Below, one piece after another: positions 1 through 64,000 of a stretch of DNA of 64,000 nucleotides; the stretch's first letter is position 1; each line of letters begins with the position of its first letter. A program made the translations under genes and the position numbers. Below the pieces are notes generated by a model that worked only from the letters and a program-made list of their open reading frames with translations, was not told the DNA's origin and ran no database searches. Where the stretch lies: contig JAIVFJ010000190.1 in NCBI GenBank assembly GCA_025765615.1, positions 59,842 through 123,841 of the forward strand, in the 5' to 3' direction. Source of the stretch: Zopfochytrium polystomum. Taxonomy: Eukaryota > Chytridiomycota > Chytridiomycetes > Chytridiales > Chytridiaceae.

Positions 1-57
1 AGGTTTGTTCAATCCCGCGACTGTCCTCTGTCTAACCTGTGTCTTACAATTTTGCAG

Positions 58-580
58 GTTCTGGAGGAGATGGGCTATATAAAGGTGGCGACGGCGTCAT
101 TCGAGAGGTAATACACCAGACTCTCTTTGAAGACTAACAAAAATTTTGCGCAAGGTTGAATTTTTGGAACCGTTGAACGTTTCGCTGCTCTCTGAAAGAC
201 GCGTATTCGCTCCTTACGGGTTAGTCGCCCCCATTGCCCGATTGATGTAATGCCAAATCCATTTCGCTTCCACTCTCAGACAATCTGGCGGCTGTCCCGG
301 CAAGCGCGGGCTGAAGCTGCTGATCCGCGCCGGCCGGAAGGAGGCTGTCAACTTTGGCGGAAAGAACGCGACCGTCATGCGACCGGGCGACCGCATCCGC
401 ATCGAGACGCCCGGAGGCGGCGGTTTCGGCGCGCCGCCGGCGGATGCGGCCGCCGAGGACGACGGCGGGGTGAAGAAGCGGATCACGGAGGAGGTTGCCG
501 GGCACGCGGAGGTGGACGCTTTGCGTCGCGTTGGAGGAGGGAGCCTGGGAAACTTGATGGAAGCCGAACGCGACTTTTAG
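58..580 (+). CDS. 5-oxoprolinase / hydantoinase B-type protein, last three exons (5' end outside window)
   Basis: 5-Oxoprolinase hydrolyses 5-oxo-L-proline to glutamate with ATP in the gamma-glutamyl cycle, a cytosolic step. I see three exons: 58-107, 155-219 and 280-580, with introns 108-154 and 220-279 (both GT...AG) and an upstream acceptor CAG at 55-57. Joined, they encode the C-terminal end of the hydantoinase B half: a GSGG-x-G-x-YKGGDGVIRE block, then SERRVFAPYG, SGGCPGKRG, VNFGGKN and the glycine-rich RIETPGGGGFG motif typical of this family's end. After it comes an acidic, poorly conserved tail of about 55 residues. Exon phases join without frameshift. The stop is TAG at 578-580. Only about 138 residues are in the window, so the N-terminal hydantoinase A half cannot be checked. 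The family call is strong; the substrate is inferred from family. Confidence 0.85.
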
Positions 581-993
581 TTCGTTGGGGCGGTGAAGCA
601 TTTTTTGAGTGGAAACAAAAGAGTTCGTGCCATATTGCTACCTAGCAGCGGTTTGAATAAAGCAGTGGCAAAACAACTAAGTCCGTCAACGTTTCCTGTT
701 TCACAGCACCGTCAACGCACCGAAGTCCATGCACAAGGCAACCAGAAAATCCGCCCAATAACTTCCCGAACAGCAGACAGCGACGGAGAGATGAATGAAA
801 ATCAGAGATAGCGGTGGTACTTTTGACTTTCAAAACATTGCAAGAAGTTGGTCCGACGAGTTCAGAGGTTACACGGCGGGAAGGTGGGGTTGGCGTTTGC
901 GGGGCAGAAACCAAAGTTGAAGTGCGAGGAAAGTATATTGGGAAAGCAAAGCCGCTCCGGAGCCCCAAACACGGACGTCCGCAAACGATGTCT
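581..993. other. Convergent intergenic gap between 5-oxoprolinase and alcohol dehydrogenase
   Basis: The two neighbouring genes converge here and no coding signal stands out. There is an AATAAA-like GAATAAAG near 655, about 75 bases past the 5-oxoprolinase stop, which could serve as its poly(A) signal. Confidence 0.5.
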
Positions 994-2449
994 TTAGAAA
1001 ACGAGAACGGAGCGGAAGCGGACGGACGCGTCCTTCATCTTGTTATAGGCTGTCACCACCTCGTCGAGGGAGAAGCGCTCGACCTGACACACGACGTTGT
1101 TGGCCTTGCAGAATTCGATGGTTTCCTGGGTGGTGGGAGAGCATTTATGTGCGTGTGTGTGAGAGAGAGGGCAAGACCAAACGCAAAAAAGGCCACCTCG
1201 GAATCCTTGGCGTGCCCCGAGTTCCACCCCATAACGCGCGCGCGATGATGCACGAGCTGCACCGCCGACACCTTGAGCGGCGCGCCGGGCACCGCGAGCA
1301 GCAGCAGCGTGCCGTACAATCCCAACGCGTCGACGAGCAGCTCGATGGCCTCGCTGCTGGGCGCGGTGGCGACAATCAGCCGCGCGCCGCCCAGCGCCTT
1401 GAGCCGCGCGACCGCGGCGTCCGGCGCAACGGCCTCGTCCGCGCCCAGCGCCAGCGCCGCCTCGGCCTTGGACGGCGACGTCGTGATCGCGACCGTGCGG
1501 AACCCGAAGCGCCGGCAGATTTGAAGCGCGAGGTGGCCCAGCCCGCCGATGCCTTGCACGGCGACAACGGACCCGGGGGGGGACGCCCAGGTTGCGGATC
1601 GAGTTGAAGCACGTGAGGCCTGGGTTTTGTTGTTGTTGTTGTTGGTGTTGTTTTGGGGGGTTAGCTTGTTGTGACGACCACGTGCGTGAAGGCGAGGGTT
1701 GCAAAAGAGAAGAAAGGAGGTGCGGCGAGCGTGCGCATGCTCCGTGCGCGTCCATGACTCAAACGCTCCATGTCCTTTCGCGCGCATGCGCGCGGGCGCT
1801 TACGCGCCGCACGACAAACAAAAAAAAAACTCACCGGCACACATCAACGGCGCCATCTCCGCAGCTTCTCCGTCCTCCGGCACAAACGCGACGGCCTCGT
1901 ATCGCGCGACCATGTACTCTGCGTACCCGCCGGGGCGGGTCATACCGGTGATGAGGGGCGGAGCGGCGGAGCACGAGGCGAACGCGCCCTGGCGGCAGGG
2001 GGTCGCAGTTGAAGCAGTGGCCGCCGGCCCAGCCGACGCCAATGCGCGCGCCGGGGGCGTAGCGCGACGGCACGCGCGCGCCGGCCTTCGCGATGCGGCC
2101 GATGACTTCGTGGCCGGGGGTGCGCGGGTAGACGCCGGGGGTGGTGATGGCGTGCACGTCGCTTTTGGGTGTGTGGGTGCGGCGGTGGTGGTGGTGGGGG
2201 GGGGGTCGGTTGGATGAAATGGATCGGAGGGCGTGTCAGCGTTCTTCGGTCGAAGCTCTCTCGGGCTAGGTGGTCACAAGGGACAACTCACTCACCCGTA
2301 GCAGACGCCGCACGCCTCGACATGATGAGCACCTCGTTATCGGCGGGGACGGGCAGCGGGAGCGACACGACGTGGAGGTCGCCGCCCTGGACGTCGGCGC
2401 GGGCGGCGCGGTACGAAGCAGAGAGAGGGTTGTCGGCGGAGGTGGGCAT
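994..2449 (-). pseudogene. Zinc-dependent alcohol dehydrogenase, four exons with three frame disruptions
   Basis: Medium-chain (MDR) zinc alcohol dehydrogenases oxidise alcohols with NAD(P)+. Exons on the minus strand are 2449-2296, 2161-1835, 1619-1197 and 1125-994, with GT...AG introns. Readable blocks in order: ACGVCYGDVHA (catalytic zinc Cys), TPGHEVIG (GHE motif), GVGWAGGHCFNCD (start of the structural-zinc cysteines), GGYAEYMVARYEA, PLMCAGLTCFN, VAVQGIGGLGHLALQ (GxGxxG cofactor loop), and the end FSLDEVVTAYNKM, then TAA. The reading frame breaks three times: a base is missing near 2310 before the catalytic Cys block, one extra C lies in a C-run near 2005, and one extra C lies in an eight-C run near 1579. 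Everything between is well conserved, so this is either a very young pseudogene or a functional gene with assembly homopolymer errors. Length (about 345 residues) matches the family. Confidence 0.75.
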
Positions 2450-2769
2450 GTGTTTGCTGTTGTTTTTTTCCCTTTTTTTTTTTTTTTTTTGCGTAGTCCG
2501 AGTGTCCGAGTGAGAGTCGCCATTTTTATAAGCTTTGTCTGTTTTTGTTTACTAATGATATTAATAATATGTTATCGGAAAAAGTGACGGTGGACCATGA
2601 TAATATACATTTAAGTACTATGAACAACGACCACCACCAACGAGACGGAGGAGAATGAATGGATTGTTTACTATTTTCCATCATCAAACTCATACAACAC
2701 GTAATATAGATATAGTGTTGTTTAATGCACATACATGCACATACACAGTTCTTTCCTCCTTCCGCGTTT
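2450..2769. other. Upstream region of the alcohol dehydrogenase, AT-rich
   Basis: It contains a run of T at 2474-2490 and AT-rich DNA, with no recognised gene. It would hold the promoter of the minus-strand alcohol dehydrogenase, but no TATA box can be assigned with confidence. Confidence 0.4.
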
Positions 2770-3568
2770 TTATAGCTTGGCTTTTTTCTTTGTTTCTTTT
2801 TCTTTTTCTCTCTCTCTTGTTTCCCTCAGGAAGAGCAGGAGGCTGTCCACGATCCGCTCTGCCATTCGCTCCACTGCACCCCACGCCCTTCCCGTATCCA
2901 GCGGATCCGCCTCTACATACTCGACGCCGGCCGCCGCGCATGCAGCCTGGGTTTGTGCAGGGCGCGCCCGTTTTTGTTGTCGGGCATTCGCGTGAGACCG
3001 AGAGGGAGTGGCCAGAACATAAAACTGAAAGAAAGAAAAGAAAAAAAAAAAAACTACTAACCTCCATCTCCTTTCTGCCCACCGCCCGCCGCCCGCCGCC
3101 GCCGTCGATTCCAACAACCTCCTGGCACACAGTCAAAAGACCGTCGCGGCACCGCGACGCCCAGTCTCGCACTCCGTCGCCGCAGCGAGCGTCTGCGAGG
3201 TCGCACACGACGATTGCGCAGCTCGACCCACCGCCGCGCGGGCGGATCGCGCGACGACGCCTGTCTGCGGGTCGGTGTAGGTGGGACCGTCGGAGTATGT
3301 TGCGGGAATGTCGAACTGTGGTTCGGGGGGAGAGGGGTTTATGGGCTGAGTTAGGACAAAAAGTGCAAGTAAGTGGTCCGGAGGCTTACGATCTGGAAGG
3401 CGGCTCGCACTCCGCGCGAGGCGATCCAGCGCGAGCCAGCCGTGCGGAACCGTGGTGCGACAACACCGGCGGGTGGTGCGGGCGGGTCGTCGAGGAGGGC
3501 TGCGACGAACTGGAGACGAGTGACGCGCCGACAACGAACACTTGGAGGATGAAGTTGATGTTGGCCAT
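2770..3568 (-). CDS. Unrecognised multi-exon gene candidate with N-terminal hydrophobic segment
   Basis: I do not recognise this gene. A Met at 3568 starts a hydrophobic stretch (MANINFILQVFVVGASLVSS) that could be a signal peptide. Downstream pieces look protein-like in different frames: a segment with FDIPATYSDGPTYTDPQTG after an acceptor CCACAG near 3322, one with CAIVVCDLADARCGDGVRD, and a last block with AGVEYVEADPLD and a helical end before a stop near 2770. A donor-like GTAAGC lies near 3390, and a T-rich tract at 3040-3055 could belong to an intron. The frames do not join cleanly, so exact exons are not claimed. It could also be a decayed gene. Confidence 0.35.
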
Positions 3569-3761
3569 TATATTATGACCTTTTTTCAGTTGGTGCCACC
3601 TCCAACATTAGGCATTTTTTGAGTGTGCTTGGTATTTACACTTTTTCTATGGGGGGGCGGGGTGGTACCTGTTTCAATTTGATTTCTTACACCCCCACAT
3701 ACAGGTTATAATAACACTTCTGCCAACTCAGTTCCCCTCTCTCACTTTCTCTTTTTATCCC

Positions 3762-4341
3762 TCAAAGAATGGTGCACCAGGAAGATTTCTTGTTCCAGAC
3801 AGCGTTTCCTTGTGGGTCGAACTCGCACCACGCCGCCTTCATGTTTTGCGTGCAGTACTGCGGGGGTCACGACGGTTAAACGCACGAACGCGTGCAAGAA
3901 GATGTACACCCACACTAACACACACACACACACTTGGACACGATGCGAAAAGCAGGCGCGCCACTCATCAAGCCACTTCTCACCTGCATCTTATCGTTGT
4001 CCGTCGTGGTCCACTTCTTCTCAGTAAAGCACTTTTTGATGAGCGCTTTGCAAGTTGCTGCCGGGTACATCTGTGGATAGATGACGTCGTACGACGGGCG
4101 GAACCCGTATCGGCGGTACATGGGGGGTGCTTGCCCGCCTGGCACCGCGCTTCCTTGGTCTGGATTGCCGTCAGGTCGCTGATGTGCGCAGACGTGATAG
4201 GGTGGCCCGTCTGGATCAGGTTGTTCCCGAGATCTTTGATGGCCTGCATCATCTTTGGGAGGAGCCCTTGTCTGCTCTCGGGAGAAGGTCAAAAGGGGTT
4301 AGACAGGATTCTGAGACACGGGGAGTGGAGAGCCTTAGGGG

Positions 4342-4386
<45 letters not shown>

Positions 4387-4701
4387 AATCGTACTTTTCA
4401 CCGCCGCCCTGCAGATTGTCAATGACCAAAGCTTGTCCTTTAAGCTTTACGAGCATCTGTTGTGGCAGCTTCACGGTAAGCATGAGGATGACAAAGAGAA
4501 GTGAAGACAAAAAGCCACCGTCGTGTGACCATTCTGGTACTTGTACTCGTCTCCGTGGACCACCCAGTTGCCCGAGAAGCCGTGGCCGACAGCAAGCGTA
4601 CGGCGGTGCAGCCTGAGGGTGTCGTCGTCTGGAGCGGGAGCGGCGGCTGCGGTGCTGGGGATGGAGGCTGAGATGGCGAGCAGAAGTAGCATCACCATCA
4701 T
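3762..4701 (-). CDS. Predicted secreted cysteine-containing protein, four exons, function unknown
   Basis: Exons are 4701-4519, 4468-4395, 4271-3984 and 3857-3762 with GT...AG introns, and phases agree. The product of about 213 residues begins with a classic signal peptide (MMVMLLLLAISAS then Ala-rich), so it is probably secreted. The mature part has no family I recognise. It is polar, with a helical stretch (KMMQAIKDLGNNLIQTG), then YGFRPSYDVIYPQMYPAATC, and ends with several cysteines and aromatic residues (YCTQNMKAAWCEF...SSWCTIL). One base is missing in a C-run near 4128, shifting the frame inside exon 3. An in-frame Met further upstream at 4818 exists, but the start at 4701 places the signal peptide at the very N-terminus. 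Intron 2 holds a 43-base poly(A) tract (plus strand). Spacing and splice signals support a real gene; no function is claimed. Confidence 0.6.
4342..4384. repeat. 43-base homopolymer A tract inside an intron
   Basis: A continuous A run on the plus strand (T on the transcribed strand). It lies in the second intron of the secreted-protein gene, close to its donor site, and is a likely site of length variation or assembly error. Confidence 0.9.
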
Positions 4702-5045
4702 CAGCAGGGCGATGATGGTCACGGGCGAGCGAGGAGGAGGCCGCCGGGGGCGTCGGCATTGGTGGGAAGAAGGAACGTGGACAGGGCCAAAAAGCTTCAG
4801 GACGCGGAGACACAACAATGACAGATCCTTCTTTTATCATCTTCGTTGGCTATTTCCTCTTTATCTACCACCGTATTGCTTCACCGCCCAACAGTCGATT
4901 TCAGTGAAAAAGAGCGACCGCTAATAAGTGACATTTTTGCAATTGGCAGCTGGAAACTACGCCGAGAACAACACCTCTGAGCTCTGTGCTTTAATCGTGT
5001 TGAATCATTGATGCTGCTGCCCCGTTTCGCCTCCGCCCGGTCCGA

Positions 5046-5297
5046 ATGGGGGCGTGGACGCACGGCGCGGTTCGCGACGACGCGCCGGCACCCGCCTACC
5101 AGGCTGCCTCCATTGTGTTCCGACGCCCAGAAGGGGTCTTCTATGGCAAGAAGAGGCGGCTCGAGGACGATCTCGCCCAACTCGTTCGCGAGGCCGCCGT
5201 TGCTGGAGGCGGAGGAGGCACCGTTATGGGCGGAAACACGGTCGTTGGGGGGTACCAGAGTGCGTCAGAACGCCTCAGCCTCGGTGCGCTTTACTAG
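5046..5297 (+). CDS. Possible terminal exon of an unrecognised gene
   Basis: An open stretch on the plus strand encodes a peptide ending GGYQSASERLSLGALY before a stop. Its middle, ASIVFRRPEGVFYGKKRRLEDDL, looks protein-like rather than random GC-rich sequence. No family is recognised and the start is not established, so the exon may begin upstream at an acceptor. Overlapping minus-strand open frames exist and one strand must be spurious. Confidence 0.25.
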   Translation: MGAWTHGAVRDDAPAPAYQAASIVFRRPEGVFYGKKRRLEDDLAQLVREAAVAGGGGGTVMGGNTVVGGYQSASERLSLGALY

Positions 5298-6342
5298 GAC
5301 CTTGATCGCCTTGGGGTCCTTTGACTTTGACATACTCGAAAGCGACAGAGGTGGAGGTCGTGAAAACCGAGGGGCGGGCACATAGGTCTGGGAGGGGAAG
5401 CGGCCTGAAGAGAGAGACGGCGGCGCGGGGTTGGGGAGTTTTGGAGCGGTCAGAAGAGATTGAGGGTCGTGGGACCCGTGTAAGTACTTTCTCGGGCAAA
5501 AGCCTATTGTTCGATTACCTCGCGGGTGGTGCTCTCGTGTGCGTGTTGGCACCCGCGTCGTCCGGGTCGGGAACCGTGCCGTCCACTCCTCCGGCTGCAG
5601 AGAAGTCGGGAAGGGCCAAACGAGCTCGTTCTTGAAGGTGCTGCGGATCAGATCCACCGCCGCATTGGCAGCAGAGCGTTCATGAAAATATGCAACTCCT
5701 GTCGAAAGAGAGAGATTTTTTTTGGGGGGGGGGAGGGGGTCGCGGTGGTCGAGTCACGGAGACAACTGGACCTTTATTTCGCGCCGGCGGGGTCCAGACC
5801 GATCGGCGGGACAGAGACAATCAATGTTTCCCACAAATGGGGCAACCAGGGAGATCGGCGTTTTTCGAGAACGACTATAGGCCACCGCACTGGCACACGC
5901 AGAGCAAATGTTGTCTCTCATACGAACGAACGGTGGTGAAGGGCGGCTCAGCGCGGGCGCGCGCTGCCTGCCCTTCTTGGTAAACGTTGGCCACAGGACA
6001 ACCACCGGCCCCCAGGCAAAACGGCACAGGTCATCCCAACACACACCAGCGGCAGCGCCCTCACGTACCCCATAGATAACTGACGGCCGCTCGTCGTCGC
6101 GGCTGCACTCTCCTCACAATCACGCCCACACACCCTTCGCCGCTCTCTACACGGCCTGCGCGGTACTTGAGCATGCGCGGAAATGCGAGCGTGGGTAAAG
6201 GAAGTTGTGGCGACAATTGCAGCCGTCGCTGGCACACTGTATATGCCGATGTGGTCGCGGTGTCCGTCAAGGCTGTCACATCAGACCGTCGAGCTGAAGC
6301 AGTCCATCCGATAACAGAGCCTCTACATACTTTATTTCTGCA
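5298..6342. other. Probable coding remnants on the minus strand, unresolved
   Basis: Minus-strand frames show short protein-like blocks. One near 5630-5680 reads AANAAVDLIRSTFKNELVWP, one near 5755-5890 carries cysteines, and a hydrophobic start (MGYVRALPLVCVGM) lies near 6070. They may be exons of one gene, but splice sites and phases could not be joined. No function is recognised. Confidence 0.25.
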
Positions 6343-6457
6343 TTATGAGCGGAAGCCGCGGTCCTCATGCACGGGAAACAGCGGGGTGCGCCGACATAGC
6401 ACGGCCGAATTGGTGGCACCGAACCCGCAACGCTCTTGCCAATGGCACCCTCAAGGG

Positions 6458-6466
6458 TTATATATA
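6458..6466 (+). promoter_or_regulatory. TATA element of U6 copy 1
   Basis: TTATATATAA lies roughly 25-30 bases upstream of the U6 5' end. That is the usual place for the TATA box of an RNA polymerase III U6 promoter. The same block is conserved in the inverted copy. Confidence 0.75.
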
Positions 6467-6488
6467 AGTGGGCGACATAACAGGAAAT

Positions 6489-6520
6489 GTCTGTCCCTGG
6501 AAACAGGGCAGACACATATG

Positions 6521-6551
<31 letters not shown>

Positions 6552-6613
6552 GGCTCCCTGTGCAAGGATGACACGCAAAACTAGAGTGGATTCCCCTTCG
6601 GGGGACATATTTT
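6489..6613 (+). ncRNA. U6: U6 spliceosomal snRNA, copy 1
   Basis: U6 is the catalytic core RNA of the spliceosome. The gene shows the 5' stem-loop (GTCTGTCCCTG GAAA CAGGGCAGAC), then AAAATTGGAACGATACAGAG, the ACAGAG box that pairs with the 5' splice site, the AGATTAGC box, and GCAAGGATGACACGCAAA. The transcript ends in a run of T from about 6610, a polymerase III terminator. The TATA box is at 6458-6466. It points toward the centre of the inverted repeat. Confidence 0.95.
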
Positions 6614-6984
6614 TTTTTTTTCTTCCCTCTTCTATGTGGCCCTTTCCACGCGCAGGCGCTGTGAGCGGAGCAGTGAGCGAGTCCATGCCCGCCACTTGCT
6701 GTTGTTGTCTTGACCACATGAGCGTCTGTCCATCCTCACAAGCGTGTCGGCGAGATGCGGATGGTACACCCATGACCGTCTCTACTTTGTCGCTGTCATT
6801 AGTCCGGCCCCCGAGGTGTATTTATCCTTGCTCGCGATCGATGTGAAAGAGCTTGTGAGGATGGACAGACGCTCATGTGGTCAAGACAACAACGCAAGTG
6901 GCGGCGGGCATGGACTCGCTCACTGCTCCGCTCACAGCGCCTGCGCGTGGAAAGGGCCACATAGAAGAGGGAAGAAAAAAAAAA

Positions 6985-7044
6985 AATATGTCCCCCGAAG
7001 GGGAATCCACTCTAGTTTTGCGTGTCATCCTTGCACAGGGAGCC

Positions 7045-7075
<31 letters not shown>

Positions 7076-7107
7076 CATATGTGTCTGCCCTGTTTTCAGG
7101 GACAGAC
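6985..7107 (-). ncRNA. U6: U6 spliceosomal snRNA, copy 2 (inverted)
   Basis: The sequence and motifs match copy 1 (ACAGAG, AGATTAGC, GATGACACGC), and it ends in a T run on the minus strand near 6984. The only clear change in the RNA is in the 5' stem-loop tetraloop (GAAA becomes AAAA), which should be neutral. Both U6 genes are transcribed toward each other. Confidence 0.93.
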
Positions 7108-7128
7108 ATTTCCTGTTATGTCGCCCAC

Positions 7129-7138
7129 TTATATATAA
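7129..7138 (-). promoter_or_regulatory. TATA element of U6 copy 2
   Basis: The same TTATATATAA block as in copy 1, in the mirrored position 22-31 bases upstream of the minus-strand U6 start. Confidence 0.75.
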
Positions 7139-7260
7139 CCCTTGAGGGTGCCATTGGCAAGAGCGTTGCGGGTTCGGTACCACCAACTAGGCGGTGCTGT
7201 GTCGGCGCACCCCGCTGTTCCCTGCGATACCTTTGCATGAGGACCGCGGCTTTCGCTCAG

Positions 7261-7912
7261 AATGCAGAAAACGTACGGCGTCCCTCACGTGCTCAAAGCG
7301 CCCCCAAAACCTGTGGGCAGGGGCAGAACCCGGCCCACATAACCCAACGCGCGACAGCCGTGTCAACAAATCGTCCACAAGAACCCTTATAGAGCCACGC
7401 GCCAGCGGTGAAGAAGACTGGCTTTGGGTGGGTGGACTGCGGCGTCTGCGACCGAAACGCAGCGCCGAGCTGCAGAAACACTCGCCGTCCGGCGCCTTCG
7501 CCGCAGAACGCGGAGCAAGCGATCGGCGCGCATATGATGCACGCGCAAAAAGAGGCGAAAAAATAAAAACGCGGCGGTGCTGGGAGCCTTCGTATAAGTT
7601 GAAACCGGTGTTGGTGGTTGTGCTTTGCCCCTTCGGCTCAGCGTGCTCCCCTCTCGTCACCCAGGCGGTGGCGTGGATGTCCAGAGACGACGAGGGGCGC
7701 TGCCCGCGAGCGAACGCCCAAAACGGACAATTCGAGAACCAAAGTGCACGCACCGGCCTCTCGGATTTGCTTGAGTCGCAGAGAAGTAAAGGGGACACCA
7801 GAGCAGTGGTGACGAAATTGCACAATTTCACCGTCCCGTTCAGCCGTGCCTTGGCAATGAAGAGCTGCAGAGCATACGCTCTCACGCCAGCAACAGTATG
7901 AAGGGGGGGTAT
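7261..7912. other. Region without recognised gene
   Basis: Long open frames exist on both strands, as expected from the composition, but none shows a recognisable domain. Confidence 0.4.
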
Positions 7913-7985
7913 GGCCATATCCAGGATCGAACTGGAGACCGTCTGTGTGTAAGACAGACGTGATAACCTACTACACCATATGACC
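7913..7985 (-). tRNA. tRNA-Val (anticodon TAC)
   Basis: The minus strand folds as a cloverleaf with acceptor GGTCATA/TATGGCC, and anticodon stem TCTGT/ACAGA closing the loop CTTACAC (anticodon TAC). The T-arm has TTCGATC. No intron. It sits 385 bases from the end of the gypsy element A. Confidence 0.92.
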
Positions 7986-8370
7986 GATGTGCTTCCAAAT
8001 GTCATAAGCTACAGAAGCGAAAAATTTCCTCGTGTGTGTTTTCCGTGCCAACAAGAGTGTGACTTGACTGAAGAGCAGTTGCAGTGTTGTTTGCTGGAAA
8101 GCGGACTTTTTTGAAGATGGGAAACAGTGTTGTCCCCCCCTCTTCTCCCCGATCGGGGCTGCGCGGAGCCAAGCAACCGAAGGCCTGATGCAATGCCGTG
8201 TGTGAGAAGAGTGGGAGGAGGATTAGGGTCGGTTGGGGGCGTGACGGTGGATGTCCTATAAAAAATAACGAATACAATATGCAGTTAGTGTGTGCAACTT
8301 GTCTCGTGCGGGCGGCCTTGTGGTTTCTCCCCTCTTTTTTTTTTTTTTTTTTTTTTTTTTCCTGGTCGCT
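7986..8370. other. Flank between tRNA-Val and gypsy element A
   Basis: No gene seen. It includes a T homopolymer at about 8335-8360, just before the target-site duplication of element A. Confidence 0.5.
8366..8370. repeat. Target-site duplication of element A (left copy)
   Basis: TCGCT immediately flanks the LTR at 8371 and is repeated at 18999-19003 just outside the other LTR. That is the 5-bp duplication left by Ty3/gypsy integration. Confidence 0.88.
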
Positions 8371-8548
8371 TGTGAGGGAGCCACGACGGTGTGCGGCAGC
8401 GTCGCGAGGCGCGAAGGTCGGAATCCGCGGGAGCGAGTGGAGAAGTCGAAGAGGCGGAGCAGGCGCCGAGCGACGCAACAAAAAGAGAAAAATTCCTCTT
8501 ATTGGTGGTTTTGTGACTTGCAGGAAAAACAAACGAAATTCCGTCACA
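8371..8548 (-). repeat. 3' LTR of element A
   Basis: 178 bp, nearly identical to 18821-18998. A visible difference is one base near the U5 end (GTGCGG versus GCGCGG on the plus strand). The polypurine tract is a run of nine G (minus strand) directly before the LTR, at 8549-8557. Confidence 0.9.
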
Positions 8549-8590
8549 CCCCCCCCCGAGAACGGAGTGTAACGAAGTGCAGATATTACA

Positions 8591-11500
8591 TCAGATGGTG
8601 GTGGTAGAGGAATTGGGAGAGTTCAGGAGTAAATTTGGCCCAAGTGTTGAAGAGGGGAGGATGGTCAATGTAGGAGAGGAGTACTGAGTGAATGTTGCCA
8701 GAACGGTCACGACGGAGTGCAAGGACTTGAGAGATATCACGGAGGTGAAGAGGGAGTGGAGTAAAAACATCAGGAGTGCGGGAGAAGTAAGGGCGGAGCT
8801 TTTCAGGATGGAAAACAGGGTGGATACGCCAAGAAGGGGGAAAGTCAAGTTTGTAAGAAATACCAAGTTTTTCAATGATTTTGAAAGGGCCATAAAATTG
8901 AGCAGAAAGTTTGGGGGAAGGACGACCAGTCTGGTTAGGGGGGACGAAATCAACAGCACGAATGAGAACAAGATCACCGACTGTGAAAGGGTCAGGGCGA
9001 CGGGAGCGGTCGGCATATGCGCGTTGGCGGTCCTGAGCGCGCTGAAGAAGGTCTTTTGCAACAGAAAGGCAGGCTGTAAGGTCGTCAAGGGTGGCATTTT
9101 GGTGGATAGGAATGCCAAGGGACAGAGGAGACAGGGGATGTTGGCCCGAATCGAGGAAGAATGGTGTCGATCCAGTGCTGGCGTTAATCGAATCGTTAAT
9201 TCCAAACTCAACAGCAGTGAGGTGAAGATCCCAATCGCGTTGGCCCACGCAACGTAGTCACGGAGTGCTGAAATAATCCAAGCATTTTTGTTCTCTGTTT
9301 GACCATCAGTCTGAGGGTGGTAGGCAGTCGACATATTCAGGCGAGTGCGGAGAAGGGAGGTAAGCTGCTGCCAGAAGAGGGAAATAAACTTCGAGTCACG
9401 GTCGCTAATGATCACACGGGGAAGACCATGGTGACGCCAAACGTTGTCAAAGAACTGGAGAGCGAAGTCACGAGCAGTGTCTGACATGTGACTGGGCCAG
9501 ATGTGGGTACGTTTAGTGGCTGAGTCAACTACAACTGCAAGGGCATCGTGTCCACGTTCTGTTAGGGGAAGCTTTGTAATGAAGTCGACAGTAATGGTGT
9601 GCCACGGGTGAGGCGCAATGTCGTGAGGATGAAGAAGACCAAATCGTTGACGACGTTCTATACGGTTACGCTGACAGGTGTCACACATTCGTACATATTG
9701 TTGGATATTGGAGTGGAGACGTGGCCAGTGATAAGTCCGAATGACTCGTTCAGCTGTACGCTCCCAACTTCCGTGAATCGTCTCGTCATGGGCAGCTGTG
9801 ATCAGTGAAGGCCGGATGGCTGCGGGTGCGTAAAGTCGTAAGACAGTAGCGTCGCGAAAGTAGAGAAGTCCGTTGATGCGGGTGTATCGACGGAGGTGTG
9901 GACGGAGCCAACGTGGGGGTTCGGCAAGTCGATCCAGCGACTCGACGATTGTGAGGTACTCTGGGTCTGTATCGTAGTGGCGACGCAACAAATCCGGAGT
10001 GATTGAAGTCGTGACTGAGATATCAAGGAGGACAAAGGAATCTTCGCCAGTCTGCGTTGAGACCTCCGAGGTGTGGTGGCGTCGTGAAAGAACGTCAGCA
10101 ATAGAATTCCACTTTCCAGGGACCCATTCAATTTCAAAGTCAAAAGATTCGATGTGTTCCAACCAACGAGCTGAACAGGACGGAGCTTGGGTTGGTCAGT
10201 GAGGTGACGAAGTGAATGGTGGTCAGTCAAAACGCGAACATGGGAACCAACAAGATATGGGCGATGTTGCTTCAAACCCTCAGCCAGTGCAAGCAGTTCA
10301 CCCTCATAAGGATGATAGTTGGATTCTGCTGGGTTGCACTTGCGAGATGCAAAAGCAATGTGAAGTTGCGTTCCATCATCAGCGAGTTGATAAAGATGAG
10401 AGCCAACAGCGAGTTTTGACCAGTCAGTTGCGAGGTAGACAGTACGTGACCGATCAAAGAAGGCAAGGTTCTCTGGACGAGCGAGTGCTTGTTTGACAGA
10501 GAGGAAGACATGCTCATTGTCAGGAGTCCATGTGAATGGTGTGGCCTTCGTAATGGTCTCGCCTCGGCGAAGTAGATCCGACAGCGGTGTGAGGACTTTA
10601 GCATGATGTGGGATGAAGCGATGCAAGGTGTTCGAAAGTCCAAGAAATGCGCGCAGTTCGGTCCATGAGCGTGGCGACTCAAAATCACGAATAGAGTCAA
10701 GCCTAGAAGGAAGAACAGAAACATGGCCGTGTGAGATGTGGTAACCTAAATACTTTACTTCAGACTGCAAGAATCGGCATTTGTGCAAGCGGCAATGAAA
10801 CTGGTTGTCCCGAAGGCGACGAAGAACAGAACGCAGGTGCTCAAGGTGCTCTTCATAGGTTCGAGAAAATACAAGAAGATCATCAAGGTAGACTGTCAGG
10901 TAGAGGTCGACCATATCTTGAAAGATACGATTCATGGTGGCCTGGAATGTTGCCGGTGCGTTTGCAAGACCAAGAGGCATTACCACCCATTCGAAATGAC
11001 CATACTTCGTACGAAAGGCAGTTTTGTAGCAGTCCTCAGCGGCTACAAGGATCTGATGATAGCCTGAGGCAAGGTCAAGCGAGGTGAAGTGACGAGCGCC
11101 CTGCAAGCGATCCAGAATCTCTACGATGTTAGGAAGTGCTGTGCGGTCACGGACAGTGTTCTTGTTAAGAAGACGATAATCAAAAACCAAACGAAGCTTG
11201 TCTTTTTGGTGGACAAAGAAGATCGGTGCTCCGTATGGTGAAACTGAATGACGAATGCGGTCGTTGTCCAACAGGAACTTCAACTCAGAGCGAAGTGCTT
11301 CAAGTTCTTCTTCGCTCATTGGATAAATTGGCTTAAATGGTGGCGGCTGTGAAGGATCAGCAAGAGGAATGGTATGATCAAGACCACGAGACGGCGGTGC
11401 ACCCTCAAAGGTTGAGAAAACTTCAGGAAACTCTTCTATAATTGCTTGTACTTTCGGGTCAAGTTTCTCAAGAGCGGCTTTATCTGCATTATCAGAGTCC

Positions 11501-12241
11501 TGAGTGGTGCGCTTGTAGTCCGGCGGTGCATCAGTGGCAGACGCAGTGACATTGAACAGGACACCCCACTTCGCATTGTCCTTGCGAATGGCACGACGAA
11601 AGGCCTGTGCAGTGCAGAGCTCAACATCAATGTTCGAAGGCCGGGAGTACAAGAGATGGCCGTCACGAAATTGTAAGGTCTTCAGATTCCAATCAATGAT
11701 AGGGTTGAACTTCTCAAGCCAATCCATTCCAAGAATAATGTCATATGCGATGCGTGTTGCAACAAAGTTGTGAATAAACTCCAAATTTCCAAATGAAAAT
11801 TCCAGCTGTTGGTGTAAAGATGCTTTCAACTTCGTGTCACCATCTGCAAGATTGACTAAAAGATTACGCCCTTTTTTGTTGTATGGTACTAAGTTTTCAC
11901 TGATGAATGAATGACTAGCGCCTGAATCGACAAGGATTTTGATCAGATGACTTTTGAATACTCCATGGAAAACTAATAGCTTCGAAGGTGAGTCGGCACT
12001 ACGTGAAACGTGGTACAAATACAACTTATACTGCGGTGGTACTGAAGTCTCTGCCGGATGTACAACGCATGCCGGAGCGGCAGATGCAGCGGCTGCGGTC
12101 GACGCATCTACTGGCGCGTCGTCTCCAACAACGGGCCTCCGCGAGGTGGCCTGTTTGTTGGATCTGAGTTTTTTGGTTGTTTGTTGGGATGCATGCACTT
12201 TTCAATTGTGTGATTATGGGCTCTGCAAAAGGTACACCATC
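8591..12241 (-). pseudogene. pol: Element A pol: protease, RT, RNase H, integrase (frameshifted)
   Basis: Reading from 12241 downward, the frame opens with the distal half of a CCHC zinc knuckle (C-x2-C-x4-H-x4-C, CTFCRAHNHTIEKC). Then come aspartic protease (LVDSGASHSF, near 11928), reverse transcriptase (LRLVFDYRLLN, then YLDD near 10880), and RNase H (LATDWSKLAVG). A one-base shift near 10165 moves the frame. Next are the integrase zinc-binding region (HDETIHG...CDTCQRN) and the DDE core (TVDFITKLP, ISDRDSKF, HPQTDGQTEN). A second one-base shift lies near 9248, after which the GPF/GPY-type segment (FYGPFKIIEKLG) and a weak chromodomain-like tail follow before TGA at about 8588. Two shifts plus the B insertion make it non-functional. 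Confidence 0.92.
12237..12241. repeat. Target-site duplication of element B (left copy)
   Basis: CCATC abuts the first base of B's 5' LTR and is repeated at 17457-17461. It lies in the Gag zinc-knuckle codons of element A. Confidence 0.92.
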
Positions 12242-12549
12242 TGTTATGAATCACCCTCTGGAAACCTCTGGAACCTTCTAGAACATTCCTTCATGGAACC
12301 TTGTGGAACCTTCTGGAACCTTCTTTGCTTTCCTGACTTGTCTTGTTGTCATTGGTATCATTGGTATCATTGTATTACTAATTGCTCTTTCTGGAACTTT
12401 CTTTGAATCTTGACAAGGAAGACTCTCAAAAGGTATAAAAGGGGGATGGGGGACCTGTCCCATCCCTCAAGTGAATTATTGTTTCCAATACAATCATCAC
12501 TCCTCTCAGTTCCTTGTCTGCCTTGTCCTGTCCTGCCCTGTTCCTGACA
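12242..12549 (+). repeat. 5' LTR of element B
   Basis: 308 bp. TATAAAA at 12434-12440 is followed about 29-35 bases later by AAGTGAATTAT (12469-12479), the probable 5' end of the RNA and the sequence complementary to the primer-binding site. Several short GGAACCTTCTGGAA-like direct repeats fill the U3 part. Confidence 0.92.
12434..12440 (+). promoter_or_regulatory. TATA box of element B LTR
   Basis: TATAAAA within the LTR. Its distance to the AAGTGAATTAT motif (29-35 bases) fits a polymerase II start at that motif. Confidence 0.7.
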
Positions 12550-12551
12550 TC

Positions 12552-12562
12552 ATAATTCACTT
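12552..12562 (+). promoter_or_regulatory. Self-primer binding site of element B
   Basis: ATAATTCACTT, two bases after the 5' LTR, is the exact reverse complement of 11 bases inside the LTR (12469-12479) at the predicted RNA start. There is no TGG-type tRNA primer site here. This matches the Tf1/sushi arrangement, in which the first 11 nt of the mRNA fold back and prime reverse transcription. Confidence 0.75.
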
Positions 12563-12589
12563 CACCCTCTCCCACTACTCTCTGCCATC

Positions 12590-13513
12590 ATGTCTGACCC
12601 AAACAACACCTTCCCTGATGCAACTGCCTTCCAAGCCTTGATGGACCAATTACAAGCCCTCTCAAGACAGACACACCAACTTCAAGAACAAGTCCTTCAC
12701 CAGCAGCACCAGCTTCAACAACAACTTCACCAACAAGAACATCAAGCTCTTCCCCTGCCTCAAGCCAACCAAGCAAGAGAGCCCAAGGTTCCCAGCCCTG
12801 ACAAGTTCACTGGGCTGGCCAAAGACCTTAGGAACTTCATGGCCACTGTGGAGAATGTCATCCTTCTCCAACCTTCAAGATTTCCCAGTGAGCAAGTCAA
12901 GGTTCTTTTCACAAGCACCCTCCTGTCTGGTCAAGCTCAATCATGGTACAGATCTCTCCCAAGCACACCCACCACCCTGCAAGAGCTCTGGGAGGGGCTG
13001 GAAGCTACCTTTGGTGACCCCTACGCATCTTGGACAGCAAGATCCAAGCTCAAGCATATCAAGCAAGGAAAGCAATCTTGTGTGGCCTACACCAACCAAT
13101 TCAAGCAACTAGCCAGAGACTCTGGATACAATGATGCAGCTCTGATGGAGCTGTACCATGATGGTCTCCATGAGTCTATCCAAGACATGCTCTCCCAGTC
13201 TCTGCACATCCCTGAGACCTTGGAAGAGTACATTCTCCTTGCCATCAAGATTGACAACAGACTCTACTCCAAGAGGCTGAAGCAAAGACAAGTAGGAACT
13301 ACATCAAGACCTACCCCAGTTCCTCAAGCTCTTACAGTTCCTGAACCCATGCAAGTGGATGCAGTTGAGACACTTCCTAAGGGTCCTCTGAGCCAAGAGG
13401 AGAAAGCAAGGAGGGCCCAGCAGGGACTGTGTTTTTACTGTGGCTCCAAGGAGCATGCTGTCAAGGACTGCCCAAGGAAGAAGCACCCAAACTCCCAGGT
13501 CCAGGCTCACTGA
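12590..13513 (+). CDS. gag: Element B Gag
   Basis: 307 residues. After a Gln-rich N-terminal helix comes the Ty3-type capsid domain (about residues 75-220: FTGLAKDLRNFM, AQSWYRSLP, WEGLEATFGDP), then a basic linker and a CCHC zinc knuckle (C-x2-C-x4-H-x4-C, CFYCGSKEHAVKDC, residues 281-294) for RNA binding. The start ATG at 12590 lies 40 bases after the LTR. Its last codons carry a CCCAAAC heptamer, and its stop (TGA, 13511-13513) lies inside the predicted frameshift-stimulating structure. It forms the virus-like particle. Confidence 0.92.
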   Translation: MSDPNNTFPDATAFQALMDQLQALSRQTHQLQEQVLHQQHQLQQQLHQQEHQALPLPQANQAREPKVPSPDKFTGLAKDLRNFMATVENVILLQPSRFPSEQVKVLFTSTLLSGQAQSWYRSLPSTPTTLQELWEGLEATFGDPYASWTARSKLKHIKQGKQSCVAYTNQFKQLARDSGYNDAALMELYHDGLHESIQDMLSQSLHIPETLEEYILLAIKIDNRLYSKRLKQRQVGTTSRPTPVPQALTVPEPMQVDAVETLPKGPLSQEEKARRAQQGLCFYCGSKEHAVKDCPRKKHPNSQVQAH

Positions 13514-16500
13514 GGGGCAATTCCCTGGACCCTCCTCCAAGCTGCCCCTGTTTCATCACCACCACCAGCACCACAAACACCTCAGATTCCAAGCCCCACC
13601 AACTCACCATGGATGTCAAGATTCAACTCTCACCCAAGTCAACCATCACAACCAAGGCCCTTATAGACTCTGGATCATCCTGCAACATCATTGATGCCAC
13701 CCTTGCCAAGTCTTGTGCCATTCCTACGATCAAGAAATCCACACCCCTCAAGGTCCACTTTGCCAATCATGCTCTGTTCAAGGAAATCAGCCATGAAACC
13801 AAGCTAAACCTCCACATCCAAGACTTTCCACCATCCATGGTCAATCTGGAAGTATTGGATCTTGGCTCACCCACATTCTCTGTCATCCTGGGATTACCAT
13901 GGCTGCAAGCCCAGAACCCTGCCATTGATTGGGTCACTGGTCAAGTCCAACCTCCACCAATCGGAACAGTCACCCAAAACTCAAGTCAAGCCCCCAAGTC
14001 TCATGCTCTCAAGCCCTTGATTCAAGATTCACAGCCAGCCAAGACTCAAGTTCCACAGTTCACAGTTCACAGTCAAGATTCAAGTAGAGCTCATAGAGCT
14101 CACAGTCATGGCCATGACTCTTGTTCACAGAACCCACAGTCAAAGATTCAAGTACCACAGTTCACAGTCCACATTCAAGATTCAAGTTCCACAGCTCACA
14201 GTCTTTGCCAAGAACAGAACTCTCAGTCAAAGATTCAAGAATCACAGTTCCCAGTCAAGAATTCAAGCCCCACTGCTGAGGAGCACAACAACCTGGACCC
14301 ATCAGACCTTTTGCTGGCATCCAAGCTACCAAAAGAATATCTCCCTTATGCTGATGTGTTTTCCAAGACCAAGGCAGACCTGCTACCAGCTCAGAGGCCT
14401 TATGACTGTGAAATCCCACTCAAGGATGAAACTTGCAGCCCACCTTTCAAGCCACTGTACCACCTCTCTCCACCAGAAGCCAAGGCCCTCCAAGAATACA
14501 TTGAAGAAATGCTGAACAAGGGATTCATCCAACCTTCCAAGTCACCAGCTGGAGCTCCCATCTTTTTTGTCAAGAAGAAGGATGGGGGACTGAGACCCTG
14601 TGTGGACTACAGAGATCTCAATGAGATGACAGTCAAGAACCGCTATCCACTGCCTCTCATCTCTGAATTACTGGACAAACTGAGCCATGCAAGGATATTT
14701 TCCAAGATTGACCTCAGAGGTGCCTACAATTTGGTCAGAATTAAGCCCCAGGATCAATGGAAGACTGCCTTCAGATGCAAATACGGTCACTTTGAGTACT
14801 TGGTTATGCCCTTTGGACTTACCAATGCTCCAGCTATTTTCCAAGGCATGATGAATGACATCTTCAGGGATATTCTGGACCTTTTTGTCATTGTCTACCT
14901 GGATGATATCCTGGTATTTTCATCTGACACTGCAAGCCATATGGGACATGTCAAGACTGTCTTGGAGAGACTCAGACAGCATCACCTCTATGCAAAGCTG
15001 GAGAAGTGTGAATTCCACAAGACCTCCATTGAGTTTTTGGGGTTCATTGTGTCTGACAAAGGGATCTCCATGGCACCAGACAAGATCCAAACTATTCTTG
15101 AATGGAAGGCTCCAAATTCCATCAAGGATGTTCAAAGCTTCCTTGGATTTTGCAACTTCTACAGAACCTTCATTGCCAACTATTCTGCCATAGCCAAGCC
15201 TCTCACTGATCTCACCAAGAAGACCACCAAGTTTGAATGGACCCCAGCAGCAGAGCAAGCCTGGCTAGCTCTTAAGACAGCAACCACAAGTGCACCACTC
15301 CTTAAGCATGTGGATCCCTTGCTTCCCTTCACCTTGGAAACTGATGCCTCAGACTATGCCCTTGGCGCTGTTCTGTCCCAGCCAAGCTCTCAGGACCCCT
15401 CTGCTCCTCTGCATCCAGTGGCATATTACTCCAGGAAGCTGAACAGTGCTGAGTGTAACTACACAGTCCATGACAAGGAGTTGCTTGCAATTGTGGAAGC
15501 ATTCAAATTCTGGAGACACTACTTGGCTGGTTCTAAAAACATCTCTGTCTATTCGGATCACAAGAACCTCACCTTCTTCAGGGCAAGGAGGTTGCTCAAG
15601 CAGAGGCATGCCAGGTGGGCTGAACTGCTCTCTGAGTATGACTTTAAGCTGTGCTATTCTCCTGGCCACCTTAACACTGTGGCTGATGCCCTGTCAAGAA
15701 GAACAGACCTTGCACCTGAAGGGGGAGATGGTTTCACCCCACCATCCAAGACACACCTTTCATTGCTTCCTGACAGTGTGTGGGCCCATGCTATTTCCAA
15801 GGACCCCAAGCCTCACAAGATTCAAATCAGCCAAGAAGAGGAAAAACTTGAGATACTCAAGACAAGGCATGATGCAGCAACAGCTGGACACCCAGGAGAG
15901 CACAAGACATATGAGCTTGTTTCCAGAGACTTCTACTGGCCAGGCATGAGGAAGTACATCAAGAACTATGTCAGCAGCTGTGAAACCTGTCAAAGAAACA
16001 AATCCAGCAGACACAAGCCCTATGGACTTCTGGAGCCCCTCCCAATTGCCATCAGCCCTTGGTCATCAATATCCATGGACTTCATTGTGAAACTGCCCCC
16101 ATCCCATGGATTTGACTCTATCCTTGTTGTCATCTGCAGAAGGACAAAGTTGGCCCATTTCATCCCCTGCACTGAGAATATAGATGCACAAGGAACAGCA
16201 GACCTGTTTTTGCAGCACATATTCAGGCTCCATGGGCTGCCTCAGTCAATCGTCAGTGACAGAGGACCACAGTTCAGATCTCAATTTTGGAAAGCACTCA
16301 CAGCAGCCCTTGGAATCAAGTCTCAACTGTCAACTGCTTATCACCCTCAGACTGATGGACAAACAGAAAGAACAAACCAGACTCTGGAGCAGTATTTGAG
16401 GTGCTATGTCAGCTATCAACAGGATGATTGGCCCACCCTCCTTCCACTGGCAGAATTTGCTCTCAACAATTCTCTCCACTCAAGCACCCAGCTATCTCCT

Positions 16501-17148
16501 TTCTTTGCAACCTATGGCTTCAATCCAAGAGGAGATCTTCTGGGACAAGAGACCCTATCCAATGTCCAAGCTCCTGCTGCGGCTTCACACTTACATAAGC
16601 TCAAGATCATCAGCACCTTCCTGGACTCCACCCTGAAGCAAGCCCAAGAAGATGCCTCAAGATTTGCCAACACTCACAGAATGGACCATGACCTTGCTGT
16701 GGGTCAGCAAGTTTGGCTTCTGAGGAAGAACTTGCAGACCAAAAGACCAAGTCCCAAGCTAGAAAACCTCAAGTTGGGTCCTTTCAAGATCTTGGAGCAA
16801 ATCAATCCAGTCACCTTCAAGCTGGATCTCCCTGCATCCATGAAGATCCACCCAGTTTTCCATGTCAGCCTTTTAGAGAAGTTTGTGGCCAATTCCATTC
16901 CAGGCAGAGTTGTTCCTCCTCCTCCTCCAGTTGAGGTAGAAGGTGAAGAGGAATTTGAGGTTGAACAAATCTTGGATGCCAAGTGGTTTGGAAGGACACT
17001 CAAGTTCCTTGTTAAGTGGAAAGGTTACTCAGATGCTGACAACACCTGGGAACCTGAGTCAAACCTCACTCACTGCCAAGACCTTCTGCTCAAGTTCAAG
17101 ACCAGGTACCCCACCAAGTTGCAGAAGAGGCCTAAAAGGGGGAGATGA
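13429..17148 (+). CDS. pol: Element B Pol: protease, RT, RNase H, integrase, chromodomain
   Basis: The open frame runs from 13429, but translation most likely enters by -1 frameshift near 13492, so the first about 20 codons are not expressed on their own. Domains by residue of the open frame: protease (LIDSGSSCNIID, about 77), RT (FFVKKKDGGLRPCVDYR; YLDD about 490), RNase H (LETDASDYALGAVLSQ), integrase with HHCC region (HPGEHKTYELV...CETCQRN) and DDE core (SMDFIVKLPP, VSDRGPQF, QTDGQTERTNQ), a GPF motif (LKLGPFKIL), and a chromodomain at about 1174-1229 (VEQILDAKW, LKFLVKWKGY, NTWEPESNL). All catalytic residues are present. The stop TGA (17146-17148) touches the 3' LTR. Confidence 0.93.
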   Translation: MFLLWLQGACCQGLPKEEAPKLPGPGSLRGNSLDPPPSCPCFITTTSTTNTSDSKPHQLTMDVKIQLSPKSTITTKALIDSGSSCNIIDATLAKSCAIPTIKKSTPLKVHFANHALFKEISHETKLNLHIQDFPPSMVNLEVLDLGSPTFSVILGLPWLQAQNPAIDWVTGQVQPPPIGTVTQNSSQAPKSHALKPLIQDSQPAKTQVPQFTVHSQDSSRAHRAHSHGHDSCSQNPQSKIQVPQFTVHIQDSSSTAHSLCQEQNSQSKIQESQFPVKNSSPTAEEHNNLDPSDLLLASKLPKEYLPYADVFSKTKADLLPAQRPYDCEIPLKDETCSPPFKPLYHLSPPEAKALQEYIEEMLNKGFIQPSKSPAGAPIFFVKKKDGGLRPCVDYRDLNEMTVKNRYPLPLISELLDKLSHARIFSKIDLRGAYNLVRIKPQDQWKTAFRCKYGHFEYLVMPFGLTNAPAIFQGMMNDIFRDILDLFVIVYLDDILVFSSDTASHMGHVKTVLERLRQHHLYAKLEKCEFHKTSIEFLGFIVSDKGISMAPDKIQTILEWKAPNSIKDVQSFLGFCNFYRTFIANYSAIAKPLTDLTKKTTKFEWTPAAEQAWLALKTATTSAPLLKHVDPLLPFTLETDASDYALGAVLSQPSSQDPSAPLHPVAYYSRKLNSAECNYTVHDKELLAIVEAFKFWRHYLAGSKNISVYSDHKNLTFFRARRLLKQRHARWAELLSEYDFKLCYSPGHLNTVADALSRRTDLAPEGGDGFTPPSKTHLSLLPDSVWAHAISKDPKPHKIQISQEEEKLEILKTRHDAATAGHPGEHKTYELVSRDFYWPGMRKYIKNYVSSCETCQRNKSSRHKPYGLLEPLPIAISPWSSISMDFIVKLPPSHGFDSILVVICRRTKLAHFIPCTENIDAQGTADLFLQHIFRLHGLPQSIVSDRGPQFRSQFWKALTAALGIKSQLSTAYHPQTDGQTERTNQTLEQYLRCYVSYQQDDWPTLLPLAEFALNNSLHSSTQLSPFFATYGFNPRGDLLGQETLSNVQAPAAASHLHKLKIISTFLDSTLKQAQEDASRFANTHRMDHDLAVGQQVWLLRKNLQTKRPSPKLENLKLGPFKILEQINPVTFKLDLPASMKIHPVFHVSLLEKFVANSIPGRVVPPPPPVEVEGEEEFEVEQILDAKWFGRTLKFLVKWKGYSDADNTWEPESNLTHCQDLLLKFKTRYPTKLQKRPKRGR
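13486..13549 (+). promoter_or_regulatory. Predicted -1 ribosomal frameshift site with H-type pseudoknot
   Basis: The heptamer C CCA AAC (13486-13492) is in the Gag frame as X-XXY-YYZ. After a 5-base spacer, stem 1 pairs GGTCCAGG (13498-13505) with CCTGGACC (13524-13531). The loop sequence AGGGGCA (13513-13519) can pair with TGCCCCT (13543-13549) as stem 2. Slipping back one base moves ribosomes from Gag into the pol frame, as the order of the two frames requires. This is predicted by hand and not folded computationally. Confidence 0.7.
17134..17148 (+). promoter_or_regulatory. Polypurine tract of element B
   Basis: AAAAGGGGGAGATGA directly precedes the 3' LTR. It would prime plus-strand DNA synthesis and overlaps the pol stop codon. 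Confidence 0.7.
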
Positions 17149-17456
17149 TGTTATGAATCACCCTCTGGAAACCTCTGGAACCTTCTAGAACATTCCTTCA
17201 TGGAACCTTGTGGAACCTTCTGGAACCTTCTTTGCTTTCCTGACTTGTCTTGTTGTCATTGGTATCATTGGTATCATTGTATTACTAATTGCTCTTTCTG
17301 GAACTTTCTTTGAATCTTGACAAGGAAGACTCTCAAAAGGTATAAAAGGGGGATGGGGGACCTGTCCCATCCCTCAAGTGAATTATTGTTTCCAATACAA
17401 TCATCACTCCTCTCAGTTCCTTGTCTGCCTTGTCCTGTCCTGCCCTGTTCCTGACA
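17149..17456 (+). repeat. 3' LTR of element B
   Basis: 308 bp, the same length as the 5' LTR and apparently identical by eye. The CCATC duplication follows it. Confidence 0.93.
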
Positions 17457-17461
17457 CCATC
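17457..17461. repeat. Target-site duplication of element B (right copy)
   Basis: CCATC, matching 12237-12241. Confidence 0.92.
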
Positions 17462-18743
17462 CTTTCTCTTTATACTCAGCTCGTTCTGCCGGTGTGAGAG
17501 GTGCGAAACGGATGGTGGTTGTGGTGGACGACTGAGCCAAGGTGTGATTCGACTTTGCTTTCAAACGAGCCTTCATTGCATCAACTTCCATAGGATCTGA
17601 GACTTCTTCGATGCGAGGACGAGGAGGCGAGCGTCGTCGATGCTGGGCAACGTGAACAGTAGCTGGCGTTTTACCCTTAGAAGACCAAATGATTTCGTCC
17701 AGCCGTTTGGCTTCTGCCTGGAGCTCCTGAAGATTGTCATCAATTTCGTTGAGTTCTGGTCGAGACTGGAGCTCGGTCTTCAGGCCTAGGAGATACAGGG
17801 TACAAGCAAGCTTCGTAGACATGCTGTTTGCTGCTTCTCGTTGGATGGAGTAAAGGATGCTGTTAAAACGATACGAAAAATCCTGCGCAGAAGTCTTCTG
17901 TCTGAGGTCCTTCAGAAGAGTGACAGCCTTGTTGTACGCTAAAGTCGACAGGAAGTTCGAATTGATCCAGTTTTGATATTCAGCCCATGTCATATTCGTT
18001 CGAGTTGCAAGTGAAAGGGTCTGCCAGAGTTGGTAAGCCTGTCCTGTAAGGCTGGTACGAATCCATGAGACGAACGTCGGGTGCTTGCGGAAAATTGCAG
18101 GTTCGCCATCTGCACGAAATTCGTATAGCAAGCATTCCTCGTGGCAGTGCGAAAGATACTCTCCGACAGCTGCTTGGCATTCGTGTGACGGAAGCTTCAA
18201 GCATGAACCATCAAACGTTGGAGGCTTTGCAGAGGGCATTCGAAAACCAGGAAGTGGGGCGGGAGCCGTGGGTACCGGAGCCGTAACAGGCGGCGGAGGT
18301 GGCGGCGGCGGTGCGGGCATGGCCGCTTGTGCACGAATCATCGCTTGCACAGCTGCTGCAACGATAGCCTGCATTTGGACATCCGAAAGTTCGACTTGGA
18401 CAGGCGCCGGATGCGACGAGGAACTAGTGACATTCTCGTCCAACGACAGCGACGACAGCGGAAGGAACTCTGAGTGATATGCCGCCAGCGACGGGATGGG
18501 CATTGGCGTGACTGGAGGGGCGACGCTAATTGGGATGGGTGTCGTGCCAGCGGAACTTGTGAAGGCGAACGTCGATGCTCCGTGCGATTGTTGATAGTCC
18601 GACTGGTAGCTGGAACTGTCTTCGGTCGTCTGCGGCGAACGGGACCGGGAACGAGATCTCTGTTGCTGTTGTTGTTGTCGTTGACGAGCTTGACGCTCGT
18701 GGCGTTGTGTACGGTGCGACTGGGCAGGCATCGGGGTCGACAT
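17457..18743 (-). pseudogene. gag: Element A Gag, separated from its pol by element B
   Basis: About 429 codons are intact from the ATG at 18743 (the next upstream landmark is the PBS). The N-terminus is Gln/Arg/Ser-rich, then Pro-rich. A capsid-like domain (PPTFDGSC, SLTGQAYQLWQTLS, MTWAEYQNWINSNF) follows, then a basic region and the approach to the zinc knuckle (ERAEYKEKGW), where element B has inserted. On an ancestral copy this frame would run on directly into pol at 12236, giving one Gag-Pol polyprotein. Confidence 0.88.
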
Positions 18744-18798
18744 CGAGGATCGCGAGGTGGGAAGTGGGAGATCGAGATAGATCTGGTACTGGAACGAA

Positions 18799-18818
18799 CC
18801 AGCTATCCGCTGCTACCA
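18799..18818 (-). promoter_or_regulatory. Primer-binding site of element A (initiator tRNA-Met type)
   Basis: Two bases inside the 5' LTR the minus strand reads TGGTAGCAGCGGATAG. TGG complements a CCA end, and the first nine bases match the complement of the usual initiator tRNA-Met 3' end (CTGCTACCA). It contrasts with the self-priming site of element B. Confidence 0.7.
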
Positions 18819-18820
18819 AA

Positions 18821-18998
18821 TGTGAGGGAGCCACGACGGTGCGCGGCAGCGTCGCGAGGCGCGAAGGTCGGAATCCGCGGGAGCGAGTGGAGAAGTCGAA
18901 GAGGCGGAGCAGGCGCCGAGCGACGCAACAAAAAGAGAAAAATTCCTCTTATTGGTGGTTTTGTGACTTGCAGGAAAAACAAACGAAATTCCGTCACA
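18821..18998 (-). repeat. 5' LTR of element A
   Basis: 178 bp pair of 8371-8548, at the start of the minus-strand element. Confidence 0.9.
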
Positions 18999-19003
18999 TC
19001 GCT
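18999..19003. repeat. Target-site duplication of element A (right copy)
   Basis: TCGCT, matching 8366-8370. Confidence 0.88.
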
Positions 19004-19142
19004 GCTTCCTCCTCTTTGTTTTTGGGTGTCCGTAGCTGCCCCAACGACACCGGCCAGTTTTGAATTTTTTGGAGAAGAGAAGAACAAGAGGTGCGGAGAA
19101 AGACACGCCCACTTTCTTTGTTTTATGGAGCGTACCGATAAG

Positions 19143-19176
19143 CAGACAGATAGACAGACAGACAGACAGACAGACC
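19143..19176 (+). repeat. Short CAGA-type microsatellite
   Basis: An imperfect AGACAGAC tract. The 650 bases from 19004 to 19664 otherwise show Pro/Ser/Thr-rich open frames with no recognised gene. Confidence 0.7.
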
Positions 19177-19664
19177 TAGTGCGCACGCGCAGGAATTTTT
19201 TGTCTCTCTCCCGACCTCCGCTCGTCCCCTTTGTTTGTCGCCGTCTTTGTTTACCCTCCCCCGCTTGCAAGCCCGGTTCCAACGAGCCGCTCTCGCCGCT
19301 CTCGCCGCCGTGCCCGCGCTCTCCCAGCGCCGTCCTCCTCGCCTTCAACAACAACAACGCGACCTGCCTGGCCGCCTTCCCCCCCTAACCCACTCCCTCC
19401 CTACAAGCTACTCGAGACGGCCTGCCCACACGAAGGGGTTCACTTCCGCTCTCTCTACGTATCCACGATGCTCAGGCTCCCTTTGCCCTCATCCCCACAA
19501 ATCTCGCTTGTAGAGTGCCGCGACAGCCTCCCTCCTCCGCATCACCACCACCAAACCGGTCCGTTGATGCAATCCGCCCCCGCTCCAACTTCGATAGCGC
19601 ACTCATCAAAGTAGCTCCCACGTAACCCAACTTTCTCGAACCACGAACGAAAACAAAAGCGCCC

Positions 19665-19979
19665 ATGGCCTCCAACTATAACGACACCTTCACCTCCACC
19701 ACCACCACCTCCACCTCCACCCCCACACCCATGGCCGCGCCCGCAGCCTTCTCCGCAACGCTCTACCCGTCCGAATCGACGGCTGTCGTCGCTACCGTTG
19801 TCGCTGCGGCCGTCGTCGTGGTCGTCCTCGTCATCCTCACAATCGTCGTTGCCGTCAGGCGGAGGAAGACGGGGAGGACCGGCAAGATGATGATGGCGCG
19901 GGGAAGAGTCGCGGCGGCGGCGGCTGCTGGCGTCGGGGAGCGGAGCGAGACTGTCAAGAGAGCTGGCGTGTTCGCGTAG
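19665..19979 (+). CDS. Small single-pass membrane protein, unknown function
   Basis: 104 residues starting at ATG 19665 in a good context (GCCCATGGCC). A Thr/Ser-rich N-terminal segment of about 40 residues (STTTTSTSTPTP, likely O-glycosylated outside) precedes one strong transmembrane helix (about residues 41-66, Val/Ala/Leu-rich). Then come the basic stop-transfer RRRKTGRTGK and a short cytoplasmic tail ending at TAG. This Ser/Thr-rich, one-helix layout resembles small fungal surface sensors or plasma-membrane proteins, but no family is assigned. It may be only one exon of a longer gene. Confidence 0.45.
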   Translation: MASNYNDTFTSTTTTSTSTPTPMAAPAAFSATLYPSESTAVVATVVAAAVVVVVLVILTIVVAVRRRKTGRTGKMMMARGRVAAAAAAGVGERSETVKRAGVFA

Positions 19980-20637
19980 CCCGTAAATGGGGACAGGGGG
20001 GGGATTCTTTTTCGTTTCGAGTTGTAAGTAAAGGCGGATAAATAAATACACTAGATTCGAGTCAAGAGCGAACGATGTTGGGATGTGATCCGCACGAGAC
20101 TCGTACCATTTGCCCACACCGTAATGAGGCCAAACGCTTACCGGAAGGACTTCATCCACCTCGGGAGTCGGCGACGACGATCCCTCTCGCCCTCCAATCG
20201 CACCCTCCCGCCGTCGGCCTGTATAGTGGCGTCTCGTCGTGTGCGACGAGTGCGCGAACGGCATCCGGCCACGCGACAGGTTCCGCCGGCGGTCGCCCGG
20301 GTTCCGCGCACAGAGATCGGGGTGGGTCGGCGCGGGGCGGAGTGGGAGGGAGGCTGCGGGGGTCCTTGGGTTTATTAGAGTCGTTTGCACACATTACCTA
20401 CACCTTTTAAGATCCTCTGACCTGTCCCAGCGCTCTCGTGCATAGGACACAGGACCTTGAACCTTTCTGATTTGCCATGGCACATGACCAACATATAAAT
20501 GGTAGCAAAATTATTTGTTTGTAGGAGGAAACCTTCTTTTCCTGCCACACTTTCCCACCGCACAACCACACTGTCGCAAAGTCAAGGGATTGGTCAATTT
20601 ACGAAACCGCTTATGAAGAAAGAACTAGTGGCACCAT
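19980..20637. other. End of the GC-rich genic part before the tRNA island
   Basis: No recognised gene. An AATAAATAC-type poly(A) signal lies near 20039. Base composition falls from GC-rich to AT-richer at about 20400, marking the edge of the tRNA island. Confidence 0.4.
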
Positions 20638-20709
20638 TTCTAGGTCGACTAATGGTTAAGATTCCACCCTCTCACGGTGGCGATCGGGGTTCGATTCCCC
20701 GCCTGGGAG
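20638..20709 (+). tRNA. tRNA-Glu (anticodon CTC)
   Basis: Acceptor TTCTAGG/CCTGGGA with G-T pairs, anticodon stem CCACC/GGTGG around CTCTCAC (CTC), T-arm GGGGTTCGATTCCCC. No intron. First tRNA of the island. Confidence 0.88.
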
Positions 20710-21292
20710 GTAATTGCAGTGGTGTCTAATAAAAGGATTGTAGGTACTGAAGCTGCCAGCAGCAAGGATGCCTGCCAGCAGATGTCAGGCGCTTCCATTC
20801 CCAGAGCAGGAAAGTGGCTGACTGTTACATAATCATGTGGTCTAAACCCTTGAGGTGGGGCTGCAGTAGTTCCTTGCTTCAACTGGCTGGTCCTGACCTA
20901 TTTGGACATGTCCAGAGGCAAGGCGCATAACCCCAGGATCTGGCATGGACGGAACAGATGTTTTGAGCTCAATACAATTTGTTTGAGTGAGCTTTCGAGG
21001 TGAAAATGGCCACTGTCCAATAGTTACTGGAGTCTTGGACATTTGACCTCCACCTGGGCAATTCTTTTTTTTTTTTTTTTTTTTTTTTTTCTTGGAGCAA
21101 ACTGCACCAAGTCAACTGGAAGTCCAAGATTTCTACCAACTGAATCCGACTTTCCTTCAGGGAAGGTGCATTCCTGGTTGCATTGATGGCTGTTGCATTG
21201 AGGAGAAAAAAAGAAAAGAAAAAAAACTGAAAAAAAAACTGAAAAAGTAGAAAAGAAAAAAAAGTAGAAAAGAAAAAAGAACAAAGAAAAAA

Positions 21293-21407
21293 CGCCCGTT
21301 TGGGGGTCAAACCCACAGCCTTGTGATTGCAGGTTCCGGCAAGTGTGTCGAAACGCACATGGCAGGAGACTAAGAGTCACACGCTCTACCGATTGAGCTA
21401 ACCAGGC
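21293..21407 (-). tRNA. tRNA-Lys (anticodon CTT) with a 43-nt intron
   Basis: The minus strand starts GCCTGGTTAGCTCAATCGGT. The anticodon stem TGTGA/TCACA closes a CTCTTA...A loop, with about 43 nt inserted between positions 37 and 38, the canonical nuclear tRNA intron site. One acceptor pair and the T-stem are imperfect. Mature length about 72. Confidence 0.8.
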
Positions 21408-21867
21408 TCCGCTGGCAGCCCTTACCAAGAGATTATTACTGGTTTATGCACATTGAATCTGGCAGTACATATTTTCACTCATTTTTCTTGAAGTTTTCCA
21501 AACACCATCAAATGATGCAACAATTGAGAAACGCTTGTGCTGTTTAGTTCATCATATGATGGCACCATGCTGAGCATTTGAGAATGGGCACCACTGTGAA
21601 ATTTGTGCAATAAAATCATGCTGAGTCCCTTTGTAACAAAAAGGAGAGCAAAGGTTCAAACCTTGCAAGTCAACAGGAAAATGGACCCTCTCATATGTGT
21701 GGAGAGAGGAAGAACAGAAAACATTGCCAGTCTTGTGGACATCAGTATTTCAATCAAGTGCTTAGAGGCTTGAAATGCACAAAAAAGGTACATTGGACCC
21801 TGACCAGCTGCACTGTTTGCATTGCAGAAAATCCAAAGTGCTACAGTGCCAGATACGACTGTATCAT

Positions 21868-21976
21868 GCCGTCTCCCGGGATTGAACCGGGTGCCTTAAG
21901 ATTGCCAGAGAGCCCCTGCACAGACTGACCATGTGGCTACTTCAGTCTTACGCTCTCCCAGATGAGCTAAGACGGC
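21868..21976 (-). tRNA. tRNA-Phe (anticodon GAA) with a 37-nt intron
   Basis: Acceptor GCCGTCT/AGACGGC, anticodon loop CTGAAG with intron after position 37. The exon sequence is identical to the intronless tRNA-Phe at 35870-35941, which defines the intron exactly as the 37 extra bases. Confidence 0.92.
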
Positions 21977-22861
21977 TGAGCATTATCCTCACTCAGCAAG
22001 AGTCATAAAGGAGTAATAAACATGCAGCCATCAAAAACTATCCCTATGCTTTAAGTTAGCAAGGTCACTCACAAATAAAACCAGGCGTAACCCTGCTATC
22101 AAGCTTCATTTCATTCAACTTGAATTTGGCTTTTGGGCTGAGGCAAACTGATTTTCAAGACATTGATTATAAGAGTGGCTTCATTGGGTTCAATATGTTT
22201 GACTTGTGTCTTGTTATGATATGTCAAAGTGTTGGTACTGTGATATATGACAGACTGGATTCAGGAATCGTGTTGGTACAGCTGAGTGACAAGTGTTTTT
22301 CAGCCACCGCTCAAATTCTTTTACACGCAATAACTTCATCAATTCTCAACCATTCGCCATCAAAATTGGTGGGCAAATAGCCTGATTGCAGCACATCACA
22401 ATCCATTAATCTTTTGGATTTGCTGCAGGGAGGACATATTTTTTGCGAACATCGAAGCTTGTGATATAGAACGGAAAATACTTTATCCAATCCTGAGCCA
22501 CATGTGGCACATCTTGACAGAACTTTTGGGGGTTCTGCAATGTCTCTCTATTTTTTCAGGCAAAATTCATAATACTTGATCCTCTTGTATTGATTGCGAA
22601 TGTGCTACCGCATTGGCAAGTCTGTTCATTTTGGAGCCATCCTCCTAAACTTGGCTGGTGCATGCAGTATAACCCAACATGCACAACAGTTGTGAGCCTC
22701 GCACCAGCACCTATTCCTTGCAGGGTTTTGGCAGAGTTTCAGAGTTTATGACCTGTACTGCAACCTTTGTTAAAATATTGCAATTCCATCATCCTTGTGA
22801 TTCAATTGTACTCAAATTTTGTGCGTGGATGTAGAATAATTGCATGTCACCATTGGTCCTG

Positions 22862-22934
22862 GGGGAATTAGCTCAAATGGTAGAGCGCTCGCTTAGCATG
22901 CGAGAGGCACAGGGATCGATACCCCGATTCTCCA
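22862..22934 (+). tRNA. tRNA-Ala (anticodon AGC), copy 1
   Basis: Acceptor GGGGAAT/ATTCTCC, anticodon stem CTCGC/GCGAG around TTAGCAT (AGC), discriminator A. The T-arm reads AGGGATCGATACCCC, slightly unusual at T54/T55. Confidence 0.88.
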
Positions 22935-23052
22935 CGTTCTTGGGCCCTTTTGGGGTGTCAGATCGAGTGCTTCTCCTCTGTGTGCATGAAGAAGTTTCAG
23001 CAGCACACAAGGCTAGGCCCTTTTAGTTGTGGTGGCACTGAGGTTGTTTTAC

Positions 23053-23117
23053 ATGGTAATTGATGGTAATTGATGGTAATTGATGGTAATTGATGGTAAT
23101 TGATGGTAATTGATGGT
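23053..23117 (+). repeat. TGGTAATTGA minisatellite
   Basis: About seven tandem copies of a 10-bp unit. The duplicate segment (near 42777) has a single copy, so the array expanded or contracted after the duplication. Confidence 0.9.
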
Positions 23118-23474
23118 GGACTGCCCGTACCTATTCCTTCAGATCTCTGGTAGATTTTCCTTTGTGTGATCCAGGGATTCCCCATTCTTTCCCACCAGTT
23201 TCAATAGCAATCTTCAAGTGGTGCACAACACCTTGATTTTATTTTATTTTATTTTATTTTTATTTTTTCTTCCCCATTTTTTCCATTTTTTCCCTATTTT
23301 TTGTGCCTCTGTTGGAACTGACAGGCACGTTGGCACCAAAGGAGAAGTTCGTGCACCAAGCAGCCTAATGGTGCTTGCTGCTCAGAGATTAGGAGTGAGT
23401 GTTTGGGGTTGTTGATGAACATTGTGGACCAGCACAGCGTGTTCAAAAGGAGCAGGAATTTTAAGCTCATCAAT

Positions 23475-23566
23475 GCCTTCTACCAGAATTGAACTGGTGA
23501 CCTTCTCCTTCCACTTAGGAATGCTGTGCTACTAGGGAGACGCTCTGCCAACTGAGCCAAGAAGGC
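23475..23566 (-). tRNA. tRNA-Thr (anticodon AGT) with a 20-nt intron
   Basis: Acceptor GCCTTCT/AGAAGGC (7 pairs), D-arm GCTC/GAGC, anticodon stem TCTCC/GGAGA with loop CTAGTA...A and a 20-nt intron after position 37. T-arm ACCAG/CTGGT. Confidence 0.88.
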
Positions 23567-23615
23567 ACGGTGTAGAATTGTTTTACTTTGTTCACAGCCT
23601 GGAAAGAAAAATTTT

Positions 23616-25007
23616 TTTATTAAATTTTTTTTTTCTTTTTCTTAAGCTGTTGTTCTTGAACATCGAAATGGATGTGGAAGACAGTCTTAGGTTCAATCAC
23701 AGGACATGGCACTACTCAATCTCAGTACAATCATTTGATTTTGTTTTTTCAGTTAGGATTGGGTCAGATCAGATTGGACTGCTTGGAGTTGCAGACTTGA
23801 AACTGCAGCTCAGGCAGGACAAAAGTGACTGCAGCACAAGTCATACCCCAATGGCTGATTTTGCATGGCTTCTGCAGTGTATCAATTAAGTTAAGATTTG
23901 AATATCATCCAATGTGATTGACTTGGCTGCTGTGGTGTGACTGAACACAAACAACAAACACATCTCATATCAAAATGGCTTGATTAGATTTGATCCCAAT
24001 TCTGAATCACATCCAAACTCTCAATTTGCGTGGCCTGGCTCGATTTGTTTGTGCAGGACTTATCACACTATGTCCCTCCCAAGCCCCAACAATGCATTCC
24101 AGGCGCTTTCTTTGTTGCACCCTTTTGAGAAATTGGGTGTTTCCCCACGTGTTTTGCATGTCTTCACTTTTGTGTTTCTTGTTTTTGGTGGGGTTTTGCT
24201 TTATTGTATTTTGAGCACAGAGAGCATCCTTGTCAGTTGGTTGTTTGCAAGCAGCCATACAGCAGCTGCTGTCCACCACATTTGGTCAAAGCTGCACAAT
24301 CCATCCACCTGATCTTTCTCATCCCTTTGCCACCAGCTAGGCCCTATTGTTGCACACAGTCTTGCTGGTGGGGTTGCACACCAATTGTCCAGCAGGTGTA
24401 GGTTGTCCTGTGAGACTTCCACACTGCTTTCACAGAAGTTAAGTGAATTGCATACACCTTGAAGGAAAATGTTGCGCTCTCAGGCTCTGCTGCATTTTCA
24501 GCATATTAAGACGGAACTGACTGCTTAGCAAAAAGAGGCACAAGACAGACCAGAACCTATTGTGACTGTCTTTTATTGTTCTACATGATGGCTGGGGAGT
24601 GTGAGTCACCTGCCAATGCAGACCTGGGCGCTGGCTTGTGCTGTTTACAAATACTCCGAATACATGGTGGAACTGGGAAATCCAGTGTAAACAGTTTTCC
24701 TCCTCCTCTGCCCAAGCAGACAATATAGGAGAAGTTTTTACCATGCGCCTGTCATGCTCGCCTAGCAACTATTAGAGCTTGCATATCATCAACATGCATC
24801 AATTGTTCATGATAGAGTTTTTCTCTTTCTCTCCAAGTTGGGGAGAAGGACCACCCACAAATACACATCTCCACTTCATTCACTCCTTCTACTTCCCTCA
24901 CACAGAGTAGACTGTTAACACAGCAGAAACACTCAGGGTGGAACAATTTAAACCAAAAGTGCAAACAGCCAAACAAGCTTAACGTACCCTTCAGTCCTGC
25001 TCCTGCT
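23616..25007. other. tRNA-island spacer without gene
   Basis: AT-rich DNA with short open frames only. It includes the copia-associated fragment listed separately. Confidence 0.5.
24520..24670. repeat. Short copy of a copia-associated sequence
   Basis: Similar to 39975-40130 (AGAGGCACAAGAC, CCTATTGTGACTGTC, CAATGCAGACCT). The later copy leads into a Ty1/copia integrase remnant, so this is probably another fragment of the same element. No coding frame survives. Confidence 0.55.
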
Positions 25008-25090
25008 TTGTCGAAAAAGGCAGGACTCAAACCTGTGCACCCAGAGAGTAACAGATTTTGAGTCTGTCACCTTAACCCAGGTGTTGACAA
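25008..25090 (-). tRNA. tRNA-Leu-like (anticodon CAA), imperfect
   Basis: The minus strand has GGTTAAGGTGACAGACTC, an anticodon stem ACAGA/TCTGT around CTCAAAA (CAA), a long variable arm and T-arm CAGGTTTGAGTCCTG, as in a type II tRNA. The acceptor can only be closed as TTGTCAA/TCGACAA with a mismatch and about five extra bases before the T-arm. It may be a degenerate gene. Confidence 0.5.
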
Positions 25091-26749
25091 GGAACAATGG
25101 GTGCAAAAACAAGATTGTGTCCTCAGTAAGGCTGCACACCGCCAATGCTGTTGGTCAACATCTGCACTCTCCACTCTGCAGGATGGCAAGTCTGCGGTGG
25201 CAGAGGGCCACACACATCTGTATTTGTGGGTTGCAGAGACCTAATTTTTGAAGAATCTGCCCCAAAATTATGCAGGATAATGCACTTCTCCGCATTCTCC
25301 ACATCACAAAGGGCATTTTTGGGCCAAAGCATTTGCAGTTGCTGGGCAGTTTTTCATGGAAGTCTGCTCTGAGTCTGGGGGGCACAGCCTTCGTCCTCCT
25401 TTAATTGGGAGTGGGGTGGTTCAACAATTGGTTCGAGGATTTCACTGATTAATTCATGTGTCACCTTCACTTCATTGCAATGCTCAATGACAGAACATTG
25501 CTCTTTTGCCACCACCCTAGCCTAGCCTTTCCTGCTCAGCAACATTATCATCAAACGTGGGAAGGGGTTAGTGGTAACCCTCTGCTGCTCTGCCAGAGGG
25601 GAATTGCTGCATCACAAGCAGAAAGCCAAGTGTCCAACAACATTAGCAATTCATCGCCTTGCACCACAAGTTGCTGGCATGCTTGGCATCAAATTAGAGG
25701 ACAACGCATGCAGGGGTGCACTGTGGGCAGAATACGGTGGTTGCCGTTTCAGGTACTTTGGAGTCAGAGGTGAGAATTCTCCCTCCAAGCGCGAGGCTTT
25801 GCTCCTGGAGGGGCAAGCTCACATGACCCTGATTATGGCTTTTTTCATTCATTCTCCTGTTCCCAAATGTTTTGGTTTAGGAATAGGTGAGCAGTTGCTC
25901 TGTAGGGTTTAACTCTGGCTAGATCCGCAATTTGACTCAATTTATTTTCCAGCTAGATGCAGAAAAACTTTTTTTTTTCTCACTCGTTTCACACCTTTTC
26001 TCAATGTCATTTGCAAATCAATAAAGAAAAAATATAATTTTTTATGTTTTCTTCTTTTGTATTGAAAACAAAGTGCATTTGTGGTGGTGAGAAAACAAGA
26101 GGTTTTCAGTACAGCGCTTGTAAGTTTTTAACCACAAATCACGAATATTTGCAATACACCTGACATTTGATTGGCCAAATTGCGCCAAATGGAACAGAAA
26201 TTACCAGAGAAGAATTTTGAATCAAAGAGAAACAGCTTATTCAGCAAAAAAACCATCTGATTTGATTTGATTCAATTTTTTGAATCAGACCCAAATCGGA
26301 CCTTGTTTGGATTTGATTTGAGCAGTGTTAAGCCTTATCACCTCTCTAAAGTGGGAGAGATGAAGGATGGGTGAGCCACCCACTTTCATTCCTTTCTCTC
26401 TCCCTTCTTCCCTTTGTCTCTCTCTTTCTCTCTCTGTAATTTCTGATTTGTGGTGGTGGGGAAGCAGATGAAAATGAGCAATAGCACAACTGCTGTGTGT
26501 GGGACTGAATGAACTGGTCCTGTGTAGCGCTGCTGTCTCATCCTAATCCTGCCCAATTGGTGGGAACACACTAGCAATGGAGAATTTGACACACAACACA
26601 TGAGGCCTGAGGAGGAGCTTGCAAAGAGGGGTAACTCAAACATCACCAGCAAGCAAAGCTCCATTTCCCTAAAAATAAAAGAAAAAAATAAAAAAAAAAC
26701 CAACAGTAAGGAGGTGACAACAATTCTTGTATTGTGTGGCACAGCACAG
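25091..26749. other. tRNA-island spacer without gene
   Basis: AT-rich, no recognised coding region. CT-rich strings lie near 26390-26440 and A-rich tracts near 26670-26700. Confidence 0.5.
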
Positions 26750-26821
26750 GGACTTATAGCTCAGTGGTAGAGCGGTCGACTGCAGATCGACAGGTCGCCG
26801 GATCAACCCCGGCTGGGTCCT
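26750..26821 (+). tRNA. tRNA-Cys (anticodon GCA)
   Basis: Acceptor GGACTTA/TGGGTCC with two G-T pairs, D-arm GCTC/GAGC, anticodon stem GTCGA/TCGAC around CTGCAGA (GCA), T-stem GCCGG/CCGGC. The T-loop begins with A rather than T. No intron. Confidence 0.88.
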
Positions 26822-27133
26822 CCTCTCTCCTGGCGCCTGTACTCCCAGGGGAAGCATTTCAATGTACAGCAGGTTGACGCCCAAAAGGTGTGAAAGTGAG
26901 AGCCACAGGCCATGCTAGCATTTTGCTGTACTTTGACTGCTTGCTGGCTCTGAGCAAGAATAAAATGATCACACACCTAGGACCAAGTTCCCCAGTGTGT
27001 GTGTGTGCATGAGGGGGACAGAGTGCATGAGAAGAGAGAGAGAGAGTGTGAGATTGAAGACAGACAAAAGGAGAGACGTGGTGAAAGTGTAAAAATGTTG
27101 TCTACTGTCACAAGCACGATACTGTGAGCACAG

Positions 27134-27228
27134 GCTGCCGTGGCGCAACTGGTTAGCGCGTGCGGCTGTTAGACATGTACTAGACATAGCAAACCGCAAG
27201 GTTGGTGGTTCAAGTCCACCCGGTAGCG
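27134..27228 (+). tRNA. tRNA-Asn (anticodon GTT) with a 21-nt intron
   Basis: Acceptor GCTGCCG/CGGTAGC, D-region GGCGCAACTGGTTAGCGC, anticodon stem TGCGG/CCGCA with CTGTTA...A loop and a 21-nt intron after position 37, T-arm GGTGGTTCAAGTCCACC. Confidence 0.9.
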
Positions 27229-28302
27229 CTTTAGGACCTCCTGATCCCTCTTTGAAATGCTTTACAGTGCCAGCTTGAAAGCTCTGGGCTACCACCTGAA
27301 AAACAAGTAAAAATCAACTGTTGGTGGACTGGACAAGAGACAGCACACCTGCTGAAACAAAAAGAGAAGCTTGCATGTGGGTATTTGGCTGTCAGTCTAC
27401 AGTCATGACTTTCCTTTCATTTTCACTTGGTCACCCAAAGCTTTCAGGCTCACTGCTGGATTTGATTGCTTCACCCAGTAGGACCACAGCTTTCCCACCA
27501 TTTACTCCACTGTTTATTTTTGTGCAACTTGGATACCTCTCACAGCAGTAGTGTCATCTTGCTTTCACCACAAAATGAAGTGCACGTTGTTTCTGATTTC
27601 TCATTGTTTTGACTCTTGAGCAGATTTCACTCTCTTGCAGCTCTTTTTCTTTCTTGTTTTTGTAATGCCTCGCTCTGTTTTCAGATTAGTTGAAGGCTAT
27701 TTGCACACCAAAAGAGCTTTGAGGAAACGTGCTAACCAACTTAATAAACCAAAGTTTTTGGGCTAGAGCTGTAATATCAACACTCGACAATATCTTTCCA
27801 AAAATTGCCCTAACTCAATAGCCTTAATGCTGGAGAAACAATCAGTCAAACAGCTTGTGCATATAAAACTATTTTTGTAAGGGCTTGGGGCTGCCATCCA
27901 AGAAGAGCACCAGAATGGCGGATAAATAGGAAAAGAAAAAATTTGTTTGTGCTGGAAAGGAAAAAAAAAAGAAAATTACGGTAGCGCCCAAAACAACTTT
28001 ACAGATACAGATGACAGCCATTGTTGGTGGTAATGCTCAGTTTGGTGATGCAACAGGAAATTTTGCAAAACCTCTCTGACGGCCAGCAATTATTTAAAAA
28101 TAAAAATAAAAAATAAAAGGCCTTGCCTGTGTGTGGTGTGTGCATCCACCATATGGAGCAGGCAGAAGGTCAATGTGTACATGTGGAAAGCATAGCCTCT
28201 GTTTGTTCTGGAGGCAGGTCTTTGCAGTAGTTACCACCCCAACCCATCTCCCAGCCCTGCACCATTTTACACAAGGAAGCAACATATTAAAGCCTTGTTG
28301 GG
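27229..28302. other. tRNA-island spacer without gene
   Basis: No coding or RNA gene seen. An A-rich tract lies at about 27958-27972. Confidence 0.5.
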
Positions 28303-28385
28303 GGGCAGATGGCCGAGTTGGTCTAAGGCGCCAGATTAAGGCTCTGGTCTCTCCGGAGGCGTGGGTTCGAATCCCACTCTGCTCA
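28303..28385 (+). tRNA. tRNA-Leu (anticodon AAG)
   Basis: Type II tRNA: acceptor GGGCAGA/TCTGCTC, anticodon stem CCAGA/TCTGG around TTAAGGC (AAG), variable arm TCTCTCCGGAGG, T-arm GTGGGTTCGAATCCCAC. No intron. Its last 24 nt recur as a fragment at 30307-30330. Confidence 0.93.
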
Positions 28386-28746
28386 ATCCTCCCATTATCT
28401 CAGCCATCCTCTGTTGTAGTTTAACCTAACCGCTGCAGTGGAGGTGGCTTAACCATAACGGAACTGTCACTGCAAACTAAGAAGTTTATATGGTCAACCA
28501 AGCAGGATCAACCCTCTCTCCTTGTGTTTACTGCACAAAAGACTCAACCATAGAGATCCTCCTTCACAGAATGAGCATTTTCAAAACTGAATCCTGACCA
28601 TATTCCAACTGCACACTGGGTGACAGAGTTTTCCTTATCTAGCATGTACGAAATTACTAATTAAGGGAAAAAGGCAAATTGGTGAAGCCAACCTCTGACT
28701 TTTTTCCTTCTGTCTGATTAAGGCAGCGAGCTTGTATCAGGCAGAG

Positions 28747-28842
28747 GCTCTGTTAACTCAGTTGGTTAGAGTGTAGTGCTAATAAGCCCTCTTGTGGGCT
28801 TGAGGGACGCTAAAGTCACAGGTTCGATCCCTGTACAGAGCA
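28747..28842 (+). tRNA. tRNA-Ile (anticodon AAT) with a 22-nt intron
   Basis: Acceptor GCTCTGT/ACAGAGC, D-arm with AGTTGGTTAGAG, anticodon stem TAGTG/CGCTA with loop CTAATA...A and a 22-nt intron after position 37, T-arm ACAGGTTCGATCCCTGT. Confidence 0.9.
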
Positions 28843-29392
28843 CTCCAAGGACGCATGGATGTATGTGGGGGGGGGGGGGTGTGACTTATCTTACAGTTTG
28901 CATTTTATGCTAGCTCAATTCCTCAGATCAAAGTGACAGTGGCATTCTGACTTCTACAACTGGTTAGTTCTGGTCTGGTGTGAGCCTGCCTTCAAGGACA
29001 ATCAGTTTGTCTGTCTTTCCGCATTAGCAAAAGTCCTGAGACCCAGTACAAGTGCAGTCATGCCCTAAGCACCAGAACAAAGGCTTGATTTGGCACATTT
29101 ATTAGCTTTGACCATGTAACTTTGTTGGAATAAGCTGAGACAAACGCACTCCGCAAGTCCCCTCTGACAACTTCCCTGAAACCACCATCCCACTCACTTG
29201 AGTGAAAACAAGCAAGCGTGAAGGAAGAACCATCCAGTGGAAAGGTAATAACTGTGGCTTGCTGCTCTGCGCTTTGTTCCATTGCAGTAATCTTGCAGCA
29301 GAGGCACTCTTCTTATTAACTGGGTGAAGTAGGCTCCCCCTTGACCTGACTGGGTTCCTCCCCTTTCCTCCTGCACCTCAAGAAGAAGTAAC
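28843..29392. other. tRNA-island spacer without gene
   Basis: No gene seen. A G homopolymer lies near 28867-28880. Confidence 0.5.
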
Positions 29393-29464
29393 GGGGCTTG
29401 CTGGGGATTGAACCCAGGACCTCCTCCACCCGAAGGAGGAATCATACCACTAGACCACAAACCC
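29393..29464 (-). tRNA. tRNA-Pro (anticodon CGG)
   Basis: Acceptor GGGTTTG/CAAGCCC, D-region TGGTCTAGTGGTATGATTC, anticodon loop TTCGGGT (CGG), T-arm CTGGGTTCAATCCCCAG. No intron. Confidence 0.92.
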
Positions 29465-29544
29465 ACTCATGATCTTTGTTGGAATATGCACGACACACGT
29501 CATAATCAATAAGAAAGAAGAAGAAAATTTGTCTTTGATTCCAT

Positions 29545-29600
29545 CTGTCTCCTCTGGAATCATACCACTGGACCACAAACCCAAGCATAGTCCTTGTTGG
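29545..29600 (-). pseudogene. Truncated tRNA-Pro copy in a tandem duplication
   Basis: The 5' part of tRNA-Pro (GGAATCATACCACTGGACCACAAACCC on the plus strand, split here for length) recurs with the flank CTTTGTTGGAATATGC that also follows the intact gene. The anticodon and T-arm are missing, so it is a dead copy. Confidence 0.7.
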
Positions 29601-29651
29601 AATATGCCCCTTCATACATGATAATCGATAAAAATTTGCCTTTGATTCCAT

Positions 29652-30009
29652 CCGTCTCCTCTGTCACCATTGCCACCCCCACTGTCACAGACACACACTC
29701 CACCCCCACCCTCGCTAGTCGCAATTATCAATGATTTATATAGTTGTGCATTACATTTTCAATGTCCTTCACAGATTTGCCTCAGGTGCACCAACTTCCA
29801 CCAGACTGTAACACACAATCTCTGGATTAACTACACACAGAACAACAACACCAATCAGCTGAGAGCATTTTGCATTTTTCATTATTAGAGAGAAATGACA
29901 TGAACTTGAAATGAACTTGATCTCAACTTGAACAAAACCTGAATTTGGACTTTGCCCTCAGAGATTGGCAACAGGGGATTAAATTTGCAGCAAGCCCCCC
30001 AACAACGCA

Positions 30010-30041
<32 letters not shown>

Positions 30042-30306
30042 ATCCTTTTCAATTTGACATAAAGTATCTTTCAAATTGATCAAAAGTCCAGTTCAATGTT
30101 GTCAGGGGCAGTTTGCTGTCATACATCTGCTTTGCTTGTCTATGAGTGTCCAACATCATTGGATTTTGTCGTTTGTATGTATGTACCGTTGTCACCCCTC
30201 TGCTGCACAGTACTGTTGCTAAGAGTCAGGATCTGCAACCTGAACCTGAAACCTGCAACTGACAGACAATCTTCAGCTCAGAGGTGCCAGAGATGTGACA
30301 CTGTGG
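29652..30306. other. tRNA-island spacer without gene
   Basis: AT-rich. An A run of about 23 bases lies near 30019-30041. No coding signal. Confidence 0.5.
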
Positions 30307-30330
30307 TGAGCAGAGTGGGATTCGAACCCA
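30307..30330 (-). pseudogene. 24-nt 3' fragment of tRNA-Leu(AAG)
   Basis: Exact reverse complement of the last 24 nt (T-arm and acceptor) of the tRNA-Leu at 28303-28385. It sits precisely where AT-rich island sequence changes to GC-rich sequence. The rest of the tRNA is absent. Confidence 0.7.
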
Positions 30331-31480
30331 GGAAATTCCGACATTGGCTCTCCCATTCTTGTGTTTTTTCCTTCTTTTTTCGTTATTTATCTTCCGTGCC
30401 ACCCGCGGAAAACTGGCAGTCGCAATCCCACTAACGAAGTACCGTATCGCCGAGGGCACTGGAATCGTCACGGCTACCGCCAGGTTCGTCATCTCTTCTT
30501 ACTCCCCTTGCCCCAAGATGTGATGTGGATTGCCGATCTGGATCTGGAAACGTCTGATTGGAGGAAACCGGAGCAAGAGCGGCAGCAGCATCGTTATTCG
30601 CTGCTCGAACACCATCAGCGTCGTCAGGGGCGCGCAGCGACAGCCTCAGGCACCGTGCAAGCCTTTCATGTCCACACAGCAGGATCGCCCTGCAGAAACC
30701 ACCCCAACCCCGCCCTTGCCGCGGCAGCTGCCCCAGCGTCCACTGCACCAGCCACCGCGCAGCGTCGCAAATCAGCCGCCACAGCCGTCGGCGGCCAACT
30801 GCGCCGCGCCAGATATCGGAGACGACGACGACAACGACGATCACGACGACGGTGACCTCAGTGATAAAGGTAGCCGCGCCTCGTCCCCGGTTAAGGACAA
30901 TGCCGCCGACCATGACCCCAACGACGGCAACGACCCGCACCCGCCTCCTCCCCACTCCTCCGCCACCGCCGCCGCCTCCGACTCCACACACCAACCCTCC
31001 TCCTCCTTACCCCTCCGATCCACCAACTCCCCAACGGCGCAACTCCATCACCACCACTGCCGGCAGCAGCAGAAGCACCAGCAGCCGCAGCCCCTCGGCG
31101 CCGAGACCCGCGGCGTGAACGTCGACAGGCAGCCTCTGGGCACCGCCCGCCGCTGACGGGCCAACGTTGCCTCCGTCGCTGGACGATATGCTCGCGGACG
31201 AGGCGAGGAGGACCGAAACCAGAGGTCGGGGGGTTGGATTTTAGTCACGATTAAGAGTCGAGGCGGCTTATCTCCTTTACCCCCCGCGCTCCCGCCTTCA
31301 ACCCCCAATGTCCTATGCCAGCCGCGGAGCAGGAAGAGCGGCTGGCCGAGTGCCAGGGGCGGCTTGGGACGACTGATCGCCGCAACGGCGCGCACGATTC
31401 TAAAGTGGAGGCGCTGAGGAGCGAGAACGTGGCGTTGAAGAACAGGGTCGAGGACTGAGCTTAAGTACAATCAAGCAGGT
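30331..31480. other. GC-rich low-complexity segment
   Basis: Plus-strand frames give Pro/Gln/Asp/His-rich stretches (for example DDDDNDDHDDGD near 30820-30860), as seen in disordered proteins, but start, splice sites and family are not recognisable. It could be an exon of a disordered protein or non-coding. Confidence 0.25.
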
Positions 31481-33410
31481 TGCATCCACCCGCCGTTCGC
31501 AAGGGTCGCGTCGAGTGCTTGCGATGGTGGAACGACAATTTGTCGACTGGTTTGCAGTGCCGTTTCCAAGTGCCAACCAGCCTGAGGTCTGAGAGGGTTG
31601 GGAGTCGTCCGGGCTGTTTGAGCAGTGCGAAACGTTCAGCGACGTTTTAAACAGTTCACAGTTTTCACAAAGCCCTGAGCCGGTCGAGGACTGGTAGCGT
31701 GGATGCAGTGGGGCTGCAGAAGGTGATGGACGCTTTGCTGGCACTTGCATTATTGTAACAGACGAGGCGTCGCTATTGTGCTTATTGAAATACACAACCC
31801 ATTTTATCGTGCTTCAATTCTAATACACGCTTGAACAGACGGCAGTAACCTGACTTGACAAGGCATTATCATCCCGCGCAAGATGATAGGCAAAGCTTGA
31901 ACTTGGGGCTTCTTGGTCAGCAGTTAACTTCCTAAACCCACAAAGCTCATCATGCATCCTTAAAGCAGCAACGTATTCTCATTTGAACTATTTCTGTTCC
32001 AAGCACCTTGCTCCGTCAATGTCTGAAAAGACAAAGACTTTTGTTTTCTAAACTTCTTTCTGTGAATTTCATATCCCTTGAGATTTTGGGGCCGAAAAAA
32101 TTTTTGGGGGGACCAAAAAAAAGTTTCGATTAGGAGCCGTCTCCAATAGTCAAGAGTTTTTTTTTTCGCCCTCCACCAAACTTTTTCAAGGTATATGAAA
32201 TTCACTGGGAAAGAATGCGCAATTAGTTCTCTGGGAAAATCCTGATGAATGGTGGAAAGACAGCGGCCTCGAGATCGACTGGTTCGCGGTTCCGTTTGCA
32301 AGTACAACCAGCTTGAGGTGGTGGAGTCGTCTGGTCCATTCAAGCAGTGGGTAGAAGAATACCAGAACCTTCACCTCCTCTCCACCGCTGCACTCGCAGT
32401 GTGCCCACACGTCTTACCTCTCACCCTTTGATTGCTCTCCTTTGCTTGTACAGTAGCACTTTTCACTTGCAAGGAGAGCGAGAGCAGAATGCTCTACATT
32501 GATTGGGCTTAGGAAGGGCGAAAGCTTACATGACTCCGCTTTTAAAAATATGACGTGAATCCAGCTGCCCACATTTTGCCCAATCTGAGCACTCGGTGTC
32601 GCTGTACATTAACACTAACGTTCCCACGACCGGCCCCGCAATTTCGTCCGCTCCACCGCCGCCCTCGGCTTCCTCGCGCGCCACCTGCACCACGACAAGC
32701 TGTACAGCGAACACGCCATGGACTACGCCAAGGGGTCCAGTAGTGGCTGGACTCTGGGCTGCAGCCGCTGTACACGAATAGCGCGATCTTTGTTGCGAGC
32801 AAGTCTAGGCGGATCTCGATCCTGGAGTGGTGGAGAGCCAGCGGGCTCGAGTTGAAGTACGCCGAAAGTGCCATCGAAGATGCTGGTTTGAATTACGTGT
32901 CCATATCCTGAAGTGGTGGAAGGGCAGCGGACTACCACTGAAGTGTGGTGATGCAGCAACATCTTTGGCATCTCTTTGTGGACATACTGATGGTTTGCAG
33001 TGGTGGAAGGCTGGAGTCAAATACGACACACGAGCAATGTTCAATGTCTCCTCGTTCAGCAAGATCCTTGTACTCCAGTGGTGGAAGGACAGCGGATACG
33101 AGCTAAAGTACGATCCAGCCTCCTGCATAGACTCCGTCATCTACAGGGGTCGCGTCGAGTGCTTGCAGTGGTGGAAAGACAGTCGCCTCGAGTGGGCGGC
33201 AGATGCCGAAGGTCGCCTTGCCGGAACCTGCATTCACGTAACGGACGAAGCGTCGCTGCTATTATTACTGAAATACACAACACATTCAATCATGCTACGC
33301 TTCGAAGACACGCTTGAAAACCAACCCGATTTACTTTTAGCCGGTGGGTTGGGAAAGGACTCGAGGCAAAATATACGGACCTGCTTTATCCTCTTCCGCG
33401 GTGGCTGATC
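31481..33410 (+). pseudogene. Decayed gene of WWK-x-SGL repeats (chytrid-type repeat protein)
   Basis: At least six blocks with the pattern W-W-K-D/G/A-S-G-L-x-L/I-K recur on the plus strand in shifting frames: near 31520 (LRWWND), 32252 (EWWKDSGLEIDW), 32825 (LEWWRASGLELKY), 32912 (LKWWKGSGLPLK), 32998 (LQWWK), 33076 (LQWWKDSGYELKYD) and 33166 (LQWWKDSRLEW). The blocks at 32912-33166 share one open frame ending at 33408. Spacing there is about 28-30 residues, like a solenoid repeat related to ankyrins. Stops and frameshifts separate the earlier blocks, so the full gene is broken. I associate such repeats with large chytrid families; their function is unknown to me. Confidence 0.55.
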
Positions 33411-34246
33411 TCAAAAGTAGCAGAGGAGCGTTGGGTCGAACGGGGGAGGTTGTAAAAGGAAGAACGAAACGAGACGGAAGAAGCCAAACCTAATCACGAA
33501 AAACCAGAAGTAAGGTAGGAGACTTGGTAGTTACCATAAAATCTGGGCCGACGGCCGTGAATGGCTGTTCAAGCTGATCAGAGCGTTGGATGTCACTGGC
33601 GGGCATGCTTTGAGCTCTCTGATGCTGTTCCAAGGTCGAGGGGGTTGAACGCGTCGACGATGGCGGACGTCCTTCTCTCTTTCAATATTGTTCCTTTCTT
33701 TGCTGTTGATGGTTGCTCTACAGACGGCAACGCGTTTGTTTCGCGACGGGAGGCGGACACTGTGCAAGGCCGAAAACAGATACGCAGGCAGACCGGCAGA
33801 CAGACATAGCCACACTCAAAGAATCTTGAAGAAGAAATCGTTGAACAAATTGACGTCGGAAAACTAAGTCACTTGCTTTTGGCTCGTTTTTCTGGGAAGT
33901 TTGACTGCAAACGGCGCGCATCTGAGGCGTCCGTTGAACAGTTGCACACGTACGGAACGCCTGTACCGGAGGAAGGTACTGTGAGGAAGCACGGGAGTGG
34001 AGCAGTAGTCCACTCGTCTCCAGTTTGGACGGAGGCCTCTCGGGACTCTAATAAGCCGGGAGAGTAGGCAAGGCAATAGCCATGAGATCTCCGAAAAGGA
34101 TGGAAACGCGTCAAATGAGGGAAACGTTTGTGTTTGATTTTTGATTGTTCTGAGAAGCACTTTGTCGTTGTCCGACCGCAGTCCGCAACCGGTAAACCCC
34201 CGAACCGTATGAATACCGCCGCCGCCTCCTACCACTGCTCTTTACA
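33411..34246. other. Region upstream of U2 without recognised gene
   Basis: No domain seen on either strand. A short CAGAC microsatellite lies near 33786-33806. Proximal promoter elements of U2 must lie near its right end but are not recognisable. Confidence 0.4.
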
Positions 34247-34440
34247 ATCCTCTCTGGCCTATTGGCTAAGATCAAGTGTAGTATCTGTTCTTTAAAGTGT
34301 GATAACTTTAACCGCCGGCATCGCCGGCGTATCTATTATCACAATTATTTTTGAAATCCCGCTCGATCGCCGTCGGCAGCTTGCTGTCGCGGCCCGGGCA
34401 CTGGTCTCGCCGGCCTCACACTACCGCTGGCTGAGGCCTA
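34247..34440 (+). ncRNA. U2: U2 spliceosomal snRNA
   Basis: U2 pairs with the intron branch site. The 5' end ATCCTCTCTGGCCTATTGG matches the U2 5' stem. It is followed by GCTAAGATCAAGTGTAG and TATCTGTTCTT, which contain the U2/U6 pairing region and the branch-site recognition GTAGTA. An Sm-like site (ATTATTTTTGAA) lies near 34344. Two GC-rich 3' stem-loops follow (GCCGTCGGC...; CTCGCCGGCC...GCTGGCTGAG). The 3' end is approximate. Confidence 0.88.
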
Positions 34441-35869
34441 AATCCTTTTTTTCTGAAAATGATGAAAATCAACTGACTGACTCAGACGATAATACTCGCC
34501 ACATAATTTTCGAAGTGCCTCATTCGAATTCAGTCTCGCTACATTGTCAACACGGACAACCGCGCTGCCACCTCTGGCGGGAGCGGAGGGGCAGGGGGTT
34601 TGGGTAGCAGAACCGGCTTCGACGAGCCGAGGGAGGCGGAGCAGGAAGGATTGGCGTAATCGCCCACTTCGTGTGGAACGGGTCCCATCTTCCGCCTTCG
34701 CGTACGATTCAGGTCAATGACGGGCGATGCACATCTTATTGACACGAACGATCAGATTGCTTATTCGCCTAGGACTAATGAATCGTGAATTAAAGGTTTC
34801 AAAAATTCTCTCCCGACCGTTGGTCGTGAGGAGCCAGTTTGGAGTTAGTTTTCAACTAGCAATAAGCTGAACTCGGTATGAACCTCATTGCAGCTGCACT
34901 CGCTGTGCAAGATGCATTACTCTCACGGTCGGCCTTTGGTATTTAGCCTCTTGCTCCCCACACCCTCCAGCCTCCGCAGTCCGCAGTCCCAACCACAAAA
35001 TCGTTCTTTGGTTCAAATTTGGGAGTGGTGAAATATGCAGAGGATCTCGATCTCTCCTGCCGGCCGCTTTCGTCCACCCAACCATGTGCACTGGGACCCC
35101 GACCGGACCAAAAGCTTGTGGGGTTCCATTTTTTGCCCACGCTTCACTACGATGGCTGTGGCCGTCTGCCCCTGGGTATCATTTCAACCGCTTCGAGCGC
35201 AAAAACAAGGAGTACCGTGACACACGCACCTTTCGCAGTGAAATGATTCCCGCCTCTGCTCTCCTTCTTGCCATCAATCTCTGCTCTTCTCCTCTCGGGC
35301 TTTTTTGTTTCCAACTACTTAGAACTTGTACATGGTCCATTTTGAAATGTTCGTCGGAGCACCAGTCGATGCGGTAAGGAGTAAATTCTTAAAATTGTAA
35401 TCAACAAATCCCTGGAACGGAAAATACCCAGTAATGTAAGCAATGTTATTGCGACGACGACAGATTAAGTTTTGGCCGTTGGAAGACAAGGATCAATTGA
35501 AGTGGCACCTTCCAACATTTCCTTGTTTGTCGTCCTCCGTCCTCTACTATGAACACTACACTTCATTCACTCAGACCCCATCACTTTCTTGTAACTTTCT
35601 TGAAAACTCCAAAAATCCAAGCCGGCGAAACTGTGGGCAGTGCTCTAATGTATTCATCCTCCCGTTTTGAATGTGAGGAGTCGCCAAACGGCAGCCACAA
35701 ATCTCAAATCAAAGCAAGCTGTTGACGCAACAGGAATTTGCGGAGCTTTGTGAGATTACGAGAAATAAGTGAAATCATGCGGGTCACGTCCAGCCGACAT
35801 CCGTGAGTGGCACCATAAGAAACCTTAGCTTGACAATAGAGATGGAAGTCATTATCATTGAACTCCGGT
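34441..35869. other. Region without assignable gene
   Basis: Short plus-strand blocks near 35030-35240 look weakly protein-like, but the frame changes and no family is recognised. Composition returns to AT-rich near 35700. Confidence 0.35.
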
Positions 35870-35941
35870 GCCGTCTCCCGGGATTGAACCGGGTGCCTTA
35901 AGATCTTCAGTCTTACGCTCTCCCAGATGAGCTAAGACGGC
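35870..35941 (-). tRNA. tRNA-Phe (anticodon GAA), intronless
   Basis: Mature sequence identical to the exons of the tRNA-Phe at 21868-21976, without its 37-nt intron. Acceptor GCCGTCT/AGACGGC, T-arm CCCGGTTCAATCCCGGG. Confidence 0.94.
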
Positions 35942-36683
35942 TTGTAGATGCAAGATAATGCAATGTACCTCACTAAAACTTCAATTTTGACACCTCATTT
36001 CGTGAAAACAAGCAGAATTTATCATTACGAGGAGGGGGTCTGTGATTAGGCTATTTTCTGCGTTTAGATTTTTCGGCTGAAACCGTGCTGTTCCAGCGAA
36101 ACGCGTTAGTTGATTGACCGCTGTGTCGATCTCGTTGACTACAGAACGGAAGGAAGGAGTTAGGGCGGTTGGGGGGAGGTGGGAGGTGGGTCATATTTTC
36201 ATGTAAAACTATAAAATGTGTTGTACTGAATCATCATAGAGTAAGAGCTGAAGAACCTAAACTATGACTGACACCTTGTGTGAGATACTCAAGAATCTCA
36301 TAGTGAGATGCAGGAGAAGCGAATGGGCTTGGGAAGTTGGGGGGGGGGGGGGTTGCCTTAGCAGGAAAAAAGATTTGGTGGGCAAACGAGAAAATTCAAA
36401 TTTGCTTGATTTCGATGTCCTGCACTGTGTCTGCTGCTGTTCTTGGTGTGCAAGTGGGTTTTTGGTTGTGTGCTTGCTGGTTATTTTGGTGTGGCTGCAG
36501 CCAAGTGGCCCTTGTCGCTCCTTTTTGAAATTCTTAGCAGTTTTCTTGGATGTGCATCTTCCAGTCAGGGAGACAGTTAGGAGGACAGGCTTTGTGAGCG
36601 CATCGCCCAACAGCTCCTCTTGTCAGATTGGTCAGCCAGAGTGGAAGTGACACCAATAACTCAAATGCATTCCAACAAGCCTG
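35942..36683. other. tRNA-island spacer
   Basis: No gene recognised. A G homopolymer lies at about 36341-36352. A plus-strand frame starting at 36264 encodes a hydrophobic Val/Leu/Cys-rich stretch, but without further support. Confidence 0.4.
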
Positions 36684-36755
36684 TGGAGGCACAGGGGATC
36701 GAACCCTGGGCATCTCGCATGCGAAGCGAGCTATCTACCACTGATATATACCCCC
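36684..36755 (-). tRNA. tRNA-Ala (anticodon CGC)
   Basis: Acceptor GGGGGTA/TGCCTCC, anticodon stem CTCGC/GCGAG around TTCGCAT (CGC), T-arm CAGGGTTCGATCCCCTG, discriminator A. The D-region TATATCAGTGGTAGATAGC is slightly unusual. Confidence 0.87.
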
Positions 36756-37139
36756 AATAGTGGTGCAGGGATCCCCTGGTACTAACAACAAAAACTTGCT
36801 GTGAAGCCTGTGACATTCTATCTAGTCTCGCTTGGCAGGAGCTGGGTGCCGTCTTATTCATAACCATTACGCAGATAAAGAGGCCGAGTGCCAGAACTGC
36901 ACCTCTTGGCAAAATGGGGGGCAGGGGGAGAGGGGAAGATGAGAAATGCCTTGAAAATGTTCTGCACACAAATTGCTATGGAAAACTGCCTTTTCAATGA
37001 AAGTGCAAGGAGTGTGGCCGATGCACAGTTTCAAACTTCATACAGAATTGCTGGGCAAATTTCCTGGAACAGGCACAGCAGGACACACAGTTTCCATAAG
37101 AAGTCAGTTTGTGCTGAGGAATTTGCATGCTGTCTTTCC

Positions 37140-37160
37140 ACACAAACACACGCACACACA

Positions 37161-37222
<62 letters not shown>
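37140..37222 (+). repeat. (CA)n microsatellite
   Basis: About 80 bases of CA repeats, with minor interruptions at its start. Confidence 0.95.
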
Positions 37223-37223
<1 letters not shown>

Positions 37224-37253
37224 GCAAGAGCCTCCAAATGTTGCATGGGCGAG

Positions 37254-37573
37254 TGTTATGAATCACCCTCTGGAAACCTCTGGAACCTTCTAGAACATTC
37301 CTTCATGGAACCTTGTGGAACCTTCTGGAACCTTCTTTGCTTTCCTGACTTGTCTTGTTGTCATTGGTATCATTGGTAGTATCATTGGTATCATTGTATT
37401 ACTAATTGCTCTTTCTGGAACTTTCTTTGAGTCTTGACAAGGAACACTCTCAAAAGGTATAAAAGGGGGATGGGGGACCTGTCCCATCCCTCAAGTGAAT
37501 TATTGTTTCCAATACAATCATCACTCCTCTCAGTTCCTTGTCTGCCTTGCCCTGTCCTGCCATGTTCCTGACA
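37254..37573 (+). mobile_element. Solo LTR of the element B family
   Basis: 320 bp, matching the B LTR end to end (TGTTATG...CTGACA) except for a 12-bp insertion in the ATCATTGGTA repeat region and a few substitutions. Flanks are GCGAG and GTGAG, a 4/5 match to a target duplication. No internal region remains, as after LTR-LTR recombination. Confidence 0.93.
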
Positions 37574-37794
37574 GTGAGGAATCACAAGTGGCAGGACAAC
37601 AAAGTTTTTGTCAGGTGGAAAAACCCCCTCCACAGCTAGGAATTGTCATGTAAAATGACTGCACATGAAAAGTCAAACCACCCAATCAAGAAGTGGGTTT
37701 CAACATGCCTTAAAGTGGACCATTGGTATCAGTATCTTCAACTGTTAGGAACTCTAGAGACCTCATGGTAAGTATTTGGGTTAGAAAGCAGCAT

Positions 37795-37866
37795 TCCCAG
37801 TTAGTATAGTGGCTAGTATCACCCCCTGTCACGGGGTAGACCCAGGTTCAATTCCCGGACTGGGAG
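37795..37866 (+). tRNA. tRNA-Asp (anticodon GTC)
   Basis: Acceptor TCCCAGT/ACTGGGA, D-region TAGTATAGTGGCTAGTATC, anticodon loop CTGTCAC (GTC) with CCCC/GGGG stem, T-arm CAGGTTCAATTCCCGG. No intron. Confidence 0.92.
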
Positions 37867-39284
37867 GAGCATCACTTTCAAAGTGGGGGTTTTTTTTGAC
37901 AGCAGTCAGTCCAATGAGTTGCCTAGATTCTCATCTGGTGGGGAAGGTGCCAAGCGCAACCACCTCCAGATGCAGTGGGGTGAGTTCAGCCTTAAGCACT
38001 GTGCTGGTACAGTAAGTGCATGAGCTTCAAACGTGTTCCACAACGTGCCAGTGCTGGAACAGGAAGATTGCATAGGCAGGGGCTATATTAAAAGCTGCCA
38101 AACAACCACAAAGCACAAGCAGGCACAAATTGAAGAGGTTGGTGCTGAGCATACTCCCCTTCCCTATTAGAGGGTGGTACACCCTTTCTTGTCCACACCA
38201 TAGTCTTTTTTGCCTCCTTTCTGTTTTTCAAACAATTGTTTTCTTTTATCGAAACAAAAATTAGAAAAAGGCAAATCTCGTGCTGCGAAAGGGGACTAAC
38301 CCTAGCGCCACAAAGACAGCTTTTTTGACGTGATCAAAAACATCCAATCAACCTTTCACTGCTGGCACTACCAAAAAACACCTCCCAATGAACAGCTCTT
38401 CTTGTGCTAGCACCTGATCAACACTGCTGGAGTTGGAGATTGTGATCACAATGTGAGTGAGGACGCCTGGGCTGTCAACTTCCAGGCTTCTAACGATCAG
38501 TTTGAGATTTTCTCCTCCTTTTGCAACTTTTGACAGCACAAATCACTCAAAATGATTATACAGGGTCGCAGTCTGAGTGGCACTTGGCTTCATCGCCCTC
38601 CCCCACTGACACCCACAAAAGTGCCCACCAATGGCTGTATGGGATTCTTTTGAAGGGACAGTCAAACTTTCTGCTCGCCCTTGAGCGCTCAGAGTATGTG
38701 CATCCATCCCATCCCCAACGAATTTCAACAAATACTGCCACTAATCTCACCATTGCAACTTTCCCAACACTTACTGTCGTTGTTACGGCTGTGATCAGGT
38801 TGGAACTTGGAGGTTAATGTTTTGTTTCTGCATTTCCACTTTTTTTATTTGCTTCTTTTTTTAAATTTTTTTGGATTGGATCAAAGTTTGAATTTTCATC
38901 CAGCTGGTGGCGGGTGCCACTTTCCACATCAAAACCTCTCTCCTAAACAGCCTGAGCCTTCAATGCCTTCAATGCCAACATACTTGGCTTCACTGAAACA
39001 GCTTGTCCGTAAGCCATTCATCTCACCTCATCCTGGCAGCCCAGCCCACACCAAAGAAGAGCATCTCTGTCACTGATGACTGGGACCTAATTGAGAAGAT
39101 GAAGGTGGTTGAGGTTGATTGCTGGCTGTGGCATGGCGCATTGGGGGTGGCCTGCCTCCACTGGCAGTCACCAATTCCTCAAGGCTCTGCTAGCTTCCCT
39201 TGATCCCATCAAAACCTGCGCTTGGTAACAAACTTGTGTTTCCACCACAACAAGTCTGCAGCAAAGTACCGCACAAAGCTGATT
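37867..39284. other. tRNA-island spacer without gene
   Basis: No RNA or coding gene recognised. Confidence 0.5.
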
Positions 39285-39355
39285 GCTACATGGTGGAATC
39301 GAACCACCGTTTCCTCGGCCACAACGAGGCGTACTAGCCACTATACGAATGTAGC
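39285..39355 (-). tRNA. tRNA-His (anticodon GTG)
   Basis: Acceptor GCTACAT/ATGTAGC, anticodon stem CCTCG/CGAGG around TTGTGGC (GTG), D-region CGTATAGTGGCTAGTAC, T-arm GGTGGTTCGATTCCACC. The extra 5' G of tRNA-His would be added after transcription. Confidence 0.92.
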
Positions 39356-39538
39356 ATTGGGGATTTTTGCTTGTGTTTGCAAAATACAAAATGCATATGT
39401 CTGCTGATCAGAGCAGCAGAGCACAGCAGCTGCAGGGTTTTGCTCAGAACTCCAGCTGATGGATTTGCACACTCGCTGGCAGGTGACCACTGCCTAGCAG
39501 TCCAGACTGGGTGCCCTTGCCACACACAATATGTCTGT

Positions 39539-39623
39539 GGTCAGATGGCCGAGCTGCTCTAAGGCGCCGCACTCAAGTTGCGGTCTCTCACGAGGCGTGG
39601 GTCCGAATCCCACACTCTGACCC
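39539..39623 (+). tRNA. tRNA-Leu (anticodon CAA)
   Basis: Type II tRNA: acceptor GGTCAGA/TCTGACC, anticodon stem CCGCA/TGCGG around CTCAAGT (CAA), variable arm TCTCTCACGAGG, T-arm GTGGGTCCGAATCCCAC. No intron. Confidence 0.92.
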
Positions 39624-39974
39624 TTTTCCCCTGCAGTTGGAGACCCCCTGCATAGGAAACTTTTGTGGCACTAATTGCAGAAAGCCAGGGTGGCAGAATC
39701 CCCAGAATCCACAAAGGCGCCACCTGAATTTGTCAGTCCTGTCGCCTGGAGCAAGCCATGGTGGGTAAATGGCCATGGCTTGTGGCAAACTGTGGCAGGT
39801 GGCTTGCTGTGGCAGTGGGCGATCTGGTGGCCAAGACCATCCAGGTTCCAGGGCAATCCAGCGTCCCATGCTTATTAGGGCCAAGAAGAGCAAGCAGTCA
39901 CAGCAGCCTAATCACCCACACCAAGCCAAAAGAAACACCATATTGTCCAATGTTTTTCTTTTCCAGCTGTTAGG

Positions 39975-40439
39975 TGGAGCTGATTGGTTAGTAGAAAGAG
40001 GCACAAGACGGACCCGAACCTATTGTGACTGTCAGTTATCGTTCTCATGATAGCCATGGGGAGAGCAAGCCACCGCCAATGCAGACCTCGGCGCTGGCTT
40101 GCGCTGTTGACAAACTACGCAATACACCACGCTTCATTCCTGTGCAATTGTGTGCAACACACTCGCAGTGGTCGAATTCCATTTGAATATTACCAAGGCC
40201 GAAAACCCAACCTATGCCACCTTGAAATTTTCGGGTGCCTCATTGTCACACTCAACAATGAGTACACAGAACCTGCAAACTCATGCAAGACCAAGTTCTC
40301 TCCTCAGGCTTCACTTGGACTCTTCTTGGGTTTCGACACAGACAGCGGGTCTATTGCCATCAGCTACAACTTTGCTGGACAGACCAATCTTCAGACATGC
40401 CACTATAACCTGCATGAGGAGGGTTTTTTTGGAGGATGA
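39975..40439 (+). pseudogene. Ty1/copia integrase remnant
   Basis: From about 40150 the plus strand encodes PFEYYQGRKPNLCHLEIFGC followed by about 45 residues to SLGLFLGFD. This is the segment of copia integrases where P-x-E-x-x-x-x-KP-x-L-x-HL-x-x-FGC is followed by a GxFLGYD-like motif. Upstream frames are broken. Neither LTRs nor other domains are present nearby. The part before 40130 recurs at 24520-24670. Confidence 0.6.
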
Positions 40440-41558
40440 CAGTCATGAAGACAGTCATCACACCAAATTCCTAGCTTGCATATTGTTCAAATATTCACTC
40501 AGAAGTATGATTTTACAGTTTTGGTGAGTCGCAATATTTAGTTTAAAATGCATTCAAGGGGCCCCTTACATTCTTTGTGCTGGAAGGGCAATTGGAACAA
40601 AATTATCTGGCCTTGACCTGGTGAGTTCCTGTATCAACTGTGTTGTGAAAGTCTGCTGATCATGTTTCATGTTGTCACAGCGCACTGAAGGAAAACACAA
40701 CTTTCACATCCCAAGATGAAGTGATGCATTTGAAGAGTGGGTTTGAGATTTTAATTATTTTTTGTTCTTCATTTTTTTAACAGAAGACATCTTGATTGCT
40801 TCAGGAAGCAAATGTTGCACCTGCTTGGGAGAGAGGCAGTTACAGGATGAAGGGGAAGGGCGTACTGGCTGGTTGCGAATGGCCACTGCATTGTTTTGGG
40901 GCATACTATAACTGCAAGGTCCAGAAATCTGGGCCATGGGAAGCAAAAATAATTGCCAGGTCTCGAATTGTGCATTATTGGCTGTGGATTCCTGTGGCAG
41001 CTGTTTTGACCAGGCCACAGTTTCTCTTACCTGGACATCCCTGGCTCATACTTCACCATGGCTTTAGGAAAGCCCAATCTGCTGGCTGGCCATCTCCAGT
41101 GGACAGCCACGGCCATTGGACTGCTGTGGCAAGTTGGCAACAGGATGCCCAGCCACTTTGGACAGCCAGCCACTTTGGCTTGCCAAAGTCCACAGTTCCT
41201 CCCCAATTAGTGCCACAATTTCTGATGTGACTGCCTTGTGGAGGAGACATACACTGAGAGACGGTTGTGCATGGATCACTTTGTGGGCACAGTTGTTTTT
41301 CTTCCCACCTCAGGCTGGCCAGCAGTGGTTGAGCAGGACAGCGCTGCGTTGAGCTTTGCCACACTATGTGTGACTGTGTGTGAATGTGTGCAAACGTGTG
41401 TGCGTGCATGCATAGGCCTTTATCTGTGTGTGCAAGTGTGTTTTTCTGGACAAGCATTGCTCACACTGCCTAGCCTTAGCCCGCTGCAACAGATTGGCCA
41501 GCACATCAATCAAAGCTGCTTGAGTATGAGTTGGGCTTGTCAAACAGTGAATTAAGGA
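40440..41558. other. tRNA-island spacer without gene
   Basis: No gene recognised. TGGCCA-rich stretches lie at 41050-41200 and a TG-rich stretch near 41360-41440. Confidence 0.45.
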
Positions 41559-41649
41559 GCCTTCTGCTCAGCTGGCAGAGCGTATCCCTCTAGGAGGTCA
41601 CACAACCCTTGCAAGGATATTGTCGTCGGTTTGATTCCCGCAGAGGGCA
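41559..41649 (+). tRNA. tRNA-like gene with CTA anticodon and about 20-nt intron (degenerate or suppressor-like)
   Basis: Acceptor GCCTTCT/AGAGGGC (7 pairs), D-arm GCTC/GAGC, anticodon stem TATCC/GGATA with loop CTCTAG...A and an intron of about 20 nt, T-loop TTTGATT. Read canonically the anticodon is CTA (UAG decoding). Positions 8-9 are missing and one T-stem pair is a mismatch. The alternative register gives TCT (Arg) but lacks U33. Probably a tRNA pseudogene. Confidence 0.45.
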
Positions 41650-41693
41650 GAGATTGACTTTGTTCACATTTTAACTTTCAATCACACAATGAT

Positions 41694-41764
41694 TGCAACA
41701 GCCCGGAATCGGACCCGGGTCTACCGCGTGGCAGGCGATAATTCTACCACTGAACCACTGTTGC
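41694..41764 (-). tRNA. tRNA-Gly (anticodon GCC)
   Basis: Acceptor GCAACAG/CTGTTGC, D-region TGGTTCAGTGGTAGAATT, anticodon loop CTGCCAC (GCC), T-arm CCCGGGTCCGATTCCGGG. No intron. Confidence 0.93.
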
Positions 41765-42216
41765 TCCTTCACATTGGGAATTATTTAGTTATTTACCAAG
41801 TTGATGCAACGCAGACTGACGTTTGGCACCTTTTCTGGTCTCTGTTGTCCGAGCTTTTACTTTGATCCTATTTCTACAGACTTTAAGTCATCCTACTTTT
41901 CTTGCTTAAGCCTTCCTTGCAGTTGATTGTTTCTTCCCATTTCTGTTTGGTTAGTTAGGGTTGATTGTTTCTTCCTGAACTCTTGTTTCACATTATTATT
42001 CTGGTTTCCCCTTGTTGACTGCCATTTCTTTCCCCAGTTCATCTTACATCCCTTGCAATGTGACACCCCCTGTGAACCGTGCCAATGCATGCCCCTATCA
42101 TGCCGCTTTGTTACAGCCTTGCAGACAGTCGGTGGACTTTAATTTTACAACCTAGTGACCTTGTGCAAAACTCAGTGTGACAGGCAACCACAATCAGTCC
42201 AACATTTATGGTTACT
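41765..42216. other. tRNA-island spacer without gene
   Basis: No gene recognised. Confidence 0.5.
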
Positions 42217-42594
42217 TTATCCAATCCTGAGCCACATTTGGCACATCTTGCAGAACTTTTGGGGGTTCTGCAATGTCTCTCTATTTTTTCAGGCAAAATT
42301 CATAATACTTGATCCTTTTGTATTGATTGCAGATGTGCTACTGCTTTGGCAAGTCTGTTCATTTTGGAGCTATCCTCCTAAACTTGGCTGGTGCATGCAG
42401 TATAACCCAACACGCACAACAGTTGTGAGCCTCGCACCAGCACCTATTTCTTGCAGGGTTTTGGCAGAGTTTCAGAGTTTATGACCTGTACTGTAACCTT
42501 TGTTAAAATATCGCAAATCCATCATCCTTGTGATTCAATTGTGCTTGAATTTTGTGTGTGCATGTAGAATAATTGCTTGTAACCATCGGTCCCG

Positions 42595-42667
42595 GGGGAA
42601 TTAGCTCAAATGGTGGAGCGCTCGCTTAGCATGCGAGAGGCACAGGGATAGATACCCCGATTCTCCA
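42595..42667 (+). tRNA. tRNA-Ala (anticodon AGC), copy 2
   Basis: Differs from the copy at 22862 by two bases: GGTGGAG for GGTAGAG in the D-loop and GGGATAGATACC for GGGATCGATACC in the T-loop. The loss of C56 in the T-loop could weaken the elbow, so function is less sure. Confidence 0.75.
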
Positions 42668-43149
42668 CGTTATCAAGTGCTTCTACTCTGTGTGCATGAA
42701 GAAGTTTCAGCAGCACACAAGGCTAGGCCCTTTATGGTGCAAGGATTAATTGTGGTGGCACTGATGTTGTTTTACATGGTAATTGATGGTGGACTGCCAG
42801 TACCTATTCCTTCAGATCTCTGGTATTTTCCTTTGTGTGATCCAGGGATTCCCCATTCTTTCCCACCAGTTTCAATAGCAATCTTCAAGTGGTGCACAAC
42901 ACGTTGATTTTATTTTATTTTATTTTATTTTATTTTTATTTTTTCTTCCCCATTTTTTCCATTTTTTCCCTATTTTTTTTGCTCTGTTGGAACTGACGGG
43001 CACGTTGGCACCAAAGGATAAGTTTGTGCACCAAGCAGCCTAATGGTGCTGGCTACTCAGAGATTAGGAGTGAGTGTTTGGGGTTGTCGATGAACATTGT
43101 GGACCAGCACAGCGTGTTCAAAAGGAGCAGGAATTTTACACTCGTCAAT

Positions 43150-43222
43150 GCCTTCTACCAGATTTGAACTGGTGACTTTCCCCTTCCACTTAGGAATGCT
43201 GTGCCAACTGAGCCAAGAAGGC
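43150..43222 (-). pseudogene. tRNA-Thr pseudogene lacking its anticodon
   Basis: Compared with 23475-23566, 19 bases are missing, including the anticodon, the 5' anticodon stem and part of the D-arm. The deletion is flanked by TGC on both sides (CTGTGC and CTCTGC). The acceptor and T-arm remain. Confidence 0.9.
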
Positions 43223-43274
43223 AGTGTGTTGAATTGTTTTACTTTGTTCACAGCTGGAAAGAAAAAAATTTTTT

Positions 43275-43286
43275 GTAAGGATTAGG
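43275..43286 (+). repeat. Degenerate telomere-like repeat at the mosaic border
   Basis: GTAAGGATTAGG precedes unit S. The same unit at 62519 is preceded by perfect TTAGGG repeats, so this is probably a worn telomeric tract. Confidence 0.55.
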
Positions 43287-44291
43287 AAGGGGGGCGACAG
43301 GACGAAGAACTTGAAGGGGACCTCAACCCGACGCACGTGGGCGACGACGCTGTGTGACCGGTTGAAGGCTCAATGGCAGGGTGAGGCCAGAGCCTAGACT
43401 TGCCAGACTAGGTGGTGGTGTGGTGGAGGAGAAGGGGCTTGCTTGCTTAAGAGAGGGAGGCCCCCCCTAAAGAAGGGTGACGGGGGCCTCGAGTGTTGGA
43501 CTTGTTGCTTGGTGTTTGAACTAGAGAAGTTTCTTGACCAGAGGGACTTTACTCAGCGTGAGCTTTCGGCTGTTTTGGCAGCCTCTTCAGACGCTTGAGT
43601 GAACAAAGAAAAACCAAGGGTTAAGAAACTTCAAACCAAAGGGACCAACAAGGGTGATTGCAACACTTGGGGTTTGAAAGCAAGCAAGGGATAGGGGATC
43701 AAGGGTTGGTTGCACTCACACACACACACACACACACACAAAGAAAGAATAAAAGACAGCATCATACCTCAAACCAAATGTCAAGGGCACAGGGGACACT
43801 TTTGGGTTTGGAAGAGTTTCTGGCAAGGAGAGGGGTGAAAGGGGGGGGCCCTGCCAGGCTTTATATACCCCCAGCCCAAGGGGGTCAAGCCATGAAAGGA
43901 AATGGAATGAATGAAACAGCAAAAAAGGAAAAGGTGATTCCAAAGGTGATACCAAAGGTGATTCCAAAGGAGGGGTGATTCCAAAGGTGATTCCAAAGGA
44001 AAGGTGATTCCAAAGGAGGGGTGATTCCAAAGGTGATTCCAAAGGAAAGGTGATTCCAAAGGTGATACCAAAGGTGATTCCAAAGGAGAAGTGATTCCAA
44101 AGGTGATTCCAAAGGAGAGGTGATTCCAAAGGTGATTCCAATGGTGATTCCAATGGTGATTCCAATGGAAAGGTGATTCCAGTGGTGATTCCAAAGGTGA
44201 TTCCAATGGAAGGGTGATTCCAAAGGTGATTCCAAAGGTGATTCCAATGGTGATTCCAATGGTGATTCCAATGGAAAGGTGATTCCAGTGG
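43287..44291 (+). repeat. Subtelomeric unit S (3' truncated)
   Basis: Near-identical to the first part of 62519-63845. It starts AAGGGGGGCGACAGGACG, has a (CA)n tract near 43716-43741 and a minus-strand TATA (TATATAAAG near 43862), and ends in a 12-bp minisatellite. Telomeric repeats cut it off inside the minisatellite, so it lacks the 3' tail present in the other copy. No convincing gene: a short plus-strand frame ending VLAASSDA near 43599 is shared by both copies but unrecognised. Confidence 0.88.
43933..44291 (+). repeat. 12-bp minisatellite GGTGATTCCAAA in unit S
   Basis: About 360 bp of GGTGATTCC(A/C)A(A/T/G) units, some with GGTGATACC and some joined by GGAAA or GGAG. The units have no stop in several frames, so the long Ser-Pro-Leu-Glu or Trp-Asn-His frames on the minus strand are a by-product. 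Confidence 0.92.
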
Positions 44292-44315
44292 TTAGGGTAA
44301 GGTTAGGGTTAGGGG
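44292..44315 (+). repeat. Interstitial telomeric repeat between S and G
   Basis: TTAGGGTAAGG followed by TTAGGGTTAGGGG. It contains one variant unit (TAAGG). Confidence 0.93.
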
Positions 44316-44940
44316 AGGAAAAACTTTGCAATTTTTGGGGGTGGCGGATTCGGGGTGGCCGCGCGGTCGCCCCACCGCCGCCGCCGCCGCCTTCGATGGC
44401 GGCGGCGGGGGTGGTGTGGATCCCTCGCTGCCGGCGAGCAGCACGATCCACAGCGCCGCGAGTGATCGCGGCGTCAGGAACGACGAGTCTGAAGCGTGGG
44501 ATGCGATCCCCCTGGCTGGCCTGCGAAAATAGCAGTAACAGGACGCTTTTCGATCGCCAGACCTGCGATCCCCCCCTCGGTGCGACGCCGTCGGGCCGGC
44601 GAGCCCGTCGCCCCGCAGCTCACCCCAGACCTCCCGCATGGGACGCGTTCCCCCCGCTCGGCCCGGGAAATTAGGAGTACCGGGATGCGAAGGTGAGAGG
44701 GTGGGCAAGCCGTGTGTTGCTGGTTTGGTTGTAGTGCGACGGTCCTCCCTTGCCCCCGTTGCGCGGGCGCTTGAGCGCCCTCCCCCTTCCCCTTCGATCT
44801 GCGCGGGGTAGTGGCTGACCCCGCTACCCCCCGCTCTACGCACGGATCTCGTACTTCGCGGGTACGATCGAGAGGGGGTTGAGTCCCCCCGCCCGATCCC
44901 TTCCTGCCTTGTCACGGTCTTCTTCGATTCAGCAGTTTGG

Positions 44941-45420
44941 CGGCGCCTGGCGGCGCCACTTATCGGATTGGGGCGGCGCCTAGCGGCGCCGCCCCTCGGC
45001 CTGGCGGCGCCTTGGGGCGCCATCCTTCGGAATTGGGGCGCCTCGCGGGGCGCTACCATTCGGATTAGGGCGGCGCCTCGCGGCGCCGCCCTTCGGCTGG
45101 GGCGGCGCCACGGGGCGCCACCCTTCGGGTCTGGGCGGCGCCTCGCGGGGCGCCACCCTTCGGATCGGGGCGGCGCCGTGAGGCGCCGCCCTTCGGTTGG
45201 GGCGGTGCCTCGGGGCGCCGCCCCCTCGGTTGGGAAGGCGCCTCGGGGCGCCGTCCCAACCCGGTCGGGGAGGCGCCTCGGGGCGTCACCCTTCGCGTTC
45301 CGGTCAGGTCGACGCCCCTGGCGTCACCCACTCCGGATGGATGGGGCGGTTCCTGGTGCTCTGCCCCTCGGTTTTTCGGTTGCGGGCGGTGCCTTGTGGC
45401 GCCCCTCCTCGCACTCCGGT
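44941..45420 (+). repeat. GC-rich minisatellite in unit G
   Basis: About 15 diverged units near 30 bp, built on GGGGCGGCGCC-TCG-GGCGCC-(A/G)CCC-TTCGG. The paired GGCGCC blocks could form hairpins. Confidence 0.88.
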
Positions 45421-45429
45421 TGGTTTTCC

Positions 45430-45690
45430 TTCCGCTTTTAGCTTTTGGCTTTGCTTTTTCTTCGATTTTCGCATCCTCTTCGTTCCTTGCTTTTCTTTCG
45501 TACAGTGCTTTTTCTTCGATTTATGCTTTTGCCTGTTCGATTTGGCCCCCCTCTTCGCTCCGGATAGGGCGTTAGGTCTTTGCTTTTTCTTCGATCTTTG
45601 CTTATTCTTCGATCCCTGCTTTTTCTTCGAATTTTGCATTATCCTTCGATTTCCGCTTTTCTTTCTTCGATCCGGCCCCCCCCGTTGAGG
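45430..45690 (+). repeat. TTCGAT/TTTGCTTTTTC degenerate tandem repeat
   Basis: Repeated CTTTTTCTTCGAT and TTTGC words at roughly 20-bp spacing. A shorter stretch of the same kind opens the second G copy (49725-49835). Confidence 0.75.
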
Positions 45691-45946
45691 GGGGGCCCTA
45701 CGCATTCCCACCCCCCCCCCACTTGGGGGGGGGGGGTTGGGCCTCATAGTTTCCGTTGGTGGTTGTTCTTCGTTGGGTGTTAGTGTGGGTTTTTTCAAGG
45801 TTCGCCCTTTTTTCCCTCACGCCCGCACTCGGCGTATTCGGGCCTAGAAGCAGGTCTCTAACTGTTGTTTCCACTTCATCATTGGGCCGGTGAGGGTGGA
45901 TTCGATCACCAAAACAGTTGTAGTAGATAATAAATTTCTTGAGGAG

Positions 45947-45957
45947 TTAGGGTTAGG
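45947..45957 (+). repeat. Interstitial telomeric repeat between G and LINE a
   Basis: TTAGGGTTAGG. Confidence 0.95.
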
Positions 45958-48900
45958 AATGGATCATTGTGAAGATGTCAGAGCTGATTGTTGGATTGAC
46001 GTATTTTGCGCCAAGCGCACCTCTGGAGGCTCTGCAGGAATTCCAAGATCAAGTTAGTCAAGTTAGCACTCTTTTGCCTGCAGCACCCTTTCTGATCATT
46101 GGAGACTTCAACATTTGGATGCGTGAATATGGATGCCGCACTTCTGCTCCTGCTGAACGTGTTTGCTGGCTGCAGGACTGGCTGCGACCTCCTTCCCAGT
46201 GGAGGAGGGTTGCGCCGGTTCGTGGCCAGTGGACCACAATGACAGAGGGAAGGGCTGGTGGACCTGGTGGACAGGGGGTCACTGATCTTCTGTTTGTCAA
46301 CCAGCATGCTCTCCCCTTTGTTCAGAACCTGGTTGTCCATGATGACCCTTCAGAGTATGTTGGATTCTCAGATCACAGGCTGTTGACTTTCACCTTCAAT
46401 GGAGATCTGACCACCAAGCCCCCGTTTGAGCGCCTGAATGTTCGGAGACTCATGATGAGACAGACCAAGTATGCTAGCTGCCTTGAGAAGACCAGGAAAC
46501 CCATCAGAGCCCAGATTCATTCAGTTTGGAAAGAAGTTGAAGCTGCCGCTGAGGCCAGAGAGCTCTGGACTTTTGAGAGGCGCTTGGCTTGCGTGGATGC
46601 TGTTTCCAATCTGGTCGTGCAGTGGCTCATGGACAATGCTGTTAAGGTAGCTGGGAAAGTCCGCTTCAGGGGTGGATCTGGAGGACCAGAGGTCCGGGAG
46701 AAGCATCTGGAGGAGCTAAAGCGCCGTCGCGTGGAGGCGCGAAGGGCTGCTGAGGCTCACCCAGATGATGATCCTGTGGGGCAGAAGATGGCCTGGACTC
46801 AGTTTCGTCAGTGGAATAAGATTGTGAAGATTGCCATCAAGCGGTACAGGAAGCGTGTATATTCAGCTGTTCAGGACTCTGCTGTGCGCGACTTTGCTGG
46901 TGAGGCCAAGCGCATCAAGTGTCAGAAGGCACGTTCAGATAGGAGCCAGTGTGCCCTTGACCCCCAGAAGATGGGCCATTACGAAGACCATTTCCGCACA
47001 ACCATAGGCCATGAGCCAACTGGAACTGATGTCCCTGACGCCGTGGCTCTTGAAGAATCAGCAGTTACTGTGAACAAAGTCCCTCTGAAGCAGTCTGAAG
47101 TCTCCTGGATTAAGAAGGTTCATGTCGAAGAAGCCTGCAAGGTTGCCCCCAGGGGCAAAGCCCCTGGAGAAGACATGCTTTTTGGGGAGTTGGTCTCAAT
47201 TGCTCCGCACTTGGTTGCTGCAGTCCTGCACAGATTCTTTCAGCTTGTGGCCTCTCTTCATGTGGTTCCTTCTCTGTGGTCCGTGGCCAATGTGGCCTTG
47301 GTCTACAAGAACAAGGGGCTCAACAGCGATGTTGCAAACTACAGACCCATCTCCTTGTGCTCTAGGATGCGACTTGTGTTTGAGCGAGTGATTGCACCTC
47401 AGGTGGAGCGTGTGGTTGAAGGCATGATCCACAGGGCGCAGGGAGGTTTCAGAAGAAAGCGGTCCACCATGGACCAGGCCTACACTTTGCATGAGCTTCA
47501 GCAGCTGAACCCCCAGATGCATGTGGTGTATTTGGACATTAAGGCTGCGTATGACTGCACAAACAGGAGTCTGGTGTGGGACTCCCTCTGGTTTGCCAGG
47601 AATGACAAGAGTCGTGACTTTACAAGGACTCAACTGCTGCCGATCCTCAGATCTTTGTTTGATTTCAATGCATGCCAGCTGCTGGTACTTGGGAACAAGT
47701 CTGCTCAGATCCAAGTGACAAGAGGATTTCTCCAAGGCACAGTCCTGTCACCCATGCTGTTCAATGTTGCCATCAACTCCTTGCCTCAGACATTGGCCAT
47801 GTCTTTCAGGGACCACATGTTGACATTTAATGCAACCTCCCTAAACTCACTGCTCTTTGCTGATGACTCCTCTGTCTTTGCAAAGGATGCGACAGTACTT
47901 CAGAGAATGCTAGACAAGGTGCATGAGTGGTCCCTTAAGCGGGGGATGACATTTGCTGCCAAGAAATGTGTTGCAGTTTCAGCCAAGAAGAATTTGAAGT
48001 TGAAGATGAATGGAGTGGAGATTCCCCAGGAGGAGTCTACTACCCAGTTGGGTCTTGTGCGCACCTGCAGGGGTATTGACTTTGAGGCCTCACTGGCCAT
48101 GAGACTGAGGAAAACAGAAAAGATGCTGGCCTTTTTGGCTGCTCGGGGTTTCAATGGCTGGGGCTTCAGGCCCGTGAGCTCTTACAGGGTTTACATGTGT
48201 TTCCTGAGACCAATGATGGAGTATGGGTTTGCACTGCGCCCCTTGACCCACACACAGCTGAAGGATGCGCAGAAGTTGCAGGACAAGTGCCTGCGGCAGG
48301 CGCTGTCACTGGGGAAGACCTCCTCAGGGGCGGCCCTGCACCTGATGTTTGGAGTGGTCCCTGTGGCAGCCAGGAACAAGATGCTGAATGCCAGATACTT
48401 TTTCAGACTGCACCACATTCAGGATGCTCGCAACACAACGGCTCAGATGTACAGGCACATGGTGGAAAAGATTGCTTCAGGGGCCTCTGTGGGACAGTCC
48501 TTGACAAAGTTCTCGCTTGACTATACGGGTATTCAGGATTTTTTGGACTCTGTGAGGCGGCCCTCCTTTGTGGAGGTGCCACTTGTGGTTCCCACAACCA
48601 AGGCCTATGACATTGAGTTGCCAGCGGTGAGAACAAAGAACATTGAGGCTGCAGACATGCTGGCAATGCACAAGCGGGCTTTGGTGAGGTGCCAGCAGAA
48701 ATCCTCCCCCACCGGGGTTGCTCAGGCTTTGGAGGCGCCTTCACACATGGGGCCATGCCAAGTTATTCGATCTGGTGCGGCATTTAACAGGAAGTGGCTC
48801 AGACACCTGCTGATGTGGATGGCTGGGATGGTAGCATTTCACCAACAGTGTGCAAGGGCTGGCTGTGCAGAGAAGTGCACTAGGAGGCATGTTTTGGAGT

Positions 48901-49427
48901 GTTCAGGGGTTAAGGACAGGCTGGAGAGGCTGCATCCTGAGTTGATTCCCACTGCAGAGCAACAGGATTTGAACATTTCAGCAGTGGATTTGGGCCTAAG
49001 GTCGCTGGTCTTTTGGGCCCCCTACAGTGCCAAAGCTGAGGACAAGATCTCTAAGGAGACTCGCATTACATCAAAGAAGATGGGAATGAAGCTGGCCAGG
49101 ATGATCATGCAGATGCGCATTGAGTGTGGAGGGCTTGCAAATTTCACTGATGCTTCAGAGACAACAGCGGCAGAGGAGGCAGAGGTCGTGGTGGAGGCAG
49201 GTCGTGTGGACCGACAGGATATGAGCATTCAGGAACGGATGGCAGCAGCCAGGGTGCGCAAGCTTGCAAGATCAGTCATCATCACTACCTATGATCCAGT
49301 AAGGAACAAACAGTGGCGGGAGTCAAGGGAGAAGTGGAAGAAGAAGGAAACTGAGGGTGTTGAGGGGACAGTGGACGGCAATGGGCATGTGGACTCTGAC
49401 TCAGAGGAGGAGGCTGGAACTGGGTGA
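45958..49427 (+). pseudogene. LINE a ORF2 (endonuclease/reverse transcriptase), lacking its N-terminus
   Basis: The frame is open from the telomeric junction to TGA at 49425-49427 (about 1155 codons), with the first about 110 codons missing relative to copy b. It retains APE endonuclease motifs (LIIGDFNIWM, TDLLFVN, FSDHRLLTF), reverse transcriptase blocks (GKAPGEDMLFGELV, NYRPISLCSRMRL, YLDIKAAYD, LQGTVLSPMLF, LLFADDSSVF) and a C-terminal Cys/His cluster (CARAGCAEKCTRRHVLEC) in the position of LINE zinc knuckles. There are no internal stops. Loss of the endonuclease N-terminus should make it inactive. Confidence 0.92.
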
Positions 49428-49713
49428 CAGTTTGTGCAGTGTTTCAGGTGCAGTCCTTCGAACCTCATTTGTTATCTATTTGTTTTCTTGTTGTTAAATT
49501 TCATCTCACCTCTGTGGATCCTCTCCTCTTTTTCTTTTTGACCTAGTTGCTGTCCTTTGTTTTTCTCAAATTTTGATTCTCTACTTGGCACCTCTTTCTT
49601 GCCTCTGGACATGTTTCTCCTATTTCATATGTATGCACTTTTTAACTTTCAAAGTTGCAGATTCCTCACCTCTTCTCTTGGGGGGGTTGGAGCGAATAAA
49701 TCCCGTTGAAAAG
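45958..49713 (+). mobile_element. Telomere-inserted LINE copy a (5' truncated)
   Basis: A non-LTR retrotransposon joined at its 5' end directly to TTAGGGTTAGG and at its 3' end (CGTTGAAAAG) to another TTAGGGTTAGG, with no poly(A) tail. The 5' truncation falls within the endonuclease region of ORF2. It is very similar to copy b. Confidence 0.92.
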
Positions 49714-49724
49714 TTAGGGTTAGG
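49714..49724 (+). repeat. Interstitial telomeric repeat between LINE a and G'
   Basis: TTAGGGTTAGG. Confidence 0.95.
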
Positions 49725-50099
49725 CTCTTCGATTTTCGCCTCTTCTTCGACCCTTGCCTTATTTCTTGATCTTCGCTTTCTCTTCGTACCGTGCTTACTC
49801 TTCGCTTTATGCTTTTCTTTCTTCGATTTGGCCCCCCCCTCAGAGCAGGGGGGCCCTACGCATTCCCCACCCCCCCTGAAAGGGGGGGGTTGGGCCTCAT
49901 AGTTTCCGTTGGTGGCTGTTCTTCGTTGGGTGTCAGTGTGGGTTTTTTCAAGGTTCGCCCTTTTTTCCCTCACGCCCGCACTCGGCGTATTCGGGCCTAG
50001 AAGCAGGTCTCTAACTGTTGTTTCCACTTCATCATTGGGCCGGTGAGGGTGGATTCGATCACCAAAACAGTTGTAGTAGATAATAAATTTCTTGAGGAG
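49725..50099 (+). repeat. Unit G' (5' truncated copy of G)
   Basis: 375 bp matching the end of unit G, including the TTCGAT-type repeats, the G/C homopolymers and the tail ending CTTGAGGAG. It is cut at its 5' side against TTAGGGTTAGG, as the LINEs are. Confidence 0.88.
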
Positions 50100-50110
50100 T
50101 TAGGGTTAGG
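50100..50110 (+). repeat. Interstitial telomeric repeat between G' and LINE b
   Basis: TTAGGGTTAGG. Confidence 0.95.
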
Positions 50111-53100
50111 CACCACCAAATGTTGCCAAGTCTATCTATGCATCTGTGCCAAAGAAGTTGGAGACACTCTTGAGGGGGAAGTTGAAGGATCTCTCTCTGT
50201 ACCCATCTGCACCCTCTGGTGCGAAGGGGAAGGGGAGGGAAACTGAGACTGAACCCACTGCTGTGCGCGCAGGCGATGCCAATGCCATGGAAACATGAGC
50301 AAGTCATTGAGATTTGGATTTTTGAATGCCCATGGATCCCTAGCTGGACATTCAGATCAAGTTCAAGGAATTTTTTCAGATTTTCAAGTAGACTATATGT
50401 TGTTTTCAGATATTGGAATGTGGAGTTCTGACAGTATGAGTGCAGTTCGGGGTGTTGTTGCTGAGGCAAGGGGGGTGCCCCCTCCTTATCAACCTGGGCG
50501 GAATGTTGGAACAAGGGCAAAGAAAGGAGTGGCTGTTGTGGTGAGCGGGGACCTGGACAGTGATGCCCACCTGGTGGTGCAGACCCTGCACAGGTCCCCC
50601 AAGGGAGAATGGATAATTGTGAAGATGTCGGAGCTGATTGTTGGATTGACGTATTTTGCGCCAAGCGCACCTCTGGAGGCTCTGCAGGAATTCCAAGATC
50701 AAGTTAGTCAAGTTAGCACTCTTTTGCCTGCAGCACCCTTTCTGATCATTGGAGACTTCAACATTTGGATGCGTGAATATGGATGCCGCACTTCTGCTCC
50801 TGCTGAGCGTGTTTGCTGGCTGCAGGACTGGCTGCGACCTCCTTCCCAGTGGAGGAGGGTTGCGCCGGTTCGTGGCCAGTGGACCACAATGACAGAGGGA
50901 CGGGGGGTCACTGATCTTCTGTTTGTCAACCAGCATGCTCTTCCCTTTGTTCAGAACCTGGTTGTCCATGATGACCCTTCAGAGTATGTTGGATTCTCAG
51001 ATCACAGGCTGCTGACTTTCACCTTCAATGGGGATCTGACCACCAAGCCCCCGTTTGAGCGCCTGAATGTTCGTCGGCTCATGATGAGACAGACCAAGTA
51101 TGCTAGCTGCCTTGAGAAGACCAGGAAACCCATCAGAGCCCAGATTCATTCAGTTTGGAAAGAAGTTGAAGCTGCTGCTGAGGCTGGAGAGCTCTGGACT
51201 TTTGAGAGGCGCTTGGCTTGTGTGGATGCTGTTTCAGACTTGGTCGTGCAGTGGCTCATGGACAATGCTGTTAAGGTGGCTGGGAAAGTTCGCTTTAGGG
51301 GTGGATCTGGAGGACCAGAGGTCCGGGAGAAGCATCTGGAGGAGCTAAAGCGCCGTCGCGTGGAGGCGCGGAGGGCTGCTGAGGCTCACCCAGATGATGA
51401 TCCTGTGGGGCAGAAGATGGCCTGGACTCAGTTTCGTCAGTGGAATAAGATTGTGAAGATTGCCATCAAGCGGTACAGGAAGCGTGTATATTCAGCTGTC
51501 CAGGACTCTGCTGTGCGTGACTTTGCTGGTGAGGCTAAGCGCATCAAGTGTCAGAAGGCTCGTTCAGATAGGAGCCAGTGTGCCCTTGACCCCCAGAAGA
51601 TGGGCCATTACGAAGATCATTTCCGCACAACCATAGGGCATGATCCAACTGGAACTGATGTCCCTGACGCTGTGGCTCTGGAAGAATCAGCAGTTACTGT
51701 GAACAAAGTCCCTCTGAAGCAGTCTGAAGTCTCCTGGATTAAGAAGGTTCATGTTGAAGAAGCCTGCAAGAATGCCCCCAGGGGCAAAGCCCCTGGAGAA
51801 GACATGCTTTTTGGGGAGTTGGTCTCAATTGCTCCGCACTTGGTTGCTGCAGTCCTGCACAGATTCTTTCAGCTTGTGGCCTCTCTTCATGTGGTTCCTT
51901 CTCTGTGGTCCGTGGCCAATGTGGCCTTGGTCTACAAGAACAAGGGGCTCAACAGCGATGTTGCAAACTACAGACCCATCTCCTTGTGCTCAAGGATGCG
52001 ACTGGTGTTTGAACGAGTGATTGCACCCCAGGTTGAGCGTGTGGTTGAAGGCATGATCCATAGGGCGCAGGGAGGATTCAGAAGAAAGCGTTCCACCATG
52101 GACCAGGCTTACACTCTGCATGAGCTTCAGCAGCTCAACCCCCAGATGCATGTGGTGTATTTGGACATTAAGGCTGCGTATGACTGCACAAACAGGAGTC
52201 TGGTGTGGGACTCCATCTGGTTTGCCAAGAATGACAAGAGTCGTGACTTTACAAGGACTCAACTGCTGCCGATCCTCAGATCTTTGTTTGATTTCAATAC
52301 ATGCCAGCTGCTGGTACTTGGGAACAAGTCTGCTCAGATCCAAGTGACAAGAGGATTTCTCCAAGGCACAGTCCTGTCACCCATGCTGTTCAATGTTGCC
52401 ATCAACTCCTTGCCTCAGACATTGGCCATGTCTTTCAGGGACCACATGCTGACATTTAATGCAACCTCGCTCAACTCGCTGCTCTTTGCAGACGACTCCT
52501 CAGTTTTTGCCAAGGATGCGACAGTACTTCAGAGAATGCTAGACAAGGTGCATGAGTGGTCCCTTAAGCGGGGGATGACATTTGCTGCCAAGAAATGTGT
52601 TGCAGTTTCAGCCAAGAAGAATTTGAAGTTGAAGATGAATGGAGTGGAGATTCCCCAGGAGGAGTCTACTACCCAGTTGGGTCTTGTGCGCACCTGCAGG
52701 GGTATTGACTTTGAGGCATCGCTGGACATGAGACTGAGGAAAACAGAAAAGATGCTGGCCTTTTTGGCTGCTCGGGGCTTCAATGGCTGGGGCTTCAGGC
52801 CCGTGAGCTCTTACAGGGTTTACATGTGTTTCCTGAGACCAATGATGGAGTATGGGTTTGCACTGCGCCCCTTGACCCACACACAGCTGAAGGATGCGCA
52901 GAAGTTGCAGGACAAGTGCCTGCGGCAGGCGCTGTCACTGGGGAAGACCTCCTCAGGGGCGGCCCTGCATCTGATGTTTGGAGTGGCCCCTGTGGCAGCC
53001 AGGAACAAGATGCTGAACGCTAGATACTTTTTCAGACTGCACCACATTCAGGATGCTCACAACACAACGGCTCAGATGTACAGGCACATGGTGGAAAAGA

Positions 53101-53536
53101 TAGCTTCAGGGGCCTCTGTAGGACAGTCCTTGACAAAGTTTTCGCTTGACTATACGGATATTCAGGATTTCTTGAACTCAGTGAGGCGGCCCTCCTTTGT
53201 GGAGTTGCCACTTGTGGTTCCCACAACCAAGGCCTATGACATTGAGTTGCCAGTGGTGCGAACAAAGAACATTGAGGCTGCAGACATGCTGTTGATGCAC
53301 AAGCGGGCTCTGGTGAGGTGCCAGCAGAAATCCTCCCCCACAGGGGTGGCTCAGGCTTTGGAAGTGCCTTCACACATGGGGCCATGCCAAGTTATTCGAT
53401 CTGGTGCGGCATTTAACAGGAAGTGGCTCAGACACCTGCTGATGTGGATGGCTGGGATGGTAGCATTTCACCAACAGTGTGCAAGGGCTGGCTGTGCAGA
53501 GAAGTGCACTAGGAGGCATGTTTTGGAGTGTTCAGG
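50111..53536 (+). mobile_element. Telomere-inserted LINE copy b (truncated at both ends)
   Basis: It begins in the last 61 codons of ORF1 and covers ORF2 up to the zinc cluster. There it is cut by telomeric repeats at TTCAGGG, so the ORF2 C-terminus and the 3' UTR are missing. 3' loss is atypical for LINE insertion and points to breakage followed by telomere addition. Confidence 0.92.
50113..50298 (+). pseudogene. LINE b ORF1, C-terminal remnant
   Basis: 61 codons homologous to the end of copy d's ORF1 (PNVAKSIYASVPKKL compared with LLAKSICEFVPRRF, and a Lys-Gly-Arg-Glu-Thr stretch). It ends in TGA at 50296-50298, which overlaps the ORF2 start as ATGA. Confidence 0.85.
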
Positions 53537-53552
53537 GTTAGGGTTAGGTTAG
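50295..53552 (+). pseudogene. LINE b ORF2, C-terminally truncated by telomeric repeats
   Basis: It starts at ATG 50295 with a well-formed endonuclease N-terminus (LRFGFLNAHGSLAGH), then WSSDSMSAVRG, GDFN and SDH motifs, and reverse transcriptase with FADD. The frame reads into TTAGGG repeats after HVLECSG and stops at about 53552. It differs from copy a by a four-codon deletion in the linker between endonuclease motifs (MTEGRGVTDLL) and scattered substitutions. Confidence 0.92.
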
Positions 53553-53561
53553 GGTTAGGGG
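53537..53561 (+). repeat. Interstitial telomeric repeat between LINE b and LINE c
   Basis: GTTAGGG TTAGG TTAGGG TTAGGGG: four units, one of them TTAGG. This is one of the longest internal tracts, consistent with a former chromosome end. Confidence 0.95.
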
Positions 53562-56165
53562 AACAGGCTGACAAAGGTGGCCATCAAACGCTACAGGAAG
53601 AGGGTGTACTCTGCTGTGCAGGACTTAGCTGTCAAGGACTTTGCTGCTGAAGCCAAGAGAATTAAGTGTCAGAAATCCAGAGTGGAGCGCACTCACTGTG
53701 CCCTTGACCCTCAGAAACTTCCAGACTATGCTGATCACTTTAGGGGAACCATTGGCCATGAGCCAACTGGTACTGATGCCGTCAACCAGAATGTCTTAGC
53801 TGCCTGCAGTGCTGAACGGCCCATGGTGCCTCTGAAGCTATCTGAAGTAGCCTGGATCAAGAAGAATGCTGTGGAAGAGGCTTGCAAGATTGCACCCCGG
53901 GGCAAAGCCCCAGGGGAGGATGCCCTGTTTGGCGAACTGGTGTGCATTGCCCCACATGTGGTGGCTCCTGTGTTGCAGAGATTCTTTCAGCTGCTTGCAG
54001 CCCTACAGGTGGTTCCCACACTCTGGGGGATCGCGAATGTTGCCCTGGTGTACAAGAACAAGGGGGTGAACACTGATGTGGCAAACTACAGGCCAATTTC
54101 TCTGTGCTCAAGGTTGAGGCTGGTGTATGAGCGGGTGTTGGCCCCGCAGGTGGAAAGAGTGGTTGAAGGAATGATCCACCCCTCACAGGGTGGTTTCAGG
54201 CGCCACAGGTCCACCATGGACCAGGCATTCACTCTTCATGAGCTTCAGCAACAGTACCCTGATCTGACTGTGGTGTACTTGGACATCAAGGCTGCCTATG
54301 ATTGCACAAGCAGGAACTACGTGTGGGAATCCATCTGGAATGCCAAGAATGACAAGAGTCCTGAGTTCACCAGGAACCAGTTGCTGCCGATTCTCAGATC
54401 CTTGTTTGACTTTAATGCGTGCCAGCTTCTGGTCATGGGACAGAAGTCTGATCAGATTCCAGTGACGCGGGGATTTCTACAGGGAACTGTGCTGTCCCCA
54501 ATGCTGTTCAATGTTGCCATCAACTCGCTGCCTGAGGCGCTCTCTAGGGTGCCCCACAGCCAGTTGGAATGTGGTGGATTGAAGATCAACTCTCTGCTGT
54601 TTGCTGATGACTCTGCAGTGTTTGCAAGGAACAAGGCTGTCCTTCAGAATCTGCTTGATGAAGTCCACAACTGGTCCCAGAGGCGGGGCATGACCTTTGC
54701 AGCACAAAAATGTGTTGTTGTTTCCAAGACACGAAACTTGAGATTGCAGATGAATGGGGTGGTGCTCCCCCAGGAGAAGACCACACTGCAGCTGGGACTT
54801 GTGCGTGATTGCAACGGCATCGACTTTGAGACGTCTCTGCAGATGAGGGTGAAGAAGACTGAGAAGATGCTTCAGTTTCTGAAATCTCGAGGGTTCAATG
54901 GCTGGGGATTCCGGCCTGTGAATGCGTACAGGGTGTACATGTGCTTTCTGCGGCCCATGCTGGAGTATGGGTTTGCACTGAGGCCAAATTCAGAGGCCTT
55001 CTTGGCCCCGGCCCAGAAGGTCCAGGACATGTGTTTGCGCCAGGCTTTGTCTTTTGGGAAAACATCCAGCACTGTGGCAATGCATCTGATTCTTGGAGTG
55101 GTGCCTATGGTTGCACGCAACAAAATGTTGAACGCGAGATATTTCTACAGACTGCACCACACTCAGGACCAGAGAAACACCACCGCACACATGTACAGGC
55201 ACATGGCGGAGCGGGGGCGGCGGGCTCCTGCAGGATCCCTCACCAGGCTCACTCTGTTCACACCGGATGTGGATCTATATTTTGGGTCAGTGCCACGGAA
55301 GGCCTTGGCACAGATTCCGTTTGTCAGACACAGGACTTATCCGTATGACCTTGAAGTTACCAGATCGGAGCCCAAAAACATTGATGCTGTGGCTATGCAG
55401 AAGATGCACACTGTGTCACTTGAGAAGTATAAGGAAAAGGCCAACTTGACTGGAGTGGTGGCACCCCTGGTGGTCCCCCCTCACCGGGGGCCCTGCCAGG
55501 TGGTTCGTTCTGGTGCAATGTTTAACAGGAGGTGGTTGAGATGCCTTGTGGCTTGGATGGGTGGCCGTGTTGCCTATCACCAGAAGTGCAAGAAGTGTGA
55601 TGCTGAGCTGGACAGGAACCATGCCTTGGAGTGTTCAGGTGTGCGCCGCCTCCTGGAGGCGGACCACCCTGAGTGCGTCCCAAGCGTGGAGCAGGCGAGG
55701 AGGAACATCACAGTGCTGGATCTGCTGCTGCAGACTCTGACTTTCTGGGCGCCCTACACAGCCAATGATGCGGATAAGATCCCTCAGGAGACGAGGGTTG
55801 CTTCAAAGAAGCTGGGGATGAAGCTTGCTAGGCTGATTGCAAAGATTCGAGTGGAATGCGCTGGAATGAGGGACTTTGTGGATGCTTCAGAGACCACAGC
55901 AGATCAGGAGGCGGACTATTTGATGGAAGCAGGGACAGTGGATGATAGGAGGGCGGATCTTAGGACTCGCATGCAGATGGCACAGGTGCGGCGGCAAGCT
56001 AGGGAAGCCCTGCGTGCGCACTGGGATCCAGTGCGCAACAAGGGGTTCAGGGAATCGAGGAACAGGTGGCTGGCTAAGGAGACTCAGGCAGTGATGGGGA
56101 AGCCGGACGGATCCGGGTGGGTTGACTCTGATACAGAGAGTAGAGCTTCAGTGGGAGGTGGATGA
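53562..56165 (+). pseudogene. LINE c ORF2, N-terminally truncated
   Basis: About 866 codons open from the telomeric junction to TGA at 56163-56165. The endonuclease is absent. The reverse transcriptase is complete (APGEDALFGELV, NYRPISLCSRLRL, YLDIKAAYD, LLFADDSAVF), followed by the C-terminal zinc cluster CKKCDAELDRNHALEC (C-x2-C-x7-H-x3-C). No internal stop. Confidence 0.92.
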
Positions 56166-56456
56166 GTGTCTGTTTCTGTTGCCTCATCATTTGTTTTCTA
56201 TTTGTTTTTTGTTGTGTTGACTTTATAGTTTTAAGCTGTTGTCTGGTTTAAGTTTGGTTCTACTGTTCTTTCAGACCTCTTCTCTTCACCTTGGCCTCTT
56301 TGTTTTTCTTCTTCGTTGGCTTTCTCTCTCTCTCACATGTGCCCCCTCTGACCTCTTGGACTTTCTTTCTTTTCCTTCATATGCATGTACTTTTTTAACT
56401 TTCAAGCTGCAGATTCCTCACCTTCGGGTTGGAGCGAATAATACACTATTGAAAAG
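53562..56456 (+). mobile_element. Telomere-inserted LINE copy c (5' truncated)
   Basis: It starts inside ORF2 before the reverse transcriptase and runs to the 3' end ACACTATTGAAAAG next to TTAGGG. It is very close to copy d and clearly distinct from a and b. Confidence 0.93.
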
Positions 56457-56469
56457 TTAGGGTTAGGGG
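56457..56469 (+). repeat. Interstitial telomeric repeat between LINE c and LINE d
   Basis: TTAGGGTTAGGGG. Confidence 0.95.
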
Positions 56470-58471
56470 ACTTTTTCTTTCTTCACATTCTCGTAGCGGG
56501 TCGAAGACACGCTCGAGGACGACGTCGCAAGGCAAAGTCAAGGTCAACTTCGACTTCAACCTGTCCAAACAAACCAAACTCCCTTTCGCGCCGATCACCG
56601 CCACACCCACCGCCACCGCCGCGCCTTCTGAAGCTGTCCTAGGCAGTCAAGAAATCGCCGGTAGTGCGCCGCAACCGCCGCCTCCGTTCCCGCGGGACCG
56701 ATTCAACGTCACAACCGCTGAGGAATTCCACGCTCTCGAGCGTGATCTCTTCCGTTATCACCAGAAGGCCATTCGCTGCGACGATTGCGGGAAGCCACTT
56801 GTATCCAAGGGGATCGCTGGCAATCCCAACTCAGTCTCAGGCGTCAAGCGGCTCTCCATCCATTGCACCAGTTGCAAACGATCGGCGTCGAGACGTTTCC
56901 ACAAGGCGATCGCAGATCTGGACTCCACCGACGCAGACGACCTTGAAGCAGCTAACAGGCGCGTATACACTGCAGCAGCCTCTGCCGCACCTCCGATCTC
57001 CGCCCTACCCCCCGCCACACCATCCCAACCCAGTCGGCACCCAAAACAGCGCACCCCCCCGTCAATCGACACGCTGAACGCGAAACGAGGTCGGCCAGCA
57101 TCGTGCGACGCCGCCCCTCCGCCCACCGGATCTGTGTCTGCATCCCGCGACACCGCGCTCCCCGCCCCCCCCGATAGTGACCCGTTCGACAACGACGACG
57201 ACAATTGGCTTGTTGACACCAACTTCAACATGGCGTCCCTCAGGAACGATACGCCTACTTCACCGCAGCTATCTTCGCAGACCGCACTCACCGGCGCACC
57301 CTCTGGTTCCGAATATACCATTATTCCCCCGACAACCGCCGAACTCATCAATTTCATCGCCAACCAACAACGTAAATGGGAGGCGCAGGAGCGCCTTAAT
57401 CGACTCTCAAAGGACAAGGACAAGTATTTTACGGAGACCATTGACGAGATGAAAGGGAGGATTAACGAATTACAGGATACGATCAAGGAGAAGGATGCGC
57501 GCATCCGGGCGCTTGAGGCAGAGCTGGAGCGCGCCCGCGAAGCGCGTCGGGATCGTAGGATTGATGACGAGGAGGAGGAGGAGGAAGGAGATGAGGGGGA
57601 CGACGCTGAGCGGCGGTCGGTCGGGAAGGTGGCGATACGAAAGGAGAGGCCCCGCCCCCCCTCCCGTACAGCAGTAACGCGCCAACCGAGCAGTGGTGGC
57701 TCTGCCGCTGCTCGCCGGCTTCCGCTAAGTTTTGCCGCAATGGCAGCTGCCCATGCTCCTGAACCGCTGTTTCCTAACAACTTCCGCAAGGCACTGAAGA
57801 CAATTACCGACCCCAAGGTTGACACTGAGACCAAGCTCAAGCAGATCTTCAGACCCAGATCCTCCGTTGTCGAGGCGCGCCGCGCAGCGCCAGACTATGT
57901 CCCGCCTGCGTGGTCCCTTGACGGAGCGAAGTATGTTCCAGTCTATGTCAGACCCAATCTTTCAGATGTTGGCCGGGCTGCGCCCCGCCATAGTTTGAGA
58001 CTGCTATTCACTGCTGCAAATGGATTCCCCCGAGTTCCTGAGATCTCCGTGATTGGCAAGCATGCATCGCTGATGGAATGCTGGGTTTTGGAATCTGAGA
58101 AGGCCAAGTTTGTGGCAGCCTGTAAAAAGGCTGAGGTTGTGGTGGATGATGAGTGTGAACCCTGGAAACCCTCACGCCTTCGATTGGGGGCTGAGGCTGA
58201 AGCTGCTGCTGCACGAGCCTTTGTGAGCCGCATTGCTGGAATTCTGAACCACCCGACATTCCGCCCATCTGTGCTGCTGGCAAAGTCTATCTGTGAATTT
58301 GTGCCCCGCCGGTTTGTGGCTGACCTGAAGGTGAAGCTTCGCGACCCGTCACACTTTCCCACCAAGGGGAAGGAGCCGGAGACGGAGGCAGAACCTTTGG
58401 AGACACCCAAGCCTCGTGGGGCTGAAGACACAGGAGCTTCCAGTGGTGCCGACGCTATGCTTGATGATTGA
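56470..58471 (+). CDS. LINE d ORF1 (zinc-motif and coiled-coil nucleic-acid-binding protein), 5' end open
   Basis: The frame is open from the telomeric junction to TGA at 58469-58471, about 667 codons. The first in-frame ATGs appear only late (57134 is out of context as a start), so the true start is missing or non-AUG. From the junction: a disordered Pro/Thr-rich part, a CxxC...CxxC pair (CDDCGKP at about residue 102, CTSCKRS at about 131) suggesting a zinc ribbon, another disordered Pro-rich stretch, a coiled coil (about residues 290-365, with INELQDTIKEKDARIRALEAEL), an acidic run, and a conserved C-terminal domain shared with copy b. ORF1 proteins of LINEs bind RNA; here telomere targeting may also lie in ORF1, but that is inference. 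Confidence 0.8.
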
Positions 58472-61400
58472 TGAACTTAGATTTGGATTTGTGAACTTGA
58501 ACTGCTCGCTCTCAGGGCATGTCAAGAACATCGACCAAGCATTTTCAGATTCAGATTATATTTTGTTGGCGGACACTGGGGTGTGCGTGGGGGAAAGTAA
58601 TCCATTGAGGGGGATGGTGGCAGAGTCTCGTGGGCCCCCCCCGGAGTATGTGGTGCGCCAGGCGATCGGACACAAGGGGAAGAAGGGGGTGTCGATCCAC
58701 AAGAGCAGGAGGATGGAGGAAGACCTGGTGGTTCAGACTTTGGAGAAGGACACAAAGGGGGAGTGGGTCATTGCGAGGATGTCAGAGATTATTATGGCAG
58801 TGGTGTACTTTGCACCCTCGACGGATTTGGAGGTGCTTCAGTCATTCTCAGCAACAGCAGACAGGATTGCTGGGGCTAATCCCCAGGCACCCTTTCTGAT
58901 CATTGGAGATTTCAACACTTCACTGCAGGAGTACGGCTGTGCCCACTCGCAGCCCAGGCTGAGGGTGGACTGGTGGCGCGCTTGGATTGATGGTTCAGGA
59001 TGGAGCCGGGTTGAGCCAGTTCGGGGCCAGTGGACCACCTTCTCACCTAGAATTGCTGGCCCTGCAGGCAGGGGAGTCACTGACTTGCTCCTTGTGAATC
59101 GAGCTGGACTTGGAGCTGTGCATAACTTGGTTGTCCATGACGCACCTGAGGAATACCTGGCTTTCACAGACCACAGGATGCTCACCTTTGAGCTTCGAAC
59201 ACACTTGACCATGAAACCACCCTTTGAGAGACTGAATGTGCGCAGGCTGATGCTGAGACAAGTCCAGTATGAGAAGAAACTTGCAGAGACCAGGAAGCCC
59301 TTGAGACAAGAGATTCACTCAGCGTGGAAGACTGTGAATGCGGCTGCTGTAGCCCAGGAGGAGTGGTCTTTTGAGCGCAGACGTGCCTGTGCAGACTCTG
59401 TATCTCAGTTGGTAGTGAAGTGGCTTGTGGACACTGGAGTCCAAGTGGCTGGGAAGACCAAGTTTAGTGGTGGTGCAGGCGGCCCTGATGTCGAGGAGAA
59501 GCATTTGGAGGAGCTGAAGCGCCGGCGGGACTTGTCCCGCATGGAGGCTGAAGCCCACCCTGATGCTGATCCTGTCGGGCAGAAGGACGCCTGGGCAAAG
59601 TTCAGGCAGTGGAACCGGCTGACAAAGGTGGCCATCAAACGCTACAGGAAGAGGGTGTACTCTGCTGTGCAGGATTTAGCTGTCAAGGACTTTGCTGCTG
59701 AAGCCAAGAGAATCAAGTGTCAGAAATCCAGAGTGGAGCGCACTCACTGTGCCCTTGACCCTCAGAAACTTCCAGACTATGCTGCTCACTTTAGAGGAAC
59801 CATTGGCCATGAACCGACTGGAACTGATGCCATCAACCAGGATGTCTTAGCTGCCTGCAGTACTGAACGGCCCATGGTGCCTCTGAAGCTATCTGAAGTT
59901 GCCTGGATCAAGAAGAATGCTGTGGAAGAGGCTTGCAAGATTGCACCCCGGGGCAAAGCCCCAGGGGAGGACGCCCTGTTTGGCGAACTGGTGTGCATTG
60001 CCCCACATGTGGTGGCTCCTGTGTTGCAGAGATTCTTCCAGTTGCTTGCAGCCCTCCAGGTGGTTCCCACACTCTGGGGGATCGCGAATGTTGCCCTGGT
60101 GTACAAGAACAAGGGGGTGAACACTGATGTGGCAAACTACAGGCCAATCTCTCTGTGCTCAAGGCTGAGGCTGGTGTATGAGCGGGTGTTGGCCCCGCAG
60201 GTGGAAAGAGTGGTTGAAGGAATGATCCACCCCTCACAGGGTGGTTTCAGGCGCCACAGGTCCACCATGGACCAGGCATTCACTCTGCATGAGCTTCAGC
60301 AACAGTACCCTGATCTGACTGTGGTGTACTTGGACATCAAGGCTGCCTATGATTGCACAAACAGGAATTATGTGTGGGAGTCCATCTGGAATGCCAAGAA
60401 TGACAAGAGTCCTGAGTTTACCAGGAACCAGTTGCTGCCGATTCTCAGATCCTTGTTTGACTTTAACGCGTGCCAGCTTCTGGTCATGGGCCAGAAGTCT
60501 GATCAGATTCCAGTGACCCGGGGGTTTCTACAGGGAACTGTGCTGTCCCCAATGCTGTTCAATGTTGCCATCAACTCGCTGCCTGAGGCGCTCTCCAGGG
60601 TGCCCCACAGCCAGTTGGAATGTGGTGGATTGAAGATCAACTCTCTGCTGTTTGCTGATGACTCTGCAGTGTTTGCAAGGAACAAGGCTGTCCTTCAGAA
60701 TATGCTTGATGAAGTCCACAACTGGTCCCAGAGGCGGGGCATGACATTCGCAGCACAGAAATGTGTTGTTGTTTCCAAGACAAGGAACCTGAGATTGCAG
60801 ATGAATGGGGTGGTGCTCCCCCAGGAGAAGACTACACTGCAGTTGGGACTTGTGCGTGATTGCAATGGCATTGACTTTGAGACGTCTCTGCAGATGAGGG
60901 TGAAGAAGACTGAGAAGATGCTTCAGTTTCTGAAATCTCGAGGGTTCAATGGCTGGGGATTCCGGCCTGTGAATGCGTACAGGGTGTACATGTGCTTTCT
61001 GCGGCCCATGCTGGAGTATGGGTTTGCATTGAGGCCAAATTCAGAGGCCTTCTTGGCCCCGGCCCAGAAGGTCCAGGACATGTGTTTGCGCCAGGCTCTG
61101 TCTTTTGGGAAAACATCCAGCACTGTGGCAATGCATCTGATTTTTGGAGTTGTGCCGATGGTTGCACGCAACAAGATGCTGAACGCGAGATATTTCTACA
61201 GACTGCACCACATTCAGGACCAGAGAAACACCACTGCACACATGTACAGGCACATGGCTGAGCGGGGGAGGCGGGCTCCTGCAGGATCCCTTACCAGGCT
61301 CACTCTGTTCACACCGGATGTGGATCTATATTTTGGGTCGGTGCCACGGAAGGCCTTGGCACAGATTCCGTTTGTCAGACACAGGACTTATCCATATGAC

Positions 61401-62216
61401 CTTGAAGTTACCAGATCTGAGCCCAAGAACATTGATGCTGTTGCTATGCAGAAGATGCACACTGTGTCACTTGAGAAGTATAAGGAAAAGGCCAACTTGA
61501 CTGGAGTGGTGGCACCCCTGGTGGTCCCCCCTCACCGGGGGCCCTGCCAGGTGGTTCGTTCTGGTGCAATGTTTAACAGGAGGTGGTTGAGATGCCTTGT
61601 GGCCTGGATGGGAGGCCGTGTGGCCTATCACCAGAAGTGCAAGAAGTGTGATGCTGAGCTGGACAGGAACCATGCCTTGGAGTGTTCAGGTGTGCGCCGC
61701 CTCCTGGAGGCGGACCACCCTGAGTGCGTCCCAAGCCTGGAGCAGGCGAGGAGGAACATCACAGTGCTGGATCTGCTGCTGCAGACTCTGACTTTCTGGG
61801 CGCCCTACACAGCCAATGATGCAGATAAGATTCCTCAGGAGACGAGGGTGGCTTCAAAGAAGCTGGGGATGAAGCTTGCTAGGCTGATTGCAAAGATTCG
61901 AGTGGAATGCGCCGGAATGAGGGACTTTGTGGATGCTTCAGAGACCACAGCAGAACAGGAGGCCGATTATTTGATGGAAGCAGGGACAGTAGATGATAGG
62001 AGGGCGGATTTGAGGACTCGCATGCAGATGGCGCAGGTGCGGCGGCAAGCTAGGGAAGCCCTGCGTGCGCACTGGGATCCAGTACGCAACAAGGGGTTTA
62101 GGGAATCGAGGAACAGGTGGCTGGCTAAGGAGACTCAGGGAGTGACGGGGAGGCCGGACGGATCTGGGTGGGTTGACTCTGATACAGAGAGTGGAGCTTC
62201 AGTGGGAGGTGGATGA
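58464..62216 (+). CDS. LINE d ORF2: APE endonuclease, reverse transcriptase, zinc cluster
   Basis: 1250 residues from ATG 58464, which overlaps the ORF1 stop (ATGATTGA). The frame is open further upstream, but this ATG is preferred because ELRFGFVNLNCS aligns with the start of copy b. Domains: APE-type endonuclease (about residues 1-240: LIIGDFNTSLQEYG near 145, TDLLLVNRAG, FTDHRMLTFEL), a linker rich in Arg/Lys, reverse transcriptase (about 480-830: NYRPISLCSR, GGFRRHRSTMDQA, YLDIKAAYD, GTVLSPMLF, LLFADDSAVF near 728), thumb/C-terminal region, zinc cluster CKKCDAELDRNHALEC (about 1058-1073) and a basic tail. It would nick telomeric DNA and copy the RNA in place. Intact by eye. Confidence 0.93.
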   Translation: MIDELRFGFVNLNCSLSGHVKNIDQAFSDSDYILLADTGVCVGESNPLRGMVAESRGPPPEYVVRQAIGHKGKKGVSIHKSRRMEEDLVVQTLEKDTKGEWVIARMSEIIMAVVYFAPSTDLEVLQSFSATADRIAGANPQAPFLIIGDFNTSLQEYGCAHSQPRLRVDWWRAWIDGSGWSRVEPVRGQWTTFSPRIAGPAGRGVTDLLLVNRAGLGAVHNLVVHDAPEEYLAFTDHRMLTFELRTHLTMKPPFERLNVRRLMLRQVQYEKKLAETRKPLRQEIHSAWKTVNAAAVAQEEWSFERRRACADSVSQLVVKWLVDTGVQVAGKTKFSGGAGGPDVEEKHLEELKRRRDLSRMEAEAHPDADPVGQKDAWAKFRQWNRLTKVAIKRYRKRVYSAVQDLAVKDFAAEAKRIKCQKSRVERTHCALDPQKLPDYAAHFRGTIGHEPTGTDAINQDVLAACSTERPMVPLKLSEVAWIKKNAVEEACKIAPRGKAPGEDALFGELVCIAPHVVAPVLQRFFQLLAALQVVPTLWGIANVALVYKNKGVNTDVANYRPISLCSRLRLVYERVLAPQVERVVEGMIHPSQGGFRRHRSTMDQAFTLHELQQQYPDLTVVYLDIKAAYDCTNRNYVWESIWNAKNDKSPEFTRNQLLPILRSLFDFNACQLLVMGQKSDQIPVTRGFLQGTVLSPMLFNVAINSLPEALSRVPHSQLECGGLKINSLLFADDSAVFARNKAVLQNMLDEVHNWSQRRGMTFAAQKCVVVSKTRNLRLQMNGVVLPQEKTTLQLGLVRDCNGIDFETSLQMRVKKTEKMLQFLKSRGFNGWGFRPVNAYRVYMCFLRPMLEYGFALRPNSEAFLAPAQKVQDMCLRQALSFGKTSSTVAMHLIFGVVPMVARNKMLNARYFYRLHHIQDQRNTTAHMYRHMAERGRRAPAGSLTRLTLFTPDVDLYFGSVPRKALAQIPFVRHRTYPYDLEVTRSEPKNIDAVAMQKMHTVSLEKYKEKANLTGVVAPLVVPPHRGPCQVVRSGAMFNRRWLRCLVAWMGGRVAYHQKCKKCDAELDRNHALECSGVRRLLEADHPECVPSLEQARRNITVLDLLLQTLTFWAPYTANDADKIPQETRVASKKLGMKLARLIAKIRVECAGMRDFVDASETTAEQEADYLMEAGTVDDRRADLRTRMQMAQVRRQAREALRAHWDPVRNKGFRESRNRWLAKETQGVTGRPDGSGWVDSDTESGASVGGG

Positions 62217-62501
62217 GTGTCTGGTTCTGTTGCCTCATCATTTGTTTTCCATTTGTTTTTTGTTGTGTTGACTTTATATTTTTAAGCTGTTGTCTGGTTT
62301 AGGTTTGTCTCTACTGCTCTTTCAGATTTCTTCTCTTCACCTTGGCCTCTTTGTTTTTCTTCCTCTTTGGCTTTCTCTCTCTTACATGTGTCCCCTCCTG
62401 ACCTCTTGGACCTTCCTTCCTTCACACGCATGTACTTTTTTAACTTTCAAGCTGCAGATTCCTCACCTTCGGGTTGGAGCGAATAATACACTATTGAAAA
62501 G

Positions 62502-62518
62502 TTAGGGTTAGGGTTAGG
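62502..62518 (+). repeat. Interstitial telomeric repeat between LINE d and S'
   Basis: TTAGGGTTAGGGTTAGG. Confidence 0.95.
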
Positions 62519-63845
62519 AAGGGGGGCGACAGGACGAAGAACTTGAAGGGGACCTCGACCCGACGCACGTGGGCGACGACGCTGTGTGACCGGTTGAAGG
62601 CTCAATGGCAGGGTGGGGCCAGAGCCTAGACTTGCCAGACTAGGTGGTGGTGTGGTGGAGGAGAAGGGGCTTGCTTGCTTAAGAGAGGGAGGCCCCCCCT
62701 ATGAGGGTGACGGGGGCCTCGAGTGTTGGGCTTGTTGCTTGGTGTTTGAACTAGAGAAGTTTCTTGACCAGAGGGACTTTATTCAGCGTGAGCTTTCGGC
62801 TGTTTTGGCAGCCTCTTCAGACGCTTGAGTGAACAAAGAAAAACCAAGGGTTAAGAAACTTCAAACCAAAGGAACCAACAAGGGTGATTGCAACACTTGG
62901 GGTTTGAAAGCAAGCAAGGGATAGGGGATCAAGGGTAGGTTGCACTCACACACACACACACACACACAAAGAAAGATTAAAAGACAGCATCATACCTCAA
63001 ACCAAATGTCAAGGGCACAGGGGACACTTTTGGGTTTGGAAGAGTTTCTGGCAAGGAGAGGGGTGAAAGGGGGGGGCCCTGCCAGGCTTTATATACCCCC
63101 AGCCCAAGGGGGTCAAGCCATGGAAGGAAATGGAATGAATGAAACAGCAAAAAAGGAAAAAGTGATTCCAAAGGTGATACCAAAGGTGATTCCAAAGGAG
63201 GGGTGATTCCAAAGGTGATTCCAAAGGAAAGGTGATTCCAAAGGTGATACCAAAGGTGATTCCAAAGGAGAAGTGATTCCAAAGGTGATTCCAAAGGAGA
63301 GGTGATTCCAAAGGTGATTCCAATGGTGATTCCAATGGAAGGGTGATTCCAAAGGTGATTCCAAAGGAGAGGTGATTCCAATGGTGATTCCAATGGTGAT
63401 TCCAAAGGAGAGGTGATTCCAAAGGTGATTCCAAAGGTGATTCCAGTGGTGATTCCAATGGAAGGGTGATTCCAAAGGTGATTCCAATGGTGATTCCAAT
63501 GGTGATTCCAATGGAAAGGTGATTCCAAAGGTGATTCCAGTGGTGATTCCAATGGTGATTCCAATGGAAGGGTGATTCCAAAGGTGATTCCAAAGGTGAT
63601 TCCAGTGGTGATTCCAGTGGTGATTCCAATGGTGATTCCAAAGGGAAGGGTGATTCCAATGGTGATTCCAGTGGTGATTCCAGTGGTGATTCCAAAGGTG
63701 ATTCCAAAGATTCCAAAGAGATTCCAACCAAAAGAGGAAGAGATTCACCACAAAGGACCCCTCTGGGCGTCTGACACTGCCCAAAAAGGCAACTTCCATA
63801 AAAGGAAGGCGGTCACATGACCGCCATGTGACCAGTCACGGGGGC
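62519..63845 (+). repeat. Subtelomeric unit S' (distal copy)
   Basis: Second copy of unit S, with the same head, (CA)n tract, minus-strand TATA (TATATAAAG near 63089) and a longer 12-bp minisatellite. A 3' tail of about 120 bp is absent from the proximal copy and includes the near-palindrome GGCGGTCA-CA-TGACCGCC. It directly borders the terminal telomere. Confidence 0.9.
63161..63728 (+). repeat. 12-bp minisatellite in unit S'
   Basis: About 570 bp of GGTGATTCCAAA-type units, about 200 bp longer than in the proximal copy, with a different order of AAA, AAT and AGT variants. Confidence 0.92.
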
Positions 63846-64000
63846 TAGGGTTAAGGTTAGGGTTAGGGTTAGGGTTAAGGTTAGGGTTAGGGTTAGGGTT
63901 AAGGTTAAGGTTAAGGTTAGGGTTAGGTTAGGGTTAGGGTTAGGGTTAGGTAGGGTTAGGTTAGGGTTAGGGTTAGGGTTAGGGTTAGGGTTAGGGTTAG
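63846..64000 (+). repeat. Terminal telomeric repeat array
   Basis: 155 bases of TTAGGG running in the G-rich strand toward the window end, the right orientation for a chromosome end. The proximal part has TTAAGG variants and single TTAGG or TAGGG units, while the distal part is uniform. The sequence stops inside the array. Confidence 0.96.

Follow-up and report, generated by a model that had tools for sequence, protein, structure and literature searches.

The window, here the whole stretch of 64,000 nucleotides of Zopfochytrium polystomum that was analysed (C190:59842-123841), reaches the contig end, since contig C190 comprises 123,841 bases. A retroelement mosaic of eight units was identified at 43287-63845, followed by a TTAGGG-type array up to the contig end (Table 1), in agreement with a preliminary description of this DNA. 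The word TTAGGGTTAGG is present in 22 copies in the window, against 0.01 expected from shuffles. In Rfam searches there was no match above gathering within the array itself; the only one in the window is a tRNA outside it, at 43149-43222.

Table 1. Units, open frames and telomeric tracts of the mosaic (positions in the window).
Feature	Position	Strand	Remarks
S, putative Penelope-like 3' fragment	43287..44291	-	92.9% to L091 unit over 1037 bp; frames on opposite strand
Telomeric tract, 22 bp, final 11 bp TTAGGGTTAGG	44292..44313	+	
G, 1.6 kb non-coding unit, 5' complete (GGAGGAAAAAC...), 3' ...CTTGAGGAG	44314..45946	+	other insertions share 5' start
11-bp word	45947..45957	+	
LINE a, 5' truncated: remaining endonuclease domain, reverse transcriptase, 3' UTR	45958..49713	+	RVT_1 E 3e-25; 96% to LINE b
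11-bp word	49714..49724	+	
G', 5'-truncated G	49725..50099	+	89% to G
11-bp word	50100..50110	+	
LINE b, 5' truncated, without 3' end (stops inside ORF2)	50111..53537	+	alignment to LINE a
Two TTAGGGTTAGG words	53538..53559	+	junction reading
LINE c, 5'-truncated copy of LINE d family	53560..56456	+	96% to LINE d
11-bp word	56457..56467	+	
LINE d, 6.0 kb, both ends complete by comparison with other copies	56468..62501	+	alignments of other copies begin at its first base
LINE d ORF1, 672-aa frame read from stop to stop	56453..58471	+	no Pfam match
LINE d ORF2: predicted endonuclease, reverse transcriptase	58464..62216	+	RVT_1 E 2e-26; Exo_endo_phos E 1e-4, below its cut-off
Telomeric tract, 17 bp	62502..62518	+	
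S', putative Penelope-like 3' fragment; other side cut, then terminal array	62519..63845	-	99.8% to L091 unit over 1324 bp
Terminal TTAGGG-type array, to contig end	63846..64000	+	

Successive units are separated only by short TTAGGG-type tracts, as had been described, which measure 22, 11, 11, 11, 22, 11 and 17 bp. LINEs a, c and d end in ...TTGAAAAG, and G and G' in ...CTTGAGGAG, in all cases without poly(A) and immediately followed by TTAGGGTTAGG; the absence of poly(A) already proposed for the LINEs is thus confirmed for these three by their 3' junctions. The proposal that the LINEs always end against this word is also valid for a, c and d, and fails for LINE b, which has no 3' end and stops in ORF2, with two such words after it. 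We consider that LINE b was probably broken, that a telomere was added at the break and that the resulting site was then used by LINE c. The single orientation attributed to all units applies to G, G' and LINEs a–d, the LINE 3' ends facing the chromosome end, and not to S and S'. In LINE d, the first ATG of ORF2 gives an overlap of 8 bases with the end of ORF1.

The same junctions were observed across the genome. The word after the 3' end is exactly TTAGGGTTAGG in 72 of 97 junctions and has at most two mismatches in 91, and TTAGG follows 147 of the 161 intact LINE tails (it does not follow the other 14); the G tail is found in 40 places. TTAGGGTTAGG, TTAGGATTAGG and TTAGTGGTAG are candidate endonuclease target words. 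Two inverted tails (contigs C4 and C16) sit at CTAGGGCC, and one tail on C69 reads GAAACATTAGG. At interstitial sites, the 11-bp telomere-like word is a target-site duplication: the local variant of the word is present on both sides of the element, and the uninterrupted site was found for two of the three insertions tested; for the third (C218/C3) it was looked for and not found. At the C285 site, one of five relatives differs within the word, and on C344 two different G copies flank one variant word. We rejected the hypothesis that the word is carried by the element RNA, since it varies with the site. In canonical TTAGGG arrays, those of the window included, a duplication is indistinguishable from pre-existing repeats, and this reading is carried over from the interstitial sites.

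On contigs with a length of about 100 kb and above, the LINE tails (91 of the first 100 listed among the 161) form 44 clusters: 25 are directed at a contig end no more than 60 kb away, and the other 19 are interior. In the 20 kb next to contig ends, 23 clusters are directed outward, against at most eight inward. The preliminary description had raised the question whether the LINEs occur only next to TTAGGG; the association with TTAGG is observed, but an exclusively telomeric location is not. It had also named copies that lie outside telomeric repeats and have target-site duplications as evidence against its proposal; this applies in part, but at telomere-like words.

ORF2 has a predicted N-terminal APE-type domain, for which the Pfam Exo_endo_phos match was weak and below cut-off. 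The endonuclease model (pLDDT 90.9) has the fold of the LINE-1, R1 and TRAS1 endonucleases and, since several LINE-1, R1, TRAS1 and AP endonuclease folds were tied within about 1-2 Z, it names a fold and not a clade; the endonuclease sequence had no match among solved structures up to E 10, although the fold matches. The organisms named among the 120 reverse transcriptase matches listed were Chytriomyces confervae, Z. polystomum and Cladochytrium tenue. For a Ty3-like protein, no near-identical named match was among the 120 listed. Relatives were also sought in viral contigs; of 19 stretches that fitted a pattern, none was confirmed. The two LINE families are, with the same high probability that we give to the whole array model below, site-specific non-LTR retrotransposons with a predicted APE-type endonuclease.

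S and S' were compared with L091, the 5.36-kb unit of contig C448, of which a single unit was read. It has long open frames on the opposite strand, and in one of these there are reverse transcriptase motifs that we take to be of Penelope type; because of this coding strand, we rejected the reading of S as another LINE-like member of the chain. The reverse transcriptase frame aligns with 10 homologues, one of which (P0142) has GIY-YIG; its Pfam RVT_1 match was weak (E 0.004, below cut-off), neither long frame had a Pfam match at E 0.001, and no GIY-YIG was detected in the reverse transcriptase frame of this one unit at E 1. The 3' end of S is on the centromere side, against GGATTAGG, and its other side is cut and followed by TTAGGG. 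Penelope-like 3' junctions in eight distinct places are preceded by TTAGG- or TTAAG-type sequence or by TTAGGGTC. Judging from their sequences, S and S' are 3' fragments of a Penelope-like element with polarity opposite to that of the LINEs, and their polarity and truncation suggest that they were probably added to broken ends and then capped with a telomere. Endonuclease-deficient Penelope-like elements, Athena and relatives, were described with the 3' end at telomere-like DNA and with telomeric repeats next to a 5' side that is truncated (PMC3846280). S and S' resemble them in both ends, in the Penelope-type reverse transcriptase and in a frame read without GIY-YIG; they differ in the tandem 5.36-kb arrays formed by the S unit, which have a telomere-like tract within them.

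A further group of sequences contains a tRNA-like RNA of ~400 nt (about 410) fused to other sequences at 11 distinct join points, all 11 chimeras starting at a telomere-like word. In one of eight loci, ARAGORN called roughly the initial 75 nt of this head as tRNA-Cys, and CTAGGTAC is a candidate 3' end of the RNA. A known RNA family was rejected, since the Rfam matches (tmRNA-like) were only partial and below gathering. Instead of the one fixed tail of tRNA-derived SINEs, 11 distinct join sequences were observed. Discrete RNAs fused to LINE copies are known from U6-LINE-1 chimeras. They were also described in the WEIRD-MGL chimeras of Magnaporthe, and ascribed there to template switching (PMC2104539). 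Those described here share this composition and differ in the tRNA-like start of the RNA and in the telomere-like word at which all of them begin.

We propose, with high confidence, that the array is composed of nested site-specific APE-type LINEs, non-autonomous passengers (G and the RNA-headed chimeras) and Penelope-like fragments, growing by reuse of the duplicated target word. Next to TTAGGG, the endonuclease would nick the C-rich strand and so free a 3' OH, from which reverse transcription would be primed at the 3' end of the RNA; the cut in the other strand would be at a distance of about 11 bp. After an insertion the word would be present twice, both copies being available for renewed use, and the array would extend head to tail at 11-bp spacing. 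Arrays thus probably grow by reuse of their own duplicated site, which explains this spacing. At true ends, polarity and truncation suggest that breakage and telomere addition would add layers, and that a Penelope-like element lacking endonuclease would attach to the exposed G-strand end.

The preliminary description had considered the spacers as remains of a long terminal TTAGGG array that received independent insertions. Its target-primed insertion into telomeric DNA agrees with the fixed 3' junction of the LINEs, but the spacers are better read as reused target-site duplications, and S and S' are of another class. Three window tracts do exceed 11 bp, and clusters pointing to a near contig end are 9 of 12 arrays with canonical words versus 3 of 11 with variant words (p 0.04), both in favour of this model; however, hexamer remains should vary in length, whereas 68 of 72 canonical words have no further hexamer after them, and at interstitial sites the word was duplicated from a single copy. 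We thus regard this model as unlikely. Recombination (unequal exchange, break-induced copying or circles) in place of serial insertion is very unlikely, since neighbouring units differ in family and in 5' truncation and since two different G copies surround one variant word on C344. Nevertheless, the near-identical repeated blocks on C44 and the identical S copies spaced by 5.36 kb on C448 and C400 indicate that duplication or assembly also shapes the arrays, and recombination acts in addition to serial insertion, not instead of it.

Addition of LINEs to the chromosome end in replacement of telomerase, as for HeT-A, would fit the head-to-tail arrays at ends and is scarcely tenable, because LINE 3' ends facing the terminus have the wrong polarity for priming on a G-strand end, C88 contains exons of a telomerase RBD, and at seven telomere-capped contig ends the 80-1500 bases read ahead of the array are free of such elements. 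In view of the same exons and capped ends, we do not conclude that ends here are lengthened or maintained by retrotransposition, as had been suggested. False joins have a negligible chance of explaining the junctions. These were read in assembled contigs and are accompanied by suspicious features: short all-repeat contigs, the blocks repeated along C44, and C16, on which + and - arrays face each other and there may be a misjoin. Nevertheless, the junctions follow the same rule where the site is interstitial, its flanks are unique and an uninterrupted counterpart matches it, and they keep it in 147 of 161 tails.

The proposed serial insertion of APE-type LINEs recalls SART/TRAS, the telomeric R1-type LINEs of Bombyx mori, which also have two ORFs, with APE-type endonuclease and reverse transcriptase in ORF2 after a separate ORF1, and whose 3' junction is fixed on insertion into telomeric repeats. 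SART1 was described to have the G-strand repeat after its 3' end, so that the bottom strand is cut first, to have poly(A) joined to AGG, the cut in TTAGG lying between T and A, and to need at least three repeats (PMC7265360). In contrast, the elements described here have no poly(A), their tails end in ...GAAAAG or ...GAGGAG directly before TTAGG, and about 11 bp of telomere-like word are enough, even degenerate and interstitial. The fungal telomeric LINEs MoTeR, FoTeR and Cnl1 were assigned to a CRE-type clade with restriction-like endonuclease (PMC12857005), putative in MoTeR, in which the 5' ends are nearest the chromosome end, spacers may be as short as half a repeat or exceed 20 repeats, and MoTeR1 has a non-autonomous partner (PMC7367193). 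The likeness includes the fungal host, telomeric location, head-to-tail arrays and non-autonomous partner, whereas here ORF2 has a predicted N-terminal APE-type domain, 3' ends face the terminus and spacers are mostly 11 bp. Both SART/TRAS and MoTeR had been invoked before; SART1 is the closer in endonuclease type and orientation, and the resemblance to MoTeR is loose. In telomere maintenance of the HeT-A/TART kind, the element 3' ends are on the centromere side and telomerase is absent, LINE polarity here being the opposite. We found no description of such elements in a chytrid among the open-access papers listed (titles and abstract openings), which does not establish priority.

An APE-type set in a chytrid, in orientation opposite to MoTeR, would represent an independent arrival at the same niche. 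Since some insertions are at single telomere-like words, target-site duplications are readable here, unlike in FoTeR, within telomeric repeats, whose authors stated that they were unable to identify them (PMC12857005), and cut positions and array growth become directly testable. We suggest, with slightly more doubt than belief, a telomere-word retroelement community, in which APE-type LINEs would re-seed arrays from their duplicated 11-bp target at any telomere-like word, same-site passengers would repeatedly capture tRNA-like RNA 5' of their own sequence, possibly as SINEs now being born, and Penelope-like elements, opposite in polarity, would extend broken ends of these same chromosomes. If so, target reuse would be a general route from an interstitial telomere-like word to a long array.

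Exactly TTAGGGTTAGG, the canonical word, directly follows the element tail at 72 of 97 junctions of LINEs and of the non-coding passenger unit G; the remaining junctions carry one mismatch to it (18), two (1) or three or more (6). The sample was drawn from 41 LINE-tail matches (about the best 40 of 117 candidates) and 40 G-tail matches (about the best 40 of 58), and comprises 80 of these 81 matches and 17 neighbouring tails in shared loci or in the window; the match left out, on contig C69, reads GAAACATTAGG. Since near-identical copies occur among the rows (C44, C344/C262 and C218/C3), the 97 junctions are not all independent events. Genome-wide, TTAGG directly follows 147 of 161 intact LINE tails, and among the exceptions are two inverted LINE tails, on C4 and C16, at CTAGGGCC. 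The spacers could be regarded as leftovers of a long repeat array, but such remnants would vary in length and not be uniform. A further telomere-like hexamer follows the canonical word in only 4 of the 72 cases, three times ahead of a Penelope-like S unit and once ahead of an RNA head that lacks part of its 5' side (a tRNA-like sequence fused 5' of G or LINE copies).

Identical words lie on either side of several full-length G insertions, namely GTTAGTGGTAG on C285, TTAGGATTAGG on C262 and TTAAGGGTTAGG on both C218 and C3, and two G copies on C344 have TTAGGATTAGG before, between and after them. Using as query the joined flanks of an insertion plus a single word copy, we identified an uninterrupted site for the C262-type insertion on C56 (99%), with one TTAGGATTAGG, and likewise one TTAGGATTAGG in a more diverged relative on C25. 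Relatives of the C285 site are uninterrupted but diverged (84-89%); among five aligned, four have one identical word and in one the last bases of the word differ. For the C218/C3 insertion this query found no uninterrupted site. The duplicated stretch is thus about 10-12 bp long, and it is the site and not the element that supplies it. The repeat into which the C285 G is inserted (locus L073) is dispersed, with 40 or more matches scored, and itself includes GTTAGTGGTAG.

Variant words group by array: where at least one word of a within-array pair is a variant, the two are identical in 9 of 12 pairs (mean of 1.1 in shuffles, 9 being reached in 2 of 10,000); the clearest array, on C102, has TTAGGGTTAGT at all four junctions, involving two families. 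Location was assessed for 91 of the first 100 LINE tails listed (of 161), those whose contigs are at least about 100 kb long, some lengths being bounded by size order only. These tails form 44 clusters; in 25 of them (52 tails) the contig end pointed to is no more than 60 kb away, and 19 (39 tails) are interior; less than 20 kb from a contig end, 23 clusters face outward versus at most 8 inward (p 0.011). In the junction sample, 9 of 12 canonical-word arrays and 3 of 11 variant-word arrays lie at most 60 kb from the end pointed to (p 0.04, C4 and C16 being entered for both strands). The end-pointing and interior clusters thus indicate two settings, terminal arrays and interior arrays at telomere-like words.

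Positions of individual features
Feature	Sequence	Positions	Strand	Remarks
Ty3/gypsy-like open frames	window	8591-17148		one of 1255 codons
tRNA-like gene	window	43149-43222	minus	Rfam tRNA, 46 bits; immediately before array
Tandem pair of TTAGGGTTAGG	window	53538-53559		between LINE b and LINE c; out of hexamer register
Telomerase RBD exons	C88	97724-98088
RNA head	L031	1796-2204		and 39 other places (best 40 of 49 candidates)
Near-identically repeated array blocks	C44	321363-376797		L036-L038, L080-L082; duplication or assembly
Outward array facing inward array, S between	C16	about 472-493 kb		telomere fusion or misjoin

S, LINE b and S' are alike cut in their interior and then adjoin telomeric DNA, and on C20 (L025) a c/d-family LINE cut about 400 bases short of its 3' end adjoins the terminal array. 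Among 12 telomere-capped contig ends inspected, we observed the Penelope-like element on C190 and C63, a LINE on C20 and a LINE a/b fragment near the array on C305; C282 is telomere-like over all its 121 bases, and on C15, C42, C49, C56, C76, C84 and C564, where 80 to 1500 bases were read, no element was seen. Given these seven ends and the presence of telomerase RBD exons, the earlier proposal that ends are lengthened or buffered partly by retrotransposition is not demonstrated, nor is upkeep of ends by this route. All 132 matches to eight TTAGGG repeats are on the contig plus strand, and no CCCTAA-type left ends were found in the whole genome.

The Penelope-like fragments S and S' correspond to the initial 1.0 and 1.3 kb, respectively, of a unit 5.36 kb long of which a single copy was read (L091, on C448); match spacing suggests tandem arrays of it also on C400 and other contigs. 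Its long frames lie on the opposite strand, and one contains reverse transcriptase motifs (e.g., RYIDD) and has 25 homologues, among them P0142, a protein with a GIY-YIG domain, which is absent from the L091 frame. All 34 S matches begin at query base 1-3, the element 3' end, which is a limited test since that is also where the query starts; four of the matches are cut short, in one case where the contig ends. At eight distinct places, the 3' junctions are preceded by TTAGG, TTAAG or TTAGGGTC. S and S' have the polarity that priming on an exposed G-strand end would give, an arrangement described for endonuclease-deficient Penelope-like elements, in which telomeric repeats are added to truncated 5' ends (PMC3846280).

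At 18 of the 97 junctions the next unit opens with the RNA head of about 410 nt, 15 complete and 3 cut on the 5' side. Its 5' part occurs in two variants, its 3' terminus is CTAGGTAC, and ARAGORN predicted a tRNA-Cys over about the first 75 nt in one of eight loci. Head joins comprise 11 different sequences, with a telomere-like word before all 11, and beyond them lie G (6), LINE sequence (3), a weak ORF1 match (1) or nothing recognised (1; L045/L050). These joins would be accounted for if a truncated cDNA switched template onto the 3' terminus of a free RNA, as has been proposed for WEIRD-MGL chimeras (PMC2104539).

FoTeR, MoTeR1 and Cnl1 cluster with CRE, SLACS and CZAR by reverse transcriptase and restriction-like endonuclease, and the authors could not definitively identify duplications for FoTeR (PMC12857005). 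MoTeR has its 5' end nearest the chromosome end (PMC7367193); the chytrid LINE system is oriented and spaced differently, and its endonuclease is of the APE type. Telomeric-repeat insertions catalogued in PMC10088271 include SART, TRAS, GilM, GilT, Zepp1, MoTeR1 and Tx1-1_ACar, and the word chytrid is absent from its text. SART1 is the closest in layout, although it differs by poly(A), another cut and a requirement for three repeats (PMC7265360).

We propose that the C-rich strand would be nicked beside TTAGG, its 3' OH serving as primer, and that a second cut about 11 bp from the first nick would leave two word copies per insertion, each open to reuse, which yields the arrangement seen; the order of strand cuts and the enzyme are those we infer. 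The duplication is demonstrated at interstitial sites, and its occurrence at telomeric ones is extrapolated from these. In its mode of working, RT clade left aside, the chytrid LINE system is like SART1.
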